NCBI GenBank assembly: GCA_009697105.1
Contig: SIAQ01000035.1
Coordinates: forward strand, 1 to 43,641
Direction of reading: 5' to 3'
Source: Gemmataceae bacterium
Lineage (GTDB): Bacteria; Planctomycetota; Planctomycetia; Gemmatales; Gemmataceae
Length of the DNA: 43,641 bases
A program made the position numbers and the translations under genes. The notes beneath the pieces are model-generated. The model ran no database searches. It was not told the DNA's origin and saw nothing but the letters and a program-made list of their open reading frames with translations. Each line of letters opens with the position of its first letter. The stretch's first letter is position 1. Below, in pieces: positions 1 through 43,641 of this stretch.

Positions 1-1
1 G

Positions 2-136
2 CCCGTTCGCACGCTGCGGGTAGAAGGCTCTGATGAAACCTGGATCCAACGAACGCCAGCGATGGCAGCAGGTTTGACCGATCACGTGTGGTCGTTGGCC
101 GAGTGGTTGGCCTACCCAAGCGTGCAACGACGGTAG
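2..136 (+). CDS. C-terminal tail of a probable DDE transposase (cut by left edge)
   Basis: An open frame enters from the left edge and ends at a TAG at 134-136, giving 44 residues. The segment RTPAMAAGLTDHVWSLAEWL resembles the C-terminal end of DDE-type transposases and integrase-like proteins common in planctomycetes and cyanobacteria, where an R-T-P-A-M-x-A-G-L block lies close to the stop. No catalytic residues are in the window, so the family cannot be fixed. The call rests on this one motif from memory. If right, the window begins at the edge of an insertion sequence, and the poorly coding stretch that follows would be its flank. Confidence 0.45.
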   Translation, partial: PVRTLRVEGSDETWIQRTPAMAAGLTDHVWSLAEWLAYPSVQRR

Positions 137-422
137 GACACCAGGAAATTTTTCAGCTTTCACTTTATCGGCCAGGATTGGCTTCCAATGCCAAGCTTGC
201 GCAGGCCCGCAGGTGGGAAATTGGTGGATATATTGCTGCTGGTAGCGGTATCGTCCTCGTCCTCGTTGGATCATCGCTCGTTGTTCCGGAAGGCACTACG
301 GCACTGGTGTCATCGGCATGGACCTCCACAACCAACCACCGGTGCGATTGGAACACGTGTTCAGGCAGCTCGGAAAAACGACTATCCCGCCTGCCGAAGA
401 AATATTTGTGAAACGGACCACT
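137..422. other. Interval without a confident gene
   Basis: Short overlapping frames exist on both strands. On the plus strand one frame reads a Cys-x-x-Cys followed by Trp-Trp-Ile-Tyr (about 187-236) and another reads a hydrophobic stretch GSGIVLVLVGSSLVV (about 241-285). Joining them would need a frameshift, as in a decayed zinc-ribbon/membrane protein. I do not see a supported start or ribosome binding site and do not call a gene. Confidence 0.4.
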
Positions 423-707
423 TTAGTTTCGCACGCGCGCGAAGAATTGGACAAGGAGGTGCAACGGCGGAAGCAAGGCGAACAGCCAGCGCAACGGATC
501 GTTGGGATCGGTGAAAAACGCGGCGGTGAGGGAAGCCGCGGTCACCACGGGGAAGAGCAGCAACAGAATGTAAACCCGCCGCGCTGGCCGTGGCGGTGTA
601 GTTTCACGGACGCCAAGAAACATCGGAATCAGGGGCCAAACGGGCAGGCTCAGGCCGATTACCAGGCCAAAAAGCACGGCCTCAACGATCAGGAGCCAAT
701 TGGGCAT
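423..707 (-). CDS. Small two-helix membrane protein downstream of the lipase
   Basis: A 94-residue protein of unknown function. Residues 3-31 form a first hydrophobic helix (LLIVEAVLFGLVIGLSL, then LIPMFL), a short basic loop follows (RETTPPRPARRVY), then a second helix around 46-64 (ILLLLFPVVTAASLTAAFF), and a hydrophobic C-terminus with aromatic residues. AAGG lies about eight bases upstream of the ATG. The gene starts 23 bases after the stop of the lipase gene on the same strand, so the two are probably co-transcribed. A tightly linked small membrane protein could be a chaperone, anchor or immunity partner of the lipase; that is inference from position only. Confidence 0.6.
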   Translation of the reverse strand: MPNWLLIVEAVLFGLVIGLSLPVWPLIPMFLGVRETTPPRPARRVYILLLLFPVVTAASLTAAFFTDPNDPLRWLFALLPPLHLLVQFFARVRN

Positions 708-730
708 GAAAATACCTTAAAAGACCGAAA

Positions 731-2044
731 TTACATCGGGTACATGCCGTAGATGCCCACGCCGGGGATCTGGGCATACGCAGCCCCCATTTGAGAGTTA
801 CCGTCGAGGGCGTCACTGCCGGCTTGCCTAATCATCTGGCCGAGCCTATCCGCTACAGTTCGCAGCCACTCGGAGGTCGCGTTTGCCGCGGACGTGATTG
901 CGAGCCCCAGGGCACGGCCCAGATCCATCATTGCGGACCCGATTTTAGTGCCCAGTTTCCCAAGTTCTTGCGCGCCCCAAGTCAGCACGCGGAGAATCAA
1001 ATCAAGCGGCGTGGCTACGAGAGTTATAATAGCTCCGCCAAGCAATTTCAGGAGGCCTTTGAGAACTTTCATGATGACCCAGACTACGGCGGCGCCAGCT
1101 TTTTTGCCCGCTCCCTTAAAGCCCCCGCTTGCCATGGCGTCGCTCATCATGCGGTCCTCGAAGGAGGCGCGATGCTTCAAATTTATCACCGCTTCCCAGT
1201 TGCCGGCCTTTACCATCGTTTTCAGGTAATTCGTCATGTCGTGATTTTCCATCGCCGGCATTTTATTATTCGGCGAAGGGATGTTGATACAATGGCGATT
1301 GCTATCGTCGCCCATGACATGCACAAAAGGAAAGCACGGTATCATGGTGACCGGGTCCATATGATGGCTGACCCGGTAAATGTTATTACCCAGAGCTTGC
1401 TCCAGGGCCCTGGCTAACCCCACATATGTCCCCACCCGAGGCGCGCCAAAAGTGTACAAAAACGTCTGTTTACCCGGGTATTTTTTGTGCAGGTAGTAAG
1501 CGTTCAGGTTGGCGATGGCTCCTCCCAGGCTATGGCCGCAGCAGTGGATATAGGTGGCGCGGTCGAACATCGCCTCGATCGGTCCGCTATCGAGCGCGTC
1601 TTTCGAGGACTCGAAAGTCTGACTAAATCCGCGGTGCACAAGGCCTGCATCCATGAAGCGAGCCGAGGGCATCACGTATACGTCGGTAAGCAAGTCCGCC
1701 TTCCCCAATTCAGGCCGCGTGCCGCGAGTCGCCACAATCGCGTGGGTTTTCCCTTTGTTCTTGAATTCGACCACGTAGCCAAAGCCGGACGAGACGCCGG
1801 ACGAGAGGGTGCCGTTGCCGGTGGTGGCGTTGAACATTTTACCGCGGGCGGAAACGCCAGCCTGGCCCAGCGAGTACGTCCCGCTGCCCACAATCTCGTG
1901 TGACCCCGCCCGGCTCGATTCCATGCCGGCGCGAGGATTCACCTTCGTTCTTTCGAATGCAGCCCAACCCTGCAAAGTGTAATAGGCGTTCATCGAGGCC
2001 AGCGCCGCCTCCTGAGGAGTCAGAGCACCAGATGCTTCAGGCAT
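731..2044 (-). CDS. Class 3 (fungal-type) lipase with hydrophobic C-terminal region
   Basis: Alpha/beta hydrolase of the lipase_3 family, expected to hydrolyse ester bonds of acylglycerols or phospholipids. Counting from the ATG at 2044 (437 residues), the nucleophile elbow GHSLGG places the serine at about 172, followed by the family block YTFGAPRVG. Asp of HHMDPVTMIP (about 230) and His of ENHDMTNYL (about 268) complete a plausible triad. Residues about 306-395 are rich in Gly, Ala and aliphatic residues with two strongly hydrophobic runs (VVWVIMKVLKGLLKLL and IITLVATPLDLIL), unusual for a simple secreted lipase and suggestive of membrane insertion. There is no signal peptide. A TTG at 2080 would add 12 residues; neither start has a strong ribosome binding site. 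A small membrane protein follows 23 bases downstream. Confidence 0.8.
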   Translation of the reverse strand: MPEASGALTPQEAALASMNAYYTLQGWAAFERTKVNPRAGMESSRAGSHEIVGSGTYSLGQAGVSARGKMFNATTGNGTLSSGVSSGFGYVVEFKNKGKTHAIVATRGTRPELGKADLLTDVYVMPSARFMDAGLVHRGFSQTFESSKDALDSGPIEAMFDRATYIHCCGHSLGGAIANLNAYYLHKKYPGKQTFLYTFGAPRVGTYVGLARALEQALGNNIYRVSHHMDPVTMIPCFPFVHVMGDDSNRHCINIPSPNNKMPAMENHDMTNYLKTMVKAGNWEAVINLKHRASFEDRMMSDAMASGGFKGAGKKAGAAVVWVIMKVLKGLLKLLGGAIITLVATPLDLILRVLTWGAQELGKLGTKIGSAMMDLGRALGLAITSAANATSEWLRTVADRLGQMIRQAGSDALDGNSQMGAAYAQIPGVGIYGMYPM

Positions 2045-2165
2045 GATTTTGTTCCACGGGGATGAAAGGGATCTTCGCAAGAAGTAGGTATCTTATCAAG
2101 TCACGCGACCGGGGCAAACTGAAAAAAGGCAAGGCTTCCACCTTTTAAGATTGGCGCTATCCAAT

Positions 2166-2286
2166 TAGTGCTCTGTCAACACTAAAATACCGGGTACGAG
2201 CCGGAAGCGTAAGCGACGGATGGTTATTCCAGACCGTCGCTTACGCTTCCGGCTCGTAAATCAAGCATCCTATATTTAAGCCGTAA
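2166..2286 (+). repeat. MITE-like element, copy 1 (inverted relative to copy 2 at 42543)
   Basis: The core is a perfect inverted repeat with 25-bp arms, 2195-2219 and 2234-2258, around a 14-base loop. The left flank begins TAGTGCTCTGTCAAC. The whole unit (left flank, hairpin, loop, right flank up to about 2286) matches the reverse complement of 42543-42671, including loop and flanks, so this is one mobile unit rather than two unrelated hairpins. The right end has diverged from the terminal repeat kept in copy 2. Confidence 0.75.
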
Positions 2287-2321
2287 TTTAGGTATACTGT
2301 CCCCCGAACCACAGCAATTGG

Positions 2322-2354
2322 AAAAAAACAGGTCAGGCCCGAAAGCCTGACCTG
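2322..2354 (-). terminator. Rho-independent terminator for the minus-strand DUF1501 gene
   Basis: A perfect 10-bp stem (CAGGTCAGGC at 2329-2338 with GCCTGACCTG at 2345-2354) closes a six-base loop. Read on the minus strand it is followed directly by seven U residues (the A run at 2322-2328). It lies 75 bases beyond the stop of the minus-strand gene ending at 2430 and is the clearest classical terminator in the window. Confidence 0.9.
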
Positions 2355-2429
2355 CGAAGTAGTTTCGTGGGATGAGAGTCATCAATTCACGACGTGGAAC
2401 GCCGCGGTATGTTTCTTCAGCCCGTTACT

Positions 2430-3824
2430 TTACGCCATGATCTCACGCGCCACGTTGCCGTGGATGTCGGTGAGGGTGTAGTCGCGGCCGCCGTAGCGGT
2501 AGCTGAGGCGTTGGTGGTCGAAACCGAGGAGATGCAGGAGCGTGGCGTGGAGGTCATGGTGGTGCATCGGGTTTTCGACGGCGCGGATGCCGTGCTCGTC
2601 GGTTGCCCCGTAGCGCATGCCGCCTTTGACGCCGCCGCCCGCAACCCACATCGAGAAGCCGGCGGCGTTGTGATCGCGACCGTCGGTTCCCTGGCCGTGC
2701 GGCGTGCGGCCGAATTCGCCGCCCCACATGACGAGGGTGTCTTCGAGCATACCGCGCTGTCTCAAGTCGGTGAGCAGAGCGCCCATTGGCTGATCGATTT
2801 GTCGGCACAGCTGTGGCACGCGCTGGGTCAGGCCGCCGTGTGTGTCCCAGTTGTTGTTGTGGCAGATTTCGATGAAGCGAACGCCAGCCTCGGCGAAGCG
2901 TCGGGCCATCAAGCACTGGCGGCCGAAGTCGTCGGTCACGCCGCCGCCAATACCATACATATCTTTGGTCAGCTGGGTTTCACGGGAGATGTCCATCAGG
3001 TTCGGCAGCGATTCCTGCATGCGGAAGCCGAGTTCGTAGGAGTTGATGACGCCTTCGATATCCTGGTTGACCTGCGTGCGCTGGAGCAGATCGTTGTTCA
3101 TGTTTTGCAACAGATCAAGCTGCCGACGTTGCATGGTTTGCGTCAGCGGGCTGGCGAGGTTGCCGACGCGAGCGTTGGCGACCGGCGTGCCCTGTTCGCC
3201 GATCCGTGCGCCCTGGAACGACGCGGGCAGGAAGCCGTTGCCGTAGTTCTGCGCGCCGCCGAGTTCCGACGGCGGGCTGATGGTGATGTAGCCTGGCAGG
3301 TTCTGGTTTTCGCTGCCCATGCCGTAGAGGATCCACGCGCCCATCGACGGGCGGGTGAAGCGGAATTCGCCGGTGTGCATCATTAGAAACGATTGCGGAT
3401 GGTTCGGCACGCTGGTGTTCATGCTGTTGAGCAGGCACATGTCGTCGGCGTTGCGCGACAGGTGCGGGAACAGCTCGGAGATCGGTAGCCCGCTTTGGCC
3501 GCTCGGGTTGAATTTCCACGGCGACTTGAGTAGCGCTCGCCCATTGCCCCGGATGCCGCCGCTGACTGACACAGTTCGGCCATGATCGCGATACAAGGCT
3601 GGCTTGTAGTCGAAGGTATCGACGTGCGTCGGTCCGCCGCGCATGCAGAGGAAGATCACACGCTTGGCGCGTGGCGTGAAGTGCGAGGCACGCGGTGCGA
3701 GTGGGTTTTGGTAATTGGACGCTTGCGAATCTTGCGTCGCTAGCCCGGCAAGGGCCATGTAACCAAAACCGCACGACGCGGATTTGAGAAAGTTGCGACG
3801 CGAAAAAGCGGGAACTTCGGTCAT
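2430..3824 (-). CDS. DUF1501 family protein with Tat signal (alkaline-phosphatase superfamily fold)
   Basis: 464-residue DUF1501 protein, a planctomycete-expanded family related to sulfatases and alkaline phosphatases; the substrate is unknown. It starts with a twin-arginine signal (SRRNFLKSASCGFGYMALAG, residues 8-27), so it should be exported folded. Family blocks are visible: VIFLCMRGGPTHVDTFDYKP after the signal, HGQSGLPISELFPHLSR mid-protein, and near the C-terminus VWGGEFGRTP followed by RDHNAAGFSMWVAGGGVKGG and HHHDLHATLLHLLG. It lies downstream of a PSCyt1/DUF1549/DUF1553 gene on the same strand, the usual partner arrangement in planctomycetes, separated by a 105-base gap that holds a long inverted repeat. 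A strong terminator follows at 2322-2354. The pair is duplicated at 32.6-36.5 kb. Confidence 0.92.
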   Translation of the reverse strand: MTEVPAFSRRNFLKSASCGFGYMALAGLATQDSQASNYQNPLAPRASHFTPRAKRVIFLCMRGGPTHVDTFDYKPALYRDHGRTVSVSGGIRGNGRALLKSPWKFNPSGQSGLPISELFPHLSRNADDMCLLNSMNTSVPNHPQSFLMMHTGEFRFTRPSMGAWILYGMGSENQNLPGYITISPPSELGGAQNYGNGFLPASFQGARIGEQGTPVANARVGNLASPLTQTMQRRQLDLLQNMNNDLLQRTQVNQDIEGVINSYELGFRMQESLPNLMDISRETQLTKDMYGIGGGVTDDFGRQCLMARRFAEAGVRFIEICHNNNWDTHGGLTQRVPQLCRQIDQPMGALLTDLRQRGMLEDTLVMWGGEFGRTPHGQGTDGRDHNAAGFSMWVAGGGVKGGMRYGATDEHGIRAVENPMHHHDLHATLLHLLGFDHQRLSYRYGGRDYTLTDIHGNVAREIMA

Positions 3825-3860
3825 GGGTTATCTCCAAGTGAGAAGGTGATTAATATTGTT

Positions 3861-3924
3861 TTCCGCTTGCGGCTTAGCGCTCAGCATAGCATAGCGCACG
3901 CTGAGCGCTATGCCGCAAGCGGAA
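3861..3924. repeat. Intergenic inverted repeat, family 'CGCTTGCGGCTTAGCGCTC'
   Basis: Arms of 25 bp (3861-3885 and 3900-3924) pair with one mismatch around a 14-base loop. It fills most of the gap between the PSCyt1/DUF1549/DUF1553 gene, whose stop is at 3930, and the DUF1501 gene. The same arm sequence recurs at 11534-11609, 16672-16731 and, as one arm, at 23387-23407. No U tract follows on the minus strand, so it is not a standard terminator. Confidence 0.9.
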
Positions 3925-3929
3925 TCGGC

Positions 3930-6137
3930 CTACTGCAAATACCGAAACTCCGCCGTGGCGAACAGCGTCTGGCAGAAGCCGATCCACGGCGACACGTCGC
4001 TGCCTCCCGTGCCCTGCGACATGCGGGCCGCCTGCAGGAAGTCGATTGCCCTCTGGCGTTCCGATTCCGTCGCGCTGCGGCCCAGAGCCATGCGGTACGC
4101 CAATTCGACTCGGCCGGCGTCGTCGAGCGTCTTGTTCTCCAATACGCGCCAGGCGAAATACTTCGCTTGCTCGGTCGCGAATGGGCTGTTCATCATGAAC
4201 AGCGCCTGTGCGGGAACCGTTGTCACTTCACGCTGAGCGACGACGAGATTCGGATTGGCGATGTCGAACAACGCCAAGATTTCAGGCAATGGCCGACCGC
4301 GGAGCATCGCTTGATAGACGCCGCGATGGGTCGATTCTTCCGCTCCGCCGATGGACTTCTTCTTCGCGGGGGCGCTGCCGATCATCGAGCCTTTCATGGG
4401 CGTGCGGTTGAGCTTGCCGCTGACGGCGAGCACGGCGTCGCGAATCGCCTCGGCTTCGAGTCGGCGAACCGGCATACGCCAAAGGTACATGGTATCCGGA
4501 TCGGTCTTGTAGTTGGCATCGTGATGAGCGCTGCTCTGCTGGTAGGTCTTCGTGAGCAGGATTTCCTTGATAAGCTTCTTATGCGACCAGCCGTTGTCGA
4601 GGAAGCGCGTCGTCAGGTGGTCGAGCAGCTCGGGGTGCGTCGGTTTTTCGCCGAGCGAGCCGAAGTTGTCCGGCGAACGAACGATGCCCTGGCCGAAGAG
4701 ATGCTGCCAAACGCGATTGGCGGCCACGCGGGCGGTCAGCGGATTATCGCGGGCGGTCATCCATTGCGCGAGTTCCAGCCGGCCACTTTGCGAACGGTTG
4801 ATCGTCGGTTCGGTCGGCGATTTCAGGACGGCGGGGAAGCCACGCGTGACCTTTTCGCCGATCGACTTTGCATCGCCGCGAATGAGCACGTTGCAATCGA
4901 CTTTGTTGACGGCATCGCGGACGCCCATCGCTTCGCCGCCGTCGGAGAGTTCGTGATAACCAAACGCCTTGCCGCCCTTCTTGCCCGCGTTATTGCCGAA
5001 GAGCATGATCGAGCTATCGAAGATGCCAGCCAAGGCGTAATACTCTTTCGTCGAGATCGGGTCAAACTTATGGTCATGGCAACGAGCGCACATCATACTC
5101 ATCGCCAGCACCGCACGGGAAGCGACATCGATTTGGTCGGCAATCAAGTCATGTTTGTAATCGGGGTTGTTCTGTGCTCGCGGCTTTGAGGTCAACGCCA
5201 GGAAGCCCGTTGCGGTCAAGGCGGCATCGCGTTCCTTCTTGTCCTTGATCGGCAGCAGGTCGCCGGCAATCTGCTCGGTGATAAAGCGGTCATACGCCAT
5301 GTCAGTGTTGAACGCGTTGATGACATAATCGCGGTAGCGATACGCCGTCGGGAACGGAATGTTGTCCGCATTGCCATTGGTCTCGGCATAGCGGGCGAGG
5401 TCCAGCCAGTGCCGGCCCCAGCGTTCGCCATAATGCGGCGAGGCGAGAAGCCGATCGACGACTTTCTCAAACGCATTCGCCGAGCTGTCTTTGACAAACG
5501 CGTCGATCTCTTCGAGCGTCGGTGGCAGGCCGACGAGGTCGAATGTCACTCGCCGAATCAGCACTTCGCGCGTCGTTTCAGCCGACGGCGTCAGGCCCTT
5601 CGCTTCCATGCTTGCCAGTACCAGCGAATCGATCGGGCCACGCGCCCAGGTGGTATTCTTGGTCTTCGGCACGGCGACTTTCGCGACTGCTTGGAACGCC
5701 CAGAAGTTCTTCGACTCGGCCAGCGTCATCGACTTGTAGCCTTTAGACGCAGCGCCCTCGCGGGGGTCGGGTGCCCCCATGGCGATCCATTCGGCGAAGT
5801 CGGCGATGATGCCTTCGTGCAGCTGATTCTTCGGCGGCATCTTGATGCCCTGGTGCCGAAGCGATTTGATGAGCCGACTCTCGCCCGGTTTTCCCGGCAC
5901 GATGACAGGCCCCGTTTCGCCGCCCGCGAGCACGCCGGCCTTGGTGTCGAGCAGCAGGCCGCCCTTGATCTTGCTCGATTTGGCGGAATGGCATTCGTAG
6001 CACTGCTGAACGAGCACGGGGCGGATCTTCGCCTCGAAGAATTCCATGCCTTTGCCGGCTTTCGGCTGAGCCTGCACAGATGCAACTGAGGCCGACCCGA
6101 CGAAAAGCGCCAGCGAAGCGACAAGCAAGGACTTCAT
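3930..6137 (-). CDS. PSCyt1/DUF1549/DUF1553 secreted cytochrome-like protein
   Basis: 735-residue planctomycete protein with the usual three-part layout. A signal peptide (MKSLLVASLALFVGSASVAS...AQ, cleaved near 24) leads to a PSCyt1 domain with CxxCH at 46-50 (CYECH) and a possible axial Met in IKMPPK (about 100). DUF1549 spans about 165-370 and holds a second motif, CARCHDHKFDP (350-360). DUF1553 spans about 460-710 with RVAANRVWQHLFGQGIV and the conserved MNSPFATEQA region. AGAGG precedes the ATG. It probably binds haem c outside the cytoplasm; the reaction is unknown, although the family's habit of co-occurring with sulfatase-like proteins suggests polymer breakdown. Its paralogue is at 34067-36526. 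Confidence 0.92.
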   Translation of the reverse strand: MKSLLVASLALFVGSASVASVQAQPKAGKGMEFFEAKIRPVLVQQCYECHSAKSSKIKGGLLLDTKAGVLAGGETGPVIVPGKPGESRLIKSLRHQGIKMPPKNQLHEGIIADFAEWIAMGAPDPREGAASKGYKSMTLAESKNFWAFQAVAKVAVPKTKNTTWARGPIDSLVLASMEAKGLTPSAETTREVLIRRVTFDLVGLPPTLEEIDAFVKDSSANAFEKVVDRLLASPHYGERWGRHWLDLARYAETNGNADNIPFPTAYRYRDYVINAFNTDMAYDRFITEQIAGDLLPIKDKKERDAALTATGFLALTSKPRAQNNPDYKHDLIADQIDVASRAVLAMSMMCARCHDHKFDPISTKEYYALAGIFDSSIMLFGNNAGKKGGKAFGYHELSDGGEAMGVRDAVNKVDCNVLIRGDAKSIGEKVTRGFPAVLKSPTEPTINRSQSGRLELAQWMTARDNPLTARVAANRVWQHLFGQGIVRSPDNFGSLGEKPTHPELLDHLTTRFLDNGWSHKKLIKEILLTKTYQQSSAHHDANYKTDPDTMYLWRMPVRRLEAEAIRDAVLAVSGKLNRTPMKGSMIGSAPAKKKSIGGAEESTHRGVYQAMLRGRPLPEILALFDIANPNLVVAQREVTTVPAQALFMMNSPFATEQAKYFAWRVLENKTLDDAGRVELAYRMALGRSATESERQRAIDFLQAARMSQGTGGSDVSPWIGFCQTLFATAEFRYLQ

Positions 6138-6274
6138 ATCTAACCTCTTGTTGCCGAATCAGTTATGAGAAATACGATGCAGTGACTTTATGGTTTTCGG
6201 AATTGGATGTCTAATATAGAACCCGGTTGCGTGGCGAAAGTATCGAAAAAAAAGAATTTATCGAGAGTTCACGC

Positions 6275-6754
6275 TCACCAGATTGACGACGGCGTGCCCA
6301 TCAAAGGACACTGCTCTGATCCCTGAGATACATCTCTGCAAAGGCTGGAAAAGGACGGCGCGATCATTCGTCCTCCAGCTTTATCGCCGGTAATCTGAAA
6401 CACGGGTTCTGATATCTCCCTTGGATGTTTCGTCAATCGTACCGCCCAGGCCAAACACCAAATGCAATGGTCGGCAATAATAAAACACCCGGGATACGCC
6501 CATCGATCTGTGTTAATATCCGTCAATTCGTCGCTTACGAGCTTTACCATTGAAAGCGGCCAAAATCGATTTGTGCCGGGATCCAGTTCGTCCTCCATGC
6601 CGTCAACGGTAAGGAAATACTCTCGCAAATCCGCCGGCAGCAGAATGCCTTGTCTAGCCTCGAACTCGCGAATGGCGGCGGGATTTACACCCGGTCGAAT
6701 CGTAAGTCCGGCATCACGCCACATTGTGGTCAGTTGCTGCCAAGGAGTGAGCAT
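6275..6754 (-). CDS. SMI1/KNR4 (SUKH) family protein
   Basis: 159 residues. The block IREFEARQGILLPADLREYF followed by LTVDGM is the hallmark N-terminal segment of SUKH-superfamily proteins, and FWPLSMVKLVSDEL and a hydrophobic GCFIIADHCIWCLAW strand also fit the fold. Bacterial SUKH proteins are often immunity proteins to contact-dependent or polymorphic toxins, but many are orphans of unknown role, and no toxin gene is adjacent here. ATG at 6754 is preferred over GTG at 6769 because GAGG lies six bases upstream of the ATG. Confidence 0.8.
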   Translation of the reverse strand: MLTPWQQLTTMWRDAGLTIRPGVNPAAIREFEARQGILLPADLREYFLTVDGMEDELDPGTNRFWPLSMVKLVSDELTDINTDRWAYPGCFIIADHCIWCLAWAVRLTKHPREISEPVFQITGDKAGGRMIAPSFSSLCRDVSQGSEQCPLMGTPSSIW

Positions 6755-6902
6755 CAAGTACCTCGCCACCGAACCACAATATTTGGCCGCCCTGGATCGA
6801 CTGGCAACGCCCGGTCAGTATATTTCGCTATTCGACACCGTTTGTGGCCAACACCGCCTAAAAGTGCAAAAAAAGGCCGAAAAAATGTACTAAATCTTGG
6901 CC

Positions 6903-6937
6903 AACCCAAGGGTTCGGAGTGCCTCACCCTTGGGCTT
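6903..6937. repeat. Single arm of the 'CTCCGAACC' inverted-repeat family
   Basis: This 35-base sequence matches one arm of the repeats at 14580-14660 and 36555-36633. It lies 14 bases beyond the stop of the minus-strand DUF1080 gene. No second arm is nearby, but the arm itself can fold through CCCAAGGGT pairing with ACCCTTGGG. Confidence 0.75.
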
Positions 6938-6950
6938 GAGGATTAAGGAA

Positions 6951-7706
6951 TCAATCCAGCACCTTGACGCGGATGTTGCGGTAGCGGACGTATTCCTTGG
7001 TGAAGTCGCCGCCGCCGTGGACTTGTAGGGCGATGCCGCCTTCGTCGTTGAGGCGTTTTTTGTCGTCCTGGTATTCCATGAACTTGACGCCTTTGATCCA
7101 GGTCGTGATATGCGGCGGATTGCCGACGATACGGGCTTTCAGTTCGTTCCATTCGCCGTGCTTCCAGAACTTCGGCCAATCCTTGGGCGAGACGGGCAAT
7201 TTGAACGCGGACTTCGGGTTCTCTTTGATGTCGGTGACCTTTTCGAGGAAGTCGAAGTTACGCACGTGCGGTTGGCCGCCGATGCCTTCGCCATAGATGC
7301 CCATGAGGTTGCCTTTGGAATGGTAGTCGATCATGGCCTGGTAGCATTTGCCGTCTTCGGTGGAGCGGAGGAAGAGGCCGGAATCGATGGTGAAGTCGTT
7401 GTTCATTTCGAAGACGACTTCGAAGTTTTTGTATTTCTTGTCGGTGATGATGATGCCGCCGTTGCCTGGGATGTCCTGGCAGCCGAGGATGGCGCCGTCT
7501 TTGATGACCCAGGTGCCGCCGGTTTTCTTCTTGCTGGCGTTGGAGTGGCCGGTCTTGGTGCTGACGTGCCAGCCGGTGAGGTCTTTGCCATTGAAGATGC
7601 TGACGTAGCCGTCGTCTTTCTTCTTCTCGCCGGCGGTCGTGCTGTCGAGCAGCGCGAACGCAGCAAGCGAGGTCGAGGCCAATGTGAGGAGCAGAATGGA
7701 ACGCAT
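6951..7706 (-). CDS. DUF1080 (3-keto-disaccharide hydrolase-like) secreted protein
   Basis: 251 residues with a cleavable signal peptide (MRSILLLTLASTSLAAFALL). The mature part is a single concanavalin-like DUF1080 domain: FNGKDLTGWHV at its start, then GTWVIKDGAILGCQD, FEVVFEMNNDFTIDSGLFLR, GIYGEGIGGQPH and a closing GIALQVHGGGDF...VRYRNIRVKVL. The family is greatly expanded in planctomycetes; some members hydrolyse 3-keto-glycosides, others are lectin-like. The function of this copy cannot be told from sequence. GGAGA lies about eight bases before the ATG. It has no clear operon partner. Confidence 0.9.
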   Translation of the reverse strand: MRSILLLTLASTSLAAFALLDSTTAGEKKKDDGYVSIFNGKDLTGWHVSTKTGHSNASKKKTGGTWVIKDGAILGCQDIPGNGGIIITDKKYKNFEVVFEMNNDFTIDSGLFLRSTEDGKCYQAMIDYHSKGNLMGIYGEGIGGQPHVRNFDFLEKVTDIKENPKSAFKLPVSPKDWPKFWKHGEWNELKARIVGNPPHITTWIKGVKFMEYQDDKKRLNDEGGIALQVHGGGDFTKEYVRYRNIRVKVLD

Positions 7707-7880
7707 GGGAGAATCTCCGGTGAATGCAGGAAAGGTTTGAGTTGAGTATGTGAATTGGCGTGGTGGATGTCCAGGCGAGGCAACGCATGGAGCATCTGTC
7801 GGAAAGAAAAATGGTGGGGAGCGCTGATTCCAGCGTTCCGTTTTCTATTAGTCCTGAGTAAAATGGTGAAAGGAGGAAAT

Positions 7881-8444
7881 ATGATGTCAACCCTAACGAT
7901 TCCGCGAGCCACGCTTGACGATCTCTACCGCGTCGAGGGAAAAGCCGAACTGATCAATGGGAGGATCGTCCCGATGGCGTCCAGGCATCTGCCGAGCACG
8001 GTTGCGGGTAACATCTTCGTTGATCTGCGAATTCACACGAAGAAAACGAAGAAGGGGCGTGCCTATGCCGATGGTGCCGGCTTCGCAGTTTCTGAGATGC
8101 CGTCCGGGCGCGAATCGTTTGCGCCGGATACTTCGTATTACGACGGTCCACTGCCAGCGAGCTTCATGCGCTTCATTGAGGGGCCGCCGACGTGTGCGAT
8201 CGAAGTACGCAGTGAGAACGACTACGGCGACGGGGCGGAGGAATTGCTCGCTGCCAAACGAACTGACTATTTTCTCGCGGGCACGTTGGCGGTTTGGGAT
8301 GTCGATCCGCAGGCTGAAACGATTCGCCTTTACCTCGCTTCGAGTCCGAGTGAGCCGACGCTGTTCCGCCGGGGCGAGGTCGCCCATGCGGAACCTGCGG
8401 TCCCCGGTTGGCGCATGAGCGTGGATGAGGTGTTTGCGCGGTAG
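7881..8444 (+). CDS. Uma2 family (DUF820) nuclease-like protein
   Basis: 187 residues. The DUF820/Uma2 pattern is clear: LYRVEGKAELINGRIVPM at the N-terminus, FAPDTSYYDG carrying the central PD acidic residue, then CAIEVRSENDYGDG (the E-x-x-S strand of the PD-(D/E)xK core), RTDYFLAGTLAVWDVDP and a C-terminal LFRRGEVAHAEPAVPGWRMSVDEVF. Such proteins have a restriction-endonuclease-like fold and unknown targets, and are multiplied in cyanobacteria and planctomycetes. AAGGAGG at 7870-7876 fixes the start at the ATG at 7881 rather than further upstream at 7755. Confidence 0.88.
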   Translation: MMSTLTIPRATLDDLYRVEGKAELINGRIVPMASRHLPSTVAGNIFVDLRIHTKKTKKGRAYADGAGFAVSEMPSGRESFAPDTSYYDGPLPASFMRFIEGPPTCAIEVRSENDYGDGAEELLAAKRTDYFLAGTLAVWDVDPQAETIRLYLASSPSEPTLFRRGEVAHAEPAVPGWRMSVDEVFAR

Positions 8445-8456
8445 AGCCAGCGGGGC

Positions 8457-9095
8457 TCACCCTTCCGGCGAGTCGAGCAACGCCTGCAACCGTTCCGCGA
8501 GCACCGGCGGCAGCTTCGGCAGCCAGGTCGCATTCACCAGACCCATGCCAATCAGGTCCAGCACATGAACCTGATCCTTGCGGCGATTCAACAGCAGTTT
8601 CATTTCGACGAGCGGCTCGAGCGCGATCACCCGGTAGTTTTCCGGGTCATCAATGGTCACAATTTCCGGTGCCGGCAATGGATGATCGGGTCGCACTTTT
8701 TCGCCGGCGAACAGTAGATGCACCGCCTCGCTCGGTTTGCCTTCAGGCCCATCGCGGAATATGATGACATCGAGCAACTCGCCCCGCACGAAACCGGCGG
8801 CTTCCAGTGTCGAGGTCACGGCATCGAGATCGGCGCGGCGGACGAGAATATCGACATCGCGCGTTGTGCGCACAGCACCGGCGTCGATAGTGGCAACCCA
8901 CGACGCGACCGCATTGCCGCCGACCACGGCATAGGCGATTCTCGCAGCGTTCAACGCGGAGGTTGCCTGCAGCAATCGTTCGCGCACTTTCAGCACGGCT
9001 CGCTCCATGCGGGCAAGGACTTCCACGCCCATGCCGACCGTCCTGGCGAAGGTCGGTCGTGGTGTGTCCATGGAAGGCGTGTGCGTTGGGATCAT
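8457..9095 (-). CDS. Nucleotidyltransferase-like protein
   Basis: 212 residues. AYAVVGGNAVASWV (about 55-67) and RTTRDVDILV (76-85) are the glycine-rich and metal-binding D-x-D motifs of minimal nucleotidyltransferase folds of the AbiEii/DUF6036 type; VIALEPLVEMKLLLNRRKDQVHVLDL is the following helical region typical of this group. Relatives include toxins of type IV abortive-infection systems and orphan proteins. No AbiEi-like antitoxin gene is adjacent: the nearest neighbour is the convergent Uma2 gene, 12 bases away. The first 40 residues are variable, and a downstream Met is possible as the start. Confidence 0.75.
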   Translation of the reverse strand: MIPTHTPSMDTPRPTFARTVGMGVEVLARMERAVLKVRERLLQATSALNAARIAYAVVGGNAVASWVATIDAGAVRTTRDVDILVRRADLDAVTSTLEAAGFVRGELLDVIIFRDGPEGKPSEAVHLLFAGEKVRPDHPLPAPEIVTIDDPENYRVIALEPLVEMKLLLNRRKDQVHVLDLIGMGLVNATWLPKLPPVLAERLQALLDSPEG

Positions 9096-9307
9096 CGTGT
9101 CATCTTATCACATCGAAACGCCAGCGCAAAGATGAGTTGAGCCAGTTGAGCCTGGACATTTTTTGTCAGGCCAAGCTTCACGCACTGCCACTTTGACATA
9201 ACTCAGCCCACCGAGTTTGGTTACTCTGTATTGTGCAAATTCTTTCATAGCATAGTCTTGAAGAAATTCGCACTTCTGGCACGCCGGTTGCTCTACAAAC
9301 TCTGACC

Positions 9308-9372
9308 CAAGGGAGATTCCCTTGACTTCGCCTGACTGCATCGCGCGAACTATTCGGCGAGTTTACTCGCCG
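9308..9372 (+). promoter_or_regulatory. Two perfect palindromes in the groEL1 leader
   Basis: CAAGGGA-GAT-TCCCTTG lies at 9308-9324 and CGGCGAGT-TT-ACTCGCCG at 9355-9372; the second ends 35 bases before the groEL1 ATG. Neither matches the CIRCE operator (TTAGCACTC-N9-GAGTGCTAA), and no CIRCE is present in 9096-9407. They are candidate operator or leader structures for the chaperone cluster. The rest of this 312-base gap shows no supported gene. Confidence 0.4.
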
Positions 9373-9407
9373 GCAACTAGCAAATACCTCGCAAGGAGAT
9401 CGACGAC

Positions 9408-11099
9408 ATGGGAGCGAAACAACTCTCCTACAGTGACGAAGCCCGTCAAAGCCTGCTCGCCGGCGTTAGCAAACTCGCTCGCGCCGTCCGATCAACTCTC
9501 GGACCCCGGGGCCGCAATGCCGTCATCGACAAGGGCTGGGGCAGCCCGACTGTCACGAAAGACGGCGTCACCGTTGCCGAGGAAATCGAACTCGAAGACG
9601 TGTACGAAAACATGGGCGCTCAGCTTGTCAAAGAAGCCGCCTCGAAGACCAGTGATGTCGCCGGCGACGGCACGACTACCGCGACCATCCTCGCCGAGGC
9701 CATCTATCGCGAAGGCCTCAAGAATATCGCTTCCGGCGCCGACCCGATGGCCCTGACTCGCGGCATCCAGAAGGCCGTCGAGTGTGTCGTCGCGGAGCTT
9801 CGCAAGATCGCCGAGAAGATCGACGATTCCGACGACAAGGAAATCACCGAAGTCGCCACCATCGCTGCCAACAACAACCGCGAGATCGGCGGCAAGCTCG
9901 CCGAGGCCATGCGGAAAGTCGGCGCGTCCAACGGCGTCATCACCGTTGAAGAAGGCAAGTCGGCCGAGACCGAAGTCGTCGTCGTGTCAGGCATGCAGTT
10001 TGATCGCGGCTATCTCTCGCCGCACTTCGTCACGAATCAAGAAGAAGTCATCGTCGAGATGGAGAACCCGTACATCCTCATCTACGAGGAAAAGATCACG
10101 ACGATCAAAAGTCTGATTCCGCTTCTCGAAATTATCTCGAAGGACAACGAGTCGCTCTTCATTATCGCTGAAGACATCGAAGGCGAAGCTCTTGCGACGC
10201 TCGTCGTCAACAAGCTCAAGGGTATCCTCAAAGTCTGCGCCGTCAAGGCGCCGGGCTATGGCGATCGCCGCAAGGCGATGCTCGAAGACCTCGCTACTCT
10301 CACGGGTGGCAAGGCGATCTTCAAGGATCTCGGCATCCAGCTTGAAAACATCAAGCTCACCGATCTCGGTCGCGCCAAGAAGGTCAAGGTTGACGCCGAA
10401 AACACGACCGTCACCGAAGGCGTGGGCGACAAGAAGGCCATAGAAGGCCGTTGCGACATGATCCGCAAGGAAATCGAACGGACCGACAGCGAGTACGACG
10501 TCGAAAAGCTGCAAGAGCGCCTCGCGAAGTTGGCGGGCGGCGTGGCCCAACTCAAAGTTGGCGCGGCGACCGAAACCGAAATGAAGGAACGCAAAGCTCT
10601 CTATGAAGATGCGTTGCACGCAACTCGTGCTGCCATCGCCGAAGGTATCGTTCCAGGCGGCGGCGTGGCGCTGTTGCAGACTCGCAAGGCGCTCGAAAGG
10701 CTCCAGCTCGAAGGCGACGAAGCGCTCGGCGCTCGCGTGCTGATTAACGTACTCGACATTCCGTGCCGAATGATCGCCGAGAATGCCGGCGTCGATGGCT
10801 CGGTCGTCGTCAATAACATTCGCCGCAGCAAAGAAAAGAACTACGGCTACAACGCCTTGACCGCCGAGTATGGCGATCTTCGCAAGGCCGGCGTCGTCGA
10901 TCCGGTCAAAGTTACCCGCAGTGCATTGCAAAACGGCTCCTCGGTCGCGTGTCTCCTGCTCACGACCGAATCGCTTGTCGCTGACATTCCGTCCAAGGAA
11001 AAGGCAGACGACCATCACGACCACGATCATGGTGGCGGAGGCATGGGCGGAATGGGCGGAGGAATGGGCGGCATGGGGGGCATGGGCGGCATGATGTAA
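9408..11099 (+). CDS. groEL: Chaperonin GroEL, copy 1 (with GGM tail)
   Basis: 563-residue 60-kDa chaperonin. It assembles into the double-ring ATP-driven folding cage in the cytoplasm and works with GroES. Visible signatures include STLGPRGRN (29-37), the nucleotide-binding GDGTTTAT (87-94), the apical [20 protein letters not shown] and the equatorial [12 protein letters not shown]. The C-terminus has a His/Asp-rich linker ([11 protein letters not shown]) and a long Gly-Gly-Met tail, the usual flexible cage floor. AAGGAGA precedes the ATG. It heads a same-strand cluster with groES, a second groEL, dnaJ and grpE. The His-rich insertion before the GGM tail could bind metal, which is inference. 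Confidence 0.97.
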
Positions 11100-11111
11100 T
11101 CGGCGGAGTGG

Positions 11112-11202
11112 CTAGTGGTTGGTGGCTGGTGGCTAGTGAATAACGACTAGTCTTCGCGCTAACGCAATCGTCATTCACTAGCCACCAGTCACTAATCACT
11201 AG
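11112..11202. repeat. Intergenic inverted repeat, 'CTAGTG' family
   Basis: Arms of 30 bp (11112-11141 and 11173-11202) pair with four mismatches around a 31-base loop. The unit is built from CTAGTG and GGTGGCT repeats. It occupies most of the groEL1-groES gap and ends 18 bases before the groES ATG. Confidence 0.85.
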
Positions 11203-11220
11203 ACACTAATTAGGTGGACC

Positions 11221-11526
11221 ATGAGCAAAGAAAAAGACAAGATCAAGCCTCTCGATGATCGTATCGTCGTCGAGCCGCTCGAGGCGGAAGAAAAGACCGC
11301 TGGCGGTATCCTGCTTCCCGACAGCGCGAAGCAGAAGCCCCAGCGTGGCGTCGTCATTGCCGTCGGCCCAGGCAGGATGCTCGATAACGGCACGCGAGCG
11401 GCGCTCGCTGTCACCAAGGGTGACGAAGTTCTGTATGGCAAATATGCGGGCAACGATGTCAAGCTCGGCGGCAAAGAAGTCAAAATCCTCCGCGAAGGCG
11501 ATATCCTCGCGAAGATCGTGAAATAA
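11221..11526 (+). CDS. groES: Co-chaperonin GroES
   Basis: 101-residue heptameric lid of the GroEL cage. Diagnostic segments are [20 protein letters not shown], then the mobile-loop [16 protein letters not shown], and further on [18 protein letters not shown] and [10 protein letters not shown] at the C-terminus. AGGTGG precedes the ATG. It lies between two groEL genes, with a repeat-filled gap on each side, so which of the two GroELs it serves, or whether both, cannot be told from position. Length is normal for the family. Confidence 0.97.
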
Positions 11527-11533
11527 CCGTAGT

Positions 11534-11609
11534 GCCGCTTGCGGCTTAGCGCTCGAGCATACCATCGAGCGTTCCGGCGTTTCGCTGTGAGCGCTAAGCC
11601 GCAAGCGGC
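11534..11609. repeat. Perfect 21-bp inverted repeat between groES and groEL2
   Basis: Arms at 11534-11554 and 11589-11609 are exact reverse complements (family 'CGCTTGCGGCTTAGCGCTC') around a 34-base loop. It starts seven bases after the groES stop and ends 27 bases before the groEL2 ATG. The same family occurs at 3861, 16672 and 23387. Confidence 0.92.
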
Positions 11610-11636
11610 CTGGAAATACTTTTGGAGTTCGTGAAA

Positions 11637-13277
11637 ATGGCCAAGCAACTACTCTATACCGACGAAGCCCGTAAGAAGCTACTCGCGGGTGCCGAAAAGC
11701 TCGCCAAAGCCGTCGGCAGCACGCTCGGACCGACCGGGCGTAACGTCATCATCGAAAAATCGTTCGGCGGGCCGACCGTCACCAAAGACGGCGTCACCGT
11801 GTCGAAGGAAATCGACCTTCCCGATCCCTTTGAAAACATGGGTGCCAAGCTCGTCAACGCCGTCGCTCAGAAGACCAGCGACATCGCCGGCGACGGCACG
11901 ACCACCGCGACTATCCTCGCGTTGTCGATCTATCAGGAAGGCCTCCGCAACATCACCGCCGGTGCCAATCCGATGTCCATCAAGCGCGGCATCGACAAAG
12001 CCGTCGATGCGGTTGTCGCTTTCCTCGAAACCAGCTCGAAGCGCATCCCCGCCTGGGACAAGGGCGGCGAGGCGATGCTCATCAATGTCGCCAGCATCTC
12101 TGCCAACAATGACGAAGTCATCGGCAAGATGATGGCTCAAGCGTTCGAGAAGGTCGGCCAGGACGGCGTCATCACCGTCGAAGAAGGCAAGACCGCCGAG
12201 ACCACGCTTGATTTCGTCGAAGGCATGCAGTTCGACAAGGGCTATATCTCCCCGTACTTCATCACCGACGCCGTCGAGATGAAATGCATCATGGAAGATG
12301 CCTATATCCTCCTGTTTGAGAAAAAGCTTTCCGGTGTGCGCGACATGATTCCGCTGCTGGAAAAGATTCACCAATCGGGCAAACCTCTGCTCATTATCGC
12401 TGACGACGTCGAAAGCGAAGCACTCGCCGCCCTCGTCGTCAATCGGCTTCGCAGCGGCTTGAACGTGTGTGCCGTCAAATCGCCGGGCTTCGGCGATCGC
12501 CGCAAGGCCTTGATGGGCGACATCGCGACGCTGACCGCAGGCCAATTCATCAGCGAAGACCTCGGTCTCAAGCTGGAAAATATCGAGTTGGCACAACTCG
12601 GTCGGGCCAAAAAGATCATCGTCGAGAAGGAAGGCTGCACAATCATCAACGGCGCTGGCAAGAAAGACGCCATCATGACGCGAATCGACCAGATTCGCGC
12701 TCAGATGAACCAGACCGAAAGCGAATACGACAAGGAAAAGTTCAGCGAACGGTTGGCGAAGCTCACCGGCGGCGTGGCGATCATCAAGGTCGGCGCGGCA
12801 ACGGAAGCCGACATGAAGCAGAAGAAAGGCCGCGTCGAAGACGCTCTGCACGCAACCCGTGCAGCCGTGGCTGAGGGCATCCTCCCTGGTGGCGGCGTGG
12901 CATGCATCCGTGCGATCAAGGCCGTCAATGAGGTCGTCAAGACGCTTCACGGCGACGAGAAATCCGGCGCGGAGATTGTCGGTCGCGCTCTCGAGAAACC
13001 GGTTCGCATCCTCGCCGAGAACTCAGGCCAAGACGGCGCGGTTGTTGCCGACGAAGTCCGCATCCGTGGTGAGAAGAGTTTCAACGTCGGTTTCAATGCC
13101 TTGACTGGCGACTACGAAGACATGATCAAGGCTGGCGTCATCGACCCGACGAAGGTCACGCGCTCGGCCCTGCAAAACGCCGCCAGCATCGCCGGCCTGA
13201 TGCTGACGACGGAAGTCATGATCACGCGCATCGACGCCGACGCCCCGGGCAACACCGTCTCCGGAGCGATTCGGTAA
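11637..13277 (+). CDS. groEL: Chaperonin GroEL, copy 2 (no GGM tail)
   Basis: 546-residue second GroEL, beginning [20 protein letters not shown]. It keeps [17 protein letters not shown] (86-93), the apical [20 protein letters not shown] and the equatorial [12 protein letters not shown]. Its C-terminus ends in an ordinary polar sequence ([13 protein letters not shown]) and lacks the Gly-Gly-Met repeats of copy 1, so the two products probably differ in cage floor and client range, as described for divergent chaperonin paralogues in other phyla. GGAG lies nine bases before the ATG at 11637; a TTG at 11622 would overlap this ribosome binding site and is rejected. Which copy is the housekeeping one cannot be decided here. 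Confidence 0.96.
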
Positions 13278-13284
13278 CAGAAAT

Positions 13285-13405
13285 GAGCTATCAGCTATCA
13301 GCTATCAGCTATCAGCTATCAGTTGGAAGCCGTCAGCGACGAAAACCCCGGTCCTCCCCCGACTCGGTGTTTTTGCTGATAGCTGACGGCTGATAGCTGA
13401 TAGCT
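13285..13405. repeat. Inverted repeat built from tandem AGCTATC units
   Basis: The left arm is about five tandem copies of AGCTATC (13287-13322). The right arm (13375-13405) is GCTGATAGCTGACGGCTGATAGC and neighbouring sequence, complementary to it in several registers. It fills the groEL2-dnaJ gap. A related single arm occurs at 26743-26775. This kind of 'TATCAGC' repeat is a common intergenic sequence in environmental genomes. Confidence 0.85.
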
Positions 13406-13422
13406 TTTGTCGTGGAGCGCAC

Positions 13423-14550
13423 ATGAGCAAGCGGGATTTCTACGAAGTGCTCGGCGTGGGCAAGACCGCTTCCGACGACGATCTCAAGAAGGCCTATCGC
13501 GCTCTCGTTATGAAGTATCACCCCGATCGCAATCCCGGCGATGACGAAGCGGCTGAGAAATTCAAGGAAGCAGCCGAGGCGTTCGGTGTTCTCAGCGATG
13601 CCGAAAAACGTCAAATCTACGATCGCCATGGCCACGAAGGATTGAAAGGCACGCGCGCGCCTAGCTTCGGCGATTTCGAATCGATGTTTCAAGGCACATC
13701 GTTCGGCGACATCTTTTCCAGTTTTTTCGGCGGCGGTAAGCGCGGCCCGCAGTCAGGCCAAAGTCTCGGCCTGACCCTCGAAATCAGCCTCGTCGAAGCG
13801 TATCACGGTTGCAAGCGAACCGTCGAAATCCCGCGTAACGAACACTGCCCTGATTGCACGGGCTCCGGTGCCGCCAAGGGCAGCAAACCCTCGCGCTGCC
13901 GCCAATGCCAAGGCTCCGGAAAGATGCAGGTCCGCATGGGATTCATGTCGATGCAGACGCCATGCAACGCATGCGGCGGGGCAGGCTCGGTCATCACCGA
14001 TCCGTGCGGCAAATGCCGAGGTCGCGGCAAAGTGAAGGTCACGCGAAGTCTCGAAATCAACATTCCCGCCGGCATCCAGAGCGGCCAGCGGATGTCGCTG
14101 CGCGGCGAAGGCGAAGCCGGCGAATCGGGAGCACGGGCAGGCGACTTGCTTGTCGAGGTTCATGTGGGTGATCACGATTTGTTCCGCCGCAAGGAGGACG
14201 CCCTCATTTGCCAGGTGCCGATCACGTTTAGCCAGGCCGCCTTGGGTGCGGAGATCGAAGTGCCGACGTTCGACGGCCCGATCAAAGAAAAGATTCAGCC
14301 CGGCGTGCAATCAGGCGATACGATTCGCGTGGATCGCAAAGGCATGCCGATCCTCGGTGCCGGCGGTCGGCGTGGCGATTTGCACGTCATCCTCGTCGTC
14401 GAAACGCCGCGCAATCTCTCAACGCGCCAAAAAGAACTGATGCGAGAATTAGCCGACCTGGATCACAAGAACGTATCTGTCCATCGCAAAAGTTTCTTCG
14501 ACAAATTGAAAGATCTGTTTACCAGTTCGGAAGACGCGAAGAGTAAGTAG
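13423..14550 (+). CDS. dnaJ: Chaperone DnaJ
   Basis: 375-residue Hsp40 that delivers unfolded clients to Hsp70 and stimulates its ATPase. A J domain (residues 3-70) has the HPD motif in [12 protein letters not shown] Phe/Gly-rich linker follows ([15 protein letters not shown]). Four zinc-binding repeats are present: [24 protein letters not shown] and CGKCRGRG. The C-terminal client-binding domains contain [15 protein letters not shown] and [23 protein letters not shown] precedes the ATG. It sits between groEL2 and grpE on the same strand, each gap carrying a long inverted repeat. The Hsp70 gene itself lies on the opposite strand at 17864-19600. Confidence 0.97.
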
Positions 14551-14579
14551 GTCTTGGATCTCAATCCGAAATGACATTC

Positions 14580-14660
14580 AAGCCCAGCGGTGAGGTACTC
14601 CGAACCCCTGGGATTTCTTTGGCTGATCCCAAGGATTCGGAGTACTTCACCCTTGGGCTT
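14580..14660. repeat. Inverted repeat between dnaJ and grpE ('CTCCGAACC' family)
   Basis: Arms of 35 bp (14580-14614 and 14626-14660) pair with a few mismatches around an 11-base loop. The sequence is open in the grpE frame, which creates a false 38-residue N-terminal extension from 14571. Relatives lie at 6903, 36555 and 39257. Confidence 0.9.
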
Positions 14661-14684
14661 AAGTTTGATACTGGAGACCGAACC

Positions 14685-15197
14685 ATGAGCGACGAAGCCT
14701 ACCCGGAAATCGCCATACCGCCGCAACTGACGCCGGAGGAACTTGATGTCCTTCGCAAGAAGGCGGGCGAGCGCGATCAGTATCTCGATCTGGCGGCGCG
14801 TGCACGCGCGGAGTTTGAAAATTACCAGAAGCGCAACCAGCGCGACCGCGAACTGGAGCGCAAGTACGCGTTCGGTCCGCTCGCGCTCGACCTGCTGCCG
14901 ATCTACGACAACCTCGACCGTGCCGTCGTCGCCTCACAACAGGCCGGCGACACAGGCCCACTCACGCAGGGCGTGGCGATGGTCATCGGGCAATTTCTGG
15001 AGTTGCTCAAACGTCACGGCATCACACGGATCGACTGCGTAGGCAAGCCGTTCGATCCCAATCTACATCAGGCTGTCATGCAGAAACCCGTCGAGGATGT
15101 CGAACCGAATACGATCCTGCAAGTGCTCGAACAGGGCTTCCTCAATCAAGACCGCGTCCTTCGGCCAGCGAAGGTTATCGTGTCCACGAAGAGCTGA
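14685..15197 (+). CDS. grpE: Nucleotide exchange factor GrpE
   Basis: 170-residue co-chaperone that releases ADP from Hsp70. The N-terminal half is a long charged helix (LRKKAGERDQYLDLAARARA, with EFENYQKRNQRDRE following), and the beta domain contains the family sequence GKPFDPNLHQAVMQ and ends near GFLNQDRVLRPAKVIVS. The start is the ATG at 14685, with GGAG about ten bases upstream; the open frame from 14571 is only read-through of the adjoining inverted repeat. It is last in the groEL1-groES-groEL2-dnaJ-grpE series. Confidence 0.95.
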   Translation: MSDEAYPEIAIPPQLTPEELDVLRKKAGERDQYLDLAARARAEFENYQKRNQRDRELERKYAFGPLALDLLPIYDNLDRAVVASQQAGDTGPLTQGVAMVIGQFLELLKRHGITRIDCVGKPFDPNLHQAVMQKPVEDVEPNTILQVLEQGFLNQDRVLRPAKVIVSTKS

Positions 15198-15247
15198 GGC
15201 TCACGTTGTGATACAATGACGGCATCACCAAACTGGAGGATCGAACC

Positions 15248-15628
15248 ATGAGTACCGCAACAACCGTCACTATCGTAAATCGTGGCCGAGGACCGCAGCT
15301 TTCGACGACGCGCATTACCGTGATGGATGTGTTCTACCGGGCGCATCGCGGCTATGGCGTGGACGAAATCCGCGACGTCATGCCGATGCTCTCGCAAGAA
15401 GAGATCGACGCAGTGATGGATTACATCAACGCAAATCGCGACGAGTTGGCCGAGCGCGACCGGCGTGTGGAGGAAATCCAGACGAAGCGAATAGCCGAGC
15501 AGCATGCCCGCGGCGGCATCTTCGCGCCGGTGGATGAGGACATGACGGACGAGCAATGGCATGCCCGCCTCCGCGAAAAAATGAACAAACGAATCGCGGA
15601 GAAAAACGGTGAGAGGCATCCTCGCTGA
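15248..15628 (+). CDS. DUF433 family protein, probable antitoxin
   Basis: 126 residues. The DUF433 core is GPQLSTTRITVMDVFYRAHR, then a helix-turn-helix-like stretch (VDEIRDVMPMLSQEEIDAVM) and DYINANRDEL. These small proteins resemble antitoxins and are usually encoded directly upstream of a DUF5615 PIN-like protein, as here. The C-terminal 70 residues are charged and probably form a helical tail that masks the toxin. GGAGG precedes the ATG. The gene overlaps the next by 20 bases, which implies translational coupling. Confidence 0.8.
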   Translation: MSTATTVTIVNRGRGPQLSTTRITVMDVFYRAHRGYGVDEIRDVMPMLSQEEIDAVMDYINANRDELAERDRRVEEIQTKRIAEQHARGGIFAPVDEDMTDEQWHARLREKMNKRIAEKNGERHPR

Positions 15629-16016
15629 CATCCATATGCAACCCGAGGTCGAGCAACTCGTAGCTGCAATGCAAGCGGGGCCGTTGAACGAGTATTGGGA
15701 ATTGCGTGGGCTGGCTCTCTATGTGCTTGACGAGGTTAGACTCTCACCTGATTCGACCGATTTGGCGATCTGGACTACGTGTCAAGCCGAGGGATTGGTG
15801 CTCGTAACGAACAATCGTAATGAGGATTCGGTCGATTCACTCCAAGCAGCGATTCGGACATTGAATTTGCCGACCTTGCTTCCGGTATTTACGATTGGGA
15901 ATCTGAATCGACTCAAAAAAAGCCGAAGCTATGCAGATCGCGTTGTGAAACGGTTCCTGGATTACCTTCTCGACATCGACAGCGTTCGCGATACCGGGCG
16001 ATTGTATCTGCCGTGA
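15609..16016 (+). CDS. PIN-like (DUF5615-type) putative toxin
   Basis: 135 residues starting at a GTG that lies inside the DUF433 gene, with GGAG about eight bases upstream. An early acidic strand (GILADIHM) and a central hydrophobic strand followed by acid and Asn (GLVLVTNNRNEDSVDSLQ) match the pattern of PIN-like Mut7-C/DUF5615 nucleases, where the block is usually VLVTND. Together with the DUF433 partner this looks like a type II toxin-antitoxin pair acting as an RNase. The N-terminal Asp motif is less standard than in canonical members, so activity is uncertain. Confidence 0.65.
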   Translation: MRGILADIHMQPEVEQLVAAMQAGPLNEYWELRGLALYVLDEVRLSPDSTDLAIWTTCQAEGLVLVTNNRNEDSVDSLQAAIRTLNLPTLLPVFTIGNLNRLKKSRSYADRVVKRFLDYLLDIDSVRDTGRLYLP

Positions 16017-16046
16017 CTACCGTGACATCAAGGAGAAATGGTTCAC

Positions 16047-16382
16047 ATGCCAACCTATGAATACCAATGCGACGCCTGTGGGCATCGCTTCGATGAATTG
16101 CAGAGCTTCAGCGAGCCGACGCTGAAGAAATGTCCCGCGTGCAAGAAGAAGAAATTGCAGCGTCTGATTGGCACCGGGGCGGCGATCCTGTTCAAGGGCG
16201 ACGGGTTCTATCAGACCGACTATCGCAGCGAATCGTACAAGGCGGCGGCCAAGGCGGACGCGACTCCGCAAACAACCGAAAAATCCAACACGGACGCGCC
16301 AAAAACCACGGGTGATACGAAAGCTACGACCACACCTGCGAAGGCGGACGCACCGAAAACGGCCACCAAAAATGCGAAATGA
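16047..16382 (+). CDS. FmdB-type zinc ribbon protein
   Basis: 111 residues beginning MPTYEYQCDACGHRFDELQS, the unmistakable start of FmdB/CxxC regulatory-type zinc ribbons. Cys8, Cys11, Cys29 and Cys32 bind zinc; GFYQTDYRSESYK follows. The C-terminal 45 residues are a low-complexity Lys/Ala/Thr/Asp tail, probably disordered. AAGGAGAA lies at 16030-16037: the ATG at 16038 would be only two bases away, so the ATG at 16047 is the better start and also matches the family. Function is unknown; a regulatory or rRNA/protein-binding role has been suggested for the family. Confidence 0.88.
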   Translation: MPTYEYQCDACGHRFDELQSFSEPTLKKCPACKKKKLQRLIGTGAAILFKGDGFYQTDYRSESYKAAAKADATPQTTEKSNTDAPKTTGDTKATTTPAKADAPKTATKNAK

Positions 16383-16398
16383 CGCCGGGAGTTGACCG

Positions 16399-16638
16399 AT
16401 GAGTAAAATACGCTGCCCAATATGTGACAAAACCATGGACCATCAAGGGCCGAAAGAATGGCCGGATTGGCCTTTCTGCTGCCGTCGGTGTCGATTGGTT
16501 GACCTGGGTCGCTGGCTGGGCGGCGCTTACTCTATCCCAGCCTCTGTTGAAGAGGAGGATGTCGACGAGACTGATCCCGAGTCTCACTCCCGTTATCCGG
16601 CCGTTCCTTTGGCCGAACCCCATACAGAGCAGGCGTAG
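16399..16638 (+). CDS. yacG: DNA gyrase inhibitor YacG
   Basis: 79-residue YacG/DUF329 protein. Zinc is bound by CPIC (Cys6, Cys9) and by Cys of FCCRRCRLVDLGRWL (27/28 and 31), the highly conserved family block. The Escherichia coli homologue binds the GyrB C-terminal region and inhibits gyrase. The acidic C-terminus (EEEDVDETDPES) is typical. GGGAG precedes the ATG. It follows the FmdB-type gene by 16 bases, so the two are likely co-transcribed. Confidence 0.88.
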   Translation: MSKIRCPICDKTMDHQGPKEWPDWPFCCRRCRLVDLGRWLGGAYSIPASVEEEDVDETDPESHSRYPAVPLAEPHTEQA

Positions 16639-16661
16639 TTCACTGCGCCTCTCTTTTTTTT
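16631..16661 (+). terminator. Weak hairpin plus T tract after yacG
   Basis: AGGCG at 16631-16635 can pair with CGCCT at 16646-16650, followed by CTC and eight T. The stem is short (5-6 bp) and contains the yacG stop codon in its loop, so termination may be partial. Confidence 0.45.
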
Positions 16662-16671
16662 GCGCGCGCTG

Positions 16672-16731
16672 ATTCCGCTTGCGGCTCAACGCACGGACAA
16701 TTCCACGCGAGCGCTAAGCCGCAAGCGGAAT
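16672..16731. repeat. Inverted repeat before the NYN gene ('CGCTTGCGG' family)
   Basis: Arms of about 21 bp (16672-16692 and 16711-16731) pair with a few mismatches. The right arm ends four bases before the ATG at 16735 and contributes AGCGGA, the nearest thing to a ribosome binding site for that gene. Confidence 0.85.
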
Positions 16732-16734
16732 ATC

Positions 16735-17286
16735 ATGAAGATGTCCTACATCATCGACGGGTACAACGTCATCTATGCTCTCGGCTTGCTTAACACGAAG
16801 GGCGGCGAGGGCCGACTCGAAGCGGCCCGAAACCGCCTTCTCGCCTATCTGAGTGAATCATTCGGCGAACGTTCGGCACGTGTGACCGTCGTATTCGACG
16901 CCAAGCGTGCACCACGAGGCACCCAGAGTGAGCAGATCGTTTTCGGGTTGAACGTCGTCTTTGCGTCTGGCGAAAAGAGTGCGGATGATTGGATCGAAAT
17001 CGCCATTGATCAATCGCGTGAGCCACGCAAGTTAGTGGTGATCTCGAACGATACGCGAATCCAAGAGGCTGCCCGACGACGCGGTGCGCAGGCGTGGAGC
17101 GATCAGGACTTGCTCAACGATTTCGATACCGATTCCCAAAAGACGCGAGTCGAACCAGATCGGCAACCGGACGATCGCCCCGGTCCCGACACGCCCGAAG
17201 AAGTGCAACATTGGGTTGACGAATTTTCGTCGATCGTGGACGATCCAGAATTGCGAAAGTTTCTCGATCAGGATCGATTCGCGTGA
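16735..17286 (+). CDS. YacP-like NYN domain ribonuclease
   Basis: 183 residues. MSYIIDGYNVIYALG at the start carries the first acidic residue of the NYN/PIN fold; VTVVFDAKRAPRG, ADDWIEIAID and LVVISNDTRIQEAARRRGAQ supply the remaining conserved acidic positions and strands. This is the YacP/Rae1-like group; Bacillus subtilis Rae1 is a ribosome-associated mRNA endonuclease. The C-terminal 60 residues are charged and proline-rich. The start codon follows an inverted repeat; an upstream frame from 16660 is read-through of that repeat and is rejected. Confidence 0.85.
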   Translation: MKMSYIIDGYNVIYALGLLNTKGGEGRLEAARNRLLAYLSESFGERSARVTVVFDAKRAPRGTQSEQIVFGLNVVFASGEKSADDWIEIAIDQSREPRKLVVISNDTRIQEAARRRGAQAWSDQDLLNDFDTDSQKTRVEPDRQPDDRPGPDTPEEVQHWVDEFSSIVDDPELRKFLDQDRFA

Positions 17287-17302
17287 TCGTTTCCAAGGCC
17301 TG

Positions 17303-17782
17303 TCACAGTTTTCGCGGTCCGGGGCCCATGTTGTTTTCCTGATTGATCGCAGGTTGAATCGCCGGGAATTCGGGCCACTCAAACTCGACCGTGGCAATGA
17401 GATAGCCGATGCCGAACGCCGTCAGGATCGCGCCGACAAAGATCGCCCAATGCCACCATGGGCGCGGGCTGGCATCGGGCACGGGCGGTAGGCCATTGGC
17501 CCAGCGCCGACTGGGTATCACCTTGTCGAACTGCCGTACCGCCGTCACAATTTGGCTGATCTGTTTCCGCGCCTGGGCGTTGTCCGGATCGATTTCGAGC
17601 AATTCAAGATAGGCCCAAATCGCCTGGCCAAGTTCACCCGCCCTGGTTAGATTTTCCGCGCGGTTCAGACCGCCCTGCACATGGCTTACGTAGTCCACGA
17701 GCAATTCGAGGTCCGCCTGGCAACTCGGACACTTGCGTGTGAATTGTCGCAACGGCTTCGTGCATTGAGGGCAATTCGGCAT
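17303..17782 (-). CDS. Zinc-ribbon, TPR-like, single-helix membrane protein
   Basis: 159 residues of unknown function. An N-terminal double CxxC ribbon (CPQC at 4-7, CPSC at 17-20) is followed by a TPR-like helical repeat (AENLTRAGELGQAIWAYLEL, then LEIDPDNAQARKQI), a Pro-rich linker, and one transmembrane helix near 108-131 (WHWAIFVGAILTAFGIGYLI). The short C-terminus is Pro-rich and would lie outside. AGGAG lies eight bases upstream of the ATG. It is directly downstream of the Hsp70 gene (81-base gap filled by an inverted repeat), so a role as membrane adaptor in protein quality control is possible but unproven. Confidence 0.8.
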   Translation of the reverse strand: MPNCPQCTKPLRQFTRKCPSCQADLELLVDYVSHVQGGLNRAENLTRAGELGQAIWAYLELLEIDPDNAQARKQISQIVTAVRQFDKVIPSRRWANGLPPVPDASPRPWWHWAIFVGAILTAFGIGYLIATVEFEWPEFPAIQPAINQENNMGPGPRKL

Positions 17783-17799
17783 GATGGCACTCCTGTATT

Positions 17800-17855
17800 C
17801 GTTTAGCGCCCGCAGTGCGACCTGCGATCGCGTGACACATTGCGGGCGCTAAACG
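17800..17855. repeat. Inverted repeat between the Hsp70 and zinc-ribbon genes
   Basis: Arms of 18 bp (17800-17817 and 17838-17855; CGTTTAGCGCCCGCAGTG type) pair with one mismatch around a 20-base loop. It ends eight bases before the Hsp70 stop codon at 17864. Confidence 0.88.
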
Positions 17856-17863
17856 AGGACCAC

Positions 17864-19600
17864 CTACAACAAGTACGCAAAATTCAGCAAGCGATCGTTC
17901 AACGCCGAACCGGCGTCTTCCATGCGTTTGCGATCGCCCGACGACATCGCCTCGCGCACCACTCGGCACAGGTCTTCGAGTTCGCGCTTGTCGGCGGGAT
18001 TCTCCACTTTCGGAATCACGTCCTGCTCGGTCTTCTTCAAAATCTCAAGCGCATCGCGGTACTCCGTCGTGCTCTCGACATCCTCGCTGCGTTTGATTAG
18101 CTCTTCGTTGATACGCTTCATCTTCATGATTTGGCCCGCGTCGAGCTGGTCGGCGCCGGACTGCTGAATCGCGAATCGTTTCTTTTGGCCAGTGTAGATG
18201 TCGTGGATCTGCACCGTCAGGATGCCGTCGTCGCCATACTCAAACGTCACTTCGATGGCGCCGTCTCGCTGCTGTCGATGGGGTTTGAATTCCCACGGAA
18301 TCTCGGCGAGTTTGACGTTCTCCGCGTTGCCGACATCGTCGTATACATCGCCCTCAAAGACGCTGATGATGACGCGCTCGGCCGGGTCGGCGACGGGGTG
18401 ATACGTCTTCGTGAACGAGCACGGAATGTCCACGCCGCGCTTGATGATCGGATCGAGATAGACCTGCCGTTTTTCGTTGATCGGATTCGCGCAGAGCGAG
18501 TGTTCGAGCTTGACGGAGAAGGCGTGATTGTCCAGCCCCGGCGCGCCTTGCAAGATTGCCGACACGATGGCGGCGCCTTGCGCGACGCAGGTCATCGGAT
18601 CGACCTTGTCGAATGGTTCCGCCTCCTTGCCCGCGAGTTTTTCGCTGACATATCGGCGAACGAGCGGGATCTTGCTCGTGCCGCCGACAAGCAGCACGCG
18701 GTCGATGTCCTTGGGCCTCATGCCGCGCAGGCTCAGGGCTTCGTCGATGGCCTGGCCGGACTTGACGATGAGCGGCATGATTTCGCGTTCAAAGCTGGCG
18801 CGGTCGATTTCTTCTTCCAGGCTCAGATGCCGATCGGGGACAAGTTCCGCCTTGCGAGCGATGGCGGTGGGTTGCGTGGAAAGCTCGATCTTGGCCTTTT
18901 CGACCGCCAACATGAATTGCGTGCGGTAGGGCGAGTTGAGGATGTCGTAGCCGGTCTTTTCGGTGAACCTGCGTGCGAGCAGGTTACCAATGGCGGTGTC
19001 GAGATCGTCGCCACCGAGCTTGCCGATGCCTTTGCTGCTGATTTCTTCAAAGACGCCATGATGAATGCGGAGAATGGTGACATCGAGCGTGCCGCCGCCG
19101 AAATCGTAAACGAGCACGGTTTGATCCTGCTGAGCGTTCAGTCCATAGCAGATTGCCGCGGCGGTCGGCTCGTTAATGAGCGTGAGCACCTGCAATCCCG
19201 CGGCGCCAGCGCAGAGCTTCGTGGCGTGTCGGGCGAGGCCCTTGGAGTTCGCCGGAATCGTGACAACGGCTTTGACGAAGGTGTCGTTCAGCGATCGTTG
19301 GGCGTCCAACTTCAGTTTGCTGAATAGCATCGTCGCGATTTGTTCGGTGCGCAGATTCTGGCCAACGAACGGCACGCGCTCGCCGGAGCCGAGGATGCGC
19401 TTGACCGAGCGGATCGAGCGGCCTTCCTCGAAGTTTTCCTTCGCCTCTTGGCCGAAACCAAGGCTGCCGTCGGCCCGCATCGTCACGACCGATGGCGTCC
19501 ACTTATGGCCTTCGGCATTGGGCAGAACGTCGGCTTGTCCGAATTGGAAGTTAGCGACGACAGAGTTGCTCGTCCCGAAGTCGATTCCTATGTAGGGCAT
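17864..19600 (-). CDS. Divergent Hsp70 (DnaK-like) chaperone
   Basis: 578 residues starting MPYIGIDFGTSNSVVANFQF. The actin-like ATPase region (1 to about 385) carries the Hsp70 signatures IGIDFGTSNS, VYDFGGGTLDVTILR and VLLVGGTSKIPLVRRY. The substrate-binding half is recognisable but diverged (CANPINEKRQVYLDPIIKRG, then VDIPCSFTKTYHPV), and the helical lid is short, with no EEVD- or GGA-type tail. It is thus about 50 residues shorter than typical DnaK. An in-frame extension to 19765 has no ribosome binding site and runs through an inverted repeat. It is not in the dnaJ/grpE operon but lies on the opposite strand nearby; it may be a specialised paralogue with the main dnaK elsewhere. Confidence 0.92.
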   Translation of the reverse strand: MPYIGIDFGTSNSVVANFQFGQADVLPNAEGHKWTPSVVTMRADGSLGFGQEAKENFEEGRSIRSVKRILGSGERVPFVGQNLRTEQIATMLFSKLKLDAQRSLNDTFVKAVVTIPANSKGLARHATKLCAGAAGLQVLTLINEPTAAAICYGLNAQQDQTVLVYDFGGGTLDVTILRIHHGVFEEISSKGIGKLGGDDLDTAIGNLLARRFTEKTGYDILNSPYRTQFMLAVEKAKIELSTQPTAIARKAELVPDRHLSLEEEIDRASFEREIMPLIVKSGQAIDEALSLRGMRPKDIDRVLLVGGTSKIPLVRRYVSEKLAGKEAEPFDKVDPMTCVAQGAAIVSAILQGAPGLDNHAFSVKLEHSLCANPINEKRQVYLDPIIKRGVDIPCSFTKTYHPVADPAERVIISVFEGDVYDDVGNAENVKLAEIPWEFKPHRQQRDGAIEVTFEYGDDGILTVQIHDIYTGQKKRFAIQQSGADQLDAGQIMKMKRINEELIKRSEDVESTTEYRDALEILKKTEQDVIPKVENPADKRELEDLCRVVREAMSSGDRKRMEDAGSALNDRLLNFAYLL

Positions 19601-19695
19601 TGTTCTTATCCGTTGCCAGGTTACTGATGAAGAATCATTGTAGAAACGATATGGGAAAACGGATGCGACGGGGAGATGACGTACAAACGCGTTTC

Positions 19696-19788
19696 GTTTA
19701 GCCGCTCGCCTTTGGCGAGCGTGGACGTGCGAATTTACGGTCGCCGTGGAGCGCCACGCCCGCACTCGCCAAAGGCGAGTGGCTAAAC
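19696..19788. repeat. Inverted repeat, 'TAGCCGCTCGCC' family
   Basis: Left arm GTTTAGCCGCTCGCCTTTGG (19696 on, to 19721) pairs with the right arm at 19763-19788; each arm is itself a hairpin (CTCGCC-TTTGGCGAG). It fills the gap between the broken universal stress gene and the Hsp70 gene. Family members also lie at 29088 and 32530. Confidence 0.9.
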
Positions 19789-19792
19789 AAAA

Positions 19793-20732
19793 TCACGCCG
19801 TCGGCTTATGCACCAAGATCGGCACGCGCGAACCACGTATCACTTTGTCCGCGACGCTGCCGAGCAGGAACCGCGACAAGCCGCCGCGACCGTGCGTGTC
19901 GATCGCGATCATGTCGGTCGGCGGCTTGGCGCTTTCCAAGATCGCGACACCCGGCTGATCCTCGACGACGACGCGCGTGGCGATTTTCAGGCCGTCCTTG
20001 CGGAAGCGCTCGGCGACGCCTTCGAGTATACGCCGCCGCCTCTTTCTTGAGATCGGCGTGCAGCTGTTCGACGCGGTCCAGGATGTCGGTCGCCACGCTG
20101 CCGAAAATCGCAGGCTCCGCGGGCAGCGTCACCGGATAGACCGGCGTGATGACCCGCAGCAACGTGAAATCCGCATGCATCGCCGACCCCAACGTCAACG
20201 CCGGCTCCAGAATTTGCTCCGCCCACGGCGTGCCATCGAGCGGAATTAACATGTGCTTGATCGTCGGATCGCTCAGCATGTCCGGTTCTGAGACATTCGG
20301 ATGCACCAGAACGAGCGGGATCGGCAAGCTGCGGACAAGCTCGTTGGTCGTGCTGCCGAGCCAAAATCGGGCCAGCGGGCCTTTGCCATGCGTCGTCATT
20401 ACGACCCATTTCGCCTGCAGGCTCTCGGCTTGTTCGCGGATGACCGTCGCGATGTCGCCATCGACATTACGGATCGTCACCGGCACCGGCACCGATAAGC
20501 AGTCCTGCACCCGTTTCTGAATGGACTGCAAATATTCGCGCTCCTTCGCTCGCAACTCTTGGTCGAGCGTCGTGTCAAAGACCTGTAACTCGGCCTAGGC
20601 GGCGTCGAGCAGCGTATGCACGTGAATAAGATTCAGCGACGCATTCAATCGCCGGGCCATGCTCATCGCCAACGGGAGGGCGTGTTCGCCAAACGTTGAG
20701 CCGTCCAGAGGCACAAGAATCGAGCGGATCAT
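19793..20732 (-). pseudogene. Tandem universal stress protein, disrupted by a stop and a +1 frameshift
   Basis: The gene starts at the ATG at 20732 (AAAGGAG upstream) and reads MIRSILVPLDGSTFGEHALP, a UspA start, with LNLIHVHTLLDAA before an in-frame TAG at 20595-20597, where UspA proteins usually have Tyr. The frame continues AELQVFDTTLDQELRAKERE and through a second UspA domain (KHMLIPLDGTPWAEQILEPA). At about 20029 one extra base shifts the frame; the correct continuation LEGVAERFRKDGLKIATRVV, then IDTHGRGGLSRFLLGSVADK and VPILVHKPTA, ends at 19793. Total length 940 is a multiple of three plus one, consistent with a single insertion. Two ATP-binding GxxG(S/T)-type motifs are intact at the DNA level. 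It is either a recent pseudogene or affected by sequence error. Confidence 0.88.
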
Positions 20733-21005
20733 GACGATCTCCTTTCAAAACAAGAGGGACGCGCGAGATTGGGGGTATCAATTGCAAACGGGATGCCAAT
20801 AAAAAACGAGCGATTTCGATGCAACCGCAACCAGTAACTGTGCGGATTTGACACGGGAGACGCAAAACCGCACGGCTGAGGCTTCCCAGAGCAACATGAT
20901 GTGTAGGAGGCGAAGGAAAAACGGCACTTCTGTTACCGCTCCCTGCTTGTCACGGTTGTATTCTCATCCGTTTCTGACGAATAGGTTTCCGTAGCCGAGG
21001 ATGAG

Positions 21006-21845
21006 ATGAGAAATCCACTTTTTTTGCATGAAGCTGTTCGCTCTGTCGCATGGCAGGATCTTCGCGATCTATCGTTCCTTCAATCGGTTCGTGCGGTGCT
21101 GTTGTCGTCGCCTTGGTTGGCAGCATCATTGACGCTTGCTTACAACGAGCAGTTCTTGGCCGCCTTGCCTTTCTCTGCGATATTCTTCATGGCCGGCTTG
21201 CGCCAAACACACGATGGTTTTCATGCGAAGATCGGCTTGTCGGTGATTTGGACGAACGCGTTTCTGTTTCTTTTTTCCTTATTGATGGCGATTCCATTGC
21301 ACGCGGTGAGATGGATTCATGTGCGCCACCACGCCAACCCGCTTGGAGAGAAAGATATTGAGGGGATGTGCGCGACGATGCGGTGGTGGCAGGCGCTGGT
21401 TGTCGGTCCCTACTTCCCTATCCGGATGATCGTCGTGGCGCTCGCCCGTTCCAGCAGCGCGACGCGGATTTGGATCGTTGCCGAGATGGTGGCCATTCTC
21501 GGCCTGATTGGTCTGGCAGGGATGACAAATTGGGGTTGGCTATGGTTTCAATTATTGGCGATGGGATTAGGAAACTGCCTGACGGGATTCGTCGCGGTTT
21601 GGATGGTGCATCGTGGCTGTGATCGCCAGGGGATGTTTGCGCGCACGCAAAGATCGTGGCTTATCAACGCTCTGACGTTGAATAACTTCTATCACATGGA
21701 GCACCATTTGTTCCCAGCCGTCGCATCATGCAATCTACCGGAGTTGGCACGCCGATTGGACAAACTCTTACCGCGTGCAGAGCCGGTTCTAGGATCGCCT
21801 CAGAGCGAAAACAAAGCCGTGGCGGCGGTGTGTGATTCACTCTAA
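21006..21845 (+). CDS. Membrane fatty acid desaturase
   Basis: 279 residues with four to six hydrophobic helices and the three histidine boxes of the membrane desaturase/hydroxylase superfamily: HDGFH (69-73), HVRHH (105-109) and HMEHH (230-234, in FYHMEHHLFPAVASCNLPEL). These bind a di-iron centre that inserts double bonds or hydroxyls into lipid acyl chains or carotenoids. The short N-terminus and the late third box resemble the FADS group more than carotenoid ketolases, but the substrate cannot be read. The gene stands alone, 161 bases after the start of the divergent minus-strand leader region and before a gap with two long hairpins. Confidence 0.88.
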   Translation: MRNPLFLHEAVRSVAWQDLRDLSFLQSVRAVLLSSPWLAASLTLAYNEQFLAALPFSAIFFMAGLRQTHDGFHAKIGLSVIWTNAFLFLFSLLMAIPLHAVRWIHVRHHANPLGEKDIEGMCATMRWWQALVVGPYFPIRMIVVALARSSSATRIWIVAEMVAILGLIGLAGMTNWGWLWFQLLAMGLGNCLTGFVAVWMVHRGCDRQGMFARTQRSWLINALTLNNFYHMEHHLFPAVASCNLPELARRLDKLLPRAEPVLGSPQSENKAVAAVCDSL

Positions 21846-21884
21846 CTATACTTTGAACGGCTAGATTTGTCCGATCCATTGAAT

Positions 21885-21945
21885 GGTGGCACAGACATTC
21901 TTGTCTGTGTTTGCGTTTTACACAGACAAGAATGTCTGTGCCACC
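21885..21945. repeat. Perfect 26-bp inverted repeat ('GGTGGCACAGACATTCTTG')
   Basis: Arms at 21885-21910 and 21920-21945 are exact reverse complements with a nine-base loop (TTGCGTTTT). It lies 40 bases after the desaturase stop and could act as a terminator-like hairpin, but no U tract follows. This motif resembles a widespread intergenic repeat of planctomycetes. Confidence 0.92.
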
Positions 21946-22002
21946 AATGCGACAAATCCAATCGTGTGAAGTATATACTTCGAGAGGATGAATTTGTCCG
22001 GT

Positions 22003-22060
22003 CCGAGGCTGAGCGCCAGCGAAGGGCACGACGCGGCCCTTCGCTGGCGCTCAGCCTCGG
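22003..22060. repeat. Perfect 24-bp inverted repeat ('CCGAGGCTGAGCGCCAGCG')
   Basis: Arms at 22003-22026 and 22037-22060 are exact, with a ten-base loop, followed by AAAAA. This is a second, unrelated hairpin in the 410-base gap between the desaturase and carA. The remaining 195 bases before carA show no supported gene. Confidence 0.92.
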
Positions 22061-22255
22061 AAAAACGACGAGCAGGCCTCGCACTAATCGTTGCCGCCTC
22101 CTCTTCGCGCCTTTGCGTGAGCTTCTTTCACATGCTCGGCAATGCATCCAAATCTCCGCTTGCCTGCCTCATCCCATGGTACGTCTCAGCAAGCATTGGC
22201 CGACCGTCCGCAATCCCGTAAAATAAGCGAAATTCTCGCACTTTGAGGTCACGCA

Positions 22256-23377
22256 ATGTCCCAATCGATCGCGAAACTCGCCCTGGCAGACGGAACCGTA
22301 TTCACTGGCCTGGGCTTTGGGGCCGTTGGCGAAACGTTCGGCGAAGTGGTTTTCAACACCAGTATGACCGGCTATCAAGAAGTCCTCACCGATCCATCTT
22401 ACACGGGCCAAATCGTGACGATGACCTATCCGCTCATCGGCAACTACGGCATCAACCTCGAAGATCGCGAATCGAAAATCCCGCAAGTCGAAGGCTTCAT
22501 CGTCCGCGAGTGTGCTCGCCATCCCAGCAACTTCCGCTCGACGATCTCGCTCTCCGACTATCTCGCCGAGCACAATGTCGTCGGCATCGAGCGGATCGAT
22601 ACGCGCTCGCTCGTTCGTCGAATCCGCGTCGGCGGGGCGATGACGGGCGTGCTCAGCACCACCGATCTCGACGACGCTTCGCTGGTGCGCAAGGCCCGCG
22701 CGAAGCCATCGATCGTCGGTATCGACCTGGCCAAGACGGTGATGCCGGATGGTGCATTTGCTTGGAAGGATGGGTTCAACAGTCCATTTCACACGCAGCA
22801 GCTGCACGCTGGGACGACGCGGCATCGCGTCGCTGCGCTGGACTTCGGCATGAAGTGGAACATCCCGCGCTGCCTGGTCGAGATGGGCTGCGATGTCACG
22901 GTCGTCCCCGGCACGGCCAGCGCGAAGGATATCCTCGCGCTCAATCCGGACGGCGTGTTCATCTCGAACGGCCCGGGCGATCCGGAACCGCTTACCTATG
23001 CGATCAATACCATCCGCGACCTGATTGGAAAGAAGCCGATCTTCGGCATCTGTCTCGGCCATCAGCTGCTGGGGTTGGCGCTAGGCGGGAAGACGTTCAA
23101 GTTGAAGTTCGGACACCGCGGCGCCAATCAGCCGGTATTGAACAAGCGGACGGGGCAGGTCGAGATCACCTCGCAGAACCATGGTTTCGCCGTCGATCCG
23201 ACGACGTTGCCAAGTGACGTCGAAGCGACGCACATCAACCTCAACGACAATACGCTGGAAGGCCTACGCCACACGCGCTATCCGGTGTTCAGCGTGCAGT
23301 ATCACCCGGAGGCGTCGGCGGGGCCTCATGACAGCACGTATTTGTTCGAGGAGTTTCGCAAGCTGATGGAAACGTAG
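22256..23377 (+). CDS. carA: Carbamoyl-phosphate synthase small (glutaminase) subunit
   Basis: 373 residues, normal for CarA. It hydrolyses glutamine and passes ammonia to CarB for carbamoyl phosphate, feeding pyrimidine and arginine synthesis. The N-terminal domain shows FNTSMTGYQEVLTDPSYTGQ. The class I glutamine amidotransferase domain has the nucleophile Cys266 in FGICLGHQLLG, His350 and Glu352 in YHPEAS, and the ISNGPGDP loop (237-243). GAGG lies eight bases before the ATG. carB is not in the window, so the subunits are not encoded together here. Confidence 0.97.
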   Translation: MSQSIAKLALADGTVFTGLGFGAVGETFGEVVFNTSMTGYQEVLTDPSYTGQIVTMTYPLIGNYGINLEDRESKIPQVEGFIVRECARHPSNFRSTISLSDYLAEHNVVGIERIDTRSLVRRIRVGGAMTGVLSTTDLDDASLVRKARAKPSIVGIDLAKTVMPDGAFAWKDGFNSPFHTQQLHAGTTRHRVAALDFGMKWNIPRCLVEMGCDVTVVPGTASAKDILALNPDGVFISNGPGDPEPLTYAINTIRDLIGKKPIFGICLGHQLLGLALGGKTFKLKFGHRGANQPVLNKRTGQVEITSQNHGFAVDPTTLPSDVEATHINLNDNTLEGLRHTRYPVFSVQYHPEASAGPHDSTYLFEEFRKLMET

Positions 23378-23386
23378 CTCCGTTTT

Positions 23387-23506
23387 GCCGCTTGCGGCTT
23401 AGCGCTCGCCTCGCACCTTCTGAACGCGGCAGATTCGGCCAATCCTTCCTCGTTCTCAGGCTCTGCATGGGGACGGCACGGCGGGCGACGCTGCTTTGGA
23501 ACGAGG
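23387..23506. repeat. Repeat debris after carA
   Basis: 23387-23407 is one arm of the 'GCCGCTTGCGGCTTAGCGC' family without its partner. 23448-23466 (CCTCGTTCTCAGGCTCTGC) pairs imperfectly with 23490-23506, a second family resembling a 'TTTGGAACGAGG' intergenic repeat. The region looks like partly eroded repeats inserted one next to another. Confidence 0.65.
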
Positions 23507-23561
23507 TAAAAGCTGAATCCATTCGCGATTGCCGTTCCGATTTCTGCATCCAGGTGTTATT

Positions 23562-23867
23562 ATGGCAAGCGTGAAAGCCATGTTCTTCCTTCCGAATGAG
23601 GACAATGACGGGCGGAGCCTTGAGGAGGAGATTAGGGAACTGGAGATGGAGCTCACGTTTACCTTCGCCGGTTGGACGTGCGCCGGCTACGTCGCGGGAC
23701 ACTATCGGATGGCCGACGGAACTGGTGCAAGTGACGTCAATTCATCCTATTTCGTCGTGCTTGACGAGTCACGGATTGATGTATTGGCCGAAATACTGAA
23801 GAACTTCATGGATGGAACGACCCAAGAAGCGATTTATCTCGAAATCCATCGAAATGTGGAATTTTGA
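23562..23867 (+). CDS. Conserved-looking hypothetical protein, 101 aa
   Basis: I do not recognise this family. The product MASVKAMFFLPNEDNDGRSL... is acidic, has an alternating strand pattern around GWTCAGYVAGHYRMADGT and VNSSYFVVLDESRIDVLAEI, and a C-terminal GTTQEAIYLEIHRNVEF. It looks like a small soluble alpha/beta protein, possibly an immunity-like or regulatory protein. AGGTG lies before the ATG at 23562. It is followed after 22 bases by another small gene on the same strand, so the two probably form a bicistron. Confidence 0.6.
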   Translation: MASVKAMFFLPNEDNDGRSLEEEIRELEMELTFTFAGWTCAGYVAGHYRMADGTGASDVNSSYFVVLDESRIDVLAEILKNFMDGTTQEAIYLEIHRNVEF

Positions 23868-23889
23868 TTTATTACGAAGGAATGATACC

Positions 23890-24186
23890 ATGAGCCTTCA
23901 CGAACTCGAGCAAGAAATCCGAACCGTCATCGCCACCGAACCCAATGCGATGCGATTCAGCGAACGAATATTTGCTCACGATGGCCTCTTCGCCAAACTC
24001 GCAACGACGCAAGAAGAGCGAAAGCTATTGATCGCGTCTCCCTTGTATCGCCAGGCGCAAGACCGCTTCCATGAGTTGCAGTCGAAGGAATTGGCCACGT
24101 TTCGAGCAAAGATCGCCGACCTGCGGAAAGAGCCGGCCTATGCGGAATCGGCAGTAAAAGTGGAGCGGATCCGCCTGAGCGTGTAG
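23890..24186 (+). CDS. Small helical hypothetical protein, 98 aa
   Basis: The product is predicted to be mainly helical (SLHELEQEIRTVIATEPNAM, and later a charged coiled segment DRFHELQSKELATFRAKIAD). No catalytic motif or known domain is apparent. AAGGA lies about ten bases upstream of the ATG at 23890. It is the second gene of a pair with the 101-residue protein just upstream. A role with that neighbour is plausible but I cannot name one. Confidence 0.6.
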   Translation: MSLHELEQEIRTVIATEPNAMRFSERIFAHDGLFAKLATTQEERKLLIASPLYRQAQDRFHELQSKELATFRAKIADLRKEPAYAESAVKVERIRLSV

Positions 24187-24205
24187 AGCGGAATCGTCTC
24201 TGCTT

Positions 24206-25120
24206 TCACTTCAGCGCATGCCGTGCGAAGAACTCCCACATCACTTCATTGGCACTGATATTACTCGTATTCGTGCCGAGAAACGCGGGGCTAAAGGCGT
24301 TGCCCGGCCAGGTGTGGCCGCCGGTTTCGATCGTGTAGAGGATGACGTCTGCACCAGTGCGTCCAGCCGGGTATGCTTTGCGAGTGACGCGTAGTTTGTC
24401 GGCTTTGGATTCGACTTCGGATTCCGTCGCCTTCTCATCACAACCATTCGCCTTTACGCAGGCGAGGATGGTGTCGTTGACCGAGCGGAACTTCAGGAAT
24501 GTTGGGATATCCTTTTTCTTGGGTGGGCCGTCATAGGGCACGAGTGTGTCCTTCGTGCCGTGAAAATGCACGACAGGAATGGGCCGCTTTGGCTCGTACT
24601 TTTCAATCGCCATAGTACCCGCGACCGGCGCGATGGCGGCAATGCGTTCGGACATCTCGGCGGCCAGGCGGTACGACATCATGCCGCCGTTGGATAACCC
24701 GGTGATGTAAACGCGTTTCGTGTCCACGTTGAGCGAGCCGATCACGTCGTCGAGCACTTTGGCGAGGTATTTGACATCGTCCACTTTCTGCTTGTTGAGA
24801 TCGCCCGGAAAGAGACCAGCATTCCAGGTTTGCAGGAATCCACCCGGCCCAGTGCCATTGGGATAGACGACGATGAACCCGTGCTTGTCGGCGGTTGCAT
24901 TGAGCTGGCAGAACGCTTCCATCATCTTGGCGTCCATCATCGCACCGTGCAGCGCGAGCACGATGGGCATCGCTTTCTTCGCGTCGTATTTTGCCGGCAC
25001 ATGTATCCAATGCAGGCGCTTGAGGTCATCGACGGTGATTTGACGCTTGTGATTGCCCTCGCCAAGCGATTCCGGCTGCGCGATAAAGAGGGCGGAGATG
25101 AGTAGCAGTGATCCGATCAT
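24206..25120 (-). CDS. PHB-depolymerase/LpqC-like secreted esterase
   Basis: 304 residues with an N-terminal signal peptide (MIGSLLLISALFIAQPES). An alpha/beta hydrolase of the poly(3-hydroxybutyrate) depolymerase and feruloyl-esterase group: oxyanion-side motif VLALHGAMMDAKMMEAF, nucleophile Ser143 in TGLSNGGMMSYRLA, Asp191 in HGTKDTLVPYDG and His269 in GGHTWPG. The spacing and the GGHxWPG block are typical of the group. The natural ester is not determinable. The gene lies downstream of purB on the same strand, separated by a perfect 32-bp inverted repeat, so co-transcription is doubtful. Confidence 0.9.
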   Translation of the reverse strand: MIGSLLLISALFIAQPESLGEGNHKRQITVDDLKRLHWIHVPAKYDAKKAMPIVLALHGAMMDAKMMEAFCQLNATADKHGFIVVYPNGTGPGGFLQTWNAGLFPGDLNKQKVDDVKYLAKVLDDVIGSLNVDTKRVYITGLSNGGMMSYRLAAEMSERIAAIAPVAGTMAIEKYEPKRPIPVVHFHGTKDTLVPYDGPPKKKDIPTFLKFRSVNDTILACVKANGCDEKATESEVESKADKLRVTRKAYPAGRTGADVILYTIETGGHTWPGNAFSPAFLGTNTSNISANEVMWEFFARHALK

Positions 25121-25150
25121 TGGTCATTCCCAAATATTGAGACAATTACT

Positions 25151-25271
25151 AACCACAGAGGCACAGAGAACACAGAGAAAATACCAAGAAATGTAGGATC
25201 GATGAAAGACGAATCGTGCGTTCGATTCCAATTCTTCGCATTTTCTCTGTGTTCTCTGTGCCTCTGTGGTT
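25151..25271. repeat. Perfect 32-bp inverted repeat between purB and the esterase
   Basis: Arms at 25151-25182 and 25240-25271 (AACCACAGAGGCACAGAGAA type) are exact reverse complements around a 57-base loop. The right arm overlaps the first base of the purB stop codon. The 'CTCTGTGCCTCTGTGGT' sequence is, from memory, a widespread intergenic repeat in several bacterial phyla. Confidence 0.93.
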
Positions 25272-26680
25272 CAACTTTTTTCTATCGCGGCGATCTTTCG
25301 TTCCCATAGGTCGCACAGTTCGCGGGTGCGATCGACCGACGCGCCAAGATACTGGCCCGGATCGTCGAGCACGGCGAGTTGATCCGGTGTCATCTTCGCA
25401 AGGTACGTGGCGATCGACGCATCCTCACGCAGCAGCTGCGACAGCGGACGTTGCTGCAGGCGGGCGTCGCGCGCCAACACTCTCGCTTTTTCGTGGGCGG
25501 CCGGATGACCGTACATCGCCAGCAATACGTACAACGGCTCCGCGGTGATCGGGTCCTTGCCGGCGTCGAGCACTTCACGCATCCGCACGGCATCAGGCTC
25601 CACTGCGGTGAGCGTTTGGCTCAATCGCTGAATCGCATACGCAAACGCCGCGACATGCTCCATTACATACCGCATCGAGGCCGAGTTTGTCAAGTCGCGC
25701 TGATGCTCGGAAATCTGGTCCATCAGCACCGTCGTCAGTCTCGGCATGTAGGCCTTCCACATGCTTTTGACGTTCTCGAAATCCTTCGGGTTGACCTTAT
25801 GTGGCATCGTCGAGGAGCCGACGATTTGGCTGTTCGGGTCGTTCGCCTTCTTGTCGCGCAGCTCACGCAACTCGCTCCGTTGCAAATGGCGGAAATCGTC
25901 CGCGATATTGGCGAACACGCCCCAGCACGACGTCAGCGCATAGACGTAGTCGGCGATATACTCCGGCTGCGTGACTTGCGTCGAAATCTCCGGCGGCACG
26001 AGGCCGAGCTTGCGCATCAACGCCGCTTCGACCTCGGCAGGCTTGGCGCTTAGCAACCGTAATGCATTATACGCTCCGACTGCGCCGGCGAACTTGCCAC
26101 GCAGGTTCTTTGCCGACTGCACGATCATCTCGATCCGCTGTCCGAGCCGAGAGACGTACAGTGCGACAGCGAATCCGAACGTCATTGGCACGGCGTGTTG
26201 GCCATGTGTGCGGCCCATCTGCAGCGTGGCGGCGTGGGCGCGGGCCATCGCGATCAGCTGCCGTTCGAGCGCGATCAGGTCCGGCACGATGACATCGCGC
26301 GTCACATCAACGAGGCTCAACGCCCGAGCCGTATCCATGATGTCCGCCGAAGTCGCGAACAGATGCACGTACGGCTTCGCTTCCGCACTGACACGCTTGC
26401 CCATGCAATTGACGAGGGCACGGATATTATGCTGAATGCGGCGTTCTTCCTCGTACACCTCGTCGGGCGTCACCGCTTCCGCCGCTTGCGTGATCTCCTC
26501 CGCCGCCGAGCGCGGGCAAACGCCAAGGTCGGCCAGCGTCTGCGCCAAGGCCGCCTCGACTCGCGCCAGATAGCGGACCTGGGCGTTCTCGGAGACATAT
26601 CGGCTCAGCTTCGCGAAGAAAGTCGCGTCCGCGAAATAATAGCGAGCATCAAACGGCGAGGCGGCATCAAATGGATTCAT
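25271..26680 (-). CDS. purB: Adenylosuccinate lyase
   Basis: 469 residues from the ATG at 26680. It cleaves SAICAR to AICAR and adenylosuccinate to AMP plus fumarate in purine synthesis. Fumarase/aspartase superfamily features are visible: FATSADIMDTARAL, then GRTHGQHAVP (157-166) carrying a catalytic His, and the signature GSSTMPHKVNPKDFE (288-302) with the catalytic Ser loop. Residues beginning MNPFDAASPFDARYYF match the usual start; alternatives at 26737 and 26752 add 19-24 variable residues, and none of the three has a strong ribosome binding site. Confidence 0.94.
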   Translation of the reverse strand: MNPFDAASPFDARYYFADATFFAKLSRYVSENAQVRYLARVEAALAQTLADLGVCPRSAAEEITQAAEAVTPDEVYEEERRIQHNIRALVNCMGKRVSAEAKPYVHLFATSADIMDTARALSLVDVTRDVIVPDLIALERQLIAMARAHAATLQMGRTHGQHAVPMTFGFAVALYVSRLGQRIEMIVQSAKNLRGKFAGAVGAYNALRLLSAKPAEVEAALMRKLGLVPPEISTQVTQPEYIADYVYALTSCWGVFANIADDFRHLQRSELRELRDKKANDPNSQIVGSSTMPHKVNPKDFENVKSMWKAYMPRLTTVLMDQISEHQRDLTNSASMRYVMEHVAAFAYAIQRLSQTLTAVEPDAVRMREVLDAGKDPITAEPLYVLLAMYGHPAAHEKARVLARDARLQQRPLSQLLREDASIATYLAKMTPDQLAVLDDPGQYLGASVDRTRELCDLWERKIAAIEKS

Positions 26681-26742
26681 GTCTGCATGGTCTCGTGCCG
26701 TGAAGGTTGTATTTGGATTGTCCGGCGATTGTTTCATTTGTC

Positions 26743-26775
26743 GAGCTATCAACCGTCAGCTATCAGCTTTCAGCC
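26743..26775. repeat. Single 'AGCTATCAGC' repeat arm upstream of purB
   Basis: GAGCTATCAACCGTCAGCTA and the following CAGCTTTCAGCC match the family at 13285-13405. No complementary arm of similar length is found nearby. Confidence 0.6.
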
Positions 26776-26939
26776 AATCAAATCTGATAGTCGTTAGTTG
26801 TCGACGCATTCTTTCATTCTATTGCGCAAGCGAAAAAGCCAAATAACACGTGATCGGGCAGGACGGGCTCACGCGACACGCATTTTGAAGTTACGATGGA
26901 AAGCAATCCTCTGTATAATCGCAGAGAAGGAGAAAAATA

Positions 26940-27272
26940 ATGACGCTTGCCACGATTGATCTTGCGGAGAGTTCACGCGCGGTCCTGCGTGAACTCGTCG
27001 ATGCCACGGGAAAGACGCCGAACGAGGTCGTTGGCAGCGCTCTCGATGCGTACCGGCGGCAACTTTTTTTCGAGAAGCTGAACGCAGGCTACGCGGAACT
27101 TCGTAGCGACCCCGTTGCGTGGGCTGAATTTCAGAGCGAATTCGCGGAGTTGGATTCAGTTCCGATCGATGGGCTGCCAGAGGAACGATGGACCGAAGAC
27201 GGTCTGTGTATCTCGTCGCTACCTGAGGACAACACGGGTGGCACCGGCGTTCCTGCAGGTGGCCACGAATGA
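26940..27272 (+). CDS. MazE/ribbon-helix-helix-like antitoxin
   Basis: 110 residues. The N-terminus TIDLAESSRAVLRELVDATG, continuing KTPNEVVGSALDAYRRQLFF, fits a ribbon-helix-helix DNA-binding unit (strand, helix, turn, helix). The middle is an acidic helix (FQSEFAELDSV) that would wrap the toxin, and the C-terminus is Gly/Pro-rich. AAGGAG precedes the ATG. Its stop overlaps the start of the MazF-like gene in ATGA (27269-27272), the normal antitoxin-toxin arrangement. Confidence 0.75.
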   Translation: MTLATIDLAESSRAVLRELVDATGKTPNEVVGSALDAYRRQLFFEKLNAGYAELRSDPVAWAEFQSEFAELDSVPIDGLPEERWTEDGLCISSLPEDNTGGTGVPAGGHE

Positions 27273-27623
27273 ACGATCTTTCTCGCGGCGAAATCTGGCT
27301 GGCTGACCTGGCACCGACCTGCGGTCACGAACAATCGGGGGTGCCGTCCCGTGCTTATCGTGAGCGACGACCAATTCAACACAGGTTTGTCCGGCTTGGT
27401 GATGGTCGTGCCTCTCACATCAAAAACGCTCAAATCAAAGAGTATTTCGTCGCGCGTTTCGGTAATCCCGCCGGAGGGCGGATTGAAGACGCCGAGCGTG
27501 ATCCTTTGCGACCAAGTTCGAACGACTAGCAAAGATCGTCTTTCAGGTGCCGCGTGGGGCAAAGCTTCGGCTAAGACGCTGGCGGAAGTTGAAATGATCC
27601 TTCGGCAACTACTGGCACTCTGA
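27269..27623 (+). pseudogene. MazF/PemK-like toxin with a +1 frameshift in a G run
   Basis: The first frame reads MNDLSRGEIWLADLAPTCGH then EQSG, the standard MazF start. At a run of five G (27337-27341) the frame is lost; deleting one G restores GCRPVLIVSDDQFNTGLSGL and then VMVVPLTS, and the conserved C-terminal VILCDQVRTTSKDRLSG to a stop at 27623. Total length 355 is a multiple of three plus one. The two fragments overlap in sequence space exactly as one protein of 117 residues. It may be phase-variable at the G run, dead, or a sequencing error; the antitoxin upstream is intact. Confidence 0.88.
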
Positions 27624-27683
27624 TCGAGCGGCATGTCAACTGGCGATTCAAAGCGTTTGGTGGCTCATTTTCAGGATACTACA

Positions 27684-29084
27684 ATGCGATTTTTGTTCCT
27701 TTTGATCTCGCTGATTATGCCATCATTCGTGCACGCCCAGCCCGTCTTCCGTGCCGGCGCTGCGACGAGCAACATCACGCCGATTCTGGGTGGCGATATC
27801 ATCGGCGGGTTTGTGCCGTTTCCGGCTACGCATATCCACGACGAGTTGCACGCTCGCTGTCTCGTGCTCGATGATGGGACCACGAAGCTCGCCATCGTCG
27901 TTTGCGATTTGCTCGGCATTGGTCGAAATGTCAGCGATGAGGCTCGTGCGCTCATCAAGGACCAGATTGGCATTCCGATCGACAACGTGCTCATCAGCGG
28001 CACACACACGCATTCGGCAACCAGCGCGCTCGGCAAAGATGCACGCCTGCTCAATCAGGAGATGGACGAGTACCAGCGCTTCGTCGCCCGGCGAATCGTC
28101 GATGGCGTTCGCCGGGCGCATAACCAGCTTCGGCCCGCGCAGCTCGCTGTCGGTAGCGTGTCGGTTCCGGAGCACGTGTTCAATCGCCGTTGGCATATGA
28201 AGGCCGGCAGCATCCCGCCGAATCCGTTCGGCGGGATGGACAAGGTCAAGATGAACCCGCCCGCCGGCAGCGCTGATCTGGTCGAACCCGCGGGGCCGAC
28301 CGATCCCGAAATTCCGATCCTCGCATTTCGTGGCACCGACGGCAAATGGATCAGCGTCTTCACGACGTATTCGCTCCATTACGTCGGCGGCGTCGGGAAT
28401 GGCCACATCTCCGCCGACTATTTCGGCATCTACTGCGATGCGCTTGCCAAACGCCTCAAGGCGGACGGTCTCGTCGCGCTGATGGCCAACGGTACGAGCG
28501 GCGACATCAACAATATCAACTTCAAACAGCCACGCGGAAAGAAGGAGCCGTATCAACAGATGCGCTTCGTCGCCGAGGATGTCGCCGACAAGGTACACGC
28601 GACTTTGGCGAACCTGACGTTCCGCACCGACGTGACGCTCGCCGCCCGCTATCGCGAACTGCCGGTCGGTACGCGCAGGCCGGACGCGAAGCTGTTGGAA
28701 TGGGCCAAGGCGAAAGTCGCTGAGCCGAAGATCAAGGGCAAGACCGACCTCAGCGTGATCTACGCCGCCCGCACGCTGCGCATGGCCGAGCATCCGGAGA
28801 AGCTCAAGATGCCGTTGCAAACGCTGCGCATCGGCGATGTTTCGATCGGCACGATGCCGTGCGAAATATTCTGCGAGATCGGCCTGGAGTACAAGAAACG
28901 CAATGGCAAGCAGCCAGCGTTTCTCATGTCGCTGTCCCACGGATACTACGGATATCTGCCTACGCCCCGTCAGCACGGACTCGGCGGCTACGAAACCTGG
29001 CTCGGCACGAATCGCCTCGAAGTCCAGGCGTCAGTGCGGATGCTCGACGCGCTTGTGGAGATGACCGCCGAGATGCGGAAATAA
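27684..29084 (+). CDS. Neutral/alkaline ceramidase-like secreted protein
   Basis: 466 residues with a signal peptide (MRFLFLLISLIMPSFVHAQ). The N-terminal ceramidase-like domain shows FRAGAATSNITPILGGDIIG, a CLVLDDGTTKLAIVVCDLLG strand, and the zinc-binding ISGTHTHSATSALG. A second conserved His lies in TTYSLHYVGG and a catalytic-type loop in MANGTSGDINNINF. The C-terminal beta-sandwich typical of true ceramidases is absent, as in most planctomycete homologues, so hydrolysis of ceramide is not assured; an amidase role outside the cytoplasm is the safest statement. AGGA lies eight bases before the ATG at 27684. Confidence 0.85.
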   Translation: MRFLFLLISLIMPSFVHAQPVFRAGAATSNITPILGGDIIGGFVPFPATHIHDELHARCLVLDDGTTKLAIVVCDLLGIGRNVSDEARALIKDQIGIPIDNVLISGTHTHSATSALGKDARLLNQEMDEYQRFVARRIVDGVRRAHNQLRPAQLAVGSVSVPEHVFNRRWHMKAGSIPPNPFGGMDKVKMNPPAGSADLVEPAGPTDPEIPILAFRGTDGKWISVFTTYSLHYVGGVGNGHISADYFGIYCDALAKRLKADGLVALMANGTSGDINNINFKQPRGKKEPYQQMRFVAEDVADKVHATLANLTFRTDVTLAARYRELPVGTRRPDAKLLEWAKAKVAEPKIKGKTDLSVIYAARTLRMAEHPEKLKMPLQTLRIGDVSIGTMPCEIFCEIGLEYKKRNGKQPAFLMSLSHGYYGYLPTPRQHGLGGYETWLGTNRLEVQASVRMLDALVEMTAEMRK

Positions 29085-29087
29085 GTG

Positions 29088-29162
29088 TAGCCGCTCGCCT
29101 TCGGCGAGCGCGGACTGGTAGTGCGGCAGCCGCGGATCGCGCTCGCCGAAGGCGAGCGGCTA
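29088..29162. repeat. Inverted repeat, 'TAGCCGCTCGCC' family, after the ceramidase-like gene
   Basis: Arms of about 23 bp (from 29088 and to 29162) pair fully over TAGCCGCTCGCCTTCGGCGA and its complement, and each arm folds on itself. It starts three bases after the stop codon. Family members lie at 19696 and 32530. Confidence 0.92.
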
Positions 29163-29233
29163 AACACGGAACGTAGTTGATCTACGCCGTTGCTCGTACA
29201 ATGTTCACATCGTCCATTACTTGACAAGGTCTA

Positions 29234-29560
29234 ATGATGTCCGCGCTGAAGCCGATTGCTTTGAAGAAAGAGGGCGACGATCGCCTCGTCATCGAATGGA
29301 GCGACGGCCATCGTGGCGTTTATCCGTGGACGCATCTGCGCAATAGCTGTCCTTGTGCCGCCTGTAACGAAGAACGTGCGAAACCGCCCGATCCGTTTCG
29401 CATACTGAAGCCGAGCGAACTAGGGCCACTCAAGCCGGTAACAATCAGCCCGATTGGCTACTACGCTTACAGAATCGTGTGGAGCGATGGCCATGATTCG
29501 GGCTTGTTCACGATCGGAAACCTGCGAACGCTTTGCCAATGTGCGGAATGTGTAAAATGA
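29234..29560 (+). CDS. DUF971 protein
   Basis: 108 residues. ALKKEGDDRLVIEWSDGHRG, then YPWTHLRNSCPCAAC and a closing IVWSDGHDSGLFTIGNLRTL with CQCAEC define DUF971, the N-terminal domain shared with gamma-butyrobetaine hydroxylases. As a stand-alone protein it is commonly encoded beside Mrp/ApbC, as here, which links it to iron-sulfur cluster work. The Cys pairs CPCAAC and CQCAEC could bind zinc or a cluster. Two consecutive ATG codons are possible starts. The gap to mrp is filled by the longest hairpin in the window. Confidence 0.88.
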   Translation: MMSALKPIALKKEGDDRLVIEWSDGHRGVYPWTHLRNSCPCAACNEERAKPPDPFRILKPSELGPLKPVTISPIGYYAYRIVWSDGHDSGLFTIGNLRTLCQCAECVK

Positions 29561-29564
29561 CCTC

Positions 29565-29658
29565 GAATTGTAGGGTGCGTCAAGCGCCAGCGCCGACGCA
29601 CCAGGGCCTTGCGATCGATTGGTGCATCGGCGCTGGCGCTTGACGCACCCTACAATTC
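29565..29658. repeat. 38-bp inverted repeat between DUF971 and mrp
   Basis: Arms at 29565-29602 and 29621-29658 (GAATTGTAGGGTGCGTCAAG type) pair over 38 positions with one mismatch, around an 18-base loop. It begins five bases after the DUF971 stop and ends 40 bases before the mrp ATG. Confidence 0.93.
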
Positions 29659-29698
29659 AACGAATATCCCAACGAATAATACATACGGAGAACTACCT

Positions 29699-30523
29699 AT
29701 GCAGCCTCAAGGCGCTGTGCAGCAGAAAATCAGCATGCCCAACGTGAAGAACATTATCGCCGTCGCCAGCGGAAAGGGCGGCGTGGGCAAATCGACTGTT
29801 GCGACAAATCTCGCGCTCGCCCTGCATATGCACGGCCGGCGTGTCGGGTTGCTCGATGCTGACATCTATGGCCCGAGCATCCCGATCATGATGGGCATCA
29901 GCGAGGTATTCGATCCGAACACGACGCAGTTCCCGCTCGATCGTTACGGAATCAAGCTGATGTCGATGGGCTTCTGGGTCAAGCCAGAGACGGCGATGAT
30001 CTGGCGTGGGCCGATGGTGCACAAGTACCTCACGATGTTTCTTACGCAGATACCGTGGGGCGAGCTTGACTATCTCGTCATCGACCTGCCGCCGGGCACA
30101 GGTGACGCCCAGCTAACGCTGACGCAAACCGTCCCGCTGTCGGGCGCGGTGATCGTGACGACGCCGCAAGACGTGAGCCTAATCGACGCGCGCAAGGGCC
30201 TAGAGATGTTTCGCCAGGTTCGCGTGCCGGTGCTGGGCATCGTCGAAAACATGAGCTATTTTGTCGGCGAGGATGGCAAACGCTACGAAATCTTCCGTCA
30301 CGGCGGAGGCAAAAAGCTCGCCAAAGAAGCCGACGTGCCGTTCCTCGGCGAAATTCCACTCGACCCGCGCATCGCCGAGTGTGGCGACGCCGGCGACCCG
30401 ATCGTGCACAAGGATCCCGCCAGCCTAATCGCGAAGACGTATGTGCAGCTAGCGAACACGGTCGTCGAGCAGGCGCGCAAGGTCGCAGGCGAGACGGCCG
30501 AACTGCCTACGCTGCAGCTGTGA
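29699..30523 (+). CDS. mrp: Mrp/ApbC family ATPase (iron-sulfur cluster carrier)
   Basis: 274 residues. The P-loop NTPase core has the deviant Walker A SGKGGVGKST (24-33), LLDADIYGPSIPIMMG, a Walker B-like DYLVIDLPPGTGDAQLTLTQ and VTTPQDVSLIDARKG. The family role is ATP-dependent carriage of Fe-S clusters in the cytoplasm. Two differences from classical Mrp are visible: the N-terminal MIP18/DUF59 domain is missing, and the position that carries CxxC after ENMSYF has no cysteines (ENMSYFVGEDGKRYEIFRHG). GGAG precedes the ATG at 29699; an upstream start at 29609 would translate the hairpin and is rejected. DUF971 is immediately upstream. Confidence 0.93.
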   Translation: MQPQGAVQQKISMPNVKNIIAVASGKGGVGKSTVATNLALALHMHGRRVGLLDADIYGPSIPIMMGISEVFDPNTTQFPLDRYGIKLMSMGFWVKPETAMIWRGPMVHKYLTMFLTQIPWGELDYLVIDLPPGTGDAQLTLTQTVPLSGAVIVTTPQDVSLIDARKGLEMFRQVRVPVLGIVENMSYFVGEDGKRYEIFRHGGGKKLAKEADVPFLGEIPLDPRIAECGDAGDPIVHKDPASLIAKTYVQLANTVVEQARKVAGETAELPTLQL

Positions 30524-30535
30524 TTATCCCAGCGA

Positions 30536-30559
30536 ACCGTACTCCGTAAGGAGCACGGT
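30536..30559. terminator. Hairpin between convergent mrp and kelch-FN3 genes
   Basis: ACCGTACTCC-GTAA-GGAGCACGGT forms a 10-bp stem with one mismatch in the 86-base gap between converging genes. There is no U tract on either strand, so it is only a candidate bidirectional terminator. Confidence 0.4.
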
Positions 30560-30609
30560 AGGTCTGCGTATGGGATGGGACCGCGCGAGCGCTGATCGGA
30601 AGCGGATCG

Positions 30610-32517
30610 CTACTGATGCCATTCGCCCGTAAACTTCTTGTACAAGTCCTTGTACTGCCGTTCAAACCACACCGGCGCCGATGGGATCCCTTCCTGTCCC
30701 AGCGCATCGACGGCGACGATCCAGTACCGGCGCGTGTCCTTGTTCTTGTTCGTGTCGATGAAGCGATTCTCTTTCACGGGGTCGCCCGTCACGCGCGTCA
30801 CGGGTTGCCCCGCGCCGTTGATGCGCGGCGACTCCATGCGATAGACGCGATAGCCCACGATGTCCGCCTCGACGCTCGTGTCCCATTTCAAATGACACTT
30901 CACGCCGTCTTCCTTCGCGAACACCGCCTTCGGCGACGACGGGATCGTCAGAACATATGGCCCCGCGCCCGATTCGACGCCCGTCTTGTTGACAGCGCGA
31001 ATGCGATATGCGTAGACGGCGAAGCGGTACGGCTTGCCCGTGTCGAAAAGTTGGCTTCCCGCGAAGCGATGGTGATACTGTTCGTCGGACAGCGGCGCTT
31101 GTTGTTTGAGATCAATGAGGATGTCGGTAAATTCCGTTCCGAGGATCGGTCTCGGCGTCAGGCGACTGAACACGCCAATCGCCTTGATCGCGCCAACCGA
31201 CGGCTTCTCGAGCGGGGCCGTGTCCTTGCGCAAACGAATGATTTGGTCCTCGGTGAATACTTCAACAGGTGCGCGTTCGACCACATATCCGACGACACCC
31301 TCGGCCTTGGAAGCCGGCCAGCGCAGTTCGACTTTCGTTGTCGATCGAACCGATGCGATCACGTCCTCCACGAGCGGCGGCTTGGTGCGCGGCTTTGGCG
31401 CTTGCACACCAAACTGCCGCACGGCCTGCGTGCCATAGCGATATGTCCAAATCTGCTGCTCACGATCAACGCCAGGCACGCGCTGCGGCGGGTTGACGTA
31501 GTTCTCCATGAGGATGACGTTCTGATCGGGAATCGCCGCCATGATGCGGCGCCGCTGCCCGCCGCCGGGCGGTTCGGCTTTCGGGTTCATCTTGATCCAG
31601 GTATTCTTCGTGTGCTCGTAGACCCAGGTTTCGTAATGCCAGCCGTCGTCGCCTTCCACTTTGCCTTGAGCACGAACCGAGGCAACGATGACATCGCTGA
31701 AGTCGTCATACGCCAGCACCGCATCGTTCTTATCTGTCGGCGGCATGGTTGTGGGCTTCAGGTCGGTCCATTCGTTTTTCGTGAGGTCATAGGCCCAGGT
31801 GTGCGGATCGTCGCTGAACTGGGTGCCGAACAGGATGTGCCTTTTCATCGATTTGTGATACGCCATCGTACCCGCCGAGCGCGAGGCTGGTTGCTTGGTT
31901 TTGGGCAGCATGCGAACCCAGGAGTTGTCGTAGGGGTCATAGACGATGGTGCCGTCGTTCGAGCCTTCACCGCCGAAGATGACGACGACCTGATGATCGC
32001 TATCCCACGACGCGCAGCGCAAAGGGCGAGGGTGCAACGTGGGCACGGGACGCATGTCGCGCCAGGTGTTGCTGACGATGTCGTAGCTCCAGACCGAGGT
32101 ATTGCTCAGATAATTCTCGCGGAACCAATGCCAGCCATGGCTGCCGGAGAACGCGGGAAACCGCAGGAATCGCCCGGTGACGGGATCGTAAAGATTTTGC
32201 GCGTTACAGCACGCGCCGGGTGGCGAGGTGTTCGGTTCTTTCAGCGTCCATTTGGCCGTCGCGGGGTTGTAGGTCCAGGTCTCGGCATTCTGCTCACCAC
32301 CGCCGCCCTGATTGTGACCCGCCCAGCGGACGAGCAGCTTGAGCTTGGTGTCGTAACCGAACGAGCCTTCGTAGCCCAGCATCGGTGACGGCGGACCGTC
32401 TTTGAGCGGACTGCGCTTGATCCAGGTGTTCGCGTCCTGTTGCAGCGGCATGGCGGGTTGGCTCGACGCGGCGTGGATAATGGTGAAGGCGACGAACAGA
32501 ACAATTCCAATTCGCAT
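30610..32517 (-). CDS. Secreted kelch-type beta-propeller protein with FN3 domains
   Basis: 635 residues from the ATG at 32517 (GGGGGA upstream), with a signal peptide (MRIGIVLFVAFTIIHAASSQ). Residues about 30-390 hold repeated kelch/galactose-oxidase-like blades: ETWTYNPATAKWTLKEPN, SVWSYDIVSNTWRDMRPVP, TIVYDPYDNSWVRMLP, HTWAYDLTKNEWTDLKP and ETWVYEHTKNTWIKMNP. Two fibronectin type III-like domains follow (KVELRWPASKAEGVVGYVVE around 420 and CHLKWDTSVEADIVGYRVYR around 540). No enzyme residues are evident; it is probably a binding or scaffold protein outside the cytoplasm. It is last in the minus-strand cluster with the DUF1501, PSCyt1/DUF1549/DUF1553 and PPC genes. Confidence 0.85.
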   Translation of the reverse strand: MRIGIVLFVAFTIIHAASSQPAMPLQQDANTWIKRSPLKDGPPSPMLGYEGSFGYDTKLKLLVRWAGHNQGGGGEQNAETWTYNPATAKWTLKEPNTSPPGACCNAQNLYDPVTGRFLRFPAFSGSHGWHWFRENYLSNTSVWSYDIVSNTWRDMRPVPTLHPRPLRCASWDSDHQVVVIFGGEGSNDGTIVYDPYDNSWVRMLPKTKQPASRSAGTMAYHKSMKRHILFGTQFSDDPHTWAYDLTKNEWTDLKPTTMPPTDKNDAVLAYDDFSDVIVASVRAQGKVEGDDGWHYETWVYEHTKNTWIKMNPKAEPPGGGQRRRIMAAIPDQNVILMENYVNPPQRVPGVDREQQIWTYRYGTQAVRQFGVQAPKPRTKPPLVEDVIASVRSTTKVELRWPASKAEGVVGYVVERAPVEVFTEDQIIRLRKDTAPLEKPSVGAIKAIGVFSRLTPRPILGTEFTDILIDLKQQAPLSDEQYHHRFAGSQLFDTGKPYRFAVYAYRIRAVNKTGVESGAGPYVLTIPSSPKAVFAKEDGVKCHLKWDTSVEADIVGYRVYRMESPRINGAGQPVTRVTGDPVKENRFIDTNKNKDTRRYWIVAVDALGQEGIPSAPVWFERQYKDLYKKFTGEWHQ

Positions 32518-32529
32518 GATATTTCCCCC

Positions 32530-32621
32530 GTTTAGCCGCTCGCCTTCGGCGAGCGCGGACATGACGATTTCGCGATAACAGGTGCGCTGTATCCGCGCTC
32601 GCCAAAGGCGAGCGGCTAAAC
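32530..32621. repeat. Inverted repeat, 'TAGCCGCTCGCC' family, before the kelch gene
   Basis: 30-bp arms at 32530-32559 and 32592-32621 pair with one or two mismatches around a 32-base loop. It separates the DUF1501 stop (32628) from the kelch-FN3 start (32517). Confidence 0.92.
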
Positions 32622-32627
32622 AATGAA

Positions 32628-34004
32628 TTACGCAAACACTTCGCCGATCACTTCGCCGCCGTTGACGGTCGCCAGTTCGTTGCGATTGTTATGGCGATAG
32701 ACGAGCCGATGCTGGTTGACGCCGAGCGCGTGTAGGATCGTGGCGTGCAGATCGTTCGGATGGATCGGGCGTTCGATCGCCGCGTAGCCGATGGGGTCAG
32801 TCGCGCCAATAACCTGCCCGCCCTTGACGCCGCCGCCGGAGAGCCACATCGAATAACCCGATGGCGAATGATTGCGGCCCGGATTGACTTCGCGATTCTC
32901 GGCGGCGGGCGTACGGCCGAACTCGCCGCCCCAGACGATCAGTGTTTGATCGAGCAGGCCGCGCCGCTTCAGGTCGGCCAATAATCCCGCAATCGGCTTG
33001 TCGGTCTTCAGGGCTTGCGGCGTATGGTTGGCGATGAGGTTGCCATGCGCGTCCCAGCCGCCGGACCGGAGCTGGATGAAGCGCACGCCGCGCTCGACGA
33101 ATCGGCGGGCGAGCAGGCACATCGTGCCGAACTCGTTGGTGTCCGCGTTGCCGATGCCGTAGAGGTTCTTCGTTTCGTGCGTTTCGCGTGCCAGATCGAA
33201 CGCCTCCGGGCCGACGGTTTGCATGCGAAAGGCGAGTTCGTAGGAGCGGATGCGTGCTTCGAGTTCGCCATTGCCGGCGTGGCGCTCGAGATGGCGACGG
33301 TTGAGTTGATCGAGCAGGTCGAGTTGGGCTTCGCGCTCATCCACTCGAACGCCGGTGGGCAGCGAGGCGTGCGGGATGCCGGTCGATTCGACGATGGTTC
33401 CTTGGTGGCGAGCAGGCAGAAACCCAGAGGCCCAGGCTACGGGCCGACCCGTTTCGCCGGCTTTCATGACGATGAAGCCGGGGAGATTCTGATTCACCGA
33501 GCCAAGGCCATAGTGCACCCAGGCGCCGATGCTGGGGCGATCGCCGATCTGCGTGCCGGTGGTGGCGAGATATTCCGCCGGGGCGTGGATTGGACTATCG
33601 TGTCGGCAGCTGCGGAGGATGCACAGGTCATCGACGTGACGAGCGATATGTGGGAAGATTTCGGACACCTCGATGCCGCTTTGGCCGTGGCGGTTGAAGC
33701 GATAGGGAGAGCCGAACAGATCGTTGAGCGGTGATCGCGCGATGCGTGGGATGCTCGCTGCGATGCTGGCGGGAACCGTGCCGCCGTGCAGTCGCGTCAA
33801 GAGCGGCTTGGGGTCGAAGGTGTCGACCTGGCTTGGTCCGCCGCCCATGAAAAGAAAGATGACGCTGCGTGCCTTGGCGTCAGGCCGTGGCGCGAGTGTT
33901 GGCCTGGCGTCGTTCGCTTTGAGAAGATCGGCCAACGCGAGCAAGCCAAACCCGCAGCCGGCACGCGCCAACATCTCGCGGCGAGAAATTTTTGACATTC
34001 TCAT
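32628..34004 (-). CDS. DUF1501 family protein with Tat signal (second copy)
   Basis: 458 residues from the ATG at 34004 (or 456 from the ATG at 33998). The twin-arginine signal is MRMSKISRREMLARAGCGFG followed by LLALADLL. Family blocks match the first copy at 2430: VIFLFMGGGPSQVDTFDPKP, HGQSGIEVSEIFPHIARHVD, VWGGEFGRTPAAENREVNPG, then NHSPSGYSMWLSGGGVKGGQ and HPNDLHATILHALG. The longer frame from 34070 is read-through of the inverted repeat at 34005-34065. It follows its PSCyt1/DUF1549/DUF1553 partner with only that repeat in between. Confidence 0.92.
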   Translation of the reverse strand: MRMSKISRREMLARAGCGFGLLALADLLKANDARPTLAPRPDAKARSVIFLFMGGGPSQVDTFDPKPLLTRLHGGTVPASIAASIPRIARSPLNDLFGSPYRFNRHGQSGIEVSEIFPHIARHVDDLCILRSCRHDSPIHAPAEYLATTGTQIGDRPSIGAWVHYGLGSVNQNLPGFIVMKAGETGRPVAWASGFLPARHQGTIVESTGIPHASLPTGVRVDEREAQLDLLDQLNRRHLERHAGNGELEARIRSYELAFRMQTVGPEAFDLARETHETKNLYGIGNADTNEFGTMCLLARRFVERGVRFIQLRSGGWDAHGNLIANHTPQALKTDKPIAGLLADLKRRGLLDQTLIVWGGEFGRTPAAENREVNPGRNHSPSGYSMWLSGGGVKGGQVIGATDPIGYAAIERPIHPNDLHATILHALGVNQHRLVYRHNNRNELATVNGGEVIGEVFA

Positions 34005-34065
34005 ATATAGCCCGCCATTTATGGCGGGTCCCCGAAGCAAACCCGCCATAAATGGCGGGCTATAT
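34005..34065. repeat. Perfect inverted repeat joining the two secretome genes
   Basis: 25-bp arms at 34005-34029 and 34041-34065 (ATATAGCCCGCCATTTATGG type) are exact, with an 11-base loop. The repeat is the entire intergenic space: it ends one base from the upstream stop codon (34067-34069) and abuts the downstream ATG (34002-34004). Confidence 0.93.
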
Positions 34066-34066
34066 C

Positions 34067-36526
34067 TCACTCGATATACGCAAACTCATTCAGGTTCAAG
34101 ATCGCCTGGCAATACTGTGTCAGCGCGTTGTCCGGTTGCGATGCGAGCCGCTCGAAGAAGCGCAGGCCCAATGTGCGTTCACGCTCGTCGGGTTCGCGGC
34201 CCAATGTCGTGCGATACACGGCGGTGATTTGTTTGGCGCGATCATCGCCCACCGACTTCGCGATGCGATCCGCCAGCGATTTGGCCCGCGCAAGAGCAAA
34301 TTCGCTGTTGAGCAGATAGAGCGGTTGCAGTGCGACGGTTGTCGTTTCGCGTTTGACGCAGCTCTCGGTCATCGCAATGAGACCATCGAACAATCGCTGA
34401 TGATACGCTGGCAGATCGCGCTTTTGCAGTAGATAGAGCGATCGCCTCGTGGTCTTGTCGTCCGCGCTGCTTGGCCCACCGATGGCGCGATCTAGGTCGC
34501 CAGCCACGGCCAGCCAGCTATCGCGCAGCGCCTCGGCCTCCAGTCGCCGGGGCGACCAGCGCCAGAGGTAGCGATTGTCGGGATCGCGCTTAGCGTTCGC
34601 CGGATCATTTGCGGATGCTTGTCGGTAACCATTGGACGACAGAATCAGCCGATGGATGTGCTTGGTGCTGCCGGTTCGCAGCAACTCGGCCGCCAGCCAA
34701 TCAAGCAATTCGGGATGCGTCGGTGGTGCGCCTTTGACGCCGAAGTCGCTCGTGGTCGCCACCAGACCACGGCCGAAGTGGTATTGCCAAACGCGGTTAA
34801 CATAGACGCGGGCGGTGAGCGGATTTTGTTCATTCGTGAGCCAATTTGCGAGGTCGAGGCGAGAAGAATTTCCCTCACCCCCGGCCCCTCTCCCGGCGGG
34901 AGAGGGGAGCACGCGCGGCCAACCGGTATCGACGACAAACGCCGGTTTGTGCACGTCGCCGGCTTCAAACAAGATCGGCTTCGCGCCGGCCAAATTCTTC
35001 GGCGAGTACGGCAGCGGGTAGAAGCCCTTCATCGGCAGCACCGTCACCGCATGCGGACTCGTCGCCGGCGAAAAGTAGCCGAACGTCTGCGGCTTCTCCA
35101 GCATGGTCTTTTCCAGCTCCGCGACTGTCTTCTTGGCGACATCGTAACGCTTCTTCTCGTTGGCGTTCAGCATGCGTTCATAATGCCCGGCCGTGAATTG
35201 GAACAATAGATCGGCCTCGCGCGCCAGCTTGTCCTCGTCCGGCGTGCGATCATGGCGAGGCAACGCCAGAGCGCGAATTTGATTAGGTGATAGTCCCTTG
35301 CGAATTTCCTCGTACTTGCGCTCTTGGCCCAGTGCGAACATTGTGTCGCGTTCCTTCAGCGCTTCATCGAAACCCTTGGGGTTTTTGGCCTCATATTCTT
35401 TCCACAAACTCGGATTCCGCAGGGCGAGATTGGCAGGTTGGCCTTTGACGAAGTAACCCATGAAGCGGTAATAGTCGCGGGCGGTGATCGGGTCGAACTT
35501 GTGATTATGGCACTGAGCGCATTGCATCGTCAGGCCGAGGAAGGCACTCGCGGTGGTGTTGACGATATCGACGTGGATATCGTTGCGTTGCCGTAAGCGG
35601 TCCTCTTCGTTGCTGGATAGGCGTGCCGAGGCCAGGAAGCCCGTGGCGATGATATTGTCGTCGGAGTGGGGTACGATTTCATCGCCGGCGATTTGGGCAC
35701 GAACGAAATCGCGAAACGGCATGTCATCATTGAACGCCCGCACGACCCAATCGCGATACCGCCAGGCAAACGCTCGGAGATGATTGCTTTCATAGCCCTC
35801 GGATTCCGCGAACCGTGCGACATCCAGCCAATGCCTACCCCAGCGCTCGCCATAGTGCGGACTGTTCAGCAAACGATTGATCTGAGCCTTCCACAACTCT
35901 CCCCGTCTAGCGCCCGCGTGATCCCACGTTGACACAAATTGCTCGGCAACGGACGCCTCAACCGGCAGCCCCGTCAGGTCGAGCGTCACGCGGCGCAACT
36001 GCGTTCGCGCATCAGCAGGCGGAGCCGGCGTCAGCCCGATTTCGCGATGTTTGACGGCGATGAAAGCGTCGATCGGATTCGCCGCTTCGTTCACCTTCGG
36101 AACTACCGGCGCACGAATGGACTGAAACGCCCAGTGGTCGGATTTCGCTGCCGCGGGGAACAGCGTATCGTCCCACGCCAGCCCCTGGTCGATCCACGCA
36201 CGCAAGACCGCAATCTCCGCAGGCACCAACGGCGGCCCCTTGCGTGGCATCAGCTTGTTCGGAATCTTCCCCTGCACCGCGTGAATGAGCCGACTGTTCG
36301 CGCTATCGCCGACCTTCACGAGCGGCTTGCCTGTCGTCTCGCCGAGCAATTCCGCGCGAAGATCGAGCCGATAGCTTGCGGTGGCATCGGTGCCGCGATG
36401 GCAGGAAAAGCATCGCGCATCCAGGATCGGCACGACATCACGGCGGAAGTCGATTTTCATCGGCGGTTGCGCGTGGATCGGCGCGGCACCTACGCAACAC
36501 AAGAATGTGAGAAGGTAACGATGCAT
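34067..36526 (-). CDS. PSCyt1/DUF1549/DUF1553 secreted cytochrome-like protein (second copy)
   Basis: 819 residues from the ATG at 36526, with a signal peptide ([20 protein letters not shown]). PSCyt1 has CFSCH at 39-43 and a [10 protein letters not shown] Met region; DUF1549 has [15 protein letters not shown], then [20 protein letters not shown] and [14 protein letters not shown]1553 has [19 protein letters not shown] and [20 protein letters not shown]. It is larger than the copy at 3930 because of a longer middle region. Unusually, the linker before [14 protein letters not shown] is encoded by a dispersed palindromic repeat (34872-34907) read as [12 protein letters not shown]. The ATG at 36538 is an alternative start. 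It is second in a four-gene secretome cluster. Confidence 0.92.
34872..34907. repeat. Dispersed 'CCCTCACCCCCGGCCCCTCT' repeat inside a coding sequence
   Basis: Contains a 10-bp stem with a three-base loop (CCCCTCTCCC-GGC-GGGAGAGGGG, 34885-34907). It resembles an intergenic repeat seen in many environmental genomes, yet here it is translated in frame within the PSCyt1/DUF1549/DUF1553 gene. Confidence 0.8.
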
Positions 36527-36554
36527 TGCATATTCCATTGTTGGCACGACAAAC

Positions 36555-36633
36555 GCCCAATGGTGAGGTACTCCGAACCGTTGGGATATACGCACGGGAC
36601 ATCCCAACGGTTCGGAGTACCTCACCATTGGGC
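36555..36633. repeat. Perfect 33-bp inverted repeat ('CTCCGAACC' family)
   Basis: Arms at 36555-36587 and 36601-36633 are exact reverse complements with a 13-base loop. It begins 29 bases upstream of the second PSCyt1/DUF1549/DUF1553 ATG and ends five bases before the stop of the PPC gene. Confidence 0.93.
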
Positions 36634-36638
36634 TTGCA

Positions 36639-38930
36639 TCACGGCTGCACGTCGAGCTTCACCTCGGCGACGATCGGCTCGCCGTTTTGCCGCAGCGTCG
36701 CCCGCACGATGACCGGCATGTTGAATGGCCCCGTCAGCTTCCCGGCACAAGTCACGGTCAACGTACCGCGCTCGTCCTTGACGGCAATTGTGACTTTCGC
36801 CGCTGTGATACCTCGCATGTGCGCTGAGGCCAAGATGTCGAGTTCGACCGGGCCTACAACGCCCTGCCCGCGTTTGATGCGTACCGCGATTTCAAACGAT
36901 TTGCCGGGGATCGCCGCGAACGAGGTACGATCCGTCTCCAAGGCCAGCTTGCCTGGCCCGACGACGGCGACGAGTTGCTCATTCTGGTTCACCGAGCTGA
37001 ACGAAATGCGATGCTCACTGCCATCGGGTTCTTTGATCACGCCGACGCCTTGCACGCACACTCGGCAGGTGCGGCCCGTTTCCATCCACGGCGGGAGGTA
37101 GGCGGAGTACGTAAATTCACTGACACCCGCAGGCACAGTGAACGTCGGCCCTTCGACGCCTTGCAGATGCCGCGCTTGTCGATCGGCGAGGCCGACTTCG
37201 ATCGGGCCGTCGTAGCCGTTGCGTTCGATCGTGTACTTGCGTTTGTGCATCCCGCCGCGAGCCGCGAAACCCATGTCGTATTCGCCTTTGAGAATGAACG
37301 GCGTCGACAGCGCGACGGCGAGCAGCACGCTTGTCTGGTCCGGCTGTCTGCGAACGCTTACCAGCGTGGCCGTGCGTTTGGCATCTTTGGTCGTGCCGAG
37401 GATCGTCAATCGTGCGATGTCGATCTTGGCGGTTTCCTCGGCTTTGAGTGTCAGGTCGACCGACACCTGATTCGCCGGGATGACGATCGGCGTGAATGAG
37501 ACATCGGCGGGCAGGCCCTGAATCTCAATCGCGATGGGCTCCTTGAATCCGCCGATGCGCTCGACGTTCAGCTTCAACTTGCCCGTTCCTTTGCGAAGCA
37601 CGGTGACGGCATCGATTGGGAACGTCAAGCGAAAGTCCAGTGCCGGCGGCGGTGCGATGCGCAGTCGATACGCAAAGTCCAAGCCGCCGCGAGAGCGGAA
37701 GCGGTCCTGCACCTGCACGCGATATTCGCCGTCGGCCGTCGGCTGAAAGCGTAACGACGGGTCGCCGGTCGTCGCCTCGGCCCTGGCGATCTCTTTGCCT
37801 GCCGAGTCGGTGATGCTGATGACGCCGTCAAGTTTCGAGCCGAGACGAGCGGCGCGAAGTTCGACATCGAAGATGTCGCCCTTTTTGGCCTGAATCTTCC
37901 ATTCATCGATTTGGCCCGGTTTTTCGATTCGGCCATTCAAAATTGCAGGTAGGGAAATAGTCTGTGCGAAGTCCTTCGGTGCGAGGTATTCCGTATAGGT
38001 GTCGGTGTCGAGGGTGATCGGCGTCGTCGTTTTTGCGTGAGCGCTAAACGTAAACGCGGATGGTGCGTCGGCCGGAATAGTGACTGGTTGTTTGGTGGGC
38101 ACACCGTGGCCGAATAGCGTGATATTAACGTCGCTGCCACGACGGCCGCCGAGCGGAAAGACGTGATCGACGAACGGTTCCGCGCTTACGGTAAGGCGAT
38201 AGACAAACGCCTGGCCGCCCTGGGTTCGCACATCGTCTATGCGCAGTTGGTACTCGCCGTCCGCCGGTGCGATGAAGCGGATGACCGGATCGCCGCCGAG
38301 CGTCATCGCGGCGTCGGATTCGGCCAGGCGACGGCCCTGCGCGTCGCGAATTCCGAGCCTCGCGTCGAGCGGCGAACCCAACCGGGCGGCGTTGACCTCG
38401 CAGCGCACCGCTTCGCCTTTCTTTGCGCGGAAGGCGTAGATATCGACATCTTCACGCGGAAAAATGCGCCCGTTGATCGTGATCGGCAGCCCGACCGGCA
38501 CGGGCAGCGGGTCGCCGTCGATTTCCTCCTCGACAATCTCAGGCAAATCGCCGACGACGAACTTCAGCGCCGACGTCGCACCCTGCGATGTCCACAGCCG
38601 CCAATGCCGCTCGCCGGACAACGCATCGGGCGCGACGGCGATTGTGCCTGCCATATCTTTGGGATAATCCTCCTGCCGTTGCGAATCGGGCAGCGGCAGA
38701 ATCGGCCCTTCAAACCACGCCGTCTTCGTGCGCGTCAAGAATTTCGGCGAGGTGATGCCTTGGCCAAGCATCTCGAAGCCGCACTTCTCGTGCAGAAAGA
38801 GACCGCCGACGCGGACGTTCACTTTCGTGCCGCGCTGACCGCCGGCAGGAAAAATGTAAGCCGCGACCGGCGGATTGGCGTAAGCGAACGATGGCAGGAC
38901 AGCCAAAATGAGCATTGCAGGAAAGCGCAT
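36639..38930 (-). CDS. Secreted protein with PPC (pre-peptidase C-terminal) domains
   Basis: 763 residues with a signal peptide (MRFPAMLILAVLPSFAYA). After an N-terminal Ig-like segment (YIFPAGGQRGTKVNVRVGGL), two PPC-type beta domains are visible: NGRIFPREDVDIYAFRAKKG with ADGEYQLRIDDVRTQGGQAF, and NGRIEKPGQIDEWKIQAKKG with ADGEYRVQVQDRFRSRGGLD. The C-terminal half has further beta-sandwich repeats. No peptidase domain is attached, a pattern common in planctomycetes. It is first of four same-strand genes for exported proteins and probably contributes extracellular binding. The start ATG has GAGAG upstream. Confidence 0.88.
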   Translation of the reverse strand: MRFPAMLILAVLPSFAYANPPVAAYIFPAGGQRGTKVNVRVGGLFLHEKCGFEMLGQGITSPKFLTRTKTAWFEGPILPLPDSQRQEDYPKDMAGTIAVAPDALSGERHWRLWTSQGATSALKFVVGDLPEIVEEEIDGDPLPVPVGLPITINGRIFPREDVDIYAFRAKKGEAVRCEVNAARLGSPLDARLGIRDAQGRRLAESDAAMTLGGDPVIRFIAPADGEYQLRIDDVRTQGGQAFVYRLTVSAEPFVDHVFPLGGRRGSDVNITLFGHGVPTKQPVTIPADAPSAFTFSAHAKTTTPITLDTDTYTEYLAPKDFAQTISLPAILNGRIEKPGQIDEWKIQAKKGDIFDVELRAARLGSKLDGVISITDSAGKEIARAEATTGDPSLRFQPTADGEYRVQVQDRFRSRGGLDFAYRLRIAPPPALDFRLTFPIDAVTVLRKGTGKLKLNVERIGGFKEPIAIEIQGLPADVSFTPIVIPANQVSVDLTLKAEETAKIDIARLTILGTTKDAKRTATLVSVRRQPDQTSVLLAVALSTPFILKGEYDMGFAARGGMHKRKYTIERNGYDGPIEVGLADRQARHLQGVEGPTFTVPAGVSEFTYSAYLPPWMETGRTCRVCVQGVGVIKEPDGSEHRISFSSVNQNEQLVAVVGPGKLALETDRTSFAAIPGKSFEIAVRIKRGQGVVGPVELDILASAHMRGITAAKVTIAVKDERGTLTVTCAGKLTGPFNMPVIVRATLRQNGEPIVAEVKLDVQP

Positions 38931-39400
38931 GGCAACTCTCGAGAAAAAAGTCGTCCAACCGACCGAGGGTAAGCGGTTATTTTACCAGATTTGCGGAGAA
39001 TATCGCCAATCAATTTTGCATGGATGACAAAAGTCGGTGCCCGCCAAAGTCAGGAATCCTCGTTCTTGTGCAGAGAATGCGGGAACGTAGAGAATGGCTT
39101 CTACATTGTGAGGTTCCTTACGGACGGAAATAATTCAACCAACACCGTTGAGGTTGGAGGATCCGCATCGCTGATATCAAACATGAGTTGCGTGACTTGG
39201 ACGGAAGAGATGTTTTTGGGATGAGACGCCATCAATGTTGAGGAAATAGGAATGCGAGCCCAAAAGTGTAGTACTCCGAACCGTTGGGCTCCCAGCGGCT
39301 CGGAGTACGTCGTCCTTGGCCGCTCGCTGTAGGCTAGCGCGACCCGTGTGTTGTGCGACATCGGTTCGCACTGCGCTTCGCGGCTGATGAAAACGCGGCA
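38931..39400. other. 470-base interval with one doubtful small gene and a repeat
   Basis: On the plus strand 39024-39224 could encode 66 residues (MTKVGARQSQESSFLCRECG, then a short beta-rich tail), but there is no ribosome binding site and only one CxxC, so I do not call it a gene. A degenerate hairpin of the 'CTCCGAACC' family occupies 39257-39320. Nothing else is supported. Confidence 0.35.
39257..39320. repeat. Degenerate 'CTCCGAACC' family inverted repeat
   Basis: The left arm (AGCCCAAAAGTGTAGTACTC, continuing CGAACCGTTGGG) matches 36555-36587 with changes. The right arm (CCCAGCGGCTCGGAGTACGT and on) pairs imperfectly with it. It lies about 80 bases after the stop of the minus-strand Cys-rich gene. 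Confidence 0.7.
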
Positions 39401-40120
39401 TTAGCGGGAAATCGGGGCAGGGATCGGGGGCAACGATTCATCCGTAGGGTAATCGGTCGTCATTGGACCGACGGGAGCGGAAATCGGTTCGCCCGCATCG
39501 CTTGGGTACACCGGAATCTGCGCCAGCGGTTCGATCAGCACGCCGCCGTCGTAGCTGCCGGTCGGACAGTACGACACCGGGTAGTAGCATTGCATCGGCT
39601 GACACCAGTAGTACCAATGTCGGCAGCACGGGTCCCAATAGCAGTAGCATCGGTAGCGCATATCCCAGCGTTGGCAGCTCCAGTGATAATGGCTTCGGCC
39701 ACGGTAGTAGGTTCCGTGCGAGAAGAGCGAGCCGTGCGTGTGGTGATAATTGACGTAGCGCGGCGCCGGGTTGAAGTTGATCCGCACGGTCGGCTTCACC
39801 GAGCCAAGGCCAAGGTTGGCGTTGATTCGGACAGGCGACTTCACCGAGCCAAGGTCGAGGTTGGCGTCGAGTCGGACGGGCGGCGCGACTTTCTGCACCT
39901 GGATCTTTGCGATCTGCGGCTGCACGACGATCGGTTTGATCGGCGTGATCTGAGGCTTCAGCTCGGCTACGTTCTTGACCGGTGCGATGGCGACCCGCGG
40001 GGGAGGGAGGGGCGCTTTGCCGCCGCCACCTTTACCACTCGGCGGAGCGGCGTTCGATGAAGTTGCCAAAGCGATCGCGAAAGTTGCCGAGGCCGCGAGC
40101 GAGCATACGAGCTTCTTCAT
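39401..40120 (-). CDS. Secreted Cys/Tyr/His-rich protein
   Basis: 239 residues with a signal peptide (MKKLVCSLAASATFAIALAT, cleaved near the following SSNA-A). The mature N-terminus is Gly/Pro-rich. Residues 82-111 are two 15-residue repeats (VRLDANLDLGSVKSP and VRINANLGLGSVKPT). Residues 122-190 are extraordinarily rich in His, Tyr, Trp and Cys (YVNYHHTHGSLFSHGTYYRG, then RYRCYCYWDPCCRHWYYWCQ), with eight Cys in about 37 residues, probably disulfide-bonded or metal-binding. The C-terminus is Pro-rich. I recognise the general style as a planctomycete secreted or cell-wall protein but no named family. It stands alone between a repeat and the LarA-like gene. Confidence 0.75.
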   Translation of the reverse strand: MKKLVCSLAASATFAIALATSSNAAPPSGKGGGGKAPLPPPRVAIAPVKNVAELKPQITPIKPIVVQPQIAKIQVQKVAPPVRLDANLDLGSVKSPVRINANLGLGSVKPTVRINFNPAPRYVNYHHTHGSLFSHGTYYRGRSHYHWSCQRWDMRYRCYCYWDPCCRHWYYWCQPMQCYYPVSYCPTGSYDGGVLIEPLAQIPVYPSDAGEPISAPVGPMTTDYPTDESLPPIPAPISR

Positions 40121-40388
40121 GGCGGATACCCTTTCGGAGTAAGAGGAAATCGGATCGCTGTGAGATAGGTTTAGGCCAGTGTTTCTGGCTTCCGAGCGAT
40201 GTCGCGATCCGACAGTAAAGAAACAGGCTGCTCGGCAAAACTTGCGCGGAGAATTGGCGGAAAAGTGAGGGGAGAATAAGCCTGAGGGTCAGCGCAACAA
40301 TCCCTGGGGGATCGGGCCCCCACCAATCGAGGCGCTCATGGTGGGGCTTGGGGCCTTGCAATCTCGGTTCTGCAATTTGCAATCGACT

Positions 40389-41648
40389 TCACACCGCCGC
40401 CAAATTGCCGTTCGCATCAAACGTCACGTCATACGGCCCTTTGAGCACGTCGAAGTCGGTCATTGATTTCAGGTCTTTCAGGCAGGCTTCGCTTACTTCC
40501 ACGTCTTCAAGCATCAGCGTGTTTTTGATGTGCATCACGCGGGCTTGTTCGGGCGATCGGCTGCCGATGATGTTCAACGCGGCATCGAGCACTTCGCGGT
40601 CGCTGTCGAAGTGGACGGCGATGTTCGCGCCTTCGGGGTAGCCGCTCGTCACGCAGTTGATGCGGGTGACGTTGTAGTCCATGCCCTTGACGAGCCGTGT
40701 CGTGCAGAAGTCAGCGAAGCCGATGCCGCAGGCGTTGCCGTGGGTGTGCTCGGTCAGGCCGCGCAGGAAGATGTAACGCATCGTCGGCTGATTGGTGACG
40801 GTATCGGATCGCAGTGCGCGCTTGCGGCCAACGACGTTCGTGTCCATGCCGCTGCCGGAGATGTCCTTGCCGATCTCGTCGATGATGAGCAGGTCGGCCT
40901 CGTGAAAGGGCAGTCGGCCGAGCCATTCCTTGGCTTTGGCAAGCAGGCGTTCCTCGGTCGGCTCGAAGTCGGCGGGCAGGGCGGCGGCGAGCAGGGCGGT
41001 CTCGTCGTAGCCGTTCTCCACCGTCGCCAGGCCGAACGCGATCGGGGCCTTCGCACGCATCACTCGGCTGACGGCACGCACGACTGGATCGTAGGGTTGT
41101 TCGAGCAAGACGCGATGGTAATGGGCGGCACCATGGCGCTTGCCCAGGCCGATCATCATCATTTTGAGCAAGCCGCTCTCGACCAGGCCAGCGTAGCTCG
41201 TGTGCGGCTTGACGCGGGCAACGACGCCGATGTGGTCGGCTTGTGAGGCGTTCTTATCGAGGTAGACCGGCCAACCTTCGGGCGTGTCGCCGACGTGGAT
41301 GACATCCATCGACGAGCGGATCGGTGCCCCGACGTACTCCTCGGTGATGCCATAGGTTTGCAGGACGCCGATCTGTCCCTCGGCCGTCGCCCCGCCGTGG
41401 CTGCCCATCGCGGGTACGAGGTAGGGTAGGGCGCCGAGGTCGCGCAGGTACTGCACGGTGCTCTTGAGGATGAGCGCGATATTGGCGATGCCTCGGCTGC
41501 CGGCCGTCAGCGCGACCGATTGGCCGGGCTTGATCTTCGTGCCCAGGTTGAGCTTGCCGAGCACATCGCGGATTGTCGCCGGGATGTGCTCAACGCGCTG
41601 CCGCGGGAATTTTTGACGAAGTCGAAGCATGCGAGGATAGGTTGACAT
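40389..41648 (-). CDS. LarA-like (DUF2088) nickel-pincer racemase family protein
   Basis: 419 residues. The N-terminal DUF2088/LarA-like domain shows KIKPGQSVALTAGSRGIANI and YLVPAMGSHGGATAEGQIGV; the central part has VVARVKPHTSYAGLVESGLL and GLGKRHGAAHYHRVL with candidate cofactor-lysine and histidine positions; ADLLIIDEIGKDISGSGMDT leads the C-terminal domain. LarA uses a nickel-pincer cofactor for lactate racemisation; the planctomycete subfamily is of unknown substrate and no larB, larC or larE gene is in the window. The ATG at 41648 has only a weak ribosome binding site (AGGA). Confidence 0.82.
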   Translation of the reverse strand: MSTYPRMLRLRQKFPRQRVEHIPATIRDVLGKLNLGTKIKPGQSVALTAGSRGIANIALILKSTVQYLRDLGALPYLVPAMGSHGGATAEGQIGVLQTYGITEEYVGAPIRSSMDVIHVGDTPEGWPVYLDKNASQADHIGVVARVKPHTSYAGLVESGLLKMMMIGLGKRHGAAHYHRVLLEQPYDPVVRAVSRVMRAKAPIAFGLATVENGYDETALLAAALPADFEPTEERLLAKAKEWLGRLPFHEADLLIIDEIGKDISGSGMDTNVVGRKRALRSDTVTNQPTMRYIFLRGLTEHTHGNACGIGFADFCTTRLVKGMDYNVTRINCVTSGYPEGANIAVHFDSDREVLDAALNIIGSRSPEQARVMHIKNTLMLEDVEVSEACLKDLKSMTDFDVLKGPYDVTFDANGNLAAV

Positions 41649-41699
41649 GGGGTGGGGTCCTAATTTAAAGATTTGAACTCCGCGGTGCTGCGGAATTCT

Positions 41700-42108
41700 T
41701 TATGAACCAGAGTCTATCTGTAGCAGACGTTCGATAATTCGCGATTCAGAGTTCAGGCGGAGAAAACGGATAGTGACATCGGCAATCTGTGACAACGGAA
41801 TCAATCGACCGTTCACCAGCTCAATATGTTCCGACCTGATGTTTTTTCGAGGATGGTACAGCGGCACCAAATTCCCTGTTCTTGGGTCGATAGAGGCGAT
41901 ATCTGTGCCTTTTCTCATGCTGCATGGTACGCAAGATAACGCCAGGTTATCCTCTTCGGTCAATCCACCATGCTTCTCCGCGATGCTGTGATCGATACAC
42001 ATGACTCGTTATGGAATACCCGTCCGGAATCAAGCAATATTCACATTGGTCATTGGCACGAAGGCGAACGATACGGCGAAGCCCCAGTATGCCATAGGTT
42101 TCGCTCAC
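41700..42108 (-). pseudogene. HNH endonuclease, +1 frameshift
   Basis: From a GTG at 42108 the frame reads LRRIVRLRANDQCEYCLIPD then GYSITSH, a normal HNH N-terminus with its first Cys pair. One extra base next to the His codon (about 42000) breaks it; the other frame continues CIDHSIAEKHGGLTEEDNLA then LSCVPCSMRKG, containing the catalytic His and the second Cys pair, and on to RLNSESRIIERLL with a TAA at 41700. Length 409 is a multiple of three plus one. Without repair only a 100-residue fragment starting at 42002 would be translated. Confidence 0.85.
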
Positions 42109-42426
42109 GACGGGCGCTGCTCCTTCCGCTTTCTCGCCGCCGCGATCTTTACCAACCGAACAAGGTGCTCGACGTACTCAAAGTGCTCCTATTTCTCGCT
42201 GTCCCTCGGGAGTCAGTCCGGATCGTCGATTTTTTTCGAGAAGTTCGTTGATCCTCTCTTCAAATTTGGGAGAAGCACGTAGCGGCATTATTTCCTCGGC
42301 AGTCGGGCGATTTCCGAGCTTTTTCAGGATATCATTGAGTTCGCCATAAACGGGCTCCGTGCGACCTTGCCAGGAAGTGATTCCCGTTTCAATACTATCC
42401 GGCATGACTGACTCGATTGGCTTCAT
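42105..42426 (-). pseudogene. Small helical partner of the HNH gene, +1 frameshift
   Basis: Reads MKPIESVMPDSIETGITSWQ and on to LLEKNRRSGLTPEGQREI. Near 42188-42189 one extra base is present; the corrected frame continues EHFEYVEHLVRLVKIAAARK and ends with a TGA that overlaps the HNH GTG (GTGA). The corrected tail is a typical helical ending of small proteins encoded just upstream of HNH genes in planctomycetes and cyanobacteria. Length 322 is a multiple of three plus one. Confidence 0.8.
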
Positions 42427-42542
42427 TCTCGCGGCAAGATCGTCGGTTACGTCTACAGTAATCTACATTTCCGCACCTTCGGTAAATCGATGTTTTTATT
42501 TTAGCTGAAACGTATTCGAATACCAGCTACGGCGACCGCACT

Positions 42543-42671
42543 AGTGCTCTGTCACAGCTTAAATGCAGGATGTTTGGTTTATGAGCCGGAAGCGTAAGCG
42601 CCGGTCTGGCATAACCATCCGTCGCGTACGCTTCCGGCTCGTACCCGATATCTTAGGGTTGACAAAGCACT
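42543..42671 (-). repeat. MITE-like element, copy 2 (near-complete)
   Basis: About 129 bp. The left end AGTGCTCTGTCACAG and right end GTTGACAAAGCACT are imperfect terminal inverted repeats. The centre is an inverted repeat with 25-bp arms (42580-42604 and 42619-42643). The unit, including its loop, is the reverse complement of 2166-2286. It has no coding capacity. The target duplication is unclear; a TA at the ends is possible. Confidence 0.75.
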
Positions 42672-42775
42672 GGAGGTACACGGATTTTTCCGTAGGCCTG
42701 GTATCCAGGCCCGACCTGCATGGAAAAAATCGCGTGGCCACAGTATATCAGACTGTCAAGAACGTAGCGTTATCC

Positions 42776-42814
42776 GGAGGGGTGGCAGAGCGGCCGATTG
42801 CACCGGTCTTGAAA
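42776..42814 (+). pseudogene. 5' half of a tRNA-Ser (UGA)
   Basis: GGAGGGG (acceptor strand), TG, a D arm (GCAGAGCGGCCGATTGC), and the anticodon arm 5' side CCGGT with loop CTTGAAA (anticodon TGA at 42810-42812) match bacterial tRNA-Ser. After the loop the expected ACCGG, long variable arm, T arm (GGTTCGAATCC) and CCCCTCC are missing. It is a truncated copy and cannot be a functional tRNA. Confidence 0.75.
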
Positions 42815-43297
42815 GACAATCCGCCAGTTTACTACTCGCCCTCAGAAAACACATAAAACCCTGGAAAAACCAAGGTTTTCGCAATTCTCGGCGTTCCGCC
42901 GAAACGGTTCAAAACGTCTCGAAATGAGCCCTTCCGGTAGTAAATACTACCGCGCGCGAATTCGCCGTTCGCAGCGTTCAAGTGGTCCATGCTTTGAATC
43001 CGCTAGCGTTCCCGTCCGTGACGAATTTTCGCAAGCAATCGGCGAATCGGGTAGTCGCGATTGAGCGTCACGATGGAATTCAAGGCGAACTGGCTGTTGT
43101 CCAAGCCCGTAGCAATGCGATGGGATCGTGGCAATCGGGCGTGTCAGTGCCGAGATAGGACACTTCAAAGGATTCGCTGAAGTTCAACTCAGTCGAGGAT
43201 TTCCTAAAGACGGACTGCGGAGTTGCCGCTAAACTCAGAATCGATAATTCAGGTCATCGTGGGTTCGGAATACTCCCAGATATTTTGAAGGGCCCGC
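42815..43297. other. Non-coding gap before cas3
   Basis: No supported gene. It contains a hairpin with one mismatch and A/T flanks (42855-42879, AAAACCCTGG-AAAAA-CCAAGGTTTT) that could terminate transcription, and a short palindrome GGTAGTA-AA-TACTACC near 42937-42952 that could be an operator. No CRISPR repeat-spacer pattern is present. Confidence 0.5.
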
Positions 43298-43641
43298 ATG
43301 GACGTTTTTTTCGCACATTCGGTGAAGCATCAGCCTGAATCGCAATGGCAAAGGCTGCATGAACATTTGGCGGCAGTTGCTCAATTTGCCGAAGAACGTG
43401 CCAAGTCGGCATGCGCGTCGGACGCCGAGTTTGTGCAAGCTGCTTTTGCGGCGGGCTTGCTACACGATCTGGGAAAATACCGACCCGAATTTCAAAGATA
43501 CATCGCGGGGAAGCCACCTCTAGGCAGCAAGAACCATAGCCAGGCGGGCGCCGCCAAGGCATTCGCCGCTCGCCATGCACCTATCACGTTTGCCATCGCG
43601 GGGCACCACATTGGCCTGCCGGAATTCCAAGAACTAAAAGA
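43298..43641 (+). CDS. cas3: CRISPR-associated Cas3 HD nuclease domain (N-terminus, cut by right edge)
   Basis: The frame from the ATG at 43298 (GAAGGG five bases upstream) runs open to the window end, giving 114 residues: MDVFFAHSVKHQPESQWQRL then HEHLAAVAQFA, AAGLLHDLGKYRPEFQRYIA, KNHSQAGAAKAFAAR and FAIAGHHIGLPEF. This is the Cas3 HD phosphohydrolase layout: an early AHS, HL, the HD pair in LLHDLGKY, HSxAGA and GHHxGLP. Cas3 degrades target DNA in type I CRISPR-Cas interference. The helicase part and other cas genes would lie to the right, so the subtype cannot be assigned. Confidence 0.9.
   Translation, partial: MDVFFAHSVKHQPESQWQRLHEHLAAVAQFAEERAKSACASDAEFVQAAFAAGLLHDLGKYRPEFQRYIAGKPPLGSKNHSQAGAAKAFAARHAPITFAIAGHHIGLPEFQELK

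Follow-up and report, generated by a model that had tools for sequence, protein, structure and literature searches.

Gene Content and Inverted Repeats of the Window

The window, which is the whole 43,641-nucleotide stretch of DNA analysed here, is one entire contig (C99) of a Gemmataceae bacterium genome of 5.44 Mb in 187 contigs. Its genes include those for DUF1501 and PSD1/PSCyt proteins, two chaperonins, DnaJ, and Hsp70. An earlier note, made from the letters of the window, had listed 17 inverted repeats (IRs) between these genes, and recomputation recovered all 17 coordinates. Sixteen of the listed IRs have arms of 16–40 bp that are 86–100% complementary, and the one at 16672 has 24-nucleotide arms at 88%. 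Two IRs lie beyond that list, one at 42580–42643 and a worn one at 39271–39308. All features are given in Table 1.

The recurrence of families within the window, also described in the earlier note, holds. Family F0 forms three doublets (3861, 11534, and 16672), as does F2 (19692, 29088, and 32530). F3 is present as two doublets (14580 and 36555), a single unit (6905–6938), and a worn copy (39271), and F1 occurs twice (2195 and 42580). The three IRs whose arms are built of 7–9-mers (11107, 13286, and 25151) are a separate class outside the REP reading given below. An Rfam scan of the window gave 0 matches above the gathering score.

Table 1. Inverted repeats and related elements of the window, with the state of the matching site in the sister species.
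Position	Strand	Feature	Sister species
2195..2258	.	F1 REP-like doublet, TACGAGCCGGAAGCGTAAGCGACGG arms	same family
3861..3924	.	F0 doublet, PSD1/PSCyt-DUF1501 junction, 5 nt from stop	same family
6905..6938	-	F3 single unpaired unit, hairpin and CTTG/CAAG foot	
11107..11207	.	IR, 7-mer-repeat arms (AGTGGCT type), groEL/groES junction, not REP-like	
11534..11609	.	F0 doublet, groES/groEL2 junction	
13286..13405	.	IR, 7-mer-repeat arms (AGCTATC), groEL2/dnaJ junction, not REP-like	
14580..14660	.	F3 doublet, worn, 3' of dnaJ	no IR scored
16672..16731	.	F0 doublet, arms 24 nt, 88%	
17799..17856	.	doublet, CGTTTAGCGCCCGC arms, F14 motif; placed with F2 by clustering	F2 doublet
19692..19792	.	F2 doublet (GTTTAGCCGCTCGCC)	
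21847..21975	.	framed element, 129 bp, TATA-bounded; F10 doublet core 21884-21946	
21974..22061	.	left half, same frame type as 21847..21975; F5 doublet core 22002-22061; right end unrecognisable	
25151..25271	.	F6 IR, ACAGAG-repeat arms; arms alone unfolded (-0.2 kcal/mol)	
29085..29165	.	F2 doublet, 3 nt past a stop	
29565..29658	.	F13 doublet, GTAG foot (GTAGGGTGCGTC...)	
32530..32621	.	F2 doublet; 80 matches in own genome, counting both strands	
34005..34065	.	F15 doublet (TATAGCCCGCCATTTATGGCGGG)	
36555..36633	.	F3 doublet, perfect; family flanks the Y1 gene L036	F2 doublet
39271..39308	.	F3 copy, worn and fused, arms 18 nt, 89%	
42580..42643	.	F1 doublet, arms 25 nt, 88%	

Abundance, Grouping, and Anatomy

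The over-representation that the earlier note proposed to check is large. A 781-kb sample of the genome contains 269 IRs (arms of at least 18 nucleotides, at least 85% pairing), against 1, 0, and 0 in three dinucleotide shuffles. About half of this sample was chosen for containing F2 or transposase matches; the density is nevertheless general, because 20 arbitrarily picked stretches alone still give 114 IRs in 356 kb.

Clustering of the arms sorts 276 of 306 IRs in 831 kb into 19 groups of at least three copies, in agreement with the several distinct families first suggested by the window. The grouping is a heuristic one (Louvain) in which partial similarity links the large groups into two big components, and the F1 group is a mixture of subfamilies.

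Each arm of F2, F3, F10, F13, and F15 folds alone, with ∆G values of −13 to −19 kcal/mol, while the arms of F0 and F1 fold more weakly, at about −5 to −8 kcal/mol. Single hairpin units are also found outside doublets, including the one at 6905. F3 is laid out as CAAG, hairpin, loop, hairpin, CTTG, its feet pointing away from the centre. The hairpin units are high-copy and extragenic and occur both singly and as inverted doublets, as do REP/RAYT repeats in the broad sense. The GT[AG]G foot of canonical GTAG REPs is absent from most families, which are for this reason not filed as GTAG REPs; GTAGG occurs in F13 and F8 only, and the feet of the others are CAAG, TTTAG, CGAG, CCGA, or CAGA.

Position Relative to Genes

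Genes were called with a custom hexamer script. Only 24 of 348 IRs (arms of at least 16 nucleotides, 943 kb) have more than half their length within a called gene. Occupied junctions make up 45% of tandem (n = 480), 43% of convergent (n = 110), and 36% of divergent junctions (38 of 107). In tandem junctions, 166 of 222 IRs are closer to the stop than to the next start (Wilcoxon p = 1.7 × 10⁻¹²), with median distances of 12 nucleotides to the stop and 46 nucleotides to the next start, the called starts being uncertain in position. The earlier note had placed the IRs close to stop or start codons; the check that it proposed, on position with respect to gene ends, favours a bias towards stops. 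IRs within 20 nucleotides of a stop amount to 57.5% of 193, a bias unmatched by random placement in the same gaps (mean 34%, maximum 43.5% in 5000 trials).

The bias is strongest in F0, F2, F3, and F4 (73–100% within 20 nucleotides). It is weaker in F1, F5, F6, and the CCGAGCC type (22–33%), in part because some of these sit within longer frames. Twelve of the 18 IRs in the window are no more than 15 nucleotides from a called stop. The exceptions are 2195, 14580, 16672, 21884, 22002, and 42580; two of these, 14580 and 16672, extend over the start of a called gene.

A T run adjoins 10.9% of the 348 IRs, with a background of 2.8% and 2.2% per side. The U tract is thus mostly absent, as the earlier note had it, and a reading as intrinsic terminators was rejected because T runs are too rare.

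Y1 Transposase Genes and Their Flanks

The genome has six Y1_Tnp matches, five of them above the cut-off. Three of the six (L034, L035, and L036) are flanked on both sides by one IR family. L036 is flanked by F3, which is the family of window positions 14580, 36555, and 6905, and L035 by F4.

Seven genomes of the genus contain 55 Pfam Y1 matches. Of 39 Y1 loci submitted to a flanking test, 11 were skipped (short or without a central gene), leaving 28; one of the skipped loci, L144, has F8 on both sides. One IR family is present on both sides of 11 of the 28 Y1 loci and of 8 of 192 control genes of similar size (odds ratio 14.9, p = 7.6 × 10⁻⁷). This contrast is conservative, because at least three of the 8 flanked controls are Y1 genes themselves. 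The other 17 Y1 loci lack two-sided flanking, and IS200-like genes are among them. No other type of gene was found to be regularly enclosed by one IR family among 1136 genes in two samples. Of the 26 enclosed genes in this set, three are Y1 genes and the remainder appear host-like by eye.

The families with a Y1 gene between same-family flanks are F3, F4, F8, the CCGAGCCGCGACCG family, and the GTTTAGCCGCGACGCG family. In the assembly, which is 92% complete, no Y1 gene was found flanked by F0, the F1 core, F2, F10, F13, or F15. F0, F1, and F2 are the commonest families.

The transposases of F3 and F4 contain an HUH motif and a catalytic tyrosine, with H93, H95, and Y152 invariant in 17 of 17 aligned relatives. 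They score low against Pfam and NCBIfam; against the NCBIfam model REP_Tyr_transpos (NF047646), 9 of 9 proteins fall under the 80-bit curated cut-off, the best being L163 at 65.6 bits. The best sequence match among solved structures is 4er8, a REP-bound REP transposase (E = 8.6 × 10⁻⁴). A structure model (pLDDT 83) matches ISDra2 TnpA and 4er8 with TM values of about 0.45–0.49. With a TM of 0.49 and an rmsd of 8.2 Å to 4er8 this is a modest fold match, and residues 16–34 are poorly modelled.

A scan of 84,980 species, which relied on two peptide patterns and is not exhaustive, returned 22 relatives, all in Planctomycetota records. Similar IRs are visible by eye on both sides of 6 of the 22 loci, several of which are the genus genomes again. 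A near-identical copy of the G006 transposase is present in Gemmataceae bacterium Baikal-deep-G160.

Turnover Against the Sister Species and Across the Genus

Genome G004 is the sister species of the window's own genome (G000), and the junction anchors of the two are 95.4% identical. The G000 sample has 677 junctions, and for 142 of them a counterpart in G004 was identified; further G004 stretches taken without selection added little overlap. The raw counts are 53 with the same family, 24 with a swapped family, 13 and 10 with an IR in one species, and 42 with none. In curation L071.15 was dropped, four swaps were reassigned to the same family, and three one-species rows to none. Of the resulting 141 junctions, 57 share a family between the species and 19 carry different ones; 13 and 7 have an IR in one species only, and 45 have none. 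Turnover of the IRs between these sister species is fast.

Among the 84 junctions without a shared family, both species are occupied together more often than expected under independence (odds ratio 9.4, p = 1.9 × 10⁻⁵), and the excess is similar when tandem junctions are taken alone. Junctions may differ in tolerance, and such differences would likewise produce an excess of this kind.

At L219+L216.33, between nearly identical flanks, an F0 doublet in one species and an F15-like doublet in the other directly follow the same stop codon. Window sites 17799 and 36555 likewise carry different families in the two species. The groEL/groES junction has AGTGGCT-type arms in G000 and G004 and F3 in G002 and G005; in G006 no IR of at least 14 nucleotides was found there. 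The site behind groES is occupied by F0 in G000 and G004 and by an F4-like IR in G001; G006 has CGTTTAGCGCCCGC arms there, which in G002 are degraded.

A candidate insertion and empty site, L064:9937, was withdrawn, as BLAST matches spanning about 160 nucleotides indicate that the sister copy lost the inner part only. The species comparison yielded no site that was both cleanly empty and recognisable as a Y1 target.

Divergence of the Hairpins

For 60 IRs shared by the sister species, divergence is 4.3% in the arms (a figure biased by the pairing required of arms in the search), 16.7% in the loops, and 7.5% in adjoining intergenic DNA. Intergenic DNA at IR-free junctions diverges by 5.3%. Two loops are inverted between the species. 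Some loops have been replaced outright, which may be same-family exchange. Seven base pairs changed on both sides and still pair, against 83 changes that made or broke a pair, and conserved RNA structure was rejected on this count.

These figures bear on the alternative that the hairpins are selected as 3'-end processing, mRNA-protecting, or terminating structures, with the families as alternative builds of one device. The strong proximity to stop codons fits it. So does the lower divergence of the arms than of the adjoining DNA, subject to the bias noted, as do the excess of unrelated families sharing a junction and the different families held by the groE junctions across the genus. However, 45 of the 141 junctions have no IR in either species and 20 have one in a single species, changes that make or break a pair far outnumber those that restore one, about 89% of the IRs have no T run, IRs also occur in divergent junctions, and the flanking of transposase genes is left unexplained. 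This alternative is unlikely. The IRs are probably transcribed and may affect mRNA. That they exist because of the transcript-processing role put forward in the earlier note is not supported, given the many junctions at which the sister species holds a different family or no IR, the balance of pair changes, and the rarity of T runs.

Nesting and TATA-Bounded Frames

Additional complementary arms outside the IR are present in 30 of 716 elements, compared with 0.11% when mismatched flanks are used. Examples of nesting are an ACAGAG element within F3, framed elements within F7 arms, and an F1 composite that interrupts an F3 doublet in G004.

One kind of frame is TATA-bounded, 119–167 bp long, with shared ends of 25–27 nucleotides. 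It was identified in 19 distinct elements in two samples, both strands of one match being counted once. Length varies with the core: 119 bp with F5, 129 bp with F10, 139 bp with F11, and 161–167 bp with CCGAGCC-type cores.

These 19 elements are an argument for regarding the IRs as classical miniature transposons (MITEs) that a DDE transposase moves while duplicating a TA target, the hairpins being mere bodies. One filled and empty pair (L219+L216.50) also reads as a TA duplication. Against this, F0, F2, F3, F13, and F15 have no conserved flank outside the arms, a search for an IS630-type partner of the frame found its ends at none of the 8 PF13358 matches of the genome, and framed elements are apparently a minority of the families. 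As a general account it is very improbable. The highly divergent and, in two cases, inverted loops would suit by-products of replication error (palindromes made by template switching, not mobile), an origin given almost no credence here, since the same arm sequences are found again at tens of unrelated sites and complete elements occur in one species but not in the other.

Probable Interpretation as REP/REPIN-Type Mobile Elements

Most of the IRs are very probably REP/REPIN-like non-autonomous mobile elements of many families, several of which have Y1 HUH transposase genes. The earlier note had named non-autonomous elements targeting gene ends as its second possibility, and this is the one favoured by the Y1 flanking, the differences in presence and family between species, and the mutual nesting.

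An element of this type consists of two copies of a hairpin unit of 20–40 nucleotides in inverted orientation, as in a REPIN or BIME. The Y1 transposase would recognise the hairpin on single-stranded DNA, bind it, cut at its foot, and insert copies elsewhere. Copies would persist mainly in the slack past stop codons and also within older palindromes, and over time one family would displace another. Some families appear to travel inside the TATA-bounded outer frame with its terminal inverted repeats. F0, F1, F2, F10, F13, and F15, for which no transposase was found, were presumably moved in the same way.

A further, tentative reading, which is rather less probable than not, is that of gene ends as sockets. 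Once a palindrome has arrived at a junction, the site would be repeatedly re-occupied, with families replacing one another at a fixed address and nesting concentrically. The cause could be that single-strand transposases favour existing hairpins, that cells tolerate or need a hairpin there, or both. If true, competition among element families, and not inheritance, would determine the landscape of 3'-end hairpins.

The REP/REPIN-type reading links the unusually dense, many-family hairpin layer of a planctomycete to a divergent clade of planctomycete Y1 transposases. It also makes accumulation past stop codons testable as target choice versus selection. In the sister-species pair, REP-like elements can be tracked junction by junction as they are gained, lost, nested, or exchanged for another family.

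Comparison with Known Systems

A literature search for Gemmataceae with 'repetitive extragenic palindrom' returned no paper, nor did one for the ACAGAG string, and among the matches listed for family replacement there was no useful paper.

REP doublets are described close behind genes and in Planctomycetes (PMC3733652); transposase genes are described as flanked by their own REPs (PMC2817692); and the REP doublet is described as the mobile unit (PMC3116915). The present elements share several features with the REP/BIME/REPIN and RAYT (TnpA_REP) system: short hairpin units that form inverted doublets with their feet pointing outward, high copy number, a location near the 3' ends of upstream genes, and a Y1 transposase flanked by its repeats (PMC2817692, PMC3116915, PMC3733652). 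Unlike in the system described there, most families here have no GTAG/GGAG foot (F8 and F13 have one), about 19 groups occur in one genome, and several large families have no transposase that could be found.

In Anabaena variabilis, REP dimers lie inside TATA-bounded palindromes (PMC3733652). The framed elements here likewise have REP doublets central in longer TATA-ended palindromes; unlike in the account of A. variabilis, one frame type here holds at least four unrelated cores. The IRs at window positions 11107 and 13286 resemble the paired tandem-7/8-mer sites of Geobacter metallireducens in having short tandem units on opposite strands, but the unit sequences differ, and no transposase or function is known for either (PMC2700814).

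Another close system is that of the class 3 TnpA_Y1 proteins of Planctomycetes and Acidobacteria, whose planctomycete genes are described as flanked by high-copy atypical hairpins with a CnGA foot (PMC6006769). L138, L150, and L164 are class 3-like in having a Y----Q-like motif at their end, and the repeats flanking L150 and L164 have CCGA/CAGA feet. The F3 and F4 transposases have THxH, a Y---Q-like motif, and CAAG/GAAG-type feet, features that appear to differ from the class 3 description (PMC6006769). The kind of element is already known, but it is unusual for so many families to occur together and to be exchanged so fast. Within the literature searched, what is new is how many families coexist, that one frame is shared by several cores, and that families are exchanged at fixed junctions.

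Loops of Shared Inverted Repeats

In 60 inverted repeats (IRs) shared between the genome of the window and its sister species, the loops diverge by 16.7%, compared with 5.3% for ordinary intergenic DNA at IR-free junctions, and change approximately three times as fast. This divergence could stem from either mutation or copy exchange. At two junctions (L068+L215.30 and L063+L067.18), the two species have identical arms around a loop of reversed orientation.

Arrangement in the Window

Every junction of the groEL-groES-groEL2-dnaJ cluster contains an IR, in the order 7-mer type, family F0, 7-mer type, and family F3. Two framed elements are placed back to back and share a TATA boundary. A stretch the size of a gene (7782-8444) finds no matching sequence at the corresponding position of the sister species, the alignment there being full of gaps, and is possibly a species-specific gene.

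Features of the window
Feature	Position
groEL-groES-groEL2-dnaJ cluster	9408-14660
IR, arms of tandem 7-mers AGTGGCT	11107-11207
IR, arms of tandem 7-mers AGCTATC	13286-13405
Framed element, F10 core	21847-21975
Framed element, F5 core, right end not recognisable	21974-22061
IR, arms of ACAGAG repeats	25151-25271

Inverted Repeats with Periodic Arms

Periodic arms, by our own cut-off, are present in 16 of the 348 sampled IRs, which share a common layout with differing unit sequences. No transposase was found for them. Pairs similar to the tandem-repeat-arm IRs of the window are described from Geobacter (PMC2700814).
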